This document shows, in pieces, positions 1-64,000 of a DNA stretch of 64,000 nucleotides. The position numbers were made by a program, and so were the translations under genes. The stretch comes from Halichondria panicea (lineage: Eukaryota; Porifera; Demospongiae; Suberitida; Halichondriidae): positions 7,160,339-7,224,338 of the forward strand of contig NC_087379.1 of assembly GCF_963675165.1 (NCBI RefSeq). The letters run 5' to 3'. A model generated the notes under the pieces. It did no database searches. It saw only the letters and a list, made by a program, of their open reading frames with translations, and was not told the origin of the DNA. Position 1 is the stretch's first letter. Each line of letters starts with the position of its first letter.

Positions 1-263
1 TTAGATATGGGAGAGCTACCGTATCGTATTACTAGAATATTTTGCGCGCGAAAAATCTTTGCGAATGAGCCAAATCACAGCCTTTTGCGTTCTGACTATT
101 GCGTTCTGGTATATAGTGTTATACATTGTAACCCCCTGGAGCATGCCCCCCCCTCTTTGTGTGCATATATTAGAGTCCCCATAGCTTTCTCTTAAACACT
201 AGTAGAGTGTTCACCATATACGTATGTCACCACACACGTTCACTCCTCCCCTCCCTCGTGCAG
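1..263 (+). other. Intron 3' part of CDKAL1
   Basis: No open frame here resembles CDKAL1. The stretch ends in a pyrimidine-rich tract and CAG directly before the exon at 264, so it reads as the end of the last CDKAL1 intron. The rest of the gene lies to the left of the window. Confidence 0.6.
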
Positions 264-587
264 GTACTGGTCCCTAAGGACCCTCAACTACTGGGCAAGA
301 CATTCGAGGTCCTCATCACGACCACTGGGAAACACTTTCTGAAGGGAGACGTGGTGACCAACTCGTTGGTGAGGATCCCGCCACGCCCCGCCCCCCTACC
401 AGCCGGGGCCGTAAGCGGAGGACAAAAATGGAAAGAGGAACGATCTCCAGTTACCCCATCTCCACCTAAGACGTGGTATAGGAGTAGCCTTTGCTCAATT
501 GACTTGCTGCTACTGTTCTCAGCTTTGCTTGTGATTTGTGCTGGCATTTTGGTGCAATACAGACCATATTTTCCCATGTTTTCATGA
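264..587 (+). CDS. CDKAL1: CDKAL1 last exon (tRNA methylthiotransferase, C-terminus)
   Basis: This is the C-terminal 107 residues of CDKAL1, the radical-SAM enzyme that adds a methylthio group to t6A37 of tRNA-Lys(UUU). The exon opens after a CAG acceptor with VLVPKDPQLLGK and continues through GKHFLKGDVV, which matches the end of the TRAM RNA-binding domain (VLVPK..., GKHF.KG). A proline-rich linker follows. A hydrophobic segment (CSIDLLLLFSALLVICAGIL) then lies near the TGA at 585-587, matching the C-terminal membrane anchor that places CDKAL1 in the ER membrane. The radical-SAM and UPF0004 domains are outside the window. The order TRAM, linker, tail anchor is diagnostic of CDKAL1 rather than of bacterial MtaB. 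Coding frame and stop are read directly; the assignment is from family knowledge. Confidence 0.85.
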   Translation, partial: VLVPKDPQLLGKTFEVLITTTGKHFLKGDVVTNSLVRIPPRPAPLPAGAVSGGQKWKEERSPVTPSPPKTWYRSSLCSIDLLLLFSALLVICAGILVQYRPYFPMFS

Positions 588-771
588 ATCATTATTATTT
601 TTGTTCACCATTCTGTAATGAATTCATGTAATTATTATTAATTGGACAAAAATCGTTTCATTAGAAAAAACTCGGTTTAGTTAGTATAATTATTTTGTGA
701 CGATTCGTACCAGATCTTTAAAATTATGTAAAACCAGACTTGTCCCTGAGCTAGCTAGAGGGCTTGTCATA

Positions 772-1570
772 ATGTCTGAAGACAGTGACTTCCCAGGTCT
801 GAATAAGAAACACGGCTTCTTCAAAGTCATTGAACGTAACCAAAAGGATAGAGATGATTATCATCACAAGCAGGAGCCCATCAAACAGGTTCAAATCTGT
901 TTAATTAATTAGATTTCCAGGTGCATGTTATTGCTAGTGATTGTGTACGTACATGTATGCTTTAAACGTTATCTAAATGCAAACCTGTCTGCATTCACTC
1001 TACAGGCTCGAAGTGGGGCAGTAAAGAGTGAGAGGAGGCCTCAGCGACGACCCCCTGCAGAGCTGTACCGACCCCCCATACAAAAGGGGGAGGGGCTGTA
1101 CTGCATCGAGATAGAGGTGGTCCCAGGGAAATGGCACCAGGAGGTCATTGAGGAGGTACGTGGGCGGGGGAACTAAACTATCTCCAATCAATCTAGCCAT
1201 TACTCATTTTGCTACGTACATGTACATACTTTTGTGTGCACACTTATCCTTCTTGACACCTTCCCTCAAGCTGTTAATGCTATATACACCTATTATATTA
1301 AATTGTCACCTTCCCTTTATAAGCTGGGCCTAACCTGTGTCTACTATGATCTCATTCCTTTATATGTTACTTTCCCCTCATGGAGGAGGGGGGCTAACTT
1401 ATATATTTATATTACATGTACACGCACCTATTGTCCTTTGCTTGCTCATGCAGACTGGGCGTGGGCGGGAGGTATCAAGGTCTATCTCACGACAGTACAG
1501 ACTGGACACTGTCAAGCAGCAAGCTATTAGTGAACTGATCTCGGAATTTGAATCGAGTCTTGAACTGTGA
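772..1570 (+). CDS. C2orf68: UPF0561 family protein, C2orf68-like
   Basis: Three exons, 772-888, 1006-1155 and 1454-1570, all joined in phase 0 with GT-AG introns, give a 127-residue protein. The N-terminus has KHGFFKVIERNQKDRDDY, closely like the NHGFVHHIRRNQIARDDY block of human C2orf68 (UPF0561). The middle is basic and proline-rich (RRPQRRPP). The C-terminal half (GLYCIEIEVVPG ... ISELISEF) parallels the human LFCLEYEADSG ... LRIQEEI segment. No function is established for the family. It is shorter than the human protein (about 166 residues), mostly in the linker. The ATG at 772 is chosen because it starts just before the conserved block; an open frame continues upstream to 697 but is not family-like. 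The gene follows CDKAL1 on the same strand and converges with the oxidoreductase gene. Confidence 0.75.
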
Positions 1571-1770
1571 CAATTGAACTATATATCTATGTCAGCCTAT
1601 GCTAATAATTATGTTAGCCAAATATCACTTTCGAATCACTTGATTATCATCATTATTTGAATATTTATGAATTTCAAATTTTAAAACTGTTTTACATGTA
1701 CAATTGCAAGGTACACAACTATATATAAACACATAGTTCAGAGTTCTCTGCAGGTGGTGTGTTGATGAGG
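1571..1770. other. Convergent intergenic spacer
   Basis: AT-rich 200 bp between the stop codons of the C2orf68-like gene (+) and the oxidoreductase gene (-). Both transcripts must end in or across it. No RNA gene or repeat was seen. Confidence 0.6.
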
Positions 1771-3490
1771 TCAGAGGTCAACTGCCCTCCCCTCCTTCAG
1801 AGACACCTCACACGCATCAGCCACTCTAGTAGCCAGCAACGTCTGTTCCCGAGTCACACACGATGGCTGGGTGGGGTCTCGTAGCAGTGTGATGAAGTGG
1901 TCCAGCTCCAGACGATAGGCCGCCTCGTAGCGTTGAGGGAAAGAATAGAGGAGGGGCTTCATGGTGACCCCACCATTTGCCGAGAGAGAGACAGAATCCT
2001 CACTCACGTTCTCCACACGGAGCATACCCTTCTCTCCCAGCACCTGTGTGTGTGTAGAAAAGAGAACGTTTAATGAGTTGGCAATTACAAATTAGCATAG
2101 AAACGAATGCTCCTGTCTGAAGATGGGCACTCTAAGATAGCTGTCAAATCATACACCTAAGCATAAAGAAGCAAGGACCCCCCCCCCCCCCCCACCTCAG
2201 TAGTATGGTAAATGTCTGAAAATTTGGCCATCGAAGTTAGATTATATCACCAGGCCTTTGTTTTTGTTTTCTAAAAACCACTTCAGTAAAATGCTTTGTT
2301 TTCGTTTTCTTAAAAACTACCTCAGTAAAAATAATACTTAGGTGTATATAGGTTCTTAGATCTGTATTTTTTGTGAAGAGATACAGCTCTTAGTACATAA
2401 TTACCAACTACACTGTTCGCTCACCTCCAGTCGCTGGTCATAGCCGTAGCTAGAGTGCCTGTTCAGGTCAATAGTAGCGATGACTCCACTCGGGAACTTG
2501 AGGATGATAGCAACAGTGTCGACGTCTCCAATGGATCGTATTCCCTCATCAAAAGCACTCCCCTCAGCCATCACCTTCACAGGTTGCTCCCCCACCACCC
2601 AGCACACCATGTCTATATCGTGTACTGCACAATCATGGAACATTCCATTCGAGATCTTCAGATAGGCCAGCGAGGGAAGGGGGGAGTCCCTACTGCAAGT
2701 CTTGATCTGATACACGCGTCCAATTTTCCCTGCTCTCACTTGATTGTACACGTTTCGCATGCCAGCGTCGAATCTTCGATTGAAGGCACAGTACAGAGGT
2801 CGCCCGTTCTTCTCGGCGATATCGTAGCAGGCACTGACGTCTCTAATGTTACCAGCGATGGGTTTCTCACAGAACACGCCTCTCCCCGCCTCCAGGGCTC
2901 TGCGCACGTAGTACTCGTGGGAGTCGGTCGGAGTGGCCACAACAACGGCCTCCACTTCAGGGTCCTTGAGAACTATCTGTGCACGTAAGAAAGTGTTCAC
3001 ACATAAAATTATAATATATAAACAGACACATCATTTTGAGTACATGCAGTTAGGCAATGGATGCATATTGGTGGGAGGGGCAGGGGAATTTCCCCTATGC
3101 AAAAGCCCAAAATTACGTTATCACAAACGTAGGCCCAATTGACAGAGGTAGGTAGTGTGTACAACTATATATCGCAATCTGAACATACCCAGTGACACAG
3201 TGACACATGCATGCGTAGGCCTACATGCATTTACTCATAAGGCATTAACTTTATACCTCATCAAACTGTTCCTTGCTGACTGGTTGTACGTGGGTCATAT
3301 GATACTCTGCCAGACACCCGGCAATTCTCTCCAGCACACCCTCCTCTCCGATCATGTCCACCACATACTTGAGTCTGGCGTGGTGATTCTGTCGTATACC
3401 ATGGAAGTGGATCTGACCTGCTCTCCCAAACCCACACAGAGCTACACCAACCACTCTGTTACTGTCCTCACTGGCCATGGGGAACTGCAC
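1771..3490 (-). CDS. Gfo/Idh/MocA family oxidoreductase (inositol 2-dehydrogenase-like)
   Basis: Three exons on the minus strand, 3490-3257, 2976-2425 and 2043-1771, joined in phase 0, encode 352 residues (348 if the second ATG at 3478 is used). The N-terminal Rossmann fold shows the dinucleotide loop CGFGRAGQIH. Then come VVATPTDSH and the family signature CEKPIAG (the catalytic-region EKP). The second domain has HDCAVHDIDMVCWVVGE, the substrate-side histidine/aspartate motif of inositol-dehydrogenase-like members. Length and motif order fit the roughly 340-residue family of NAD(P)-dependent sugar or inositol dehydrogenases. Substrate cannot be told from sequence; myo-inositol is an inference from the HDID motif. 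Its start lies about 340 bp downstream of the VPS13D stop on the same strand. Confidence 0.85.
2044..2424 (-). other. Oxidoreductase intron 2 with poly-C tract and short tandem duplication
   Basis: This intron holds a run of about 17 C residues near 2178-2194. It also has two adjacent copies of a segment of about 35 bp (around 2258-2332, ending CTCAGTAAAA or TTCAGTAAAA). Nothing else was recognised. Confidence 0.6.
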
Positions 3491-3833
3491 CCTCTATAAC
3501 TGCTAGCTCTTGCTATTCAACTCTGTGTAGTACATGCAGTAGCTAGCTAGCTAGCTATAGTCTTTGTACTAATACTAAGGTACAGACTGTCATGTGGTTT
3601 AGAGTGAAATCTGATTATGGGATGGGTAGATGTCCCAGTAGATATCATCTGGCACCAATTTAGACTCTATTTCTTGTGTTGGGTTGTGCACAAAATTAAT
3701 TGCATTGACTCTAATAAATAAATTATTGTGGCATGTAATAAATACCACAGTAACAACAAGGGCGTATATATTATGCCCTCGGTAACAATTCATAATTAGT
3801 ATACAGAAAAATGAGAACTGAAAAATTAATTAT
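3491..3833. other. Spacer between VPS13D stop and oxidoreductase start
   Basis: About 340 bp, AT-rich, with a short TAGC microsatellite near 3540-3556. It should contain the VPS13D 3' end and the oxidoreductase promoter. No specific signal was identified. Confidence 0.4.
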
Positions 3834-6800
3834 TTACCAGATTGTCTCACACTGAAGCCTTAACGTTCTAACAACATGCTTCTCTTCCTCGTGAAAGTTC
3901 TTGGCATAGTTGATCAGTTGAGCTACCTGCAGTCAAGAATTAAAGAGAGGGTAAAAATCGATTACACCTCACTGCCATGACAACGTGATGTCATACGTAC
4001 CTTGTGAGCTTTGTTCTCGTCCGAGCACTTGTATTTGGGAGCCCTATACGAGGCGTCCTTGTCAATGAGGGACAGCACTATATACACAGTGGGGATGCCT
4101 GCAGGGCGGGAATGGGGTAGTGGGTGAGGAGGTTAATCGTGCTCGGAGCGAGCTAACTTCAACACAACGTGGTTAACATGTAGTCTGACCACAGCCCACG
4201 GTATAACTATAATTATGGCAGTTATATACCTTACAGAGACTCGTACATTAAGAGGATCGAATTAATTATGACAACGAACAAAATCAATGTATTTAATCTC
4301 ATAAAACACTTGCGTAACTCAGTACAGAGGATTTCGAGATATGGTTGATTAGGTATGGACAACATACCTCATTCACACACTGTGTACGTTTACTTATCAC
4401 TAATGCAATGGTCATGGTTGGCTGCTCCAGCTTTTACGTAGCTATAGCAACCAACCTGAATTCCTCTGTATTAGGCACTCACTTGATTTCCCCTTGGCTG
4501 GTCTGCACTCAGCGAGCTCGTCGAGGGGCACACGAGAGTCGAGGGTCTTGGGGTCGGGGGGACTGTCTCGGAAGAAGTAGAGGAACTGGGACGAGATGAT
4601 CACTTTCATACGGTCCTTCCGATTGGACGGACACTCGTAGAGTAGCTCATATGACACCAATCTATGAGGGGGGGTGCCAAACACTAACAATAGCGCACAG
4701 GCTATACATAAACATTCATGAGACGTCATTATTTCTCAACTGAATTTCTACTACAATACAGTAGGAAAGAGAGACGTTTAAATGATGTGTTTCAATCCAA
4801 AATTGGTTGGGGGAATAATTATGGTATTTGGCCGAAATAGGTATAATCTGTTTACGTGATCTCAATATTGATGGTACCATTTGATTCGTCTCTTTCTAAG
4901 CTTTCAGAAAATCAGAAAATCGTTGAAATTGGATCTACGGAATTTAAATTACGACAGCTGAAATATTTCCTGAACCATAAATGAAGGGGGGGGGGGGGGG
5001 TAAGTTGAACATCTTTCAACAGCAATAACTTTGGTATCGTTGATCCAATGTTAAACATTTTATGATTTTCTGAAAGCTTAGAAAGAGACCTTTCAAATGA
5101 TGTGTTTTAATCCAAAATTTCATCGGGGCCCTAATTTGTCATTTTTCGGCCTTGGACCATGGGCTATAATCCATGGTATGGCCAAATTAGCAAATATTTT
5201 TATCTTTCAAATATGAATACCATTTGAAAGGTCTCTTTCTAAGCTTTCAGAAAATCATAAAATTGTTGAAATTTGAATCACAAAATTTAAGTTATGGCGA
5301 CTGAAAGAGTCCCAGAGCCATTGATTACACGTTGAACAGCCATAAACTTTAGTATCATCTCATAAATAGAACTCTTCTTGTTTATAATTATGGTATGGTA
5401 AACACTTATTAAATATCAATATCAAGATCTATTGATCGCTACTTCCTGCACTACTTCCTGCACGGCACGTGGCTATTACTATAAGTATCACAGCCACAGT
5501 ATAATGGTGTTCCACTCACTTTTCGCTGACCTCCCCGTCTGTGAGCCTCATGAGATATTCCTGTCCCCTCGCCTGAGATATAGAGTAGGGAGTGAGTGCT
5601 CCACTCGCCCCCACACAGCAGCGGGTGTGACGGACAGGGGTCGGAGTGTAACGGGACACTCGACTAGTCGTCTCTCTGAGAGCAGCCGTAGTGCCTGAGG
5701 CAAAGTCAAACAGTCCAGCGACTGGTTTGGCCACAGTGCCAATCATACCCTTCCCAATACCAGCCAGGAAACCCTGAGAGGGGGAGGGGGGGGTTGAAGT
5801 ATGAAATGTACAAATCACTATAAATTATTTGTTGTATGCGTAAAAAAACTTTTTAATTTGTAAAAAATGTGGAAAAAAGTTTGAATGCTCCAGTTGAAGT
5901 GCAGCCAACCATGACCACTAATTGCGTACGTACACCGTACGTTTACACATGTGTGAATAGGTTGGCTGAACTTCATACATAAATTATCAACCTAAAATCC
6001 TCCGTTCTGTCCCACTCACCCCGATGCCGTACTCTTGTGCTCCCCTGTACGGCTGAGTGAGGATGGAGGTCACGCCCCCAAACACACCACTTGACAGCCC
6101 CATGAGGCCGGCCTTGAAATGGTCACTACTGCTCTGAGCACTCTCCCGTATCTGCTCCCTCTCTTCCTGGTAACTCGAGTCCAGAGTCGCTTGTCCAAAC
6201 ATGTGAGACACTGTGCCCGTCAACTGTAGAGGTAACGACACAGAGTAGTCGACATGGTAACCATATTGTAGCACTACCAAACAGCTATTAAATGCATACT
6301 TTAGTTTTGAAATCGGACGTTCCTAACTCAAGTTATGGATATTAAGAAAGCTCGGAAAAAAGGATCGACCTACTTCTAGCCAGTCCTACGCTTTTTTCCA
6401 TAAAAAGGACAATTTGGGCCTGAAAACGATCACTCATTTTAGGTATAATTATCAGTTGCATGTATCTACCTTTGAGGTGGTATCGGACATGCCGTGGGTG
6501 ACATCTCTCACCAATCCAAACACATCCGGCTGTGCTGCTATGAGACCAGTGACCCCTGAGGCTACGTCCGTGAGCAGCCCCACAGGGTTGCCTAGGAAAT
6601 CCACAGAGCCCAGGATCTTGATGGACTGGCTCTTCACAACCTGGAGAGGGGAAACACGTACTTCATTTTAAGGGGACACTAAAAATAATTATATGGTTTG
6701 CAAAAACTATATTATGGAGCAAATATCCAAACGTCTTATATTTAGAGTGTCGCTAAAATTGAAATAATTATACATTTGCGAGACGGGAGGACTTACTCCT

Positions 6801-9800
6801 TTGTAGTGCTTGGTGAGGGAGTCCACGTACAGACCCACGCCCCCTAGTGTGTGTGCCTGGTGGAAGCCATCCAAATAGATGGGAGACTCAAACTTGACGA
6901 GGGGAAAACCGAGACGACGTTTTATCTTGAGCAAGTCGAGTGGCAGCTGTGAGGTAGTGAGCATGCTCACACGTAGCTCTATGTCCGAGATCCGTATGTG
7001 CTCAAAGTAGATCTGCATAGAGCCGAACTTTGAACTCAACGGAGGGCTAGTCCTGTGCAGCGTAAGCATGGTCATCATCTCCTCCTCTTTCGCAGCCTCC
7101 TCCTCCTTGGCTTGTCCTAGCCCAGCCCACTGGAGCAACTTGAACAACAGTCGTTCTTCCAAGAGGAGCGTCACATCACGAACTTTAACTTCAAGCAGCT
7201 ATACGAAAATATATGAAAATGAATGCTGATCGAGAGATGTACGTACATACATGATTGTATAAAGCTATATTAACGGACCCAGCGTCTAGTGTATATCACA
7301 GCGCCTTTAAAATAGCTCCAATTTCAGCAAAATTGGGTCAATTTATTTCTATTTGAGTGCCTTTTTCAACTTTCAGAAGAATATAAATGGGATCTCCACT
7401 AAACCAGGTCCTAATAAGGCGATAAGTAATGAGTGTGTAGACGCTCACCTTGAAGACCTGTGCAAAGGGTGACTTGTGAGGGACCTTCTCAGCCACTACT
7501 TTGAGGATGGGGTAACTGGACTCTATGTCCCCCGAGGGTGGAGGTGTGGGGTAGGCCAGCACCGGCGTGTTAGACCCAGCCAGGTTGTTGTCCACCTGAC
7601 AAGCGAGGGGGAGGGGGGGAGTGGTAACAATGTCATGTGATGGAATTATAAACTACATTCAAATGTGAGGAAAAGTTGTACCTACTTTCACCGTATTTAC
7701 TAAAAATACGACATTTTAGATATATTTCATCGATCATTATATAGCCATTTGTTCTGTGTGTAGATATTTTTTTTTGTGTTGCTTTAAATCGTACGGTATT
7801 CTTATATTGTGAGAAATAGCTGTAGCTATCATACCTACATGCATGTAGCTATCATACCTACATGCATGTAGCTATCATACCTACATGCATGTAGCTATCA
7901 TACCTACATGCATGTAGCTATCATACCTACATGCATGTAGCTATCATACCTACATGCATGTAGGTATGATACCTACATGCATGTAGCTATCATACCTACA
8001 TGCATGTAGCTATCATACGTACATGCATGTAGCTATCATACCTACATGCATGTACGTACCTGTATGTGCTGCACAGTAGCGTTGAGACATTGATGAATGG
8101 AGGAGGAGATGAAGTCAACCTGTAGTAGAGAGGGGGATAAGTTAGTAGCATCCATTAATTATCCTCTCCACTACTCACTCTAATCCCTGACAAGGTGGCA
8201 AAGATGAGTTCCTCAGGTACAGAGTTGATGAGGGACACGCCCACTCCTTCCTCCAGCACCAGCGATAGCTACATGTATATTAATATAATTATAGTGGTGA
8301 TATAATTATCGTGTATTATTATCGTGTAATAATCACATGACCTACCTCCATTTCTAGTGATGATCCGTCTCCTTCCTCGCTATCCCAGCTATTGTCATGG
8401 CAACTGTCGACATCAGAGGACTTGGCGGGAGCTACTAGACCGTGTTCCACAACTATCCAGTCGTTATGGGGACTAGTGTCCGTGTACTGAGTGAATGAAT
8501 GAGAATAATTAGCGGATTGGAAAGCCCGTGCTAAATACCTCGAGGCATGTTTTGTTATGCTCAAAAAGTATTAAGTCTGTAGTGTTATGTGGCTTATACC
8601 ATGTTAAATACTAGTGTCTTCTCATAGACATGGGGTTGAGTACGCATGCACATGACATTAAGAAAACACACGTTTGTGTGTGTTTTCTACTGTATATGCT
8701 CTTGCGGCTAGTACGACACGAGGCAAAGAAACGAGGCGTACATACCTTAGTGTTGACGTCTGTGACTCTGAGTGTTCTGGTGGGGCCATCTGATTGGACG
8801 CTCACTGACAGCACACCACTGCCGGGGGAGTGCTTCAAGCGACGCAGCATCTGCTCAGCGGGGACACACCCACCAGTCACAAAACCAAGGACAGCATCAA
8901 CACCTGAACAAGACCCGGAATATTAAAATGTGTTCACGCAATAACCAACAAAGCTAGCAATTAAGATTGTTAAAGCTCGTACGTGTACTAACCTTGTACA
9001 CTAGTATACATGTACGTACATATATATAAATTAGACGGTAGCAAATAAATCATAATTATGACTTGTATGGACAAATTAATGTTAGGTAGCATGATTCTAA
9101 AGAGACTCTGCAAAAAGAACTAGCCGGCCATAACTCTAGAACGAAGCTTATACCTTCTCTTAAGCTTTCGTAGCCGGGCTTGCTCTGAACACAGAGGTGG
9201 GGGGTGGTATCCAATAGCAACCGCCCTTCCTCAGTGAACCTCCAGGACTGACACTGAGCTCGAGTGGAACTAGCTCGTTTGATTACCAGGGGCACACTCA
9301 ACCCCACCCTCTCCGGTAATCGTCCACCAGCAATATCCAGGACCATGTTAGAGTCGGAGCGATGGGACGAGGCAATATGTACTAGCTGCCGAGAGGCGGA
9401 CATTCTCCATAGCTGGGTCCGACGATCAGTGTCCTGAGGGGGGGGGGATAGGTAACTGATGGTATATAAAGTTAATTATACTAGACGTCCAAAACAAGTC
9501 AGAAGAAAGGGGAAAGGGATTGTGGGGAAAACATTGCTAAAAAAGCTAATACAAATCAACGCTTTGCCAATCTTAAGTAGTTAATTTCAAACTAGCAGAC
9601 TATCTCACCTTTTTTTGGAATATGACAGCTGTTCCCTGAGGTACGTCCAGTACTAGCTGAGAGTGCCCCGCCCCCCTTCTCTCGTTATCACCACCGCCAA
9701 CGGCACACACGTAGAAATAACTCTCGTAGTATAGTTTACCACGAGTGCCAAAAGTGTTAAAATCAAACTCTTTGATCTCGTCAACTCCCTTCACCTGCAA

Positions 9801-12800
9801 ACAGAGCACCTCCCCCAACATGGGCTCGTCCCAGGAGTACGGCACTGATTGTCCAGGGTTCAAAGTGCATAGTTCTTTGGTCCGATTCTGATGATAAACG
9901 ACAGGCATTTGTGACAGGTTCTCGAGTCTAAAGGGTGGCGGGTAGTTGGCGGCATCAGAGAGGACAATCCGATAGGCCGCTCCAATCAGAGTGATCTCAC
10001 AACGTACGAACACAGAGTGTCCGAATCTCCCCCTCATGAGGATGTGAAATGAACGATCCTTGTCTAGCGAGAATCCCCCTGACCACTGAGAGTCTGACAC
10101 GTCCTCAACTCTGTGGGGGGTATCATAGTAGGGGTCAGATACACACACACAGTGGGGGGTACGTATCACAGCAGGGTAAGCAACACACAGGGAGACAGTA
10201 TGCTTTGGCTAACTCAATCTGACTATAATTAAGTTACAGTACTAACAGTTGTTGTACCTGATGCACAGTAGTTGGTCCAGGTCAATCCTTGGCCAGTGGA
10301 AGGCCACGATGGCAGTAGGCATGATCATAGGCACTCTCCTCTGCTCTACCAGTCTCTCCTGAAGAGGGGGGGGGGTGATGATAGAACAGTAGCTATGGCC
10401 ATCAGCCACTATTTGTTGACACAACGTTTCACTGCATGTACACACACTCACATGATCCTCTAGCTGGTGCCGCTGTAGATAGGAAATCTTGTACTGGGTC
10501 TTGTTCTCGAGTTGATAACGTGCTACCATAGTAACCACCCTCGTCCCATGGTACTGGCTCCGCCCACGTTGAATATCCACTCCAATCTGGTACTCCCTGC
10601 CAGAGGTCAAATGTGGGCGTTAGACATCATACACACACACACACACATTATTATCTCTTACCTGTCAGGGCGGCCATCTTTGGCCCGTACAAAAACACGA
10701 ATCATTCCGCTGCCGCTGATCATTCTAAATGGAGCACACCACACGGGCTGACCACCACCCAGATAGCGATACTGACTCCCCAATCTCATCATACACCTGC
10801 CATGGATACAGTATTTTGTGAATTGAAATAAGTTTATATCAACGACAATTTACAGTGTATGCACACTAGCCTCCACTAGCCTCCTTCACAAGGCCTCCAT
10901 CTTCAGTGGCTGTGCGGCCTGGGATCAAGGCTATATGCACACATACATGTACATGTACATATAGAAGGGGTTGCACAAGCTAAGGTAATCCTATTGAGGT
11001 TTGGGGGAGAAAGGGGGAGAGGGGGGACTCCCCTACAATTACAAACAGTGGATATAGAACAATAATGGCAATCGTGTATAAGTATGTACGTACAACTCTA
11101 TATACTCACGCTTCAATATAGTCTCCGTCCGAGTACGAGAAGAGAAGGGGTGTGGTTGTGGAGGCTCTCTCGTTCTCCTCCCCCTGTCCCGCTGCCACGC
11201 CCCCTACACCATCCTGATTAAACACCAGCGGTAGACCCGTACGGTTGATAAGCCAATACGTGCAAGTGATGGATACCTGCGTGGAGGGAACAGATCATAT
11301 CTCCCATATACCGTAACAGTGAATTGATGTGCCGGCCCATGCAGAACTTTCAAGGTGGTACATGCATTACAATTAACACACAGTAATTATGCCTCTTTTT
11401 ATAGCTAAACCGAAGGCCTAAGAGGTGGTTTATTATTTGTCTAGAGGTGGTTAGTACCAACCACCATGCAGTGTACCTGCATCTAACACCATACACACAT
11501 GCACACTGTGTGGGTTACTATTATATAGTTGCTGACCTTGATGGCAGTTCCGCCCACGGGTTCACAGCTCACGGAGAGTTTGAGTGGTCGCTGGTTACTA
11601 TCTTCTAGGGTCATCATCTGGAGCCGACCCACCGTATCCGTGGAAACAATACACGACTGACAGGTGACAAAGCCGTCCAATGCCACTCTAAACTCAATGG
11701 CCTTCATAGAGTCAACCTGAGAACAATCGAATAACAAATTATGGATTATATATTTCTTAAATTATTCTTTTCGATATAATTATGTACATGTACAAAATCA
11801 TAAGATGAAGTGGGACATCATCTCTAACAGCAATACTGCTACTGCTACATTATACATACATAGATATAATTATAGGAGCCTTAATTATTAATACAAAATT
11901 TTCAAAATACGGTATATGAGACTATATTGTACACATGCAGAAGTGTTACATACACAAATGAAAAATTTATTATGTAGACTACGTATAATAAATTATTAGC
12001 TAGGATACCGTAAGGTGACTACAGTTACTGGAAACTCACTGAGTAGATTGCAATCTCCTTGCCCCTCCTGACAACTGTCTTCACTCCATCACCGACCAGA
12101 CTAAACTGGAGGTCACACGGCAACAGGTTGGCAAGGGTTAGCGGTGGATACAGAGTGATAGTGTGTGCCGGGTACGGTTGCTGGGGGGACACGTCTAGCG
12201 GATAATTCTCTCGTTGTACGCTCACACAGAATTTGAAGGGAGCCCCTGGGCCCACACACTCTCTCGTGTGGCTAGTGGGTTGCTTGCCCAGGGCATGCCT
12301 CCAGGCTAATTGTCGACTACAGTGCTCCACGGCCCAACCGTGTGGCCTCACTCGAATGCTTTGCGATGTGAGGTGAAGTGGAACAGCCGTGTATCCTTTG
12401 ACCGGTAGCGTGGGGAGGAGGGTGGTCTGATTCGAGTCTTTTGATTGGTCGTCCTTGTTCGAATCCAGTCTCACGTCGAGTGGTAGTTCCATTTTGTTGA
12501 CAATGACCAAAGCTGATCGCACATTGACCACTTTCTGTGTATCGCTAAGGGAGATAGCAAACACCAATCGGACGGGGTCACGATTAGGGGGTAGCTCGGG
12601 GGCGGAGTCAAGATCAGAGTCGTTAGTCGGCCAAATCTCACGAAAGAAGACACCGATTTTGTCGACAGATATGGGGATCGTTATGGGCAACCAACCGGCC
12701 ACCTTGACCATCAGCTGGTGCACTACAAGCACTCGTGTGTCCTACAGGGGGGAGAGATATGTACCATGAGCAATTTTCGTTGGTGAAATTTTCGTACAAA

Positions 12801-15800
12801 CTACCTAATATTTTTTGTACTTACTCCATAAACATTGGTACAGCTGAGAATGGTGAGTAGAACGTTAATAATTTCGCCCTTTTCATTTTTTAATGATGTT
12901 CAATAAGACGAAAAAACAAGAAAATTTCCTGCTACCGTATAGCTAGAAATTTCTACGGCCCAAAAATTCTGCAAATTCTTCGAATTAATGAATGAGTAAA
13001 CGCAGAAATATTATCCGCAAATGCTTATTAACCACGCCTAATTTAACAGTTGAAAATTCAATTCGCAGAAATATTATCCGCAGAAGGTCTTTTTACGGCG
13101 ATTCGCAGAATATTAATTTTGGGCCGCAGAAATTTCTAATATACAATTATACATATACCATAATTATTATCTTTCAGTAGCCACTAACCCTGTGTCTTAT
13201 TTTGCCCTTGGTCCTGAAGTCAAATGGCCTCTCTCCTCCGATGGGCACATCCATCCACTCGGAGCTCTGTTCCATCGACACACCACCCCCTACAGGGCCA
13301 CGCCCACCTACCCTCGTTTTCTCGTAGAGGGCAGAGGGGCTCACATACACCTGTAGAAATAATAACACTAATCAACTAATACACTGACTCTATAATTATA
13401 TACATACGTGTAGTACCCAGTATTAAAAAGGACGTGTACTCGGAGGGTGTAAAGGTCAGTTACCTTGGAGGGTACAGAGGTCAAAGTGGAGAATCTGAGG
13501 GACAGTCCCGTGCTGTTACGTAACAGGAAGGGGACAAAGAGTGTTCTCTGCCGTGTCTGGCTCACAAAGCGTACCGAGTGGAGCAGTGCCAGACCCTTCT
13601 CCACGTTGGACACAGGTCTCGGCTCCTCTGGCTGCTTAGCAACTACACGAGAGGGGGGGGGGGGTGAGATGAGGTTTGTGCTGGTATATTGCATGCACTT
13701 CAAACACGGACAAAATAAAAGCATTAAAGCATTTGCTATATACAAACAGCCAGCGCCCATTACAAATGTTTCGGAAATAATTATGACTAACCGATTAAGT
13801 TTCTCTGTTCGATGCTATTAGTTACCCATACCATTACTCTGTGATTGTGGAGACCCTTGTCTGCTCTGCCTCTGCAGGTCCTGGCTCCAGCTGGCTTGAG
13901 TGGCTCTGGTGATCTGGATGAGGGAGCTGGTCACGTTCAGACAAAGCTTCTCTTTAGCTGCACAGAGAGAGAGACACACACAGTAAATAAAATGATACGA
14001 AATTAATGACGTCAAGTTAACCTAGGCAACAAACTAAGAGCTTCAAAACAGCTCCATTACTAGCTAATTTTAATTAAAAAGGAAAAGATGATCATTGTAT
14101 ATTCTACTCACATGATACAGAGATGCACATTCTGTCTGGTCGGGCGTTACTGTCCAAGTCAGTGCTGTACTTGGCCATCATCTGCCAGTCCACTTGGAGG
14201 CTACAAACAACAACACAATGTCAAAATATAACGCTATCGTGTGCATTTGTACGTACCTCCACTGCTCTATGACTGGTTCCCACGACGATATTCCTCTGTT
14301 GTAGTAGTCCCCGGCAAAGAGCCCCCTCGCCACTCCCTGATTGGTCGATTGGAGGTGGTGCTCTACCTGGAGGTCCGCTAACGAGAAGTCAAACAGCGGC
14401 ACGTCCCTGTTCACACTGTCGTCAATCAGACACACACTCACAGAACCCACACGAACCTGCGGAGGAGGAGGAAGGGGGCAATGATCAGTTATGGTCCTCA
14501 TGAGTGCACACACTGGTCGATGGTACTAACCACTTCTAGACAAAAATACGTACGTACTACTGCTTAATTAGGCCCAGTTTACAGGCTCTAGTTTACAGGC
14601 TGTGAAAGAGGCAAATCTGTGAGTTAATTATTTATAGTTAATTAATTCCCTTTAAAGAGAGGATTGAATATAGCTACCAGTTCAAACTTTCTGGGCACAG
14701 ACAGTACTGCATGGGTCCAAATAATTATAATTTACTGGCCTGAATGCTTTTGATTGTGAAGGGTTTGCCTTCGTTATCATTCTCTTCTTCGTTGTTTCCT
14801 CCATCTAATGTGTCGGTGGAGTCGCTGGAGGTCACGCTTTCCTGCCGACTCAGCAGTTTGAGAGCGGCAGCATCAGGGTCGTTGTCATGGAAATAGAGCT
14901 CCTTACGAATAGAGGACTTGGTAAAACCGAGTGGTAGCAATCTCTTGACTAGATTATCTGTGACAATAAATAACAAAACAAGCTAATTAAACAGTTAATT
15001 GTTATAATATTCAAAGCTCCGAGGGTATTAACTAGGGGAGGGCTCACCATCAACATCCTGGTTTGTTGGGCTGAGGGGACCTTCCCTGACCTCGGTGGCA
15101 CCCATGGGGGGTAGAGACTGAGCTATGCCCAGGAATAACTTGATGTCGTTGTAAGAGAGACGGAAGTTCAACTGCTGAATCTCAACCTGAGGGGACAAGA
15201 AGCAATTAGCTTTAGTACATGCACATAAGGCACACAGAATGTTTTGTGAGACTATTACATAATTATGTGAACAAAGCTATAATTATGGGCGAAATGTTCA
15301 AGTGGTGCATAATTAGAGGATTTCCTTACTAACAATTACGTAGATCGGTAGAGCATAAAATTATGACTAACAAGAAAAATGTAATCTACATGTAGCTTGA
15401 AACAAAATCTTGATGACATAAAAACAACACTGACCTCCAACACTTGAGCTGACCCATTGTCCCCACTCCCTGACGTGGAGGGTGGTCTGGAGGTCCCGCC
15501 CCCTGATGTGGGGGGTGGTTTGACGTCCACGGAGATTGAGACGGGGTCCAGGATGGAGAGGGCGGTCTCATCCTCATTACACAGGGCACAGGAGAACAGT
15601 TCAAGGCCGTCTATAGAACAGTTGATGGTCTTCTCTGAGGAACGGTCTGACCGGAACTTGAGAATCAAGGTCGACTGAGTGTATGGATGGGTGGGTGGGG
15701 AGAATAATAAATGCTGTTTACACAGGGGACAGTGGGTACATGTACTATAACCACAGTAGAATTAAGGTTCCAAATAGTTGGCCTCAGCCATAAATGGCAC

Positions 15801-18593
15801 ACACACACACACACAGACGATACCTTGAGCACGACAGCGTTGGAGCTCAGTTGTCTGGTGTCCTCGACAACCACAAAGTCAGTCTCTGTCATGCTCAGTT
15901 TAACGAGAACGTCTCGAGGTGGCTTCTTCTCCTCCCTGTGTCCTGGGGGAACTCGGTACGAGGCCAGCTGTTGTTGAAGGAGAGACGAAGCTATGTGGGG
16001 GGCATCCATCTCGTCAAATGAGTCTGTGGGGGGTGGGGAAATATATAAATAAACCGACAAATGCAAATTTAAAGAAGGGTGAATAAATGCTGAGTTGACA
16101 TGAATTATCGTACCATCTTCTTCTGGTAGCTTATCAAACACGAATCTCTTTAGCTCTAGAATGAGATCGAATATTCCGATAAGCCTGAGTTTGTTCAACA
16201 AGATGGAGGCTTTGATCTGCTTCGGACTTAGCGTGACGTGGATCTCCACCTGGATAGCTTTCTTGTTGTCGTCACCGTGGAGACGTGAGGAGGTGTGTCT
16301 TGGTCTCAGTACTTCATCAAACACACTTGGTTTAGCATCATGAGCATAATCTGAGGGGGTGGGGCAATAGGTGAAGCAGCTGTGGTTGATTATGTGCAGA
16401 TGCAAATTTGTGTGAAGAGGATTGAAAATAGCCCCATAACTGTTAAGGCACTAGAATACAGCCCACGAATACATGTATCACAAACACAGACAAATCGCTT
16501 TCTGTATAAGCATCATGTTAGCACCTCACAAATGAGAGGGAGATGTAGTAGCTATATTATGGCTACCAGGCTATAGTAGAGCCTCTAGTACAAACCTTCA
16601 TAGCGAGTATCGTAGCCAATCACAGAGTGGGAGGTGAGGTCGACAGTCTGACACTGGTTGGAGCGTGCCTCGAATGAGAACTCACTCTCTTGGATATCGA
16701 ACCGTGCCAGTGATCGTGTGAGGGAGGTGGGGTGGGCGGGGCTAGATCGGGACTGGAGGAGCTCGAGGGTCACGCCCACAAACTGCATCCTGAACAGGAA
16801 TCCGGTCCATACGTCTGTAGTTATCGGCTGGAGGGGGAACAAACACACGTAGCAATAAAAAATTGTGCATAACTATAGTACCATTTCGAAAAAATTATAT
16901 ATACCATGCAAGATTGGATAACAACTTTGAACGACAATAACTTACGTACCGTTTGTCCAATCTTTTGATTTTCTGAAAGCTTAGAAAGAGCTCTTTCAGA
17001 TGATATGTCCAGCTCAATTATTTTTATCGGACCCAATTTTGCACTTTTCCCCCACCTATATATAGCCCACGCTTTTTTGTCAAAAACGGCCTCAAAAATG
17101 ACTTTTGATTTTAATATGCCATCTAAAAGAGCTCACTTTGAGCTACCAGAAAATCATCAAACAGTTGAAATTGGACCATCGAAACCCAAATTATGGCGAT
17201 TCAAAGATACCATAATTATAAATATACCGTACTATGAAAAAGTAAGCTTATCATTGTACAAATTATTATCAACGCTTAATTCTGCACACACGTTGTATCC
17301 ATAGTTTTCAGACCTACGTAGCTATAGCAACCCTTCATTCATTTGCTATGAACATCGTGTAACACGTACAATACAGCAGATTGATATATGCCCCCTAGCC
17401 CTCACCTCAGCAATGGGGTCGTGGATGACGCTGGACGGCTTCTCAAACTCTTCAATGCCCTCCCCGAGGTTCATCTCCACCAGACCTTTGATTGTCTCCA
17501 GCTGGCCCTTGTCCAGGAGCACGTGGATGGCCTCCAGCCTGCCCTCCACTTGGAATTCTGGCACTGCATGGGGGAGGCAATAAACAACAAGTAGTAGAAG
17601 CACACGCTAAATAATTTTGATATTATTGCAGCTACGTACGTATAAGGTTTCCATTACAAGGAGACTGTTTAATATGGTTTCCCATTACACGACAAATAGA
17701 CACTTACCATCTCTACAGAAATCATGATAGAGATTTCTCTCAATGAACAGCTTCGCAGCTCCCTTCTCCTTGAGCACCTCCCCTGGTTCTCGCATAATCC
17801 GGCCTCCTCTCTTACCCCTCACTTTGCGAGCTGAGAACACATCCACGTCTGATAAATCGACCACAATACAGTCCAATAGACAGGGACCTTTGAAAGCCTC
17901 GAGATGTTTCTCTATCCTGCGTCGATCTTCCTCGGCTGTTACGGTGGCGTTGCTCTGAAAGCTTCCAAACATGGAGTCATCGTCTTGCCTCGTTTGAGAG
18001 GTGTTTGAAAAAAGAGAGCTTGTTCTTGAGATGCTGTCCGTTTGTTGAGAGGTCGTGGGGTCATGGGCGACACAGAGGGCGTTAGCCTGAGGGGAGAGAA
18101 TGTGGAGGGGGGTATCGGAGTGTGTGGGCGGGCCGTAGTGTGTGCCAGTGATGGAGTGTATCTCGTCCAGACCAGCCTGCCTTCTCATGTGTGATATGGT
18201 GGCCTCTTCACCATCGTACCTGTGTGTGGGTGTGGTGTGGGAGGGGTAAGAGGGGGTGATCTTGTACATGTAATTGTTCAGAGGAGGTATGACAGGCACG
18301 GTGCAGCTCAAGCAATTAAGCAATATTCCGCCCACGTGTAGTTTTATTGCTGAGTCAGCTAATCAGAAAAATATCAAGTTTCAAGCATATAAACGGCGTT
18401 AATTACTAAGAAATCAGATATTGCATGCCCCATACATTCAACGGTCTCACCTGATTGAGTTAGTGACTGTCACATGACCAATGTCACCCACCACCAGTTC
18501 GGGGGAGAAGGCATGTTTAGGGATGAGGAGGAGCGGTCCTGTGATGTCCACATCATAAGACATTCTGCCCTTACGCTCGGGGCCGTGGTACAC
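3834..18593 (-). CDS. VPS13D: VPS13D exons 21-54 (residues about 2106-4455)
   Basis: Exons: 18593-18451, 18219-17708, 17563-17406, 16827-16596, 16350-16114, 16023-15824, 15674-15435, 15186-15048, 14957-14736, 14456-14257, 14200-14112, 13957-13826, 13642-13464, 13350-13189, 12741-12040, 11716-11537, 11276-11110, 10796-10662, 10596-10452, 10358-10258, 10110-9609, 9433-9154, 8903-8746, 8486-8346, 8268-8179, 8119-8060, 7595-7449, 7198-6797, 6640-6470, 6223-6020, 5773-5520, 4661-4483, 4098-4001, 3926-3834. Exon 22 has [15 protein letters not shown] and exon 29 the UBA helix [15 protein letters not shown]. Exons 33-41 form the VAB region ([35 protein letters not shown]); in human this domain binds Miro. 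Exon 49 has [15 protein letters not shown]. The last three exons form the PH-like end. The intron within 10359-10451 stays open in frame, so retention would not be obvious from frame alone. Confidence 0.92.
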
Positions 18594-21500
18594 CTACACA
18601 CACATAGTGCATCATGCACATGCAGCAGAATACCAATATCTTATAATACAAGGTTTCTACATATGCCCATACGATGCTCTTGGGGTCATGGTACAACACC
18701 TGCACACACACGGGGAGCACATGCAGTAGAATACCATCCTATACATACGTAATAATATATACAAGGTCTATATACTAACTATATACATACAAATTTCCAT
18801 ATATGCTCGGAACTGTGCACTTACACACAGAGGGAACGCAGTGCATGCATGTATTATACATGCACAATCTCAACACATGTACGGTAGATATAACGAACTA
18901 CATAATAGTATACAAGGTTCCTATGGTAACGACTCTACGTAACTACCACACACACACTTCACAGGGCTGGAAGAAGGTAACTACTCATGCTTATTGGTGA
19001 TTAATTAAAAATACAATCCACAGATTCCACACACACACCTCCACATACACGTCAAAGGGCTGCATGCACAATCTCAACACATGTATGGTAAATATAACGA
19101 ACTACATAATAGTATACAAGGTTCCTATGGTAACGACTCTACGTGACTACCACACACACACTTCACAGGGCTGGCAGAAGGTAACTCTACTCATGCTTAT
19201 TGGTGATTTAATTAAAAATACAATTCACAGATTCCACACACACACCTCCACATACACGTCAAAGGGCTGTATAGTAGAAAAAAGCTACTCATCCTTATTA
19301 AATAATACAATCCACACTACCACACACACACATCAAAGGGCTGGCTTGCAGAAGTTACCTACTCATCCTAGTAATTGTAACAAATACAATCCATATACGT
19401 ACTACCCTCCTAAAGGAAAATACGCACACTACGCATAATTTAAAGGGTTGAGCAAGTCGGAAAGTACAGAACCTCTATATACTGCATTCCAGAATACATG
19501 CACACTACGCACACACATAAAAAGGCTGAGCCGAGACACACAGGCTCAGTCAGTACCACAAACGCTGCAAAAGTCCGAGTATCTACAATCATGAAGTTCT
19601 TCATCGCTCCTGTCACGGTTTTCCTATTGATGTACTGTGCAGCAGGTAAGATATTGTGATTACTTATTATACAGTTAAAGAGCCCTCCATTGCCTCAGGT
19701 GTTCTCTCCGGAGGGGTGACGTACACGAGGTGGGGCCACAATGCTTGTCCGAGTGTGCCTGGTACAAAGATGCTGTACACTGGGAGAATGAGCGGAGCAA
19801 ACTACAATACACAAGGAGGTGGAGCCAACTATGTCTGTCTTCCAAATGACCCCGAGTACGACGCCCTTAATACCTACTCCTCGCGTTATTTTTCATACAT
19901 CTATGGCACAGAATACGAATGGGCGATTGCTGGTAGACACGATCACAATGTACCTTGTGCTGTTTGCCATGTTACAACCAGATTTGCTAAAGTGATGATT
20001 CCTGCCAAAACCAGCTGCCCTCCAAGCTGGGTGAGAGAGTACTACGGCTATCTACAGAGCGAGGCTGATATTTCTGGCCATAAACGCACCGAGTACCTTT
20101 GTGTGGATAAAGAGCAAGTCTCTCTTTATGAATCACGTAAAAATATCGATGGAGCCCTAATTTATCACGTGAGAGCCAAATGCCACGGGATAGAGTGCCC
20201 TCCATATGATGTTGACCAAGTACTGACATGTACCGTATGTACCAACTAAACATCCAAGAATTATGAACACTGGCTGTAGCACTTACGAACAATGATTTTG
20301 TGTACGCATTATAGTGTATAAGAACATTAAGGATGGTATATATAAGCTATTATTATATAATTATTACAGAGACTATAGAAGAATTAGTGATATCATGTGA
20401 TGTTTTACAATGAAGTCTACGCAGTGCCTCGATGCATGTTGGAATGGTGCAATACATGCTATATAATTATAATAGAGTATTCTAATTATATTATAGGATT
20501 GGTAATAAATACATCTATCATACTATAGCTAGGTAGCAGTCACACTATATACAAGCAGGCCGGTCGAGGCAAGGTACTTCAAATAGTGCTCTATACAATA
20601 GTACTGGGAAGCTACACCCCTAATACTATTAACACTATCCACACATGGCAGTAGGTAACTACTCATCCTAGTAATTGATGATTAATTAGAACCACACTAC
20701 CTCCACACACACATAAAAGGGCTTACTACCTACCTACTCATCCTAGGAATTGATGATTAATTAGAAATGCAACCCACAGTACATACCTCCACACACCACA
20801 CATTAAATTAGGAGTGCATGGAAGGTACTTATACTTAGCCTCATAATTATATACGATACATTATACGTACAAATGGGAAATGCGCACACTACGCATAAAT
20901 TAAACATGTGAGCAAGTCAGAAAGTACAGAACCTCCATACTAACATTCCATGCACTCCAGACCACACCACACTCACTCACACACATAAAAAGGTTGAACA
21001 GAGACACACAGACTCAGTCCACAAACACTGCGTTCATTCCATTCTGAAACCAAAATTTCTATCAATCATGAAGTTCTTCAACGTTCAAACTATTGCTGTC
21101 ACAGTTTTCCTCTTGATGTACTGTGCAGCAGGTAAGTCATTGCGAGTGTACTTATTCTACAGTTTATAGAGAGTCCTCCATTGCCTCAGGTGTTCTCTCC
21201 GGAGGGGTGACGTACACGAGGTGGGGCCACACTGCTTGTCCGAATATACCTGATACAAATATGCTGTACACTGGGAAAATGGCTGGAACGTTTACATCTG
21301 GAGGTGGATCCAACTATCTCTGTCTTCCAGAAGTCCCACAGGACATACTCAACAGCTACACCCCAGGTTATGATTCATTAATCTATGGCACAGCATACAA
21401 ATATCCGATTGCTGGTAGTCATGACGACTTTGTACCATGTGCTGTTTGCCATGCTAAGCTAAATACAGCTATGGTGATGGTTCCTGCCAAGACCAACTGC

Positions 21501-24500
21501 CCAGGTGGATGGACATTAGAGTACCTCGGCTATATACAGAGTGAAGCTGATACAGGTTCAAGACTCACCGAGTACATTTGTGTAGATAAAGAGCAAGTCT
21601 CTTATAAATCAACCAACTACAACTACTTACAAGCATCCACGCTTTACCATGTGAAACCAGCATGCTCTGGGATAGAGTGCCCTCCATACGATATTAACAG
21701 AGTACTGGCATGTGTCGTATGCACCTACTAAACATCCAACAATTATTATGAACACTGGCTGTAGCACTTACGAACAATGATTTAATTTGTGTACGCATAA
21801 TTATAGCGTATAAGAACATTAAGGATGGTATATATAAGCTATATTGTAGAGACTAGAAGAATTAAGTGATATCATGTGATGTTTTACAATGAAGTCTACG
21901 CAGTGCCTCGATGCATGTTGGAATGTTGCAATGCATGCTATTATATATAGAGTATATTAGGATTGGTGATAAATACATATCATTACAGAACTATATATAG
22001 CTATTAATAATATTAGGCATAGCAGTCAAACAATATGCAATGGCAATGCCATGCATGCAGTCACTATACCGTATAGCGGGTAATGTTCGTGGGGTAAAAA
22101 ATGTGTTCAACTCGAAAAACGGTGGTTTTTGTGAGTAAAAATTTTGTTTAGTCTCGTGGCTGCACTGCATTCCGGTAAGCCACGCCTACGTTAACATTTC
22201 GTGGAGGTCAGCTTGCCCACAAAAATAACGAATATTTTACCCCACAAAAATTACCCGCTATACGGTATACAAGTAGGCCGGTCGGGCCAAGGTATATATA
22301 CTTCAAACAGTGCTATAGTACTGGGAAGCTACACCCCTACTTTCAGACTTCTTTGCTATAGTATATTAAATGTAAAAAACTTTTCCTGACTCAGTAATAT
22401 TTATGCTCGCGTGATGTTGTCTGCCCCACCCCCCTGATCCATCACGCACTAAGAACATTTCAAAGGGTTAACAGGAGGCACCCACTGATTGGTACTAAGC
22501 ACACATTAAAAGGTTGAGAATGTACTTAGTATACCCTAACGCTAAATGGATATAATAAGCACCTATACTATATATACGCCAAGTTGAGTAAATCGAATGT
22601 ACCTATTCCGCTAGCAATCCAGAATATACACAATATACACATAAAAAGGTTGAGCCAGACCCAACTGACTCAGTACCACAAACTGCATTCTCTGGAACCA
22701 AAAAATCGAGTTTCTGCAATCATGAAGTTCTTTATCCTTCAAACTATTGCTGTCACAGTTTTCCTCTTGATGTACTGTGCAGCAGGTAAGTCATTGCGAG
22801 TGTACTTATATTACAGCTTAGAGAGTCCTCCATTGCCTCAGGTGTTCTCTCCGGAGGGGTAACGTACACGAGGTGGGGCCACAATGATTGTCCAAGAGTG
22901 TCTGGTACAAGGACGATGTACACTGGGAGAATGGCCGGAGCGCACTATAGTCACACAGGAGGTGGAGCCAACTATCTCTGTCTTCCAAATGACTCCGAGT
23001 ACCACACCCTCCACACATATTCCTCAAATGTTTACTCTTGGATCTATGGCACAGAATACGAATATCCGATTCCTGGTAGTCATGATCACAATGTACCATG
23101 TGCTGTTTGCCATGCTACAACAAGGACAGCTAAAATGATGATTCCTGTCAAGACCAGCTGCCCTCTATACTGGACTAGAGAGTACTACGGCTATCTACAG
23201 AGCGAAAGTAACGCCCATAAACGCACTGAGTACCTTTGTGTGGACCAAGCTCAAAACTAACTTCCTGGATCATTTGCAACTAACGATGGATCCACAATAT
23301 ATCATGTGACAGCTACATGCTCTGGGATAGAGTGTCCTCCATACGATTATTACAGGGTACTGACATGTATCGTATGTACCAACTGAACTCCAACATTTAT
23401 GAGAATACGTACATGCACTGTATAGGACTTACAAAGTACAATAATGTTGTGTATAGACTATATATATAAGGATGAAGAGACTATAGAAGAATATAGTGAT
23501 GCATGCATGTTGGAATGTTGAACACATGCTGTATAATTTATAGTGTAGGATAGAATTAATAATGAATACATGCTATTAATAATTATTATGGTATAATTAT
23601 TCGTAGCAGTCTAGCAGTCAAACAATAATTATGCAATGGCAGTGCATGCAGTCACGCACATCCAGTATGACTAGCTAGTATATACTAGGCCATAGTATTG
23701 ACTCACACAATCTTAACAGTAAGAATATACCAGTATAATGTAATACATTGGACCTTGAACATGTAATACAAGGTTCCTATGGTATAACTGTACTTGCTTG
23801 ACAACCTTCCTACATGATCTACAACATCTGGTCTAGTGATATACAGTACAGCGGGAAAATTTTGCGAGTGCACATTTTCGCTATTTGGCTCCAGAGCCGC
23901 CATCAGAAATGTTCGTGGGTTCTAATATTCGCATTTCAATGCCAGTAAACTACACCCACCAATAGCTTTGCATATGAAATACCGGTGCGTGGGAGTTTAT
24001 CCCAAATTTAATTTTCACATTAACTGACTTGCTCAACTGTTTAAATTGTGCGTAGTGTGCGTATTGTCAATTAGTAGTAATTAAGCGCATGAGTCTTATA
24101 GGTGCATTTTATTGTTATACTTTTTACAAAATTAATGTATACTATAATATAATTTTTTTATGTCCTCCCAATACAATCCAGACTATAATTATTACAAACT
24201 ACGAAAACATATGCAAACAGAAGACTCAGTACCACAAATGGTGCGTTCATTTTCATTCTGAAACCAAAAGTATAGCTTCTATAATCATGAAGTTCTTATC
24301 GTTCAAACTGTTGGTGTCACACCTACCGTATACATGTATATATATATATAGAGGGTAATTTTCGTGAGGTAAAATATTCGTGGTTTTCGCGGTTGAAGGT
24401 CTGACCACGAATATTGTACCTACGAATGAAGCGACCTTGCCTAACTTTGCCTGCAGTGCAAGCAGCAACCACGAAAATATTATCCACGAAATGACTCAAC

Positions 24501-27500
24501 CACGAATATTTGCCCCCCGAAAATTACCCGCTATACGGTATACCATCATACATACGTATAATACAAGGTTCCTACATAATTATAATACAAGGTTGCTACA
24601 TTTAAACAAGGTTCCTACGGTAACTGTGTTTGTTTGACAACCTTCCTACATGATCACAACACCAGTGAAGTACTCAACTAGACTCGATTCAAGGCCTTTT
24701 TCTATTGTGAACGTCTTTTATAATTATACCTGCATGAATGCGGCCTGGAATCGAGGCTATATAAATATTATATACTGCTCTACTAATAATACAACCCACA
24801 ACACTGTACATACAATAGGCACTCACATAAAAAGGTTGAGCCGAGACACATAAACTCAGTGTGAAACATATTGCGTTCTCTCATTTTGAAACCAAAAAAT
24901 CGAGTTTCTACAATCATGAAGTTCTTCAACGTTCAAACTATTGCTGTCACAGTTTTCCTCTTGATGTACTGTGCAGCAGGTAAGTCATTGCGAGTGTACT
25001 TATTCTACAGCTTAGAGAGCCGTCCATTGCCTCAGGTGTTCTCTCCGGAGGGGTGACGTACACGAGGTGGGGCCACAATGCTTGTCCAAGAGTGTCTGGT
25101 ACAAAGATGCTGTACACTGGGAGAATGAGCGGAGTGTTTTACAATCAAAAAGGAGGTGGAGCCAACTATCTCTGTCTTCCAAACAACCCGCAATACAACA
25201 CCCTCTACACACCTATCCCACGTGATTACTCCAGGATTTATGGCACAGAATACGAATGGCCGATTGCTGGTAGTCACGATCACAATGTACCATGTGCTGT
25301 TTGCCATGTTACAACCAGAGATGCTAAAGTGATGATTCCTGCCAGGACAAGCTGCCCTCCAAACTGGACAAGAGAATACTACGGCTATCTACAGAGTGAA
25401 AATAATTCAGGCGACCGTCAACCCACTGAGTATGTTTGTGTGGACAAAGCTCAAGCCTCTCTTTATGGATCATATGCAAATATCAATGGAGCTGTAATCT
25501 ATCATGTGAAAGCCACATGCCACGGGATACAGTGCCCTCCATACGATGCTAACCAAGTACTGACATGTACCGTATGTACCAACTGAACAAAACAATTACA
25601 AAAGTAGTGTACTTATAAACAATGATTGTGTAAGAACATTAAAAGAATTAGTGATGTACGTTGGAATGTTGAACACATGCTCAAGTATTATAGACTTAAT
25701 AATGTATGTTGTGAACACATGCATACTATTAATAATAATGGTATTATTCAGCAGTCAAACAATATGCACCAACATGCAGTCACACTATATACAATCACAC
25801 ATGCAGTATGACCAGTATACACTAGGCCATAATTTTTTTTATAGCTATATATAGTACAGACTCACACAATCTCAAACAGTATATAAGAATATAAGTACAC
25901 ACATACATTGTACCTTCTTACATTAACTGTGTTTGCTTGACAACCTTCCCCATGATCTACAACACCAGTGAAGTATACCTATCCTCACTAATAAATACAC
26001 TATATCCACACGTTAAGCCGAGGCACAACAGCATATACCTATAATTATACACTCTAGCTATATACTACGGTTCATTAGGACACTACCCAACAAGTAACAA
26101 TTAATGCAATTCTATACATTATACAATCAGGGATAAAGAACAATACAGAACAGTACTCGATTCAATATTGTGGCACGTATGAACGTCTCTTTCCTCTCTG
26201 AATGCGGCCTGGAATCGAGGCTACTTCTACTCTACTAATACAATTCACAGTACATATACATACACTAAACATACATATAAAAAGGCTGAGCCAAGACATA
26301 CAAGCTCAGTGTGACAAATGTTATGTTCATTTCATCCTGAGATCAAAACTTTGAGTTTCTACAATCATGAAGTTCTTTAACACTCAAACTATTGCTGTCA
26401 CAATTTTCCTCTTGATGCACTGTGCAGCAGGTAAGACATTGTGATTGTACTTATATTGCAGCTTAGAGAGCTCTCCATTGCTGCCTCAGGTGTTCTCTCC
26501 GGAGGGGTGACGTACACGAGGTGGGGCCACAATGCTTGTCCAAGTGTGCCTGGTACACAGATGCTGTACACTGGGAGAATGGCCAAAGTGCTCTTTGACA
26601 AAATGGGAGGGGGAGCCAACTTTCTCTGTCTTCCAAACAACTCACAGTACTACACCCTCAACACATACACGTCTCATGTTATTACTCAGAGATTTCCGGC
26701 AGAGAATACGAAGTTCCGATTGCTGGTAGTCATAACCACAATGTACCGTGTGGTGTTTGTTATGTTGCAACAAGAGCAGCTAAAGTGATGATTCCTGCCA
26801 AGACCAGCTGCCCTCTACGGTGGACAAGAGAGTACTATACGGCTATCTACAGAGTGAAGCAGTTTGGCCAGGTCATCAACGCACTGAGTACGTTTGTGTG
26901 GAAAAACTCACGTCTCAGTTCGTGGATCATATGCAAATTTCAATAGAGCCGTAATATATCATGTGAGAGCTACATGCCACGGGATTGAGTGTCCTCCATA
27001 CAATACTAACAGAGCTCTAACATGTACCGTATGTACCAAGTAAACATCCAACAAGTATGAAAACACTATGATACCTACTGTTTACAAACTGTAAATTTGT
27101 AGAATACAAGAATATGGTGTACTATTGAACATATGCTATTATTTGTGTAGGATATAATATAACAGATCTACGTAATATTATCTTGAATACTGCATGCTAT
27201 CACGGTCTGGCAGTGAGGTGAATGAGTCTATAACAGTCGAAACATACTCCACAGCAACTGATGATGCACGTGATGTTTATAATGACTATTCTTGTAAACA
27301 GAGCACACAATCTCAACACAGTAGAATACCAACACATACGTGCATGTACCTTCCTACATTGAATACAAGGTTCCTACGTAACTGTACTTGTTTGACAACC
27401 TTCCTACATGATCTACAACACCAGTGAAGTACCTAGCTACCCTATACAATCCACACACTACACCCACGCACACACTAAAGGATTGAGCTGTGAGGCACAA

Positions 27501-30500
27501 CTGTTATCCCTATATATCTACTCCTATAATACCACAAACCACAACACTGTACAAACAGTAGGCATGCACACATATAAAAGGATGAGCTAAGACCAACAGA
27601 CTCAGTGGGAAAAACGCTGTGTTCATCTCATTCCGAAACCAGCTCCTATACAATCATGATCTTCTTCAACACTCAAACTATTGCTGTCACCGTTTTCCTC
27701 TTGATGTACTGTGCAGCAGGTAATACATTGTGATTGTATTTATATTACAGCTTAGAGAGCTCTCCATTGCCTCAGGTGTTCTCTCCAGAGGGGTGACGTA
27801 CACGAGGTGGGGCCACAATGCTTGTCCAAGAGTGTCTGGTACATGCAAGGACGATGTACACAGGGAGAATGGCCGGAGCGCACTATAGTCACACAGGAGG
27901 TGGAGCCAACTATCTCTGTCTTCCAAATGACCCCGAGTACCACACCCTCAACACATATTCCTCAAATGTTTACTCTTGGATCTATGGCACAGAATACGAA
28001 TATCCGATTGCTGGTAGTCATGATCACAATGTACCATGTGCTGTTTGCCATGCTACGACAAGGACAGCTAAAATGATGATTCCTGCCAAGACCAGCTGCC
28101 CTCCACGGTGGACAAGAGAGTACTACGGCTATCTACAGAGTGAGGGTAATTTTCCAGGCCGAGAACGCACTGAGTACGTTTGTGTAGACAAAGATCAAGT
28201 CTCTCTTTATGGATCACATGCAGACATTAATGGAGCCGTAATCTATCATGTGAAAGCCGAATGCCACGGGATACAGTGCCCTCCATACAAAACTGCGAAC
28301 AACAGGGTACTTACATGTACCGTATGTACCAACTAAACATACAACAATGTATGAAAACACTGTACAATAGTAATAAGACAAAAATTAATGACTGTGCATG
28401 CATGTAAAGCATAAGGATGTAAACTGTTGCAGAGACTAAAAGAATTGTTGATATAATTTGTTGGAATGTTGAACATGCATGCTAGATATATTGTGTTGGA
28501 TAGAATTAATTAATGCTAACACAGCAGTCAAACATACATCCAAGGTTCCTACGGTAACTGTACTTGTTTGACAACCTTCCAACATGATCTACAACACCAG
28601 TGAAGTACCTAGCTACCCAATACAATCCACACACTATACACCCATGCACACACTAAAGGATTGAGCTGAGGCACAAAGTATCCACTCCTAATCCTAATAA
28701 TACTAATCCACAACACTGTACTATACTGTATAGGCACTCATATAAAAGGGTTTAGCTGACAGACTCATGTGAAAAACGCTGCATATACCTCCTTCCGAAA
28801 CCATAAGTTCGAGTTTCTACAATCATAAAGTTGTTTATTGTTCAAACTATTGCAGTCACAGTTTTCCTCTTGACGAATCGTATGGTCCCAGCCAATAATG
28901 GCCAGTCACTAGCTGATCTCCTCCGCTCCTTAATCCAAGACGAGGGGAGTGCTCAGTTGATGCAGACGGCCATTGTGGAAAGCATTGATGGCCATGCACA
29001 AAGCTTCAGTCTAAACATTGTTGGCTGTGACACCATCAGCAGTACAGTTCGTAGCAAACTGAGCAGCTATCTGGAGGAAGTCTTTCCCGGTAGAGGCATC
29101 ACCATCTCATGTGCAGCAGGTAAGATATTGTGATTGTACTTATATTATAGCTTAGAGAGCCCTCCATTGCCTCAGGTGTTGTCTCCGGAGGGGTGACGTA
29201 CACGAGGTGGGGCCACAATGCTTGTCCGAGTGTGCCTGGTACACAGATGCTGTACACTGGGAGAATGAGCGGAGTGTTTTATAATCAAAAAGGGGGTGGA
29301 GCCAACTATCTCTGTCTTCCAAACAACCCCGAGTACAACACTCTCAACACGTATTCCCCAAATCTTTACTCCGAGATTTATGGCACAGAATACACAGCTC
29401 CAATTGCTGGTAGTCAAGATCACAATGTACCGTGTGCTGTTTGCCATGCTACGACAAGAGCAGCTAAAGTGATGATTCCTGCCAAGACCAGCTGCCCTCC
29501 AAACTGGACAAGAGAGTACTACGGCTATCTACAGAGTGAAACTATTAGAAGCGACTGTCAACGCACTGAGTATGTTTGTGTGGACAAAGATCAAGTATCT
29601 CTTTATGGATCACATGCAGACATCAATGGAGCCATACTTTATCATGTGAGAGCCACATGCATCGGGATACAGTGCCCTCCATACAATGCAAACGACGTAC
29701 TGACATGTACCGTATGTACCAAGTAAGCATCCAACAAATATGAAAACACTGTAGTATAGTTACAAACTATATAATTATAAGGAATAAGGATTGTTGAACA
29801 CATATTAACGTATATATAATATTAATTTTGTGTAAGATAGAATTAATATGATGTTGACTGCAATACTGTATGGTCTAGCTGGCAGTGAACTGAATGACTA
29901 AACTAAAATTGAGTCAAAAATACTCTACACAACAATGATGTACATCATGTGATGCTTAATGACTATATACACCTGCCATGCACACATGCAGAGGGACACA
30001 ATCTCAAGAGTAGAATACCAACACATACGTGCATGCATGTACCTTCCTACATTAAATACAAGGTTCCTACAGTAACTGTGTTACCTGACAACCTTCCTAC
30101 ATGATCTACAACACCAGTGAAGTACTAATATTAAATACACTACGCACAAAATAAAGGGTTGAGCTGAGGCAAAAACAGGATACCTTTATAATAATTATTA
30201 TACAGTCTATTATTATACTATACTATAATAAACATTGTACATACAATAGGCACTCATATAAAAGGTTGAGCTGAGACACACAGACTCAGCGTGACAAATA
30301 TTGCGTTTCATCTCATCATTCTAAAACCAAAGGTTCAAGCTTCTAAAATCATGAAGTTCTTCATAGTTCAAACTATTGCTGTCACGGTTTTCCTCTTGAC
30401 AAATAGTATGGTCCCAGCAAATGGTGGCCAGTCGCTAGCTGACCTCCTCCGCTCCTTAATACAAGACGAGGAGAGTGCTCAGTTGATGCAGACAGCCATC

Positions 30501-33500
30501 GTGAAAAGCATCGATAGCCGTGCACAAAGCTTCAGTCTAAACATTGTTGGCTGTGACACCATCAGCAGTACAGTTCGTAGTAAACTGAACAACTATCTGG
30601 AGGAAGTGTTCCCCGGTAGAGGCATCACCATCTCATGTGCAGCAGGTAAGATATTGTGATTGTACTTATACTATACAGCTTAGAGAGCTCTCCATTGCCT
30701 CAGGTGTTCTCTCCGGAGGGGTGACGTACACGAGGTGGGGCCACAATGCTTGCCCAAGTGTGCCTGGTACACAGATGCTGTACAGTGGGAGAATGAGCGG
30801 AGTATTTTATAATAAAAAAGGAGGTGGAGCCAACTTTCTCTGTCTTCCAAATGACCCCGAGTACAACACTCTCAACACATACTCCCAATATTATCACTCC
30901 CAGATTTCCGGCACAGAATATGAATTTCCAATTGCTGGTAGCCATGACCACAATGTACCATGTGCTGTTTGCCATGCTACGACAAGGACAGCTAAAGTGA
31001 TGATTCCTGCCAAGACCAGCTGCCCTCCAAGCTGGACTAGAGAGTACTACGGCTATCTACAGAGTGAGGCTAATCTCGGAGACCGTCAACCCTCTGAGTT
31101 TGTTTGTGTGGACAAAGCTCAAGTTTCTCTTTATGGATCACATGCAAACATCAATGGAGCCGTAATATATCATGTGAGAGCAGCATGCCACGGGATACAA
31201 TGCCCTCCGTACAATGCAAACGACGTATTGACATGTACCGTATGTACCAAGTAAACATCCAACAATTATATACACTCTGTAAGTACTACAGTGTGAGTAA
31301 AAAAATTAAATGATTATATAATTATGGAGACTATATAGGATGTATGTTGGAAGGTTAATTGAACACATGCTAGAGTATTAGTGTAGGATTAATAATGACG
31401 ATTGTACATGTTGAATACGATAATATTATATATTCACAGCTGTCAAACAAAATGTATGCGCAATAGTACCAGTTACACTATATATACAGTCACACAGTAT
31501 GACCAGTACACTAAGGCCATAGCTACATAGTACAGACTCACACAATCTGAACAGTAAGAATACCAATAAGTATACATGACATTGTACCTTCCTATATTAA
31601 TTATTCAATACAAGGTTCCTACGGTATAACCGTACTTGCTTGACAACCTTCCTACATGATCTACAACACCATGAATATTAATACACTACCCACACATTAA
31701 AGAGTTGAGCTGAGGCAAAACAGTATATTATATATACCTATATAATACTCCACTAAATACAATCCACAACACTGCATGCATGCACACATATAAAAGGGAC
31801 CAACTGGTTTAGTGTGACAAATTGCATTCATCTCATTTTGTTCAAGCTTCTACAATCATGACGTTCTTCATTGTTCAAACTATTGCTGTCACGGTTTTCC
31901 TCTTGACGAATCGTATGGTCCCAGCCAATGGTGGCCAGTCGCTAGCTGACCTCCTCCACTCCTTAATCCAAGACGAGGGGAGTGCTCAGTTGATGCAGAC
32001 AGCCATTGTGGAAAGCATTGATGGCCGTGCACAAAGCTTTAGTCTAAACATTGTTGGCTGTGACACCATCAGCAGTACAATTCGTAGCAAACTGAGCAAC
32101 TATCTGAAGGAAGTCTTCCCCGGTAGAGGCATAACTATCTCATGTGCACTATAATCAAAAAGGAGGGGGAGCCAACTATCTCTGTCTTCCTACTAACCCT
32201 GAGTACAACACCCTCAACACATACTCTCCACACTATTACTCAAAAATTTCCGGCACAGAATACGAACATCCGATTGCTGGTAGCCACAACCATAATGTAC
32301 GTACCATGTGCTGTTTGCCATGCTACAACAAGGACAGCTAAAATGATGATTCCTGCCAAGACCAGCTGCCCTCCAAGCTGGACAAGAGAGTACTACGGCT
32401 ATCTACAGAGTGACGCCGTTTGGCCTGATCGTCAACGCACTGAGTACGTTTGTGTGGACAAAGATCAAGTATCTCTTTATGGATCACATGCAAATATTGA
32501 TGGAGCCACATTATATCATGTGAGAGCCACATGTACCGGGATACAGTGCCCTCCATACAATGCAAACGACGTACTGACATGTACCGTATGTACCAACTAA
32601 ACATCCAACAAGTATGGAGTATAATATACTTACAAACAGTAATGAGTATAATTATTATAAGAACAGTAAGGATATAAATTTTAATGTTGAACATATGCAT
32701 GGTATATATGCATGCGGTATATTAATTTGTGTAGGATATTAGAATTAAGTTCAAGAATATATCTGTTGAATATACATGCTATGGTATTATTGCTGTGAGT
32801 TTGGTTTACACAACAATGATGATGCATGCACATTGATGCTTAATGGCGTTATGCGTACTTTACCTATACACAGAGGGACACAATCTCAACAGTAGAATAC
32901 CAACACATATACGTGTATGTACCTTCCTACATTGAATACAAGGTTCCTACGGTAACTGTACTTGTTTGACAACCTTCCTACATGATCTACAACACCAGTG
33001 AAGTACCTAGCTACCCAATACAATCCAAACACTACACCCACGCACACACTAAAGGATTGAGCGGAGGCACAACCGTATCTACTCCTAATCCTAATAATAC
33101 TAATCCACAACACTGTACATACAATAGGCACTCATATAAAAGGGTTGAGCTGAGACCCAACTGACTTGTGTGAAAAACGCTGCATATACATCTCATTCCG
33201 AAACCAAAGATTCAAGCTTCTGCAATCATGAAGTTTTTCATTGTTCAAACCATTGCTGTCACGGTTTTCCTCTTGATGAATCGTATGGTCCCAGCCAATG
33301 GTGGCCAGTCACTAGCTGACCTCCTCCACTCCTTAATCCAAGACGAGGGGAGTGCTCAGTTGATGCAGACAGCCATTGTGGAAAGCATTGATGGCCGTGC
33401 ACAAAGCTTCAGTCTAAACATTGTTGGCTGCATGTGACACCATCAGCAGTACAGTTCGTGGTAAACTGAGCAACTATCTGGAGGAAGTGTTCTCTGGTAG

Positions 33501-36500
33501 AGGCATCACCATCTCATGTGCAGCAGGTAAGATACTGCATGTGATTGTATATGTATATTACAGCTTAGAGAGCCCTCCATTGCCTCAGGCGTTCTCTCCG
33601 GAGGGGTGACGTACACGAGGTGGGGCCACAATGCTTGTCCAAGTATGTCTGGTACACAGATGCTGTACACTGGGAGAATGGCCGGAGTGTTTCATAATCA
33701 AAAAGGAGGTGGAGCCAACTTTCTCTGTCTTCCAAACAACCCAGAGTACCACACCCTCAACACAAATCGCCCAAAAGATTATTCCCAGATTTCCGGCACA
33801 GAATACGAATATCCAATTGCTGGTAGTCATGACCACAATGTACCGGGTGCTGTTTGCCATGCTACGACAAGAGCAGCTAAAGTGATGATTCCTGCTAAGA
33901 CCAGCTGCCCTCCAAACTGGACAAGAGAGTACTACGGCTATCTACAGAGTGAAAATAATGCAAGCAACCGTCAACGCACTGAGTACGTTTGTGTGGACAA
34001 AGCTCAAGTATCTCTTTATGGATCACATGCAAATATCAATGGAGCCGTAATATATCATGTGAGAGCCACATGCACCGGGATACAGTGCCCTCCATACAAT
34101 GCAAACGACGTACTGACATGTACCGTATGTACCAACTAAACATCCAACAATTATGAAAACACTGGAGTACTTACAAACTATGAGAATTATAAATTGGAAT
34201 GTTGAACACATTTTAACGTATAATTATATATGTGGAATTAATGTTGTGTAGGATAGAATCAATGGAATCTACTATGATGTTAAATACATATTATGGTCTT
34301 GCATTGAACTGAATGCCTAAACTAACAGTCTCTGAAATTGAGAACAAGTCAAACACACTCTACACAACAATGATAATGCACACGTGATGCTTAATGACTC
34401 CACCTGCCACACAGAGGGACACAATCTCAACACAGTAGAATACCAACACATACGTGCATGTATATACCTTCCTACATTGAATACAAGGTTCCTATGGTAA
34501 CTGTGTTGCTCGACAACCTTCCTACATGATCTACAACACCAGTCAAGTACGTACCTTGCTATAATATTAAATGCACTACCCACACATTAATGGGTTGAGC
34601 TGAGGTACATGCAACAGAACACCTACACTCTATAATTATTAATTAATATTAACTATAATAATACTATAATATTAGACAACACTATATATGCGTACGCATA
34701 AAAGGGTTGAGATGAGACACACAGACTCAGTTTCATCTCATTCTGAAACCAAAAGTTCTACAATCATGAAGTTCTTCATTGTTCAAACTATTGCTGTCAC
34801 GGTTTTCCTCCTGACTAATCGTATGGTCCCAGCCAATGGTGGCCAGTCGCTAGCTGACCTCCTCCGCTCCTTAATCCAAGACGAGGGGAGTGCTCAGTTG
34901 ATGCAGACAGCCATTGTGGAAAGCATTGATGGCCGTGCACAAAGCTTCAGTCTAAACATTGTTGGCTGTGACACCGTCAGCAGTACAGTTCGTAGCAAAC
35001 TGAGCAACTATCTGGAGGGAGTCTTCCCCGGTAGAGGCATCACCATCTCATGTGCAGCAGGTAAGATATTGTGATTGTACTTACTTATATTACAGCTTAG
35101 AGAGCCCTCTATTGCCTCAGGTGTTCTCTCCGGAGGGGTGACGTACACGAGGTGGGGCCACAATGCTTGTCCAAGTGTGTCTGGTACAAAGATGCTGTAC
35201 ACTGGGAGAATGAGCGGAGTATTTTACAATAGAAAAGGAGGTGGAGCCAACTTTCTCTGTCTTCCAAACAACCCAGAGTACCACACCCTCAACACAAATC
35301 GCCCAACATATTATTCCCTGATTTCCGGCACAGAATACGAATCTCCAATTGCTGGTAGTCATGACCACAATGTACCGTGTGCTGTTTGCCATGCTACGAC
35401 AAGAGCAGCTAAAGTAATGATTCCTGCCAAGACCAGCTGCCCTCCAAACTGGACAAGAGAGTACTACGGCTATCTAGAGAGCGAGGGTAATTGGAACGAT
35501 CGTCAACGCACTGAGTACGTTTGTGTGGACAAAGCTCAAGTATCTCTTTATGGATCACATGCAAATATCAATGGAGCCGTAATATATCATGTGAGAGCCA
35601 CATGCACCGGGATACAGTGCCCTCCATACAATGCAAACGACGTACTGACATGTACCGTATGTACCAACTAAACATCAAACAATTATGAAAACACTGGAGT
35701 ACTTACAAACTATGAGAATTATAAATTGGAATGTTGAACACATTTTAACGTATAATTATATATGTGGTATTAATGTTGTGTAGGATAGAATCAATGGAAT
35801 CTACAATACATGTACATATGGTCTTGCATTGAACTGAATGACTAAACTAACAGTCTCAGAAATTGAGAACAAGTCAAACACACTACACAACAATGATAAT
35901 GCACACATGTGATGCTTAATGACTCCACCTGCCACACAGAGGGACACAATCTCAACAGTAGAATACCAACACACACATACGTGCATGTACCTTCCTACAT
36001 TGAATACAAAGTTCCTACGGTAACTGTACTTGCTTGACAACCTTCCTACAGGATCCACAACACCAGTCAAGTACGTACCTTGCTAATATTAAATGCACTA
36101 CCCACACATTAAAGGGTTGAGCTGAGGTACATGCAACAGAACACCTACACTCTATAATTATTAATTAATATTAACTATAATAATACTATAATATTAGACA
36201 ACACTATAATTATATGCGTACGCATAAAAGGGTTGAGATGAGACACACAGACTCAGTTTCATCTCATTCTGAAACCAAAATTTCTACAATCATGAAGTTC
36301 TTCATTGTTCAAGCTGTTGCTGTCACGGTTTTCCTCTTAACGAATCGTATGGTCCCAGCCAATGGTGGCCAGTCGCTAGCTGACCTCCTCCGCTCCTTAA
36401 TCCAAGACGAGGGGAGTGCTCAGTTGATGCAGACAGCCATTGTGGAAAGCATTGATGGCCGTGCACAAAGCTTCAGTCTAAACATGGTTGGCTGTGACAC

Positions 36501-39500
36501 CATCAGCAGTACAGTTCGTAGTAAACTGAGCAACTATCTGGAGGAAGTGTTCCCCGGTAGAGGCATCACCATTTCATGTGCAGCAGGTATGATATTGTGA
36601 TTGTACTTATATTACAGCTTAGAGAGCCCTCCATTGCCTCAGGTGTTCTCTCCGGAGGGGTGACATACACGAGGTGGGGCCACAATGGTTGTCCGAGTGT
36701 GTCTGGTACACAGATGCTGTACACTGGGAGAATGACAGGAGTGTTTTATAATCAAAAAGGGGGTGGAGCCAACTATCTCTGTCTTCCAAACAACTCCGAG
36801 TACAACACTCTCAACACGTATTTCCCAAATATTTACTCCCAGATTTATGGCACAGAATACACAGCTCCAATTGTTGGTAGTCAAGATCACAATGTACTGT
36901 GTGCTGTTTGCCATGCTACGACAAGAGCAGCTAAAGTGATGATTCCTGCCAGGACCAGCTGCCCTCCAAACTGGAAAAGAGAGTACTACGGCTATCTACA
37001 GAGTGAAGCTAATGCAAGCGACCGTCAACGCACTGTGTGGATAAAGAGCAAGTTTCTCTTTATGGGTCACATGCAGACATCAATGGAGCCGTAATCTATC
37101 ATGTGAAAGCCACATGCCACGGGATACAGTGCCCTCCATACAATGCAAACGACGTACTGACATGTACCGTATGTACCAACTAAACATCCAACAATTATGA
37201 AAACACTGGAGTACTTACAAACTAAGAAAATAAGGATGTAAACTGGAATGTTGAACACGTTATATATATATATATGATTAACTTAGTTGATCAATATAGA
37301 GTTAATGGGGATGTTGAATACATGTTAATGATAACTTAGCATGGTCTTGCAGTGACTTAACGAGTCTAACAGTGTCAAAAAAATTCTTATGCACACTACA
37401 AAACAATAATGATGCACATCATGTGATGCTTAATAACTACACCTGCCACACAGAGGGACACAATCTCAACACATAATTATGTTATAGTTGTGACACATGC
37501 ACGTGTGCCACATTGGATATATTGGCTCAGTAGTGACTTAGGCCCGAGGGCCGCAGGCCTCGAGGGCAAAGGCACTACTGAGCCAACTAGAGCACTAAAG
37601 TGCAAACCCTCGGCTGGTGACATGATTATGAAGAAACCAGAAATATAATGCAGTGCATATAGTGATGTTGTTATCATGTATGACTTGCACAGCAACTCAG
37701 GAGCAATCAAACTAAACCAGACTGGAGGCATGCTGAAACATTTGAGAACAGGATAGATATATGCACTGTGGATTAGGATCACAGTAAAGAAGCCTGGAGT
37801 CTCAGAGAAGTATGGCTCCAGGTTCTGCATGGAGTAGGCTCCAGGTTCTGCATGGAGTAGGATCCCAGTCAGCAGCAGGAGCTATAATTCAAGCTTCTAC
37901 TTTAGTGACCCTGTTCCTTGTTCCTAGTAATTATACAGCTTTCTACTTTAGTGACCCTGTTCCATTGTTCTTGGTACAGAATCACTTCAGTTATAAGTAA
38001 CGCATGTGCAAGTTCTGTTCAAGCTACATTTGCTCGCTTTTATTAGACAAAGAAGCTTTAACACCGATAGCTGCCACTATCAAAAGTACTAACTTGTTGT
38101 GTGGAGGCTACTCGTGCTGTAAACGCAGTGCTAGAACATCCAGGTAAGCAGACCTAGTCACAAGCTTATTCAAGCTTCTTAGCTTTTGCTCGAAAAAGAA
38201 GCTTTAACATCATAATCTGCCTCTATTTAAACCAAGATATTGTTATGTGAAGGCTACCTATGCTGCAAACGCAGCGCTATGGCATCCAGGTGAGTAGATA
38301 TACTCATGACAAACAGACAAACAAACAAACAAACAAACAAACCAACAGACTACTATACCCGTGGCCGCCCACGCGCGCCTCGGGTAATAATTATATCCAA
38401 TGTGCGCACAAGTGAGCTGTGTAACAACTGCATTCCTTGTGCATTCCTTTCCGTGTACACATCACTCCTTTTATAGGACAACTAGTTTCAACTACTTGTG
38501 GTGGCTGTGGAATGCACCAGACGCATGAAAAACGTTATCTGCCTACCACTGAATCTGTTTAACAGTGTTATACTATAAAAGGGACCGTTTCAGGTTACTG
38601 GGTGGACGGTGGGCTTTAGGTAACTTCAGCCATACTGTGCCAGTATCTAGATAGTGGCACAGTTCAAGGCTTGACCTGTGCCATATGGCAGATATTGGCA
38701 CAGTGTTTCCTTTGATCTGCCCACTCAAAATAAAATGCAACAAGTGCATGTATACCTTCCTACATTTCATACAAGGTTCCTACGGTAACTGTACTTGTTT
38801 GACAACCTTCCTACATGATCTACAACACCAGTGAAGCACCTATAGCCTCCCTAATATTAAACACACTACCTACAAAATAAAGGGTTGAGCTGAGGTACAA
38901 CAGGATTCCTACTCTACTAATAATTAATACCACAACACATACAGTACGTACACATAAAAAGGCTGAGATGAGACACACATGCATACTCAGTTTCATCTCA
39001 TTCTTAAACCAAAAGTTCTACAATCATGAAGTTGTTCATAGTTCAAACTATTGCTGTCACAGTTTTCCTCTTGACGAATTGTATGGTCCCAGCCAATGGT
39101 GGCCAGTCGCTAGCTGACCTCCTCCGCTCCTTAATCCAAGACGAGGGGAGTGCTCAGTTGATGCAGACAGCCATCGTGGAGAGCATCGATGGCCGTGCAC
39201 AAAGCTTCAGTCTAAACATTGTTGGCTGTGACACCATCAGCAGTACAGTTCGTAGTAAACTGAGCAACTATCTGGAGGAAGTGTTTCCCGGTAGAGGCGT
39301 CACCATCTCATGTGCAGCAGGTAAGACATTGTGCTTGCTTATTACTGCTTAGAGAGCTCTCCGTTGCCTCAGGTGTTCTCTCCGGAGGGGTGACATACAC
39401 GAGGTGGGGCCACAATGCTTGTCCAAGTGTGTCTGGTACACAGATGCTGTACACTGGGAGAATGAGCGGAGTATTTTTTTTCAAAAAAAGGAGGGGGAGC

Positions 39501-42500
39501 CAACTTTCTCTGTCTTCCAAACAACCCCGAGTACAGCACCCTCAACACAAATTCTCCACAATATTACTCCAAGATATACGGTACAGAATATGAACGTCCA
39601 ATTGCTGGTAGTCATGACCACAATGTACCATGTGCTGTTTGTCATGCTACGACAAGAGCAGTTAAAGTGATGATTCCTGCCAGGACCAGCTGCCTTCCAA
39701 ACTGGACAAGAGAGTACTACGGCTTCTACAGAGTGAAAACAATTTCGGAGACCATCAACCCTCTGAGTTTGTTTGTGTGGATAAAGAGCAAATTTCTCTT
39801 TATGGATCATATGCAAACATCAATGGAGCCGTAATCTATTATGTGAAAGCCACATGCCACGGGATACAGTGCCCTCCATACAATTCAAACGACGTACTGA
39901 CATGTACCGTATGTACCAATTAAACATCCAACAAATGAAAACACTGTTAAAGTATATAGGATTTAGAAACAGTAGTTGTGTAGAATAATATAGAACGTAA
40001 ATTGAAATGTTGAACACATTCTACATGTACATGTGTAGGATAGATTACTGAATGAATACATACATGCTATCATGGTCTTGCAGTGAAATTATTGTATGAA
40101 ACAGAAATCAAACACAGATCATATACACTGCACAACAATGATGATGCACATCATGTGATGCTTTAAGCTTTAATGACTACACCTGCCACACAGAGGGACA
40201 CAATCTCAACAGTAGAATACCAACACATACGTGCATGTACCTTCCTACATTAAATACAAGGTTCCTACAGTAACTGTGTTACCTGACAACCTTCCTACAT
40301 GATCTACAACACCAGTGAAGTACTAATATTAACTACGCACAAAATAATGGGTTGAGCTGAGGCAAAAACAGGATACCTTTATAATTATCTATAATCTTAT
40401 TAATACTAACAATACTATAACAATAATATTAAATATTGTACATACAATAATAGGCACTCATATAAAAGGTTGAGCTGAGACACACAGACTCAGCGTGACA
40501 AATATTGCGTTTCATCTCATCATTCTGAAACCAAAAGTTCTACAATCATGAAGTTTTTCGTAGTTCAAGCTATTGCTGTCACGGTTTTCCTTTTGACAAA
40601 TCGTATGGTCCCAGCCAATGGTGGCCAGTCGCTAGCTGACCTCCTCCACTCCTTAATACAAGACGAGGGGAGTGCTCAGTTGATGCAGACAGCCATTGTG
40701 GAAAGCATCGATGGCCGTGCACAAAGCTTCAGTTTAAACATTGTTGGCTGTGACACCATCAGCAGTACAGTTCGTAGCAAACTGAGCAACTATCTGAAGG
40801 GAGTATTCCCCGGTAGAGGCATCACCATCTCATGTGCAGCAGGTAAGATATTGTGATTGTACTTATATTACAGCTAAGAGAGCTCTCCATTGCCTCAGGT
40901 GTTCTCTCCGGAGGGGTGACGTACACGAGGTGGGGCCACAATGCTTGTCCAAGTGTGCCTGGTACACAGATGCTGTACACTGGGAGAATGAGTGGAGCAT
41001 TTTTTAATCACAAAGGAGGTGGAGCCAACTATCTCTGTCTTCCAAATGACCCCCAGTACAGCACCCTCAACACAAATCGCCCACCATATTACTCCACAAT
41101 TTATGGCACAGAATACAAATATCCAAATGCTGGTAGTAATAACCACAATGTACCTTGTGCTGTTTGCCATGCTACGACAAGGACAGCTAAATTGATGATT
41201 CCTGCCAAGACCAGCTGCCCTCCAAACTGGACAAGAGAGTACTACGGCTATCTACAGAGCGAGGGTAATTATGGAGATCGCCAACGCACTGAGTACGTTT
41301 GTGTGGACAAAGCTCAAGTCTCTCTTTATGGATCACATGCGCACATCAATGGAGCACTACTGTATCATGTGAGAGTCGAATGCCACGGGATACAGTGCCC
41401 TCCATACAATGCAAACGACGTACTGACATGTACCGTATGTACCAAGTAAACATCCAACAATTATACACTGTAGTATACTTACAAACTATGAGAGTAAGGA
41501 AATTAAATGATTACGGAGACTAGGATGTATGTTGGAAGGTTGAACACATGCTAGAGTACATTAGTGTAGTATTATGGACTTAATAATGACGATTGTATGT
41601 TGAATACTAAAATTATATTCACAGCAGTCAAAAAATTGCATGCGCAACAGTATATACCAGTTACACTATATATACAGTCACACAGTATGACCAGTACACT
41701 AAGGCCATAGCTACATAGTACAGACTCACACAATCTGAACAGTAAGAATACCAATAAGTACATGACATTGTACCTTCCTATATTAATATTATTATACATT
41801 CAATACAAAGTTCCTACGATATAACTGTACTTGCTTGACAACCTTCCTACATGATCTACAACACCATGAATATTAAATACACTACCCACACATTAAAGAG
41901 TTGAGCTGAGGCAAAACAGTATATTATATACCTATATAATACTCCACTAAATACAATCAACAACACTGCATGCATGCACACATACAACAATTGGCTTAGT
42001 GTGACAAATTGCGTTCATCTCATTTTGAAACCAAAAGTTCAAGCTTCTACAATCATGGAGTTCTTCATCGTTCAAACTATTGCTGTCACGGTTTTCCTCT
42101 TGACGAATCGTATGGTCCCAGCCAATGGTGGCCAGTCGCTAGCTGACCTCCTCCACTCCTTAATCCAAGACGAGGGGAGTGCTCAGTTGATGCAGACAGC
42201 CATTGTGGACAGCATTGATGGCCGTGCACAAAGCTTTAGTCTAAACATTGTTGGCTGTGACACCATCAGCAGTACAATTCGTAGCAAACTGAGCAACTAT
42301 CTGAAGGAAGTCTTCCCCGGTAGAGGCATCACCATCTCATGTGCACTATAATCAAAAAGGAGGTGGAGCCAACTATCTCTGTCTTCCTACTAACCCTGAG
42401 TACAACACCCTCAACACATACTCTCCACACTATTACTCAAAAATTTCCGGCACAGAATACGAACATCCGATTGCTGGTAGCCACAACCATAATGTACGTA

Positions 42501-45500
42501 CCATGTGCTGTTTGCCATGCTACAACAAGGACAGCTAAAATGATGATTCCTGCCAAGACCAGCTGCCCTCCAAGCTGGACAAGAGAGTACTACGGCTATC
42601 TACAGAGTGACGCCGTTTGGCCTGATTGTCAACGCACTGAGTACGTTTGTGTGGACAAAGATCAAGTATCTCTTTATGGATCACATGCAAATATTGATGC
42701 AGCCACACTATATCATGTGAGAGCCACATGTACCGGGATACAGTGCCCTCCATACAATGCAAACGACGTACTGACATGTACCGTATGTACCAACTGAACA
42801 AAACATCCAACAAGTATGAAAACACTGGAGTATAATATACTTACAAACAGTAATGAGTATAATTATTATAAGAACAGTAAGGATATAAATTTTAATGTTG
42901 AACATATGCATGGTATATATGCATGCGGTATATTAATTTGTGTAGGATATTAGAATTAAGTTCAAGAATATATCTGTTGAATATACATGCTATGGTATTA
43001 TTGCTGTGAGTTTGGTTTACACAACAATGATGATGCATGCACATTGATGCTTAATGGCGTTATGCGTACTTTACCTATACACAGAGGGACACAATCTCAA
43101 CAGTAGAATACCAACACATATACGTGTATGTACCTTCCTACATTGAATACAAGGTTCCTACGGTAACTGTACTTGTTTGACAACCTTCCTACATGATCTA
43201 CAACACCAGTGAAGTACCTAGCTACCCAATACAACCCACACACTACACCCACGCACACACTAAAGGATTGAGCTGAGGCACAACCGTATCTACTCCTAAT
43301 CCTAATAATACTAATCCACAACACTATACATACAATAGGCACTCATATATAAAAGGGTTGAGCTGAGACCCAACCGACTTGTGTGAAAAACGCTGCATAT
43401 ACATCTCATTCCGAAACCAAAGATTCAAGCTTCTGCAATCATGAAGTTTTTCATTGTTCAAACCATTGCTGTCACGGTTTTCCTCTTGTCACAGTTTTCC
43501 TCTTGACGAATCGTATGGTCCCAGCCAATGGTGGCCAGTCGCTAGCTGACCTCCTCCGCTCCTTAATCCAAGACGAGGGGAGTGCTCAGTTGATGCAGAC
43601 AGCCATCGTGGAGAGCATCGATGGCCGTGCACAAAGCTTCAGTCTAAACATTGTTGGCTGTGACACCATCAGCAGTACAGTTCGTAGTAAACTGAGCCAC
43701 TATCTGGAGGAAGTGTTTCCCGGTAGAGGCGTCACCATCTCATGTGCAGCAGGTAAGACATTGTGCTTGCTTATTACTGCTTAGAGAGCTCTCCGTTGCC
43801 TCAGGTGTTCTCTCCGGAGGGGTGACATACACGAGGTGGGGCCACAATGCTTGTCCAAGTGTGTCTGGTACACAGATGCTGTACACTGGGAGAATGAGCG
43901 GAGCATTTTATAATCAAAAAGGAGGTGGAGCCAACTTTCTCTGTCTTCCAAACAACCCAGAGTACCACACCCTCAACACAAATCTCCCACAATTATACTC
44001 CAAGATTTATGGCACAGAATACTCAGCTCCAATTGTTGGTAGTCACAATCACAATGTACCATGTGCTGTTTGCCATGCTACGACGAGAGCAGCTAAAGTG
44101 ATGATTCCTGCTAAGACCAGCTGCCCTCCAAACTGGACAAGAGAGTACTACGGCTATCTACAGAGTGAGGCTAATCTCGGAGACCGTGAACGCACTGAGT
44201 TTGTTTGTGTGGATAAAGATCAAGTCTCTCTTTATGGATCACAGAGCCCTCCATTGCCTCAGGCGTTCTCTCCGGAGGGGTGACGTACACGAGGTGGGGC
44301 CACAATGCTTGTCCGTATGTGTATGGTACAGAAATGCTGTACACTGGGAGAATGGCCGGAGTATTTTATAATCAAAAAGGAGGTAGAGCCAACTATCTCT
44401 GTCTTCCTACTAACCCGAGTACAACACCCTCAACACATACTCTCAACATTATTACTCCAAGATTTCCGGCACAGAATACGAATTTCCGATGGTTGGTAGT
44501 CACGACCATAATGTACCATGTGCTGTTTGCCATGCTACGACAAGAGCAGCTAAAGTGATGATTCCTGCCAGGACCAGCTGCCCTACAAGCTGGACAAGAG
44601 AGTACTACAGCTATCTACAGGGTGGCGCCGTTTATCCTGATCGTCAACGCACTGAGTACGTTTGTGTGGACAAAGCTCAAGTCTCTCTTTATGGATCACA
44701 TGCAGACACCAATGGAGCCACACTTTATTATGTGAGAGCCACATGCAACGGGATACAGTGCCCTTCATACAATATAAACGACGTACTGACATGTACTGTA
44801 TGTACCAGGTGAACATCCAACCATAATGAAAACATTGTTATACTTAACGTATTATATGGTACTAATTTTGTGTAGGATAGAATTAATGGATCTACTATGA
44901 TGTTAAATACATATTATGGTCTTGCATTGAACTGAATGACTAAACTAACAGTCACAGAATTTGAGAACAAGTCAAACACACTCTACACAACAATGATGAT
45001 GATGCACATGTGACGCTTAATGACTCCACCTGCCACACAGAGGGACACAATCTCAACAGTAGAATACCAACACACGTACATACGTGTATGTACCTTCCTA
45101 CATTGAATACAAGGTTCCTACAGTAACTGTACTTGCTTGACAACCTTCCTACATGATCTACAACACCAGTGAAGTACCTAGCTACCCAATACAATCCACA
45201 CTACACCCACGCACACACTAAAGGATTGAGCTGAGGCACAACTGTTATCTACTCCTAATCCTAATAATCCTAATCCACAACACTGTACATACAATAGGCA
45301 CTCATATAAAAGGGTTGAGCTGAGACACACAGACTCAGTGTGAAAAACGCTGCATACATCTCATTCCGAAACAAAAAGTTCGAGTTTCTACAATCATGAA
45401 GTTTTTCATTGTTCAAACCATTGCTGTCACGGTTTTCCTCCTGACTAATCGTACGGTCCCAGCCTCAGGCGTTCTCTCCGGAGGGGTGACGTACACGAGG

Positions 45501-48500
45501 TGGGGCCACAATGCTTGTCCGAGTGTGTCTGGTACAAAGATGCTGTACACTGGGAGAATGAGCGGAGTATTTTACAATCGAAAAGGCGGTGGAGCCAACT
45601 TTCTCTGTCTTCCAAACAACCCAGAGTACCACACCCTCAACACAAATGCTCCACCATATTACTCCACAATTTATGGCACAGAATACCAACGTCCGATTTC
45701 TGGTAGTCAAGATCACAATGTACCATGTGCTGTTTGTCATGCTACGACAAGAGCAGCTAAAGTGATGATTCCTGCCAAGACCAGCTGCCCTCCACACTGG
45801 ACAAGAGAGTACTACGGCTATCTACAGAGTGATAATAATGCAAATAATCGTCAACGCACTGAGTTTGTTTGTGTAGACAAAGCTCAAGTCTCTCTTGCTG
45901 GATCACATGCAAACATCGATGGAGCACTACTATATCATGTGAGAGCAGCATGCCACGGGATACAGTGCCCTCCATACGATACTAACCAAGTACTGACATG
46001 TACTGTGTGTACCTACTAAACATACAACGAATGAAAACACTGCCGGTAGAACTTACAAACAGTAGAATACAAGAACATTAAGAACGTAAATTGAAATGTT
46101 GAGTACATGCATGCTACAACTATATAATTACTTTCGTGTAGGCTTAAATGATCTATGTGAACAAAGCTCAACTCTCTCTTTATGGATCACATACAAATAT
46201 CGATGGAGCTGCATCATACATGTGAGAGCTTCCAGAATTCCCTAAAACCTCCATGTTTTCCATAATGCAACCGCAAATATTTTAATGATATTCATAACGA
46301 TGACGTAATAATTGTCATGAAAAGTCACAGAACCAGTACCTCACTTAAGTGTAGCCAATCAGCATGAATCCAAACAACATCAACAACACAAGGTCTTCTA
46401 GGTACGAACAATATCATTTACTGTATAAGCTAGATCATGCGTGCAAGTAGTGCAGATCTGTGTATTAATCTGGTCAGGTATATGACCTACGGGGATACAG
46501 TGCACTCCATTCAAGACTAACAGGGCACTGACATGCAGTCTGTACAATGTACCAACTAAACATACAACAAATATGAAAACACTGCAAGACTTACAAACAA
46601 TTATTTTGTGTAGAGATATAAGAATTTTGAATATAATCATGCATGGTATTATTCTCTATTTAATGCTAACACATGCTGTATAGAACACCAACATGCATAT
46701 GTACATGTGTCCCACTTTTTATAGGTTCCTATGGGTACGGGTAGCTGTGTTAGCTTAACAAGTAACCTTCCTACACACCAGTAAAGTACCTAGCTATACC
46801 TCAGCTACTAGACTCGATTCAAAGGTTTTTTTTCTATTGATGCTGTATGTACCTCTTTCCTCTGTGAATTCGGCCTGGAATCGAGGCTAGTACATACTAC
46901 TCCACTATTTAACTACTATACTAACACATTACACACACTAGGCACACAAATAAAAACATCGAGCAGGGAAACACAAAATCGGTTCTGCCTTATGAACCAA
47001 AAGTTCGACTTTCTACAATCATGAAGTTCTTCATTGTTTCCATTGCTGTTTCAACTATTGCTGTCACAGTTTTCCTCTCGACGAATAGTATCTCATGTGC
47101 AGCAGGTAAGATATTGTGATTGTACTTATATTACAGCTTAGAGAGCTCTCCATTACCTCAGGTGTTCTCTCCGGAGGGGTGACATACACAAGGTGGGGCC
47201 ACGATGCTTGTCCGAGTGTGTCTGGTACACAGATGCTGTATACTGGGAGAACGAGCGGAGTATTTTTTAATTAAAAAGGAGGTGGAGCCAACTTTCTTTG
47301 TCTTCCAAATGACCCAGACTACCAAACCCTCAAGACGCCCAAAATACCCCCAAGTGTGTTCTCCCATATTCATGGCACAGAATACGAAAATCCAATTGTT
47401 GGTAGTCATGATCACAATGTACCATGTGCTGTTTGCCATGCTACGACAAGAGCAGCTAAAGTGATGATTCCTGCCAAGACCAGCTGCCCTCCAAACTGGA
47501 CAAGAGAGTACTACGGCTATCTACAGAGTGAAGGTAATTCAGGCGAGCGTCAACGCACTGAGTTTGTTTGTGTAGACAAAGATCAAGTTCCTCTTCCTGG
47601 ATCATATGAAAACACAAATGGAGCGGTACTATATCATGTGAGAACTTCATGCATCGGGATACAGTGTCCTCCATATGATGTTGACCAAGTACTGACATGT
47701 AGCGTATGTACCAAGTGAACATCCAACAATTATTATAAACACTGTTACAAACAGTATAATTGTGTAGAATATAAGACAATTGTCATTATAAGGATGCATG
47801 AACACATAATTATTTTGTGTAGGATGGAATCTACAATACATGTACATATGGTCTTGCACATTGAACTGAATGACTAAACTATAAGAGTCTCAGAAATGAT
47901 GATGCACATGTGATGCTTGATGACTCCGGCTACCTGCCACACAGACCGAGGGGACACAATCTCAACAGTAGAATACCAACACATACGCACCTTATGACAT
48001 CATTATAATAGCTTCCTATAATAAAAACTTCCTTATATAGTTCATACAAACTTTCCATATTCATATATGATCTTCCTATACTGCAAGCTTCCTATTCTCC
48101 AAACTTCCCTATAATTCATACTAACTTCCTACAATTAATATATAAGCTTCCTGGAACAGTACTTGTTGACAACACTCCTACATGACCTATAAGGCACCAG
48201 TGACGTACCTAACCCTATACTCATAATAATATCCACGCACTACCGCACACTACCCACACATTAAAGGGTTGAGTGAGAGGAAAGCACAAGCAGGATGTAC
48301 CTATATGTACTACCCTACTAATTATTAACTACTGTAAACTATACTTACGCACTAAGGGTTGAGCAAGATAGAAGAACAGGATGTACCTACGGACCTAATA
48401 CTATATTACATCATACAATCCCAGACCACCACACTCTACGCACACACATAAAAGGGTTGAACTGAGACACAGAAACTCAGTACCACAAAAGATTTCTTCA

Positions 48501-51500
48501 TCTCGTCCTGAAACCAAAAACTCATGCTCCTACTATCATGAAGTTCTTCAACACTCAAACTATTGCTGTCACGGTTTTCCTCTTGATGTACTGTGCAGCA
48601 GGTAAGTCATTGTATGATTGCTTGTTACTGATTAGAGAGTCCTCCATTGCCTCAGGTGTTCTCTCCGGAGGGGTGACGTACACAAGGTGGGGCCACACTG
48701 CTTGTCCAATTGTGACAGATGAGGATGGTGCCAGCGTCACTGAGATCACTGAGATATACACTGGGAGAATGGCTGGAGGGTACTATACTACACATGGAGG
48801 TGGAGCCAACTATCTCTGTCTTCCAAATGACCCAGACTACATCCCCGCCGGCACACAGCGCTCAAGATACGAGTCCAAGATCTATGGCACAGAATATCAA
48901 TTTCCAGTTGCTGGTAGTGCTGGTCACAATGTACCATGTGCTGTTTGCCATGCTACGACAAGGACAGCTAAATGATGATTCCTGCCAAGACCAGCTGCCC
49001 TCCAAACTGGACTAGAGAGTACTACGGCTATCTACAGAGTGAAAATAATGGAGGCGACCGTCATTGTACTGAGTTTGTTTGTGTGGACAAAGATCAAGTC
49101 TCTCTTCCTGAAACACATACGAGAATCAATGGAACCCTATTGTATCATGTGAAAGCCGCATGCTCTGGGATAGAGTGCCTTCCATACGAAGCAGACCAAG
49201 TACTGACATGTACTGTGTGCACCAACTAAACATCCAACAAGTATGAAAACACAGCAAGACTTACAAATAGAATTGTAAAGATGTATGTGCACTGTGTATA
49301 TGTAGATAGGAAGGTTATACACTATACAGTACTTGTGCAGGATAGAATATTATAATGCTAAAAGTATCATTACGTATCAACATTTTTCATTTTATTCACA
49401 GCAGTCAAACAATGGCAGTGCGTATTAAAATATATTATTATACGTACAGTCATTAAGACCAGTACACTCCTATACAGTAATAATTATCGTATATAGCGGG
49501 TAGTTTTCGAGGGGTAAAAAATTCGTTTAACTCGAAAACGGTGATTTTCGTGAGTAATTTCGTTTGACTAATTCTGCACTGCATTGCATGCGTTCCGATA
49601 AGCCACGCCTACGTTTTTGTGGAGGTTAGCTTGCCCACGAAAATAACGATTATTTTACCCCACATACATAATTATAGCTCTAGGCCATATGTAGCTAGCT
49701 TATAGTATAAAGACTTACCAAGTTCCCCTGAGCCATGGCTTTCATCCGCTGGAAGGCATCGATGAGTTGTGGGAAATGGGAGAGGAAAGAGACCACCTCC
49801 TTCAGGAAACGGTTGGTGTGTAGATAGCGTACTGATGACATCACCACCTTGATGATGATGTCATAGGGCCTCTCCATGAACGGGTCAGGACGGCCATACC
49901 TGCAGTCGTAGAAAAGGGTTGTGTATTGTCAAAATAATTATGGTGCTAGCTGTTATTAGAGTTAAACTTCAGAATAGGGAAGCACGTAAGATGGATGAAA
50001 GATGAGAATGACAATTACAAACTGTTGGACTGAAAGATGCTGTTACATGTACATAATTATACGTAGTTTTAACCACTGAAATAATTATCTATTCACAAAT
50101 CTTCAATTGAAAAATTTAGGCACATAATTAATTCAACTTACTTGAATATCTCGAAGGTTAAAGCTTTTTCTCCAGTTGTTGTGAACCTGCAGTACACACA
50201 CACACAGCAAATGAACACAAATACTGTTACTAAATGTATAACACAGCTAGATCTTCACAACACGTACACGTACACACACACGCAGCACACACTGCACACA
50301 CACCACACGCAGCACACGCAGCACACACTGCACACACACCACACACACTGCACACGCAGCACACACAGGACACACCTCTCCTTGTAGTATGCTCCCGTCT
50401 CAGTGAGGTCCACCACAGAGGCCTCTCCCAGCATACCCTTGATCTCAGTGTTCCCTCGACTCAGCTTCAGCTGTGCAGTCACATGACTCACGTTCCCACG
50501 GGCCAGGGGGTGCTCCAGCTTGTTAAATGTGACTGTAAGAGACTTAACACTCAACTCAACCCCCACACACATCTTGCCGTCTACCCCCCAGACAGATTTC
50601 CCGTCCTCATCTCCCTCGAGGGGGTCTATCAGAGGAGGCGATAAGCTATTCTCCGGTGACGGCTGATTAGGTACAGCTGTCTCATCATGTGACGGGAGGT
50701 CTTGCCAGGCACTTCTGTACAGGCTAATGGACGGGTCAGAACCGAGCGATGTGAACTCCATAGCATCTTCGAGGAGGGAACGATCGACACTCGGGATATG
50801 AGTGGACCCAGTCATTACGTGTTCGCTAGGGACGGTCATCGGAGGAGGTTCGGGGGTGGCTGATCTCGAGGGGGGCGGGGTGGGAATGCCGATACCGAGG
50901 TAGTCGAAGAGCACCACCCACGTCTGTAGGTTGATGATCACGTACACAGAGCTGAAGTCCACTGATGCATGAAGCGATTCCTGTACGTATGAGGAGAAAT
51001 ACTGACATCACTGAAAATGGCGTTAAACAATCATGCATGTACAATGTACATTACACAAGAAACAACAACAAATTATTAGTATCGCACAAAATTTATTATA
51101 CGTAACTACGGATACATAGAGCTCACGGATTTATAAGTGGTATTGAAGTATGGACACTTCTTGTCAATGAACTGCGCACTGATGGTCAGTAGATCATCCC
51201 CTACTTCACTCTCCTCCCCCAGCGTGGACCCTCCCTCGCTACCCCCCGGCGTGGAGCCCCCCACATCAGCAGCTGTCTCGTCCAGGCCCTCCTCAGAACG
51301 GGGATTAAAGCTCCGCAGGGGGGAGGGTACCGGCCGTGTGGGGGGTCTAGGTGTGGACATGAGCTGTGATAGGGGGAAAAAATGTCTCGATAAAGACGGT
51401 AAACTGCCCGTGACTGAGAGAGAGCCGAGGCTTTTGGAGGGGGTGGGTACGGGAGACATCATGGGGAGGGGCTTGAATGATGACGCCAAGATGTAGCGGT

Positions 51501-54500
51501 ACTCAGAGTGCTCCGGTTGAAGCAGGTCCTCAATTACTATGCTTTTCAGTAGCAGATTGAAACTCATCACATATGGTTCACGTTTGTTGCATTGAACGGA
51601 GAAACCATCAAATGAAATGTACACCAAATTCTTCTCTTTGCCTTCCAGAGTGTGCTTAAGCTCTAGAGATAGTTTAGGTAGTGAGAAAGAAGCGTACACA
51701 CTGGGTAAAGGATCTCCATTCGCTGTCGGCATACTGCCCGCTGTGTTCTCAGAATTATCCGTCTCCTCCGATAACGTTTTAGTTTGTGGGGGGGATGGGT
51801 TTGGTTTATATCGAATGCCGTGTTTAATCGTGTACTGTATTTGATCGAAAACGTCCTTTGGTAGTTTCACAAGAAGAGGATCGCAAATTTTCCCCGTTAT
51901 CACCAGATCTGACCCCTCCCCTTGTTCGCTCGTACTAGTGTCCAGCTGTTCCAGCCGTCTATCCACTTGTAGTATTGCACTCGTTTCTCGTAGAACCTTG
52001 AAACATTTGACTGAGCCGGGGGAGAGAATTCCCTCACTGCCGAAGGAGAGTAGCTGATGGCGACTGATTTCGTCTCTGGTGGCATGGAGGGACACACGCG
52101 ACACCGAGATAGTGAGTCGATCTACCACCGCGGAGGGGGAGGCAGTAGACGACGACACGGCGACTCTGCTCGGAACGATAAACTCATTGCTAACTGTGAT
52201 CTCACCGAGATGGGCAACCAAACAATTTTCTTTCTTTAGAGAACTGGGAATAACAATCACTGGTGACTGGACGGAAAAATCGAAATATATCCTGTCTTTT
52301 GATTCGTTAATTGAAATATCTTCTCCATCGAAATCCTCAGTATCAGAAAAGTCTTCTGAAATGAAGCTGTGATGTTCGTGACTCTTACTCCGCCCGAAAG
52401 ATGAGTGTATTTTGGACAACCCCACCATCAGTTTACTATCCTTGCTCACGAAGCCCTTGGCCACACCCACTGCCGCCGTTTTAAACGAGTTGCTCACAAC
52501 CGTAGAGTAGGCTTTGAAGGCCGAAACAAAAAGTTCCATTTCGTAGACAAAATTTACTGAGTGTGTGTATTGTATGGTGGGTATGAAAGCACCGAGATGG
52601 ATATCAAATTGCCGACTCAGCTGTATAGAGTTCATAGGTCGCAGAGAGCGACCAATTGAAAACGACAGATTGTTTTTCGCTAGGTCCTCTGTTGTGGGTG
52701 TGGTTTCCTGTGTTAAGCCACTCCCAGTGCCCATTAATAAAATATTTGAATATTTCTTTCCCACGGACGTTAGATCAGTGATTCGTATGCCCTCCAGTTT
52801 TCCTTGTATTAGAACGTCCGTACTGACAGTACCCTCTACGGCAAGTCCGTACAACATGATCTCTGACACAAGTAGTGTCGACAGCTGCTGCTGGTTTTTA
52901 GACGCCATTCTCCTCAGAAATCGAATTCCCAATCGCTCGAATTTGATATTGAGTTCCGTGTGTAGGGGTTTACTGGGAGCCTGGAATGGGAATAGGATAT
53001 GTTATACATGGGAATAGAAACACGGGAATGGGTATGGGATATGTCAGCAGGAAAATGGAACTGGTTAACATGGGAATGGAACAAGTAGCATGGGAATAGA
53101 AATTAGTATATGGCCATGCATACTGTAGTTTGGAATCTTCACTAGGTACGTATAAGTTATGAGGCTCAACCAATGCAGACGCACCATTACCTGTTCTGTA
53201 CTAAGATGCTGATCTTCTCTGTCAGGGTGCTCCTCCTCCTCTCTCCTCTTGCCCCCGCCACTCCACACTTCCTCGGGAAGAGCCCTCTGGAAGAAACTGA
53301 TGAGTTCCAGCACTACCTCCTGATTGGCTGCATGAGAGAGAGGCAGTGACAATTAAGTTACATAATTCATTCTGCGCAAGGCTAGTCAAAAATGGAACAT
53401 TTGGGCCCGAAATGAATCACTGATCTAAACACACAATATTTTAGCACTACCAAACAGCTACTAAATGCATTTTTTCAAGACCATCAAAGTTGCTTCGAAA
53501 ATAGGCCTGATTCTGAAAAAACACCCACTTATAGCCCACGCTTTTTTCAAGAAAACAGAAGATTTGGGCACGAAAGCAATCGCTGATCTAAGCACACCAT
53601 ATTGTAGCACTACCAAATAGCTACTAAATGCATCTTTTATTTTTGAAGTTGGACATTCCTAACTCAAGTTATGGACCATCAAAGTTTGTTTTGTACTTAG
53701 TGTATAATATAATTTTAGCTGGAGAGATCAACTCACCAATAGCGTCCACTGCAGTGCACTGTAGACTGACTCTGTGTATGTTGGGCTCGTCTGTCACAGG
53801 ACTGGGAGTCTCGTCATCCCAGTCCCGAGTGGCGGGGTGCTGGGGGGAATCCGGTGTCAGCAGGCTGTACGAGAGGACCAATAGAGCGTGATCATTCTCC
53901 TCCAAACTGGTGCTGAATAACTCAATAGGGAGACCGTCGTTTGAGAAGACAGAATAGTCCAGTTCTTGCTGATCTTCTGACGTGTCATCTGCAGGGTGTA
54001 TGTGTGGGGAGAGTAGACTGGTTGTAGTATCTTTGGCTGGTTGGGTGGAGTCTAAAGATGTAGTTGGTAAGTCGAATAGCTTGCTTCCACTGGAGCAGAT
54101 GACCAACTCATTGCCTGCACCAAACGAAGGGATGGGGTCAACTAGAAACAGGTCCTCCACTTGAACTTGCAGACCAATGTCATACGGGCGTTTGACAAAG
54201 CCAAACTTAATGCCAGGTACCCTTAGCTCAGTGATAAGCCGTCCTGTGGAAACGAGTAGTCATGACAACACGATCACACTACACTTATAAGTATAATTAT
54301 ACCTCGACTGCAGATACTGAGTAGCACTTCATTAATGGCCAACTGGGCACAAAACTGTCTCTCTCGGCATATCAAATTCTTTCTTTGTTTCCTCTCTTTG
54401 GCTCCACCCACTTCTGTCGTGTCTGCCACCCCCTCTCTGTCAAGATCCTCAACAAAACTCAATTCCTCTCTAGATTCTTGAAAAGGGTCAATTGCTGAAT

Positions 54501-57500
54501 GGTACAATGATGCTTGGATGGTGGGTATGCCCGGCATGTCCTCGGGGAGATAAGCTGATTGGTAGATAGAGTCTGAGAGGGGGGCATCGTCCACAGGAGG
54601 TATGGGCGTAGTAGTCTCATTAGCGTCGTCTTCTGTAGCACTCATGGCACTGAGACAAGAGATTACGGTCTGTACCTAATTATAGGAATTAAAAAGAGGG
54701 TAATAATTGCTGGGAGTAATATTCAAATACTTCCCACCTTCTCCTCATCCATGTTGAACTTGAGGGAGGGCAGACTGGCAGCGAGACTAGTGATGGGCGC
54801 TAGACTCCCGGGAACTGGGTGTACAGCTCTGTGAGGGGGCAGGGCATCTATCGGCATTTGTTAACAGTAATAAGCTTACCTCTGTATCTGGAACAATAGC
54901 GTGAACTTGTCGAGGAGGTGCATTGAACTGTGACCTGTTCGTATGGCTTCTTTCCACTTTCCGCCGGCCTTGCCCACGAGCACTTGAAGATCAGATAATC
55001 GCAATAGGTAGCGCTCATACGGGTCAGTCTGCCTCCGTCTGACATCTGATTGGTTCATCTGAGGGAGTGGGTGTGGCTCACTGTCGGTAAATTCTTCCTC
55101 ACTGGGTGGAGAAGAGGGCGGAGTTTGGAACAAGTCATCATCTGTAAGGACGAATATTTAAATCAATAAATTAATATTGAAATGCGTTTGTTTTTTTACT
55201 CACCGTCTTCGTCGTCGTCTCCACTAAAGTGAGGCTCCACCCCCAACTCATCAGACGACCAATCAGATACATTTCCCAGCGTCACATGACCAAGATCAAG
55301 CACAACCTAAAACAAAATAATACACGTATTTCAACACAATTCTTCAAAACCACTGTTGTTATGACTATCCCACCAGAGAAGAGTCCGGGTTGTTGAAGTC
55401 CTCAGGCAGAATAATACGAGGGGCAGAGATGTCCATCTTGATAGTCACTACACTGCGCCCACTCGTCTATGAAGAAGGGAGGGCAACATACACAAATAAA
55501 AAATAAACTAAGACGTTAGCACGAAAGTGTACATCTCACAGCATTACAATGACAACAAGCTACATAGATCTGTGAAGATGAGTGGAGGGGCCAATAAAAC
55601 AGACACAAAACAAAGTACGAGAGAGTACATTAATTTTTGCTAACATTAAATTGATTATAACTGCAAATTCATTGGCTGCTACATGACATTGACGGTATAT
55701 GCCACGCCCCCTCACCGTGGCGTCTCCCTCGAGAATGTCCTCTAGTTTATTCCTGAGTCCGGCCGTCGTCTGGTCTTGTATCTGCTGACTCAGCATGACC
55801 ACTGTGCCACGCCCTCCATGGGGGGTGGTCAGGAAGTGCTTGAGGCGACTAATCGTGGCAGGGTTGTACACTATGTCCAGCGGTTTGGACTGTACATGAA
55901 CTCTGCACATAACACGAGATTTAGTACCTCAAGTCTACCACACTCACATGAAATTAAATTTTGGACCAGAAAGCAATCGCTGATATAAGCACACTATAAA
56001 TGTAGCACTATCAAACAGCTACTAAATGCATATTTTAGTTTTGAAATTGGACATTCCTAACAGAAGTTATGGCCTCTCAAAGTACATAGGTTTAGTCACA
56101 ACAAGCAAATGCACACTCACTGGTAGTGTTTGGCGTGGTTGAGTTCCTCGGCAACCAGTTTGAGCTCAAACAGGGCGGAGGAGGTGGGTGTGGCATCCAG
56201 GGGGTCCAGTACTGTATACTGTCGCTGTAGTAATGGTGTCCTATCACCACTCACCTAGAGAGGCAACAAACAACAAGAAGATGAGAGGTTACAATTAATA
56301 GTCTATTCAGCAAAACGATGTCTCTGTAATAAGGACAATACTCACTGCTAACACACACCACACACACACACCCACGCATACTCACACACACCCACACCAC
56401 ACCCACACACACCTCGCCTCCCTTTGGGTTCACAAGTACAGGGAACAGAGACTCCGGGTCAGTGTGGTCTTGCACTGATAGACTACCCAGGGAGAGGTCC
56501 AGCATGGCGTAGCGTAGCCGAGGCCTCAAGTCAACAGAGCAGCAGAGTGAAGAGAAACCGAGCTCCAGTAGCGGCTCCGGACCAAAGAAAGAGATGGTGG
56601 GCGGAGTGGGCGTTGTGAGTAGTTTTAGTGATCCTCCGGAGAGTGTGAATGAGAGAGTAAGGAAAATTCGATCTCGCACAAAAACTGTGTCTTCAGTTTC
56701 GTAGCCTAGTTCGTTCATCAGTTCATCTTCTTCTGATAGGCTGATGGTGTCGGTGTCGTCGTTGCCTCCCTCCTCTGTGTCCGAGGGTGGTGGGTGTGGC
56801 TGTTGACCCCACCCCGGAAACCACCTCTGGAGAATGCCCTGATTGGACGCTTCTGCCGCCAGCTTCATCTTGACAGCCTGCAGGGGGAGTATGAGATGGC
56901 ATAATTAAAATAAAGTGTATACACGATATAAGGTAGGTGGTATATAGCAACAAGACAAAGAATGTTAAAATCTGGTGAGAAGTGAACATACTGAGGTGTT
57001 CGGTTGTCTACACTTCTACTTTTTAAGCACATCAACCTGACTACAAAACTAAAACAGTGGCAACATGCACACGCACGCACACACACACATGCATGTTTCC
57101 AATGTGTAACCGTTACACACCTGCACAAGACCTTGCTGCTTCTTGACCCTAGCCATTGCAACCTTCCTCAGTACTGCAAGGTGTTCATAGCTAAGCTCCG
57201 CCTCTATTGACTTCATCTCCTCCTTTGTCTCCTCCGACAAGACCTCCTGCGTCAAATGCTGCACGTAAGCAGACACATACACGACATTCTGACGGGCCCT
57301 CTCTAGAGCAAAATCTTTAGATTGAGTTTTGTTCCTTTGTCGAATCCTCTCAAGGGCAGTCTCTATAGCAAACCACCACCACTCTCGAGCATTTCCTGCC
57401 ACGCCCACTAACGGACGTCGGCGTTGAAACCTCCGCGCACGAACTCTTAATCCAAAAGCCTCAGAAACTCGAACCAATGCTTCGTATTGTGTGTCTGACA

Positions 57501-59562
57501 ACTGTACTGGGATCTCGTCCAGTTTAATGTCTAGATGTACCCGTGGGCCATCGCTGATTTTGAGTGGTGTTTTAGAGCAGTTTCTTGTGAGTTTTGCTTG
57601 CCCGCTCACGGGTTTAACGAGGCATTGACAGGTGGGCGTGACTCCGAGGAGGGTGCTGGCCGTCATAGGATCTTGCTGAGTTAGCACTGAGCCATGTTTC
57701 ACCAGCATGGAGTCCTGTGTGTGTGTGAGAGGGGGACCTGTCTTAGCTTAAAGCAATCATGATGCTAATGTACAAGCAAGGGCTTCTCTTTACAAGCTTG
57801 TAACATGCATGGTACATCTACATTACTTTGAATAGACATAAGCTTGTATTGATAACAAGGGTCCAGACAAACAATTTTCCACAGAACATACATACACCCA
57901 CCCACACTCACCACCTACACACACACACTCCTCACCACCCACACACACACACACACACTCACCACCAAGGCCTGTCCCTCCAGCTCTCCAAACAGCTCAG
58001 AATCAGAGTAGACGGTGAAGTCCTTCAGGTCCACTAGTTTAAACGCCTTCTCCTCTCCAGACACAAACCGAGGCTCCTGCACACACACACACACAATGTT
58101 ATCAGTCTCCTATAGAACACTATCAGTACAGCAACCACAACTACAAAATAATGACACTCCACAATCCCCTGGTACTTACTCTTTTACAGAAAGGATTGCT
58201 CAAAACACAAAAAGTTCACAACATTGCACATCAAAAAAATACAGTCTGTGCATACATGCACACATTCATTCATACCCAGTCCTCATCAGTTGACTGTGCT
58301 GAGATGTTGTTGAGTAGAACCCCCACAGTGAATGGCCCCCCAGGGAGAGGCTCCTCATAGCGGATGTGAACGTCATTCACTATTATCTAGGAAAAGAATA
58401 AATTAATTATAGTACTTAACAGATAGAGTTACAATAATTATACAACTAGCTATAGTTGTTTGTGTAACTAGGAACCACCACCTTAACAACACACCTGCAG
58501 GTTAGCGATGACGTTGGAGGGCAATGAGACAGAGAGTGGGGACAAAAACCACCAACTCCCCTTGTTCGTTTGTTGCTCTGTTTTCCATTCTTTCTCTAGT
58601 TTAGCTAGTAGTGCTTGTTTGACTGTCTCCTTTCGAGCAGCTTCCTCCTCTTCATTGTATGCCCCCGGCTGTGTTGGCCCAGCAACTATGTACAGCTGGT
58701 CAATCTGTACAACCCACGGCTGACTCTTGATGAAACTCACTGGGATCTGCAGCTTCAGTTTGCCAATGTAGCCTGTACACGATAATACTGTGATGAATAT
58801 CAGCATTGAAAATAAACAATAGTTCTGTAATTTGCAATTCAACACAGTGATCCTATTGATCTCACCACTACACTATACAGATCCATTATCCAGCCCTTGA
58901 GGCCAACCACCATCAATGCACCACTGAACAATTGGGAACCTACCAAGAACAGTAAGGATAGTAGCTAGGGGACCAACTATGGATTATAGCCCATGGTCCA
59001 AAGGTGAAAAATGCCAAATTATGGCCCCAACCAAATTTTGGACTTTTAAACACATCATTTGAAAGGTCCATTCTGTTAAAAGATGTTCAACAACCTCCCC
59101 CCTCCTCCACACACAGTGTGTGGTAGAGGACTACACACTGTACTCACCTGACTTGATGTCCACTGGTAGCTTTAGTTTCTTGAGAGCGTCTTTCTTTAGT
59201 GGCAGCTTCTCCAGCTCCACCGCTCCTGTGATGTCATACAGCATCATCACAACAGTTCAGAATGGCCCCAGTGTAGTAGTAGTGTACCCTTACCAGTACA
59301 CACACACACACTCATACACATCATCTTCGCACCATAAAATTTAACAATGGTCGGGGTAATTAATAATAATGGATTTATAACTAGTGTAACCTCGTCGACC
59401 ATTTATTGTACTATGTGGGGGGTCGTCCATGGTAACTCAGGACGTCTCACCCGTCTCAACCACACCTTTGAGCAGTCCGATGGAGAGCTGATCCGTGACC
59501 ACGTTACCCACGTACTCTGCAACATACGTGTTGAGAAACCATGCTGCTAGTCTCTCCAACAT
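3834..59562 (-). CDS. VPS13D: VPS13D, bridge-like lipid transfer protein, complete gene
   Basis: Fifty-four exons (coordinates in the two block entries) code for about 4,455 residues, against about 4,390 in human. VPS13 proteins form a long hydrophobic groove that moves lipids between membranes. VPS13D links the ER to mitochondria and peroxisomes. Seen here in order: N-terminal chorein start ([17 protein letters not shown]), repeating-groove segments, a UBA domain near residues 2726-2799 (the feature that sets D apart from A-C), the VAB adaptor-binding region, a QxW ricin-like insert (TQLWRM, CQSWRF), the amphipathic ATG2-like helices ([11 protein letters not shown]) and a C-terminal PH-like domain. 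The gene is split by a 31.1-kb intron that carries other genes. All junctions keep phase except the one after the UBA exon, which is off by one base. The start ATG is at 59560-59562 and the stop TAA at 3834-3836. Confidence 0.93.
4099..4482 (-). other. VPS13D intron without recognised content
   Basis: A 384-bp AT-rich intron between the second- and third-last exons. No repeat, RNA or open frame of interest was seen. Confidence 0.4.
4740..5380. repeat. Foldback repeat family A in a VPS13D intron
   Basis: The 858-bp intron 4662-5519 contains several alternating-orientation copies of a segment around TTTCTAAGCTTTCAGAAAAT and its complement, followed by AAATGATGTGTTT and TCCAAAATT. The same segments recur at about 16870-17230 and 58970-59095, so it is a dispersed element with palindromic arms. 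A G-run near 4987-5000 lies inside. It is probably a non-autonomous transposon remnant. Confidence 0.6.
6280..6440. repeat. Dispersed repeat family B, copy 1
   Basis: The segment with GTAGCACTACCAAACAGCTA, AAATGCATACTTTAG and CCTAACTCAAGTTATGGA recurs at 53385-53700 and 55955-56090, all in VPS13D introns. It ends with AGCCAGTCCTACGCTTTTTT-like sequence, also seen near family A. No coding capacity. Confidence 0.6.
7815..8059. repeat. 23-bp tandem repeat touching a VPS13D splice donor
   Basis: About ten head-to-tail copies of the 23-bp unit GTAGCTATCATACCTACATG+CAT, one unit with an altered centre (GTAGGTATGATACC). On the minus strand the array begins at the donor of exon 46 (exon end 8060), so the donor GTACGTACATGCATG is itself part of the repeat-like sequence. 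It fills about half of the 464-bp intron. Confidence 0.85.
11717..12039 (-). other. VPS13D intron without recognised content
   Basis: AT-rich 323 bp, with no distinct element seen. The 313-bp intron 10797-11109 is likewise plain, apart from a segment at about 10866-10935 (AAGGCCTCC...GCGGCCTGGG) resembling the GGCCTGGAATCGAGGCT foldback found in the array. Confidence 0.4.
12932..13148. mobile_element. MITE-like foldback element in VPS13D intron
   Basis: Both ends carry inverted copies of a segment reading TAGAAATTTCTACGGCCC at the left and its near-complement GGGCCGCAGAAATTTCTA at the right. Internal direct copies of CGCAGAAATATTATCCGCA are present. No coding sequence. The layout (about 215 bp, terminal inverted repeats) fits a non-autonomous DNA transposon. 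Confidence 0.65.
14736..14957 (-). other. VPS13D: VPS13D UBA exon with an unresolved donor
   Basis: The exon encodes the ubiquitin-associated domain ([19 protein letters not shown], then [10 protein letters not shown]) followed by an acidic serine-rich tail. The only nearby GT donor (GTAAAT, at 14735) leaves one extra base relative to the next exon at 14456, which must start in phase 0. A missed micro-exon in 14457-14735, a non-canonical donor or a one-base error would each explain this. Confidence 0.6.
16870..17235. repeat. Foldback repeat family A, second copy
   Basis: Contains GATTTTCTGAAAGCTTAGAA followed by TATATATAGCCCACGCTTTT and then a reverse-type segment (ACCAGAAAATCATCAAACAG). It occupies most of the 578-bp intron 16828-17405 of VPS13D. 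Confidence 0.55.
18861..19268 (+). repeat. 204-bp tandem duplication upstream of the first array gene
   Basis: TGCACAATCTCAACACATGT starts at 18861 and again at 19065. The two copies stay nearly identical, through ACAAGGTTCCTATGGTAACG and CACACACACTTCACAGGGCT, to about 19268. A third, partial version of the CACACACCTCCA...AAAGGGCT part follows to about 19345. It holds the same GGTTCCTATGGTAAC core found upstream of later copies. Confidence 0.8.
19517..19550 (+). promoter_or_regulatory. TATA and leader module, copy 1
   Basis: ATAAAAA at 19517-19523 is followed by GGCTGAGCCGAGACACACAG and GCTCAGT, 74 bp upstream of the ATG. The same order recurs before the other copies. Confidence 0.7.
19591..20249 (+). 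CDS. Array copy 1: secreted C4-type domain protein, short form, intact
   Basis: Exon 1 (19591-19645) encodes a signal peptide ([18 protein letters not shown]). A 53-nt GT-AG intron ends in CCATTGCCTCAG. Exon 2 (19699-20249) completes 201 residues. Exon 2 is the C-terminal non-collagenous domain of sponge short-chain collagen C4 proteins: [64 protein letters not shown] and a VLTCTVCT end. It has ten cysteines. No Gly-X-Y repeat is present, so it is a free-standing domain. Splicing at the nearer TATACAG would meet an in-frame stop at once, which selects the CCTCAG acceptor. The protein is probably extracellular; its role is unknown. Confidence 0.8.
20250..20984 (+). other. Spacer between array copies 1 and 2
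   Basis: It begins with a 3' segment (ATGAACACTGGCTGTAGCAC, then AACATTAAGGATGGTATATA) that is repeated after copy 2. It ends with two imperfect copies of a CTACTCATCCTAG-GAATTGATGATTAATTAGAA unit. No gene was seen. Confidence 0.6.
20985..21018 (+). promoter_or_regulatory. TATA and leader module, copy 2
   Basis: ATAAAAA, then GGTTGAACAGAGACACACAG and ACTCAGT, 83 bp before the ATG. Confidence 0.7.
21068..21731 (+). CDS. Array copy 2: short form, intact and most diverged
   Basis: Exon 1 (21068-21131) encodes [21 protein letters not shown]. Exon 2 (21190-21731) completes a 201-residue protein. It is the most divergent intact copy: [47 protein letters not shown] and [19 protein letters not shown] replace the usual block, and the end is VLACVVCTY. 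The cysteine positions are kept. The divergence with a fully open frame suggests an older copy under selection rather than a decaying one. Confidence 0.8.
22065..22269. mobile_element. MITE-like element (ACCGTATAGCGGGTAA ends)
   Basis: Left end TACCGTATAGCGGGTAATG and right end AATTACCCGCTATACGGTA are inverted repeats about 200 bp apart. Inner arms GTGGGGTAAAA and TTTTACCCCAC also pair. No coding sequence. The same element recurs at 24323-24542 and, degraded, at 49486-49665. Confidence 0.75.
22722..23386 (+). pseudogene. Array copy 3: short form with an in-frame nonsense codon
   Basis: Exon 1 is 22722-22785 ([21 protein letters not shown]) and exon 2 begins at 22842. The frame runs normally until TAA at 23258-23260, after VDQAQN, where other copies have the serine of QVSL. 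Downstream the same frame stays open to the expected end (TGA at 23384-23386) with SGIECPPYD-like sequence. So a single substitution-type lesion, not a frameshift, truncates about 42 residues including four cysteines. It could be a recent pseudogene, a polymorphism or a read error. Confidence 0.7.
24287..24325 (+). pseudogene. Exon-1 relic cut off by a MITE
   Basis: The usual leader (CTGAAACCAAAAG, then ATCATGAAGTTCTT) is present but one base of the exon is missing, and the homology stops at GGTGTCAC where the element at 24323-24542 begins. No intron or exon 2 follows, so only the front of a gene copy remains. Confidence 0.7.
24323..24542. mobile_element. MITE-like element inserted in an exon-1 relic
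   Basis: The right end AAAATTACCCGCTATACGGT is identical in style to the copy at 22065-22269. The left end TACCGTATAC is interrupted by a short TATATA run before GAGGGTAATTTTCGTGAGGT. About 220 bp, with no open frame. Confidence 0.7.
24681..24758. repeat. Small foldback element (GACTCGATTCAAGGCC ends)
   Basis: Left end GACTCGATTCAAGGCC and right end GGCCTGGAATCGAGGCT form inverted repeats about 78 bp apart. Further copies are at 26155-26222 and 46811-46888. No coding capacity. Confidence 0.65.
24827..24860 (+). promoter_or_regulatory. TATA and leader module, copy 4
   Basis: ATAAAAA, then GGTTGAGCCGAGACACATAA and ACTCAGT, 89 bp before the ATG. Confidence 0.7.
24916..25586 (+). CDS. Array copy 4: short form, intact
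   Basis: Exon 1 (24916-24979) encodes [22 protein letters not shown] 56-nt intron follows, and exon 2 (25036-25586) completes 204 residues. The backbone is typical ([60 protein letters not shown]). The first variable window reads [13 protein letters not shown] and the second [10 protein letters not shown]. It is the last intact short-form copy before the array switches to long-form exon 1. Confidence 0.8.
26155..26222. repeat. Small foldback element, second copy
   Basis: Starts ACTCGATTCAATATTGTGG and ends GCGGCCTGGAATCGAGGCT; related to 24681-24758. It lies about 140 bp upstream of copy 5. Confidence 0.55.
26367..27043 (+). pseudogene. Array copy 5: short form with several frameshifts
   Basis: Exon 1 (26367-26430) and the acceptor before 26490 are intact. 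A one-base loss after TYTSHV (near 26680) breaks the frame. A two-base gain in GAGTACTATACGGC (near 26836) and further changes in the VDKAQVSL region (GGAAAAACTCACGTCTCAGT) follow. Protein homology can be traced in shifting frames to TAA at 27041-27043. This is a decayed copy. Confidence 0.85.
27656..28336 (+). pseudogene. Array copy 6: short form broken by a 4-bp insertion
   Basis: Exon 1 (27656-27719) encodes [21 protein letters not shown], with donor GTAATA instead of GTAAG. Exon 2 starts at 27776. After the TCTGGTACA codons, four extra bases (TGCA, about 27843-27848) shift the frame and lead to a stop. Downstream of the insertion the original frame is open and typical from YTGRMAG to CTVCTN at 28336. 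Except for the insertion and the weaker donor the copy would be functional. Confidence 0.8.
28825..29726 (+). pseudogene. Array copy 7: long form with lost start codon
   Basis: The sequence at the expected start is ATCATAAAGTTG, where other copies have ATCATGAAGTTC, so the initiator is ATA (28825-28827). Everything after it is open: long exon 1 to 29119, a 56-nt intron and exon 2 at 29176-29726. The next in-frame ATG (MVPANN) lies beyond the hydrophobic core, so a protein starting there would lack a signal peptide. The variable windows read [12 protein letters not shown] and [10 protein letters not shown]. It is the first copy from the left with the long exon 1. A very recent loss or a non-ATG start are both possible. 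Confidence 0.65.
30058..30124 (+). promoter_or_regulatory. Conserved upstream block (CAAGGTTCCTAC...GTGAAGTA), representative
   Basis: A roughly 67-bp block runs from CAAGGTTCCTAC through TGACAACCTTCCTACATGAT and CTACAACACCAGTGAAGTA. It occurs about 230-350 bp before most copies: around 23768, 24610, 25916, 27366, 28543, 31613, 32939, 34483, 36005, 38772, 40257, 41803, 43150 and 45109, with weaker forms near 46730 and 48161. It is retained before both intact and broken genes. It could be an enhancer-type element or simply part of the duplicating unit. Confidence 0.6.
30257..30290 (+). promoter_or_regulatory. TATA and leader module, copy 8
   Basis: TATAAAA at 30257-30263, then GGTTGAGCTGAGACACACAG and ACTCAGC, 94 bp before the ATG. 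Confidence 0.7.
30351..31254 (+). CDS. Array copy 8: long form, intact
   Basis: Exon 1 (30351-30645, 98 codons plus one base) encodes a signal peptide followed by about 77 residues starting [18 protein letters not shown], with [20 protein letters not shown] and ending [10 protein letters not shown] do not recognise this segment; it is mostly helical-looking and has two cysteines. After a 58-nt intron, exon 2 (30704-31254) adds the C4-type domain, giving 281 residues. Variable windows read [12 protein letters not shown] and [10 protein letters not shown]. The short form has the same CAAG at the exon junction, so the extra segment lies precisely between signal core and junction. Confidence 0.82.
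31858..32600 (+). pseudogene. Array copy 9: long form lacking intron and the front of exon 2
   Basis: Exon 1 is open to GITISCA, then runs straight into CTATAATCAAAAAGG, which in other copies lies about 90 bp inside exon 2. The deletion removed the splice donor, the intron and the TYTRWGH region. A four-base GTAC duplication (32297-32304, GTACGTAC) causes a second shift in the HNVPCAVC region. Homology resumes to the usual end at 32600. The same two lesions occur in copy 15. Confidence 0.88.
33228..34139 (+). pseudogene. Array copy 10: long form with a 4-bp insertion in exon 1
   Basis: Exon 1 starts normally ([20 protein letters not shown]). It has an extra CATG at 33431-33434 (GGCTGCATGTGACACC against GGCTGTGACACC elsewhere), producing a TGA at once. 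The intron carries another extra CATG at 33538-33541. Exon 2 (33589-34139) is fully open, with variable windows [12 protein letters not shown] and [10 protein letters not shown]. One cysteine of the CAVC motif is changed (NVPGAVC), which may reflect relaxed constraint. Confidence 0.82.
34697..34731 (+). promoter_or_regulatory. TATA and leader module, copy 11
   Basis: CATAAAA, then GGGTTGAGATGAGACACACA and GACTCAGT, 69 bp before the ATG. The leader is about 25 bp shorter than in copy 8. Confidence 0.7.
34766..35671 (+). CDS. Array copy 11: long form, intact
   Basis: Exon 1 (34766-35060) and exon 2 (35121-35671) encode 281 residues; the intron is 60 nt with acceptor ATTGCCTCAG. The extra N-terminal segment is almost identical to copy 8 (GCDTVSSTV instead of [17 protein letters not shown]). 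Variable windows read [12 protein letters not shown] and [10 protein letters not shown]. The unit including flanks is nearly the same as that of copy 12, so these two are a recent tandem pair. Confidence 0.82.
36292..37183 (+). pseudogene. Array copy 12: long form with a 10-bp deletion
   Basis: Exon 1 (36292-36586) is open, with donor GTATGA in place of GTAAGA. Exon 2 starts at 36643. About ten bases (GAGTACGTTT in sisters) are missing after CGTCAACGCACT (near 37033), which shifts the frame and removes the VCVDK cysteine and the C-terminal domain end. Sequence homology continues to TAA at 37181-37183. Confidence 0.83.
37184..38771. repeat. Foreign insertion region in the array, no gene recognised
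   Basis: After the usual 3' flank the homology to other spacers stops near 37480 and returns near 38745. Inside are: a 12-bp perfect inverted repeat GGCTCAGTAGTG / CACTACTGAGCC (37524-37584) enclosing a GC-rich loop; a direct repeat GGCTCCAGGTTCTGCATGGA (37810-37860); a repeated CTACTTTAGTGACCCTGTTC (37897-37962); a degenerate roughly 130-bp tandem pair with AAGAAGCTTTAACA and GCATCCAGGTGAGTAGA (about 38045-38300); and a CAAA run (38320-38342) before CCCGTGGCCGCCCACGCGCG. The layout suggests nested transposon or SINE-like remnants. Confidence 0.55.
39026..39923 (+). pseudogene. Array copy 13: long form with two offsetting frameshifts
   Basis: Exon 1 is 39026-39320; the intron is only 52 nt and of a distinct type (GTAAGACATTGTGCTTGC). 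Exon 2 begins at 39373. A one-base gain in the TATTTTTTTTCAAAAAAAGG run (about 39474-39487) shifts the frame and gives a stop. A one-base loss in TACGGCTTCTACAG (about 39721) restores the frame for the C-terminal part to TAA at 39921-39923. Exon 1 and the odd intron are nearly identical to those of copy 16. Confidence 0.83.
40461..40493 (+). promoter_or_regulatory. TATA and leader module, copy 14
   Basis: TATAAAA, then GGTTGAGCTGAGACACACAG and ACTCAG, 87 bp before the ATG; nearly identical to that of copy 8. Confidence 0.7.
40548..41449 (+). CDS. Array copy 14: long form, intact
   Basis: Exon 1 (40548-40842), a 56-nt intron and exon 2 (40899-41449) give 281 residues. The front reads [20 protein letters not shown] and the long segment ends [14 protein letters not shown]. 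Variable windows read [12 protein letters not shown] and [10 protein letters not shown]. The domain core has small replacements ([27 protein letters not shown]). Its flanks match copy 8, so it is the left member of a duplicated block. Confidence 0.82.
42055..42797 (+). pseudogene. Array copy 15: duplicate of pseudogene copy 9
   Basis: It shares with copy 9 the exon-1/exon-2 deletion junction (TGTGCACTATAATC) and the GTACGTAC duplication (42494-42501). The start is ATGGAGTTC (MEFF). The upstream TATA site is altered to CACATACAACAATTGGC, so promoter function is probably also lost. The stop is TGA at 42795-42797. Confidence 0.88.
43441..44815 (+). pseudogene. Array copy 16: chimeric, with two exon-2 bodies
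   Basis: The start matches copy 10 up to CCTCTTG, then GTCACAGTTTTCCTCTTG (43488-43505) repeats the preceding 18 bp and the sequence continues as in copy 13, including its unusual 52-nt intron. The repeat shifts the signal-peptide frame into a TGA. The first exon 2 (from about 43806) runs to VSLYGSQ and then at about 44240 joins the intron tail and acceptor of another exon 2 (CCCTCCATTGCCTCAG), so two domain bodies lie in tandem. The second body has a one-base loss (ACTAACCCGAGTAC, near 44413). It is a recombination product of at least three sources. Confidence 0.85.
45305..45339 (+). promoter_or_regulatory. TATA and leader module, copy 17
   Basis: TATAAAA, then GGGTTGAGCTGAGACACACA and GACTCAGTG, 91 bp before the ATG. 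Confidence 0.7.
45396..46019 (+). CDS. Array copy 17: intact single-exon form made by an exon fusion
   Basis: A single open frame of 207 residues: [20 protein letters not shown], then VPA joined directly to [15 protein letters not shown] and the complete C4-type domain to VLTCTVCTY. Compared with long-form sisters, the sequence passes from GTCCCAGCC of exon 1 to TCAGGCGTTCTC at the exon-2 border. The rest of exon 1 and the whole intron are gone, with GCC as shared junction bases. The reading frame survives, so a secreted domain without the extra segment or any need for splicing is predicted. Variable windows read [12 protein letters not shown] and [10 protein letters not shown]. Confidence 0.8.
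   Translation: MKFFIVQTIAVTVFLLTNRTVPASGVLSGGVTYTRWGHNACPSVSGTKMLYTGRMSGVFYNRKGGGANFLCLPNNPEYHTLNTNAPPYYSTIYGTEYQRPISGSQDHNVPCAVCHATTRAAKVMIPAKTSCPPHWTREYYGYLQSDNNANNRQRTEFVCVDKAQVSLAGSHANIDGALLYHVRAACHGIQCPPYDTNQVLTCTVCTY
46140..46570 (+). pseudogene. Relic of an exon-2 3' end, interrupted
   Basis: At about 46158 a fragment (GTGAACAAAGCTCAACTCTC, then TTTATGGATCACATACAAAT) matches the [15 protein letters not shown] region. After about 46230 unrelated sequence intervenes. At about 46490 homology returns with GGGGATACAGTGCACTCCAT and ends at ATGTACCAACTAAACATACA. The intervening roughly 250 bp looks like an insertion but has no clear terminal repeats. Confidence 0.7.
46811..46888. repeat. Small foldback element, third copy
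   Basis: GACTCGATTCAAAGG at the left and CGGCCTGGAATCGAGGCT at the right, about 78 bp; related to 24681-24758. Confidence 0.6.
47021..47718 (+). pseudogene. Array copy 19: intermediate exon 1 and an in-frame nonsense codon
   Basis: Exon 1 (47021-47105) encodes [20 protein letters not shown] then TNSISCAAG. This has the TN start and ISCAAG end of the long form with the middle missing. Exon 2 starts at 47162. The codon CAA of FYNQKGG is TAA here (47272-47274), truncating after about 66 residues. The frame is otherwise open to VLTCSVCTK (stop 47716-47718). The first variable window is longer and proline-rich ([14 protein letters not shown]). Numbering treats the relic at 46140 as copy 18. Confidence 0.75.
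48538..49229 (+). pseudogene. Array copy 20: short form with a one-base loss
   Basis: Exon 1 (48538-48601) encodes [21 protein letters not shown]. Exon 2 starts at 48656. It has an unusual insertion after HTACPIV ([19 protein letters not shown]). The frame breaks at GCTAAATGATG (near 48970), where sisters have GCTAAAATGATG, one A more. The following frame from 48972 encodes the rest to CTVCTN at 49229. A homopolymer loss is also a common assembly error, so the copy could be intact in reality. It lies at the far right with a leader like those of the left-hand short-form genes (GGTTGAACTGAGACACAG). Confidence 0.65.
49230..49718. other. Right edge of the giant intron with a decayed MITE
   Basis: From about 49486 (ATCGTATATAGCGGGTAG) to 49665 (ATTTTACCCCACA) the sequence matches the elements at 22065 and 24323, but the right terminal repeat is lost. 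The VPS13D donor follows at 49718. Confidence 0.6.
49719..59562 (-). CDS. VPS13D: VPS13D exons 1-20 (residues about 1-2105)
   Basis: Exons: 59562-59466, 59225-59148, 58772-58495, 58386-58276, 58076-57963, 57714-57121, 56877-56413, 56254-56115, 55902-55716, 55466-55374, 55306-55204, 55141-54880, 54828-54738, 54675-54303, 54243-53737, 53327-53191, 52980-51127, 50980-50376, 50186-50142, 49899-49719. Phases agree at every join. Conserved VPS13D blocks include [14 protein letters not shown] and [10 protein letters not shown] (chorein), [38 protein letters not shown], and [14 protein letters not shown] just before the short exon [14 protein letters not shown] and YGRPDP. An acidic stretch followed by DLFQTPPSS near residue 759 sits where human VPS13D has its phospho-FFAT motif for VAP binding. 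Exon 17 (1,854 bp) is by far the longest. The last exon ends in TTG before the donor GTAAGT of the giant intron. Confidence 0.92.
50187..50375. repeat. CA-rich microsatellite
   Basis: An interrupted ACACAC/GCAGCACACA tract fills most of the intron between VPS13D exons 18 and 19. Similar shorter CA tracts occur near 56345-56410, 57070-57090, 57890-57960 and 58080-58095. Confidence 0.85.
53385..53700. repeat. Dispersed repeat family B, two adjacent partial copies
   Basis: Two partial copies in tandem in the 409-bp intron 53328-53736. Each has TAGCACTACCAAACAGCTAC or its variant AAATAGCTAC, followed by TAAATGCAT. A CCCACGCTTTTTTCAAG segment lies between them. Confidence 0.6.
55955..56090. repeat. 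Dispersed repeat family B, third copy
   Basis: In the 212-bp intron between exons 8 and 9. It shares AGCAATCGCTGATATAAGCA, TATCAAACAGCTACTAAATG and ATTGGACATTCCTAAC with the other copies. Confidence 0.6.
58773..59147 (-). other. VPS13D intron 2 with a family A fragment
   Basis: The 375-bp intron holds a fragment (about 58970-59095) sharing ACATCATTTGAAAGGTC and the GGATTATAGCCCATGGTC-type segment with the repeat at 4740-5380. No open frame is supported. Confidence 0.5.
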
Positions 59563-59913
59563 GATTCCACTCTATAGCTACTTGATAATGGACCCGCAGT
59601 GACCTTCTACTAGCACTGCCTTGTGTTCATGGCGACTGTAGAGACCTCCTCGATCGGCAATGGACACGCTGTGTCTTTGTATGGATAAGAAACGCTGACC
59701 TAGCATTTAAAGGCTGGTTCAATGATATTCATGAGCCAATCTTCATTCCTTCTTATGTAAACAAACACCAATCTAACAATAATTATTGATAAGTGTTTAA
59801 TCTTGTCACCTATGGTCTACCTTGGGCTAAAAAACTGAACTAAACAGATATAATCTACTACTAACCTAATCATCTACCCTATTGCCAAATATCTCTTTAT
59901 ATCGAATGTTTCT
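59563..59913 (-). other. VPS13D upstream region
   Basis: A 351-bp spacer between the end of the rootletin-like gene and the VPS13D start codon, both on the minus strand. It should hold the VPS13D promoter and 5' leader. No TATA box or other clear signal was identified. Confidence 0.5.
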
Positions 59914-62900
59914 TTACTTTCTAGGAGTACTGGTTAGGAGCACGGCTGGCTCTGCCGCGGAGATCCTCGAGGGGCTGGGCGTGTAGCTGTAGGCATAGCT
60001 GTATCTGCTGGGGCTCTGACTGGCCGACGAGGTTGGAGACGGTGACCAACGATGGCTACTCACTGAGGGGTTGAGTTTGATCGACTCTCTCTCGCTGGCG
60101 GGGGGGATATGAGCGATACCGGTGGCTAGTGCGGTGATAGACTCTTGAACAGTGGAGCGGAGATCGTAGATTGTCTTGTCATGTTCTTGGGCCTTTTCGA
60201 GGAACGCAACTTTCTTCTTCCTTGTGCTACTCAGCTTGCTCTCGAGCTGGCCAACCTGGGAATGATAATGAATTTATTATTATCTCCATAAGGACACACA
60301 GGAGTTCACTCCTGGTACACACTGTACATAATTATGTAGATCTACGTGCTAATAAAGCTTTTGTATAGTTACTGTATAGGACTAGTTATAGGTACATACC
60401 TTAGATTCCAGTTTTTTGATGGTCTTCTGGTGACCGTCCTCCCTCCCACTCCATTTAGACTCGTGTATCCTCATCTTCCCCTGGCTCTCGTTCACCTGAC
60501 TGGCCATCACCTGCAATCTGCAATAGAAAAGCCAAAAAGATTGTCATTTTCATAATTCTCAAAATCAAATTAATCAAATTATTTTATAAAAAAGCTTTTA
60601 GTGTCATAACAACAAAATAGCGAATGCAAATTTGGTTGAAAGCATTTTTCTAAATAGTACACTCACTTCTGTTGGTGTTCTCTCCCCCTGGTGGCCATGC
60701 TCTTCTCCATCTCTCTCATTGTCCTCATCAATTCAACGTTCTGTCGAGAGCTATCAACGAGGCTGTGATTCACCTCTAACTTCTGTCTCTTCTGGTCGGT
60801 GATAATGGCGTCCAATCGAGTATTCTGCATGGCTGTGTCTTGGTACTCACTCTGCAACTTCCTGTGCTCGTCCCTTAACTCGTGTAGACTGCTCTTCATG
60901 TGCGCTAGCTCGGCTTCAAGACTTCCGCACAACTCGTTTGCAATCAGCTTCTCATTTTTAGCGGTGTACAGGTCACTCTCCAGTTGACGTAGGTGGGCAC
61001 TCATGTCCAAGTTCTCGCGTACAAGGTTTGAAAGACGACATTCGATCATCTGCTTGCTACCTTCTTCCTCCTGTAGTTTCATCACAGTGAACTGCAGTTG
61101 TGTGGACAGCTCAACCTTGCTAACTTCCTGGTCAGACAGTGATAGATTCAATTCTTGAACTTTCTCCCGTAATTGAAGACGCTCTGTTTCAGTCTGCAAC
61201 TGGTCTTCTGTTAGCAATCGGAAATCTTGATCGAGAGTATCCTTCCCTTTCTTAACTAAATCAAGGGCATCTTGTATATTGGAAATCTTCCTTTCAAGCA
61301 TTTTCTTGTCGCTTTGAGCTTGAACGAGCTTAGACTCAAGCTGTTTGATATTTTCCAGCAACAGTTTTTCACTCTCTTGTGACAACTGGTACGATGACCC
61401 TAAACTTTTATTTGCTTCTTTCAGTGATTCCAGCTGCTCTTCAGTCTGCAATTGTAGATGCTGACTCGTCACTAATTTCTGCTGCAATCGTAACATCTCA
61501 ACGTCTTTCTTGATGTGAGCACTTTCAATATGAGATAGTTTTGTTTTCACTTTCACAATTTCTTCCTCCAGCTCCTTTCTCTGTAGCTCAAGTTGTTTCG
61601 TCTTTGTCTCGAACTTATTGCGATCCAGCTCCAAGCTGACTTGAGTGCTAGCGAATTCTTTCAGCTTGCTTTCGCTTTCCTTCTTTACTGCCCGATCCGT
61701 TTTCAACTGTTTTTTCAATTCGACAACCACTTGTTGTAGGTCTTTCTTGTCCTTCTCGTGCTCAGTTATTGAGGTGGCCTGCATTTTGGAGGACATTTCC
61801 GCCTGGTCCCTTTGCTTTGAGACAGAATCGAAACTGGTTTGCAATGAAATAAGTGAGGAACGAAGGGTCTTCAATCTAGCCTCTAGCGATATTTTCTCTT
61901 CCTCTAGTCGAGCAACAACTTTATTTAACTTTGCTGCACTGGCAAGAGCTTCGTGTTTTGTCCTCTCTGCCACCATCACCTTCTTCTGAAGCTCGAGTAT
62001 AGCGTCACGAATCATGGTGGGGTCAATTTTTGTAGAGGATAGTTTTGAGGGTACTGCAGAATGGTCGTCTTCGTCAAAGCTGTCCCCAAGAGATTGAAGA
62101 GGGCTAGAAATACTATCACCAAACCCACTCTCAGGCCGTGAAGTTGCCAGTGAGAAGCTGACTGTAGTAGTTGGAGCAGAAGGACTAAATACGTCTGAGT
62201 TATCGGAAGGTTTGACACCAAGTGTGCCCTCCAGCACTCCCAGTATTTGTGCATGCCTTTGCTGTATATCTTGGAGCTGTGAGTCGCTCTGTTCCAGCTG
62301 TGATGATAGGGTGGAGGCTTGCTCGCTAATGGAGGTCAGTTTGGTATCTTTGTCTAGGCCATTTGCTTGCGAGGTTTCCAAAGCCGTCAGGAGGGACGAT
62401 AGCTCGTCTTCAAGGTTGTCTTTGAGGGATTTCAAGTTGGAGATAGTTAGTTCATTTTCAGAGATTTTGGCTTCATCTCGTTTGCCTTGCATTTTCGTCT
62501 CATCTTTCACCTTTGAGAAATCACATAACAGTTTATATTTTTCCTTCTCCAAGTTGGTTGCTCGTTGCCTGATACTAGTGACCTCATCCTCTTTGAGCTG
62601 ACATTTCTCTGTACTTATTTTGTACTTGTTTTCGAGTTCGGATAATTTACCGGTGAGAGCATCCTTTGCTTTCGTTAGCTCATCCATTTTGTCCCGAGCA
62701 TTCTTCAAGTCAATGTTCAATCTTGTGTTGTCTTTCTCAGAGGAAGTGAGAGATGACTGCAATAATACATGTTCAGACACAAGCTTGGAATGTGCCTGTT
62801 CAATGCAAGACAATGTTTGATGAGTTGACGTAGCGTCTTTGCTAGCTGCGGCTAGATCGTCATCAGTTCTCGACAGTTGGTCTTGAAGATTCCGAGCAGT

Positions 62901-64000
62901 TTCATTAAGTCCGGATAGCTCTATATTCATTGATTGAAGTCTTCTTTCCAGTGAGTGACATTGAGTTGCCAGCTGCTCCTTTTCTTCGAATGTTGCATCT
63001 AATTGCCTCTGAGTGTCCAAACCTTGTCGCTCTAGAGCTGCGTTTTGATTTTCCAGACCCTTGATTGTCATTTGAGCATCATCATTTGAAGCTTCAAGCT
63101 TAGTGAGTGTACGAGATACAATATCTAGTTCGGACTTGAGCGATTCGATTTGTTCGTTTGCTTTCTTCGTAACTTCGTCAAGTTTGTTCTGAAGGTCCCA
63201 CAATCGTTTCTCAGAGGCTACCAATTCCGTCTCCAGCCTATTAGCGTTGAGACTAGACACATCTAGCTGAGCCTGCAGTGAGAGAACAAGGGAGTATGAA
63301 ATTCTGCAACTAAACAATTATTAGAAAATGACAATGCAAACAAAAACGCGATTATGATAATAATTAAATAAAACCCAAGAACGTACTCTTTGTTCTTTTG
63401 CCATATTGTTAGATTGGCGTTGCTGTTGAACCATTTCATCAGATTTATCATCGAGCATCTTTTGTAGTTTAGTAACACGATCGTTATTCAACTCCCTCTC
63501 CTTGTCAGAGCGAGATGCGGCCGTTTCTTTGTCCTTTTGGTATCGTACCATCTCGGCATCATGGACCTTTGCGAATACGACCAGCTCCTCCCTCATCTGT
63601 CCCACTAGTTCGTCGTGTTGCTGTACTAGAGAGGACACCTCATCTGCATGCGTCTGTTTGAGAGTGGAGATCTCCCTTTGGCTGGCATCAGTCTGAGTCT
63701 GCAGTGCACTCTGTAAAGTGGCGCCCTGGGTTTTAGACAACATTTTCTCGTGCTGTACTTCAATATTTGTCTGCTTAATTAGCATACTGATTTCCTCGTC
63801 TTTATCTTGAGCGAGTTCGTCTTTTTGAACTTGAAGATCATGCTTCTCTTGTTGAAGTAGAAACTTCTCTTCTTCCAGTGATCGAACGGATATTTCGGAA
63901 TTTTCAAGCTTCTTTTCAAGATCGTTTACTTTGCTCTCCAGCCTGTCTTTAATAATATGCAGGGAGGCGATCCTTTCCTTGGACATTTGGAAATTTTCCT
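59914..64000 (-). CDS. CROCC: Rootletin-like coiled-coil protein (partial, N-terminus outside window)
   Basis: Four exons are visible on the minus strand: 64000-63387 (open at the window edge), 63272-60667 (2,606 bp), 60517-60400 and 60255-59914. Together they encode about 1,225 residues of nearly continuous heptad coiled coil (for example LESKVNDLEKKLENSE, LELQRKELEEEIVKV). A short non-coiled insert rich in Ser/Pro near 62040-62220 (FSPSAPTTTVSFSLA) is followed by DPTMIRDAILELQKKVMVAE, similar in place and content to the DPEVVRKGVRDFLQELRSAQ segment of vertebrate rootletin. The last exon leaves the coil with a Ser/Pro/Tyr-rich tail ending TSTPRK. Rootletin builds the ciliary rootlet and the centrosomal linker. 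CEP250 (C-NAP1), its paralogue, is the main alternative. Confidence 0.65.

Follow-up and report, generated by a model that had tools for sequence, protein, structure and literature searches.

Genes that lie inside the introns of other genes are common and well known in general. The closest precedent for the locus described here is the Drosophila glue-gene cluster, where, according to the excerpted report, the ng ("nested" or "new glue") genes and Sgs4 reside inside an intron of dunce (PMC10835880). For sponges, the excerpt of a second report counts 2432 nested genes (12.4%) in Aphrocallistes vastus and 3358 in Amphimedon queenslandica, alongside 83 and 0 in two other genomes, the figures being dependent on annotation; it also identifies glassin as a nested gene in each of the two glass sponges compared (PMC10282587). 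A third excerpt characterizes the spongin short-chain collagen domain by seven shared and three spongin-specific cysteines, and describes stand-alone NC1 genes of collagen IV type in ctenophores (PMC5395295).

The window analysed here, a 64-kb stretch of the Halichondria panicea genome, carries VPS13D, a large gene of lipid transfer, on its minus strand. A first-pass annotation of the window placed a plus-strand tandem array of genes wholly within a single VPS13D intron, and this placement holds. It is unusual for an intronic row to be so large and long-standing and to retain a third of its genes intact, and no array in a VPS13D intron is described in the titles and abstract openings of the matches listed for nested or intronic clusters and for VPS13D, sponge and intron.

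The host gene and its 31-kb intron

The host protein has the VPS13-family domain set, comprising the N-terminal region (VPS13_N, 8.8e-56), middle repeat modules (VPS13_M, below its cut-off) and the VAB domain (2.4e-19). UBA and beta-trefoil lectin parts distinguish VPS13D from VPS13A and VPS13C; matches to UBA_7 (E 0.0014) and Ricin_B_lectin (E 0.0021) are present, both below their Pfam cut-offs. The proposed in-phase joining of exons 20 and 21 is borne out with exact coordinates, across an intron of 31,125 bp in phase 0 (49718-18594). These exon numbers agree with the first gene model, counted from the MLERLAAW start, and the first exons are uncertain. The joined stretch matches the PDB chains of VPS13A, VPS13C and VPS13 across the junction (E 3e-11, 9e-11 and 7e-6, respectively). 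The alignment, previously thought to be gapless, is so against the third chain, whereas the first two show a 3-residue gap at or beside the junction. One continuous VPS13_M match (35-189) spans the join with an E of 4.7e-11 and 42 bits, below the family cut-off of 50.

The other VPS13D introns are short, as the first reading had it: 41-858 bp for the other 48 of 49 in a rough model (median 200 bp over all 49), and 59-858 bp for the other 43 of 44 in a stricter one. The models retain 10 and 14 in-frame stops, so that individual small introns are uncertain. An intron of 31 kb is extreme for this gene, which would favour two separate genes with the array between them. However, the exons join in phase with consensus donor and acceptor, and the intron interrupts a single conserved VPS13 module, such that the second half would start mid-domain; a split host is very unlikely. 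With exons of one host on both sides, joined in phase, the array units are best described as putative nested genes, and the VPS13D transcript is probably spliced across the full 31 kb. Intron sequence beyond the outermost units amounts to ~1.3 kb (18594-19411 and 49282-49718).

Layout, decay and exchange in the array

The array contains 20 spongin-type NC1 ("C4") domains on the plus strand between 19591 and 49226 (matches grouped by hand), in units of ~1.5 kb, all of them antisense to the host (Table 1). A signal-peptide start accompanies 19 of the 20 copies. Sense-strand repeats of at least 150 bp fill most of the intron interval, and outside the intron they occur only as short stretches at ~5.0-5.3 kb and 7.8-8.1 kb of the window; this concentration places the array far beyond chance. 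The initial estimate of roughly 20 members is accurate for C4 domain copies but not for genes, as only seven units run uninterrupted from ATG to stop, the other 13 having suffered lost starts, frameshifts, stops or deletions.

Table 1. Host features, array units and related segments (window coordinates)
Feature	Position	Strand	Description
VPS13D exon 5' of array intron	49719..49899	-	donor CAGGGGAACTTG/gtaagt
VPS13D exon 3' of array intron	18451..18593	-	acceptor tgtgtgtag/GTGTACCAC, phase 0
VPS13D array-bearing intron	18594..49718	-	31,125 bp, canonical splice sites, phase 0
c01	19591..20249	+	intact, short form (signal peptide + C4), 207 aa
c02	21068..21731	+	intact, short form, 207 aa; most divergent unit
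c03	22722..23383	+	broken (in-frame stop), short form
c04	24916..25586	+	intact, short form, 210 aa
c05	26367..27040	+	broken (frameshifts), short form
c06	27656..28336	+	broken (4-bp insertion), short form
c07	28825..29726	+	long form (signal peptide + N-domain + C4); start lost (ATA), rest open
c08	30351..31254	+	intact, long form, 287 aa
c09	31858..32600	+	broken (106-bp deletion, 4-bp insertion); lesions in common with c15
c10	33228..34139	+	broken (N-domain frameshift); C4 frame open
c11	34766..35671	+	intact, long form, 287 aa
c12	36292..37180	+	broken (10-bp deletion), long form
c13	39026..39920	+	broken (two 1-bp indels), long form
c14	40548..41449	+	intact, long form, 287 aa
c15	42055..42797	+	broken (109-bp deletion, 4-bp insertion); near copy of c09
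c16	43441..44243	+	broken (exon 1 frameshift; truncated, fused to c17)
c17	44244..44812	+	broken (without own signal-peptide start; 1-bp deletion)
c18	45396..46019	+	intact; signal peptide fused to C4 without intron, 207 aa
c19	47021..47718	+	broken (in-frame stop), short form
c20	48538..49226	+	broken (1-bp deletion), short form; divergent edge copy
Recent-exchange patch	31537..33336	+	96-100% identity to c15 region (200-bp steps, gaps excluded)
Array spacer (5' flank of unit)	44976..45174	+	one outside-array match among those listed: C3:5113214-5113408, minus

The accompanying description of a rapidly duplicating family is weakened: 13 units are broken and, apart from one recent patch, that of c09 and c15, the copies are mostly not recent. 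Synonymous distances among the nine open-frame C4 domains range from 0.085 to 0.455, with a mean of 0.27. The lesions common to c09 and c15, together with the 1.8-kb patch of near identity, indicate exchange among copies. When each unit is compared with all the others, c02 (0.74), c20 (0.79) and c01 (0.81) have the lowest mean identities, and c07-c18 range from 0.844 to 0.872. Divergence thus peaks at the two edges, the pattern predicted by unequal exchange, and the array probably grew in place. Head-to-tail copies, divergent edges and patches of recent identity together mark the locus as a likely tandem array under unequal exchange.

Predicted proteins and their relatives elsewhere

The intact units encode predicted proteins of 207-287 amino acids, each consisting of a signal peptide, in some a conserved N-domain, and a 10-cysteine C4 domain. 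A short intron of 34-44 nt is found across 15 joined units, and 14 of the joins are in frame, that of c10 being left out of the count because of its earlier frameshift. In most units two or three AGs are available and only the final one keeps the frame, an unusual acceptor imposed by the joining procedure, so that the full-length translations are to be taken as predictions. The C4 alignment has 10 cysteine columns, with one cysteine replaced in c10. The C4 domain has no Pfam or PDB sequence match, no Pfam match was found for the N-domain, and the AlphaFold2 model built from the nine-row C4 alignment was unusable (pLDDT 28.6).

The mean C4 dN/dS of 0.54, over 36 pairs of nine open-frame domains (the seven intact units, c07 and c10), suggests only moderate constraint. 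For the N-domain the ratio is 0.22 (mean dN over mean dS; nine open-frame domains, six from broken units). These values bear on the reading that the cluster is mostly dead or dying, has no function of its own and persists because introns tolerate it. The 13 broken units, and the copying of c09 and c15 in their broken state, would fit such decay, but seven genes are intact, dN/dS falls below 1 in both domains, most clearly in the N-domain, and every intact copy retains all 10 cysteines of its C4 domain; a functionless cluster is possible, though unlikely. The units may instead be expressed and secreted, with a function in the matrix. The suggestion that the array must be transcribed against its host follows from the antisense orientation only if the units are indeed expressed.

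Genome-wide, the C4 family numbers ~96 copies, ~76 of them outside the VPS13D array. Fifteen loci (L001-L003 and L014-L025, that is, three relatives on contig C2 and 12 mostly isolated loci) were tested for host exons: three are nested, with matches on both sides, two probably so, and 10 undecided rather than negative. These loci are a chosen sample of the outside copies, and no enrichment in introns is therefore claimed. The apparent hosts are TFIP11, RRP5 and a spectrin-repeat gene, with a WD-repeat gene and a fibrocystin-like gene as probable further hosts; the C4 copies are antisense in VPS13D, RRP5 and TFIP11, as they probably are in the WD-repeat and fibrocystin-like genes, and sense in the spectrin-repeat gene. 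A second array of ~24 copies on contig C9 has a kinase and a CUE-domain frame in one flank and a weak match to a hydrolase in the opposite flank, which reveal no shared host there; the C17 flanks gave no indication of a host either way. An origin of the N-domain inside the VPS13D array was rejected, as one C2 relative has this domain and a second has part of it. No relatives were confirmed among prokaryote and virus contigs. It is doubtful, if conceivable, that introns of large housekeeping genes are a habitual home of C4 genes, settled repeatedly and mostly in antisense orientation, with the VPS13D intron as a long-lived nursery whose antisense array possibly affects VPS13D output.

Placement, growth and comparison with known systems

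At a distance of 2 Mb (C3:5.10-5.11 Mb), VPS13D exon 20 recurs in an old duplicate whose sequence is scrambled. Besides weak matches with E of at least 1, the VPS13D queries used retrieved VPS13D-like DNA elsewhere only at C3:5.103-5.109 Mb; a candidate VPS13 paralogue at C9:3.83 Mb (E 1.08) was discarded, as its sequence does not resemble a VPS13 gene. About 5 kb from the exon-20 fragments lies the match to the array spacer, in the same order and orientation as at the array. A spacer profile retrieves this site (C3:5.113 Mb) with an E of 1.7e-22, against 0.62 for the next best in 242 kb and 0.34 for the best of 50 shuffles of the C3 piece. With a second spacer query the relic was absent among the matches listed, and C4 coding sequence is not detectable in it. 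An uninterrupted TRIM-NHL frame occupies the space between the exon-20 fragments and the spacer match. The relic duplicate shows that the linkage between the array spacer and exon 20 is old.

This linkage provides an indirect test of misassembly, which the first-pass annotation had named as a possible refutation. Assemblies are known to go wrong at tandem arrays, and the array might belong elsewhere and have been wrongly placed in VPS13D. Against this, the 64-kb window contains no N, unit-type sequence comes to within ~0.4 and ~0.8 kb of the two VPS13D exons, full-length matches to the flank queries are found only at the array locus among the best 40 candidates each, and the diverged duplicate repeats the linkage. 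Wrong placement is scarcely credible.

The preferred reading, which we consider quite probable, is that an antisense C4-family gene multiplied within the VPS13D intron into a birth-and-death array while host splicing was preserved. The mechanism of growth can be proposed from the sequence. A spongin-type NC1 gene would have come to lie antisense in a phase-0 intron, where unequal crossing-over and gene conversion multiplied it in place. An intron with ~1.3 kb outside the outermost units would thereby have expanded to 31 kb, and birth and death of units would have left seven of 20 intact and 13 decaying. VPS13D is proposed to tolerate the array since neither of the splice sites nor the reading frame has been lost. 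Each gain or loss of a unit alters the host intron by ~1.5 kb, making this a clear natural case of gene-family birth and death inside a gene that must itself be spliced. The locus thus makes two questions testable together. One is what degree of intron expansion and of antisense gene content is compatible with a large conserved gene; the other is whether a gene family evolves more slowly, or along narrower paths, when it is nested.

Like the dunce cluster, as excerpted, the array consists of related genes for small secreted proteins that share a single intron of an unrelated host. The dunce intron holds four ng genes and Sgs4, whereas that of VPS13D holds 20 units on one strand, antisense, in another phylum and from another protein family. 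The sponge nested genes are similarly whole genes in introns, common in compact genomes and inclusive of skeleton genes, but the excerpt of that report describes no large single-intron tandem array (PMC10282587). The ten C4 cysteines equal the seven plus three of spongin short-chain collagens, compared by number only against the excerpted account (PMC5395295), and the array domain shares 54-55% identity with two Gly-X-Y-bearing genes of this genome, a collagen stretch present in loci L003 and L011. Unlike these collagens, the array proteins have no Gly-X-Y (by eye, in the seven intact units), and some carry the N-domain instead. With the ctenophore stand-alone NC1 genes, as far as their excerpted description goes (PMC5395295), they share a signal peptide and an NC1-type domain without a collagen tail; the ctenophore domain is of collagen IV type, while that in the VPS13D intron is of spongin type and arrayed.

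The VPS13D host and its long intron

The window (G000:C3:7160339-7224338; the genome measures 131.5 Mb on 39 contigs) contains no N, and its minus strand carries a VPS13 gene with Pfam VPS13_N at its start (E 8.8e-56), a further VPS13_N part (E 9.3e-28), two VPS13_M stretches, both below the Pfam cut-off, and a VAB domain (E 2.4e-19). UBA-like (E 0.0014) and ricin-lectin (E 0.0021) matches are weak and below cut-off; such parts point to VPS13D rather than VPS13A or VPS13C. Given these below-cut-off matches, VPS13D is the identity that we favour. A 23-bp tandem repeat of ten copies, 97% matching, lies within the gene region, and directly upstream stand long coiled-coil-like frames of 884 and 225 aa, the former without a Pfam match. 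On C10:3.98-5.00 Mb, several VPS13_N matches form two sets of near-equal scores 17-18 kb apart, which suggests duplicated VPS13A/C-like genes there.

The first-pass annotation had placed a plus-strand gene array wholly within one intron of this gene, and the array is indeed real and correctly located. Exon 20, which ends in a consensus donor, joins exon 21 in phase 0. The joined stretch of 191 residues aligns across the junction to PDB chains named VPS13A (E 3.2e-11), VPS13C (E 8.8e-11) and VPS13 (E 6.9e-6). The alignment to VPS13 has no gap at the join, and those to VPS13A and VPS13C have one of 3 residues at or adjoining it. Pfam VPS13_M spans residues 35-189 of the stretch unbroken, at a score below the family cut-off. 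With the array masked, a simple gene model has 49 introns: beside that of 31,125 bp there are 48 of 41-858 bp. Under a stricter setting the total is 44, and the remaining 43 measure 59-858 bp. The two models retain 10 and 14 in-frame stops, so their small details are unreliable. Without masking, many exons are placed in the array and most of these contain stops; the cause is the coding-like composition of the units' antisense strand. Some 85 bp ahead of the acceptor of exon 21, a second AG is followed by sequence resembling the exon-21 start (GTGTTGTACCATGACCCCAAGAGC); by eye this could be a local duplication and a possible alternative acceptor. A dispersed repeat is present twice in the intron, and its first copy has at least 39 further genome matches of ~160 bp or more.

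Features of the VPS13D locus, its array and the loci compared (window coordinates unless a contig is named)
Feature	Location	Strand	Remarks
VPS13D exon 20	49899-49719	minus	before array intron; consensus donor at end
VPS13D exon 21	begins 18593	minus	after array intron; preceded by tgtgtgtag
Second AG before exon 21	18560-18740	minus	
Tandem repeat	7821-8054		within VPS13D region
Coiled-coil-like frames	60666-63998	minus	
Dispersed repeat	49480-49663; 22071-22266		first copy between exon 20 and array
C4 domains, this array	19591 to 49226	plus	20 copies, c01-c20 by rising coordinate
Short form		plus	c01-c06, c19, c20: signal peptide + C4
Long form		plus	c07-c16: signal peptide + ~75-residue N-domain + C4
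c17		plus	without signal-peptide start
c18		plus	intron-less fusion
Stretch between c12 and c13	37472-38744		1.3 kb without array repeats
VPS13D relic, whole-genome queries	C3:5103250-5108774		
VPS13D relic, BLAST of fetched region	C3:5102881-5108751		
Outside spacer match	C3:5113214-5113408	minus	70%
C4 array	C9:414386-457311	all but one minus	~24 copies
C4 copies	C17		6
C4 copies	C10:5.49-5.62 Mb		~17
L020		antisense	TFIP11-like host, G-patch + GCFC: 2.4e-14, 6.8e-32 (both above Pfam cut-offs), 3.2e-6
L001		sense	spectrin-repeat host: 7.7e-14; other side 2.5e-4, below cut-off
L018		antisense	RRP5 S1 + HAT-repeat matches: 8.6e-6, 1.8e-4, both below cut-offs

Units of the array and their history

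Each unit carries a C4 domain, a putative spongin-type NC1 domain; the count of 20 from the translated search rests on our grouping of matches. A signal-peptide start is present in 19 of the 20. Fifteen units (window 19646-48637) were joined using the donor CAGCAG/GTA and, as acceptor, the last AG ahead of the C4 frame, giving introns of 34-44 nt, very short for an animal. Despite this variation in length, 14 of the 15 joins are in frame, that of c10 being left out of the judgement for its earlier frameshift. Most units offer two or three AGs, and the frame survives only with the last, an earlier one leading to a stop or a shifted frame. In c01 and c02, use of the first AG preserves the frame as well. 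An unbroken frame from ATG to stop is present in seven units (c01, c02 and c04, 207-210 aa; c08, c11 and c14, 287 aa; c18, 207 aa), none of them with a Gly-X-Y stretch; c07 has an open frame beginning with ATA, and the other 12 bear stops, frameshifts or deletions. Most lesions inspected, a set without the c10 and c16 frameshifts, lie outside homopolymers. The 1-bp lesions in c05, c13, c17 and c20 could be sequence errors, and the number of intact units could therefore be slightly higher. The repeat-free stretch that separates c12 from c13 matches in part the C17 array flank (L006 3549-4116) and is perhaps a mobile element.

Among nine open-frame C4 domains (the seven intact units, c07 and c10; 36 pairs), dS ranges from 0.085 to 0.455, with a mean of 0.27, and mean dN/dS is 0.54. 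For nine open-frame N-domains, six of them from the broken units c07, c09, c12, c13, c15 and c16, mean dN over mean dS is 0.22. When two C2 relatives serve as outgroup of a DNA tree, the edge copies c01, c02 and c20 branch lowest of the units, with weak support values. They also have the lowest mean identity to other units (c02, 0.74; c20, 0.79; c01, 0.81), and the highest values, up to 0.87, are those of central units. Over 5.6 kb, the blocks c07-c10 and c13-c16 match at 88.6%; they are 96-100% identical at 31.5-33.3 kb, and have in common a deletion and a 4-bp insertion in c09 and c15. Such an edge-to-centre gradient with shared patches is as expected from unequal crossing-over and conversion in place, and the array does not look like one of very recent rapid growth. 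The description of the family as rapidly duplicating holds only in part: mean C4 dS is 0.27, and one patch, c09/c15, is recent.

An old duplicate of the host region

Whole-genome queries with VPS13D sequence found VPS13D-like DNA outside the locus only in a relic on C3, apart from weak hits at E 1 or more. Its pieces, 69-92% identical and scrambled, contain exon 20 together with 44 bp of intron sequence following that exon. A spacer upstream of a unit (44950-45200) matched 17 places in the array, its own among them, plus a single place outside. Order and orientation of this outside match with respect to the exon-20 pieces are those seen in the window. Scored with a profile built from eight spacers, the place reached E 1.7e-22, compared with 0.62 for the next best in 242 kb and 0.34 for the best among 50 shuffled copies. 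With a whole-unit profile the match grew to 313 bp, and no C4 coding part was found there. Other observations count against the linkage: the matches listed for another spacer query lack the place; an uninterrupted TRIM-NHL frame, 746 residues long, runs between the VPS13D pieces and the spacer match (C3:5102881-5113408, L008, L009); and two C4 genes, of which one has Gly-X-Y, are located 16 and 40 kb beyond, so that the match could derive from a nearby gene of the C4 family. By rough estimate, chance would place two such unique matches within 10 kb in about one case in 10,000. We take it that the spacer would already have lain in the VPS13D intron before an old segmental duplication.

The C4 family and other nested genes

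The unit domain, which had no match in Pfam, NCBIfam or PDB sequences, was named after the C4 of sponge short-chain collagens, its presumed counterpart, and by its ten cysteines, the number expected from PMC5395295. A C4 query gave at least 114 genome matches, or ~96 copies once neighbouring rows were grouped; those outside the clusters tabulated are scattered through the genome. No shared host gene was seen in the flanks of the C9 array. The closest relative, C2:2573087 (62%), carries the N-domain (33%) and C2:2445422 part of it, which makes the N-domain older than the array. Gly-X-Y stretches occur in L003 and L011, at 54-55% identity to the array C4. In the C4 gene L025 (C10:1378248), a hydrophobic stretch upstream of the domain stands in place of collagen repeats, and its product is possibly membrane-anchored.

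Fifteen further C4 loci were inspected for host-gene matches on both sides, and three (L020, L001, L018) have matches fitting one gene. The name RRP5 for the L018 host is our assumption, from below-cut-off matches. L021, where the WD-repeat match is weak on one side, and L017, with a beta-helix on one side and a fibrocystin-like part by eye only on the other, are probably nested; the remaining 10 were counted neither as nested nor as negative. Since other C4 loci are nested, nesting in this family is not unique to VPS13D.

Published accounts give the spongin C4-type domain ten cysteines, seven in common with collagen IV and three of spongins (PMC5395295), and describe short-chain collagens as raised together in adult Amphimedon (PMC3447736). 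They also describe nested genes as common among animals and as lying for the most part antisense to the host (PMC8467205), as numbering thousands in some sponge annotations (PMC10282587), and, in Drosophila, as clustered in a single intron of dunce, which houses Sgs4 and the related ng genes (PMC10835880). Among the titles and abstract openings listed for nested or intronic clusters and for VPS13D with sponge and intron, none reports the present array. It is a large version of an already known arrangement, and differs from known nested genes and clusters in its 20 units within 31 kb, its strict antisense order, its presumed NC1-only type of protein and the sign of ancient joint inheritance with the host intron.
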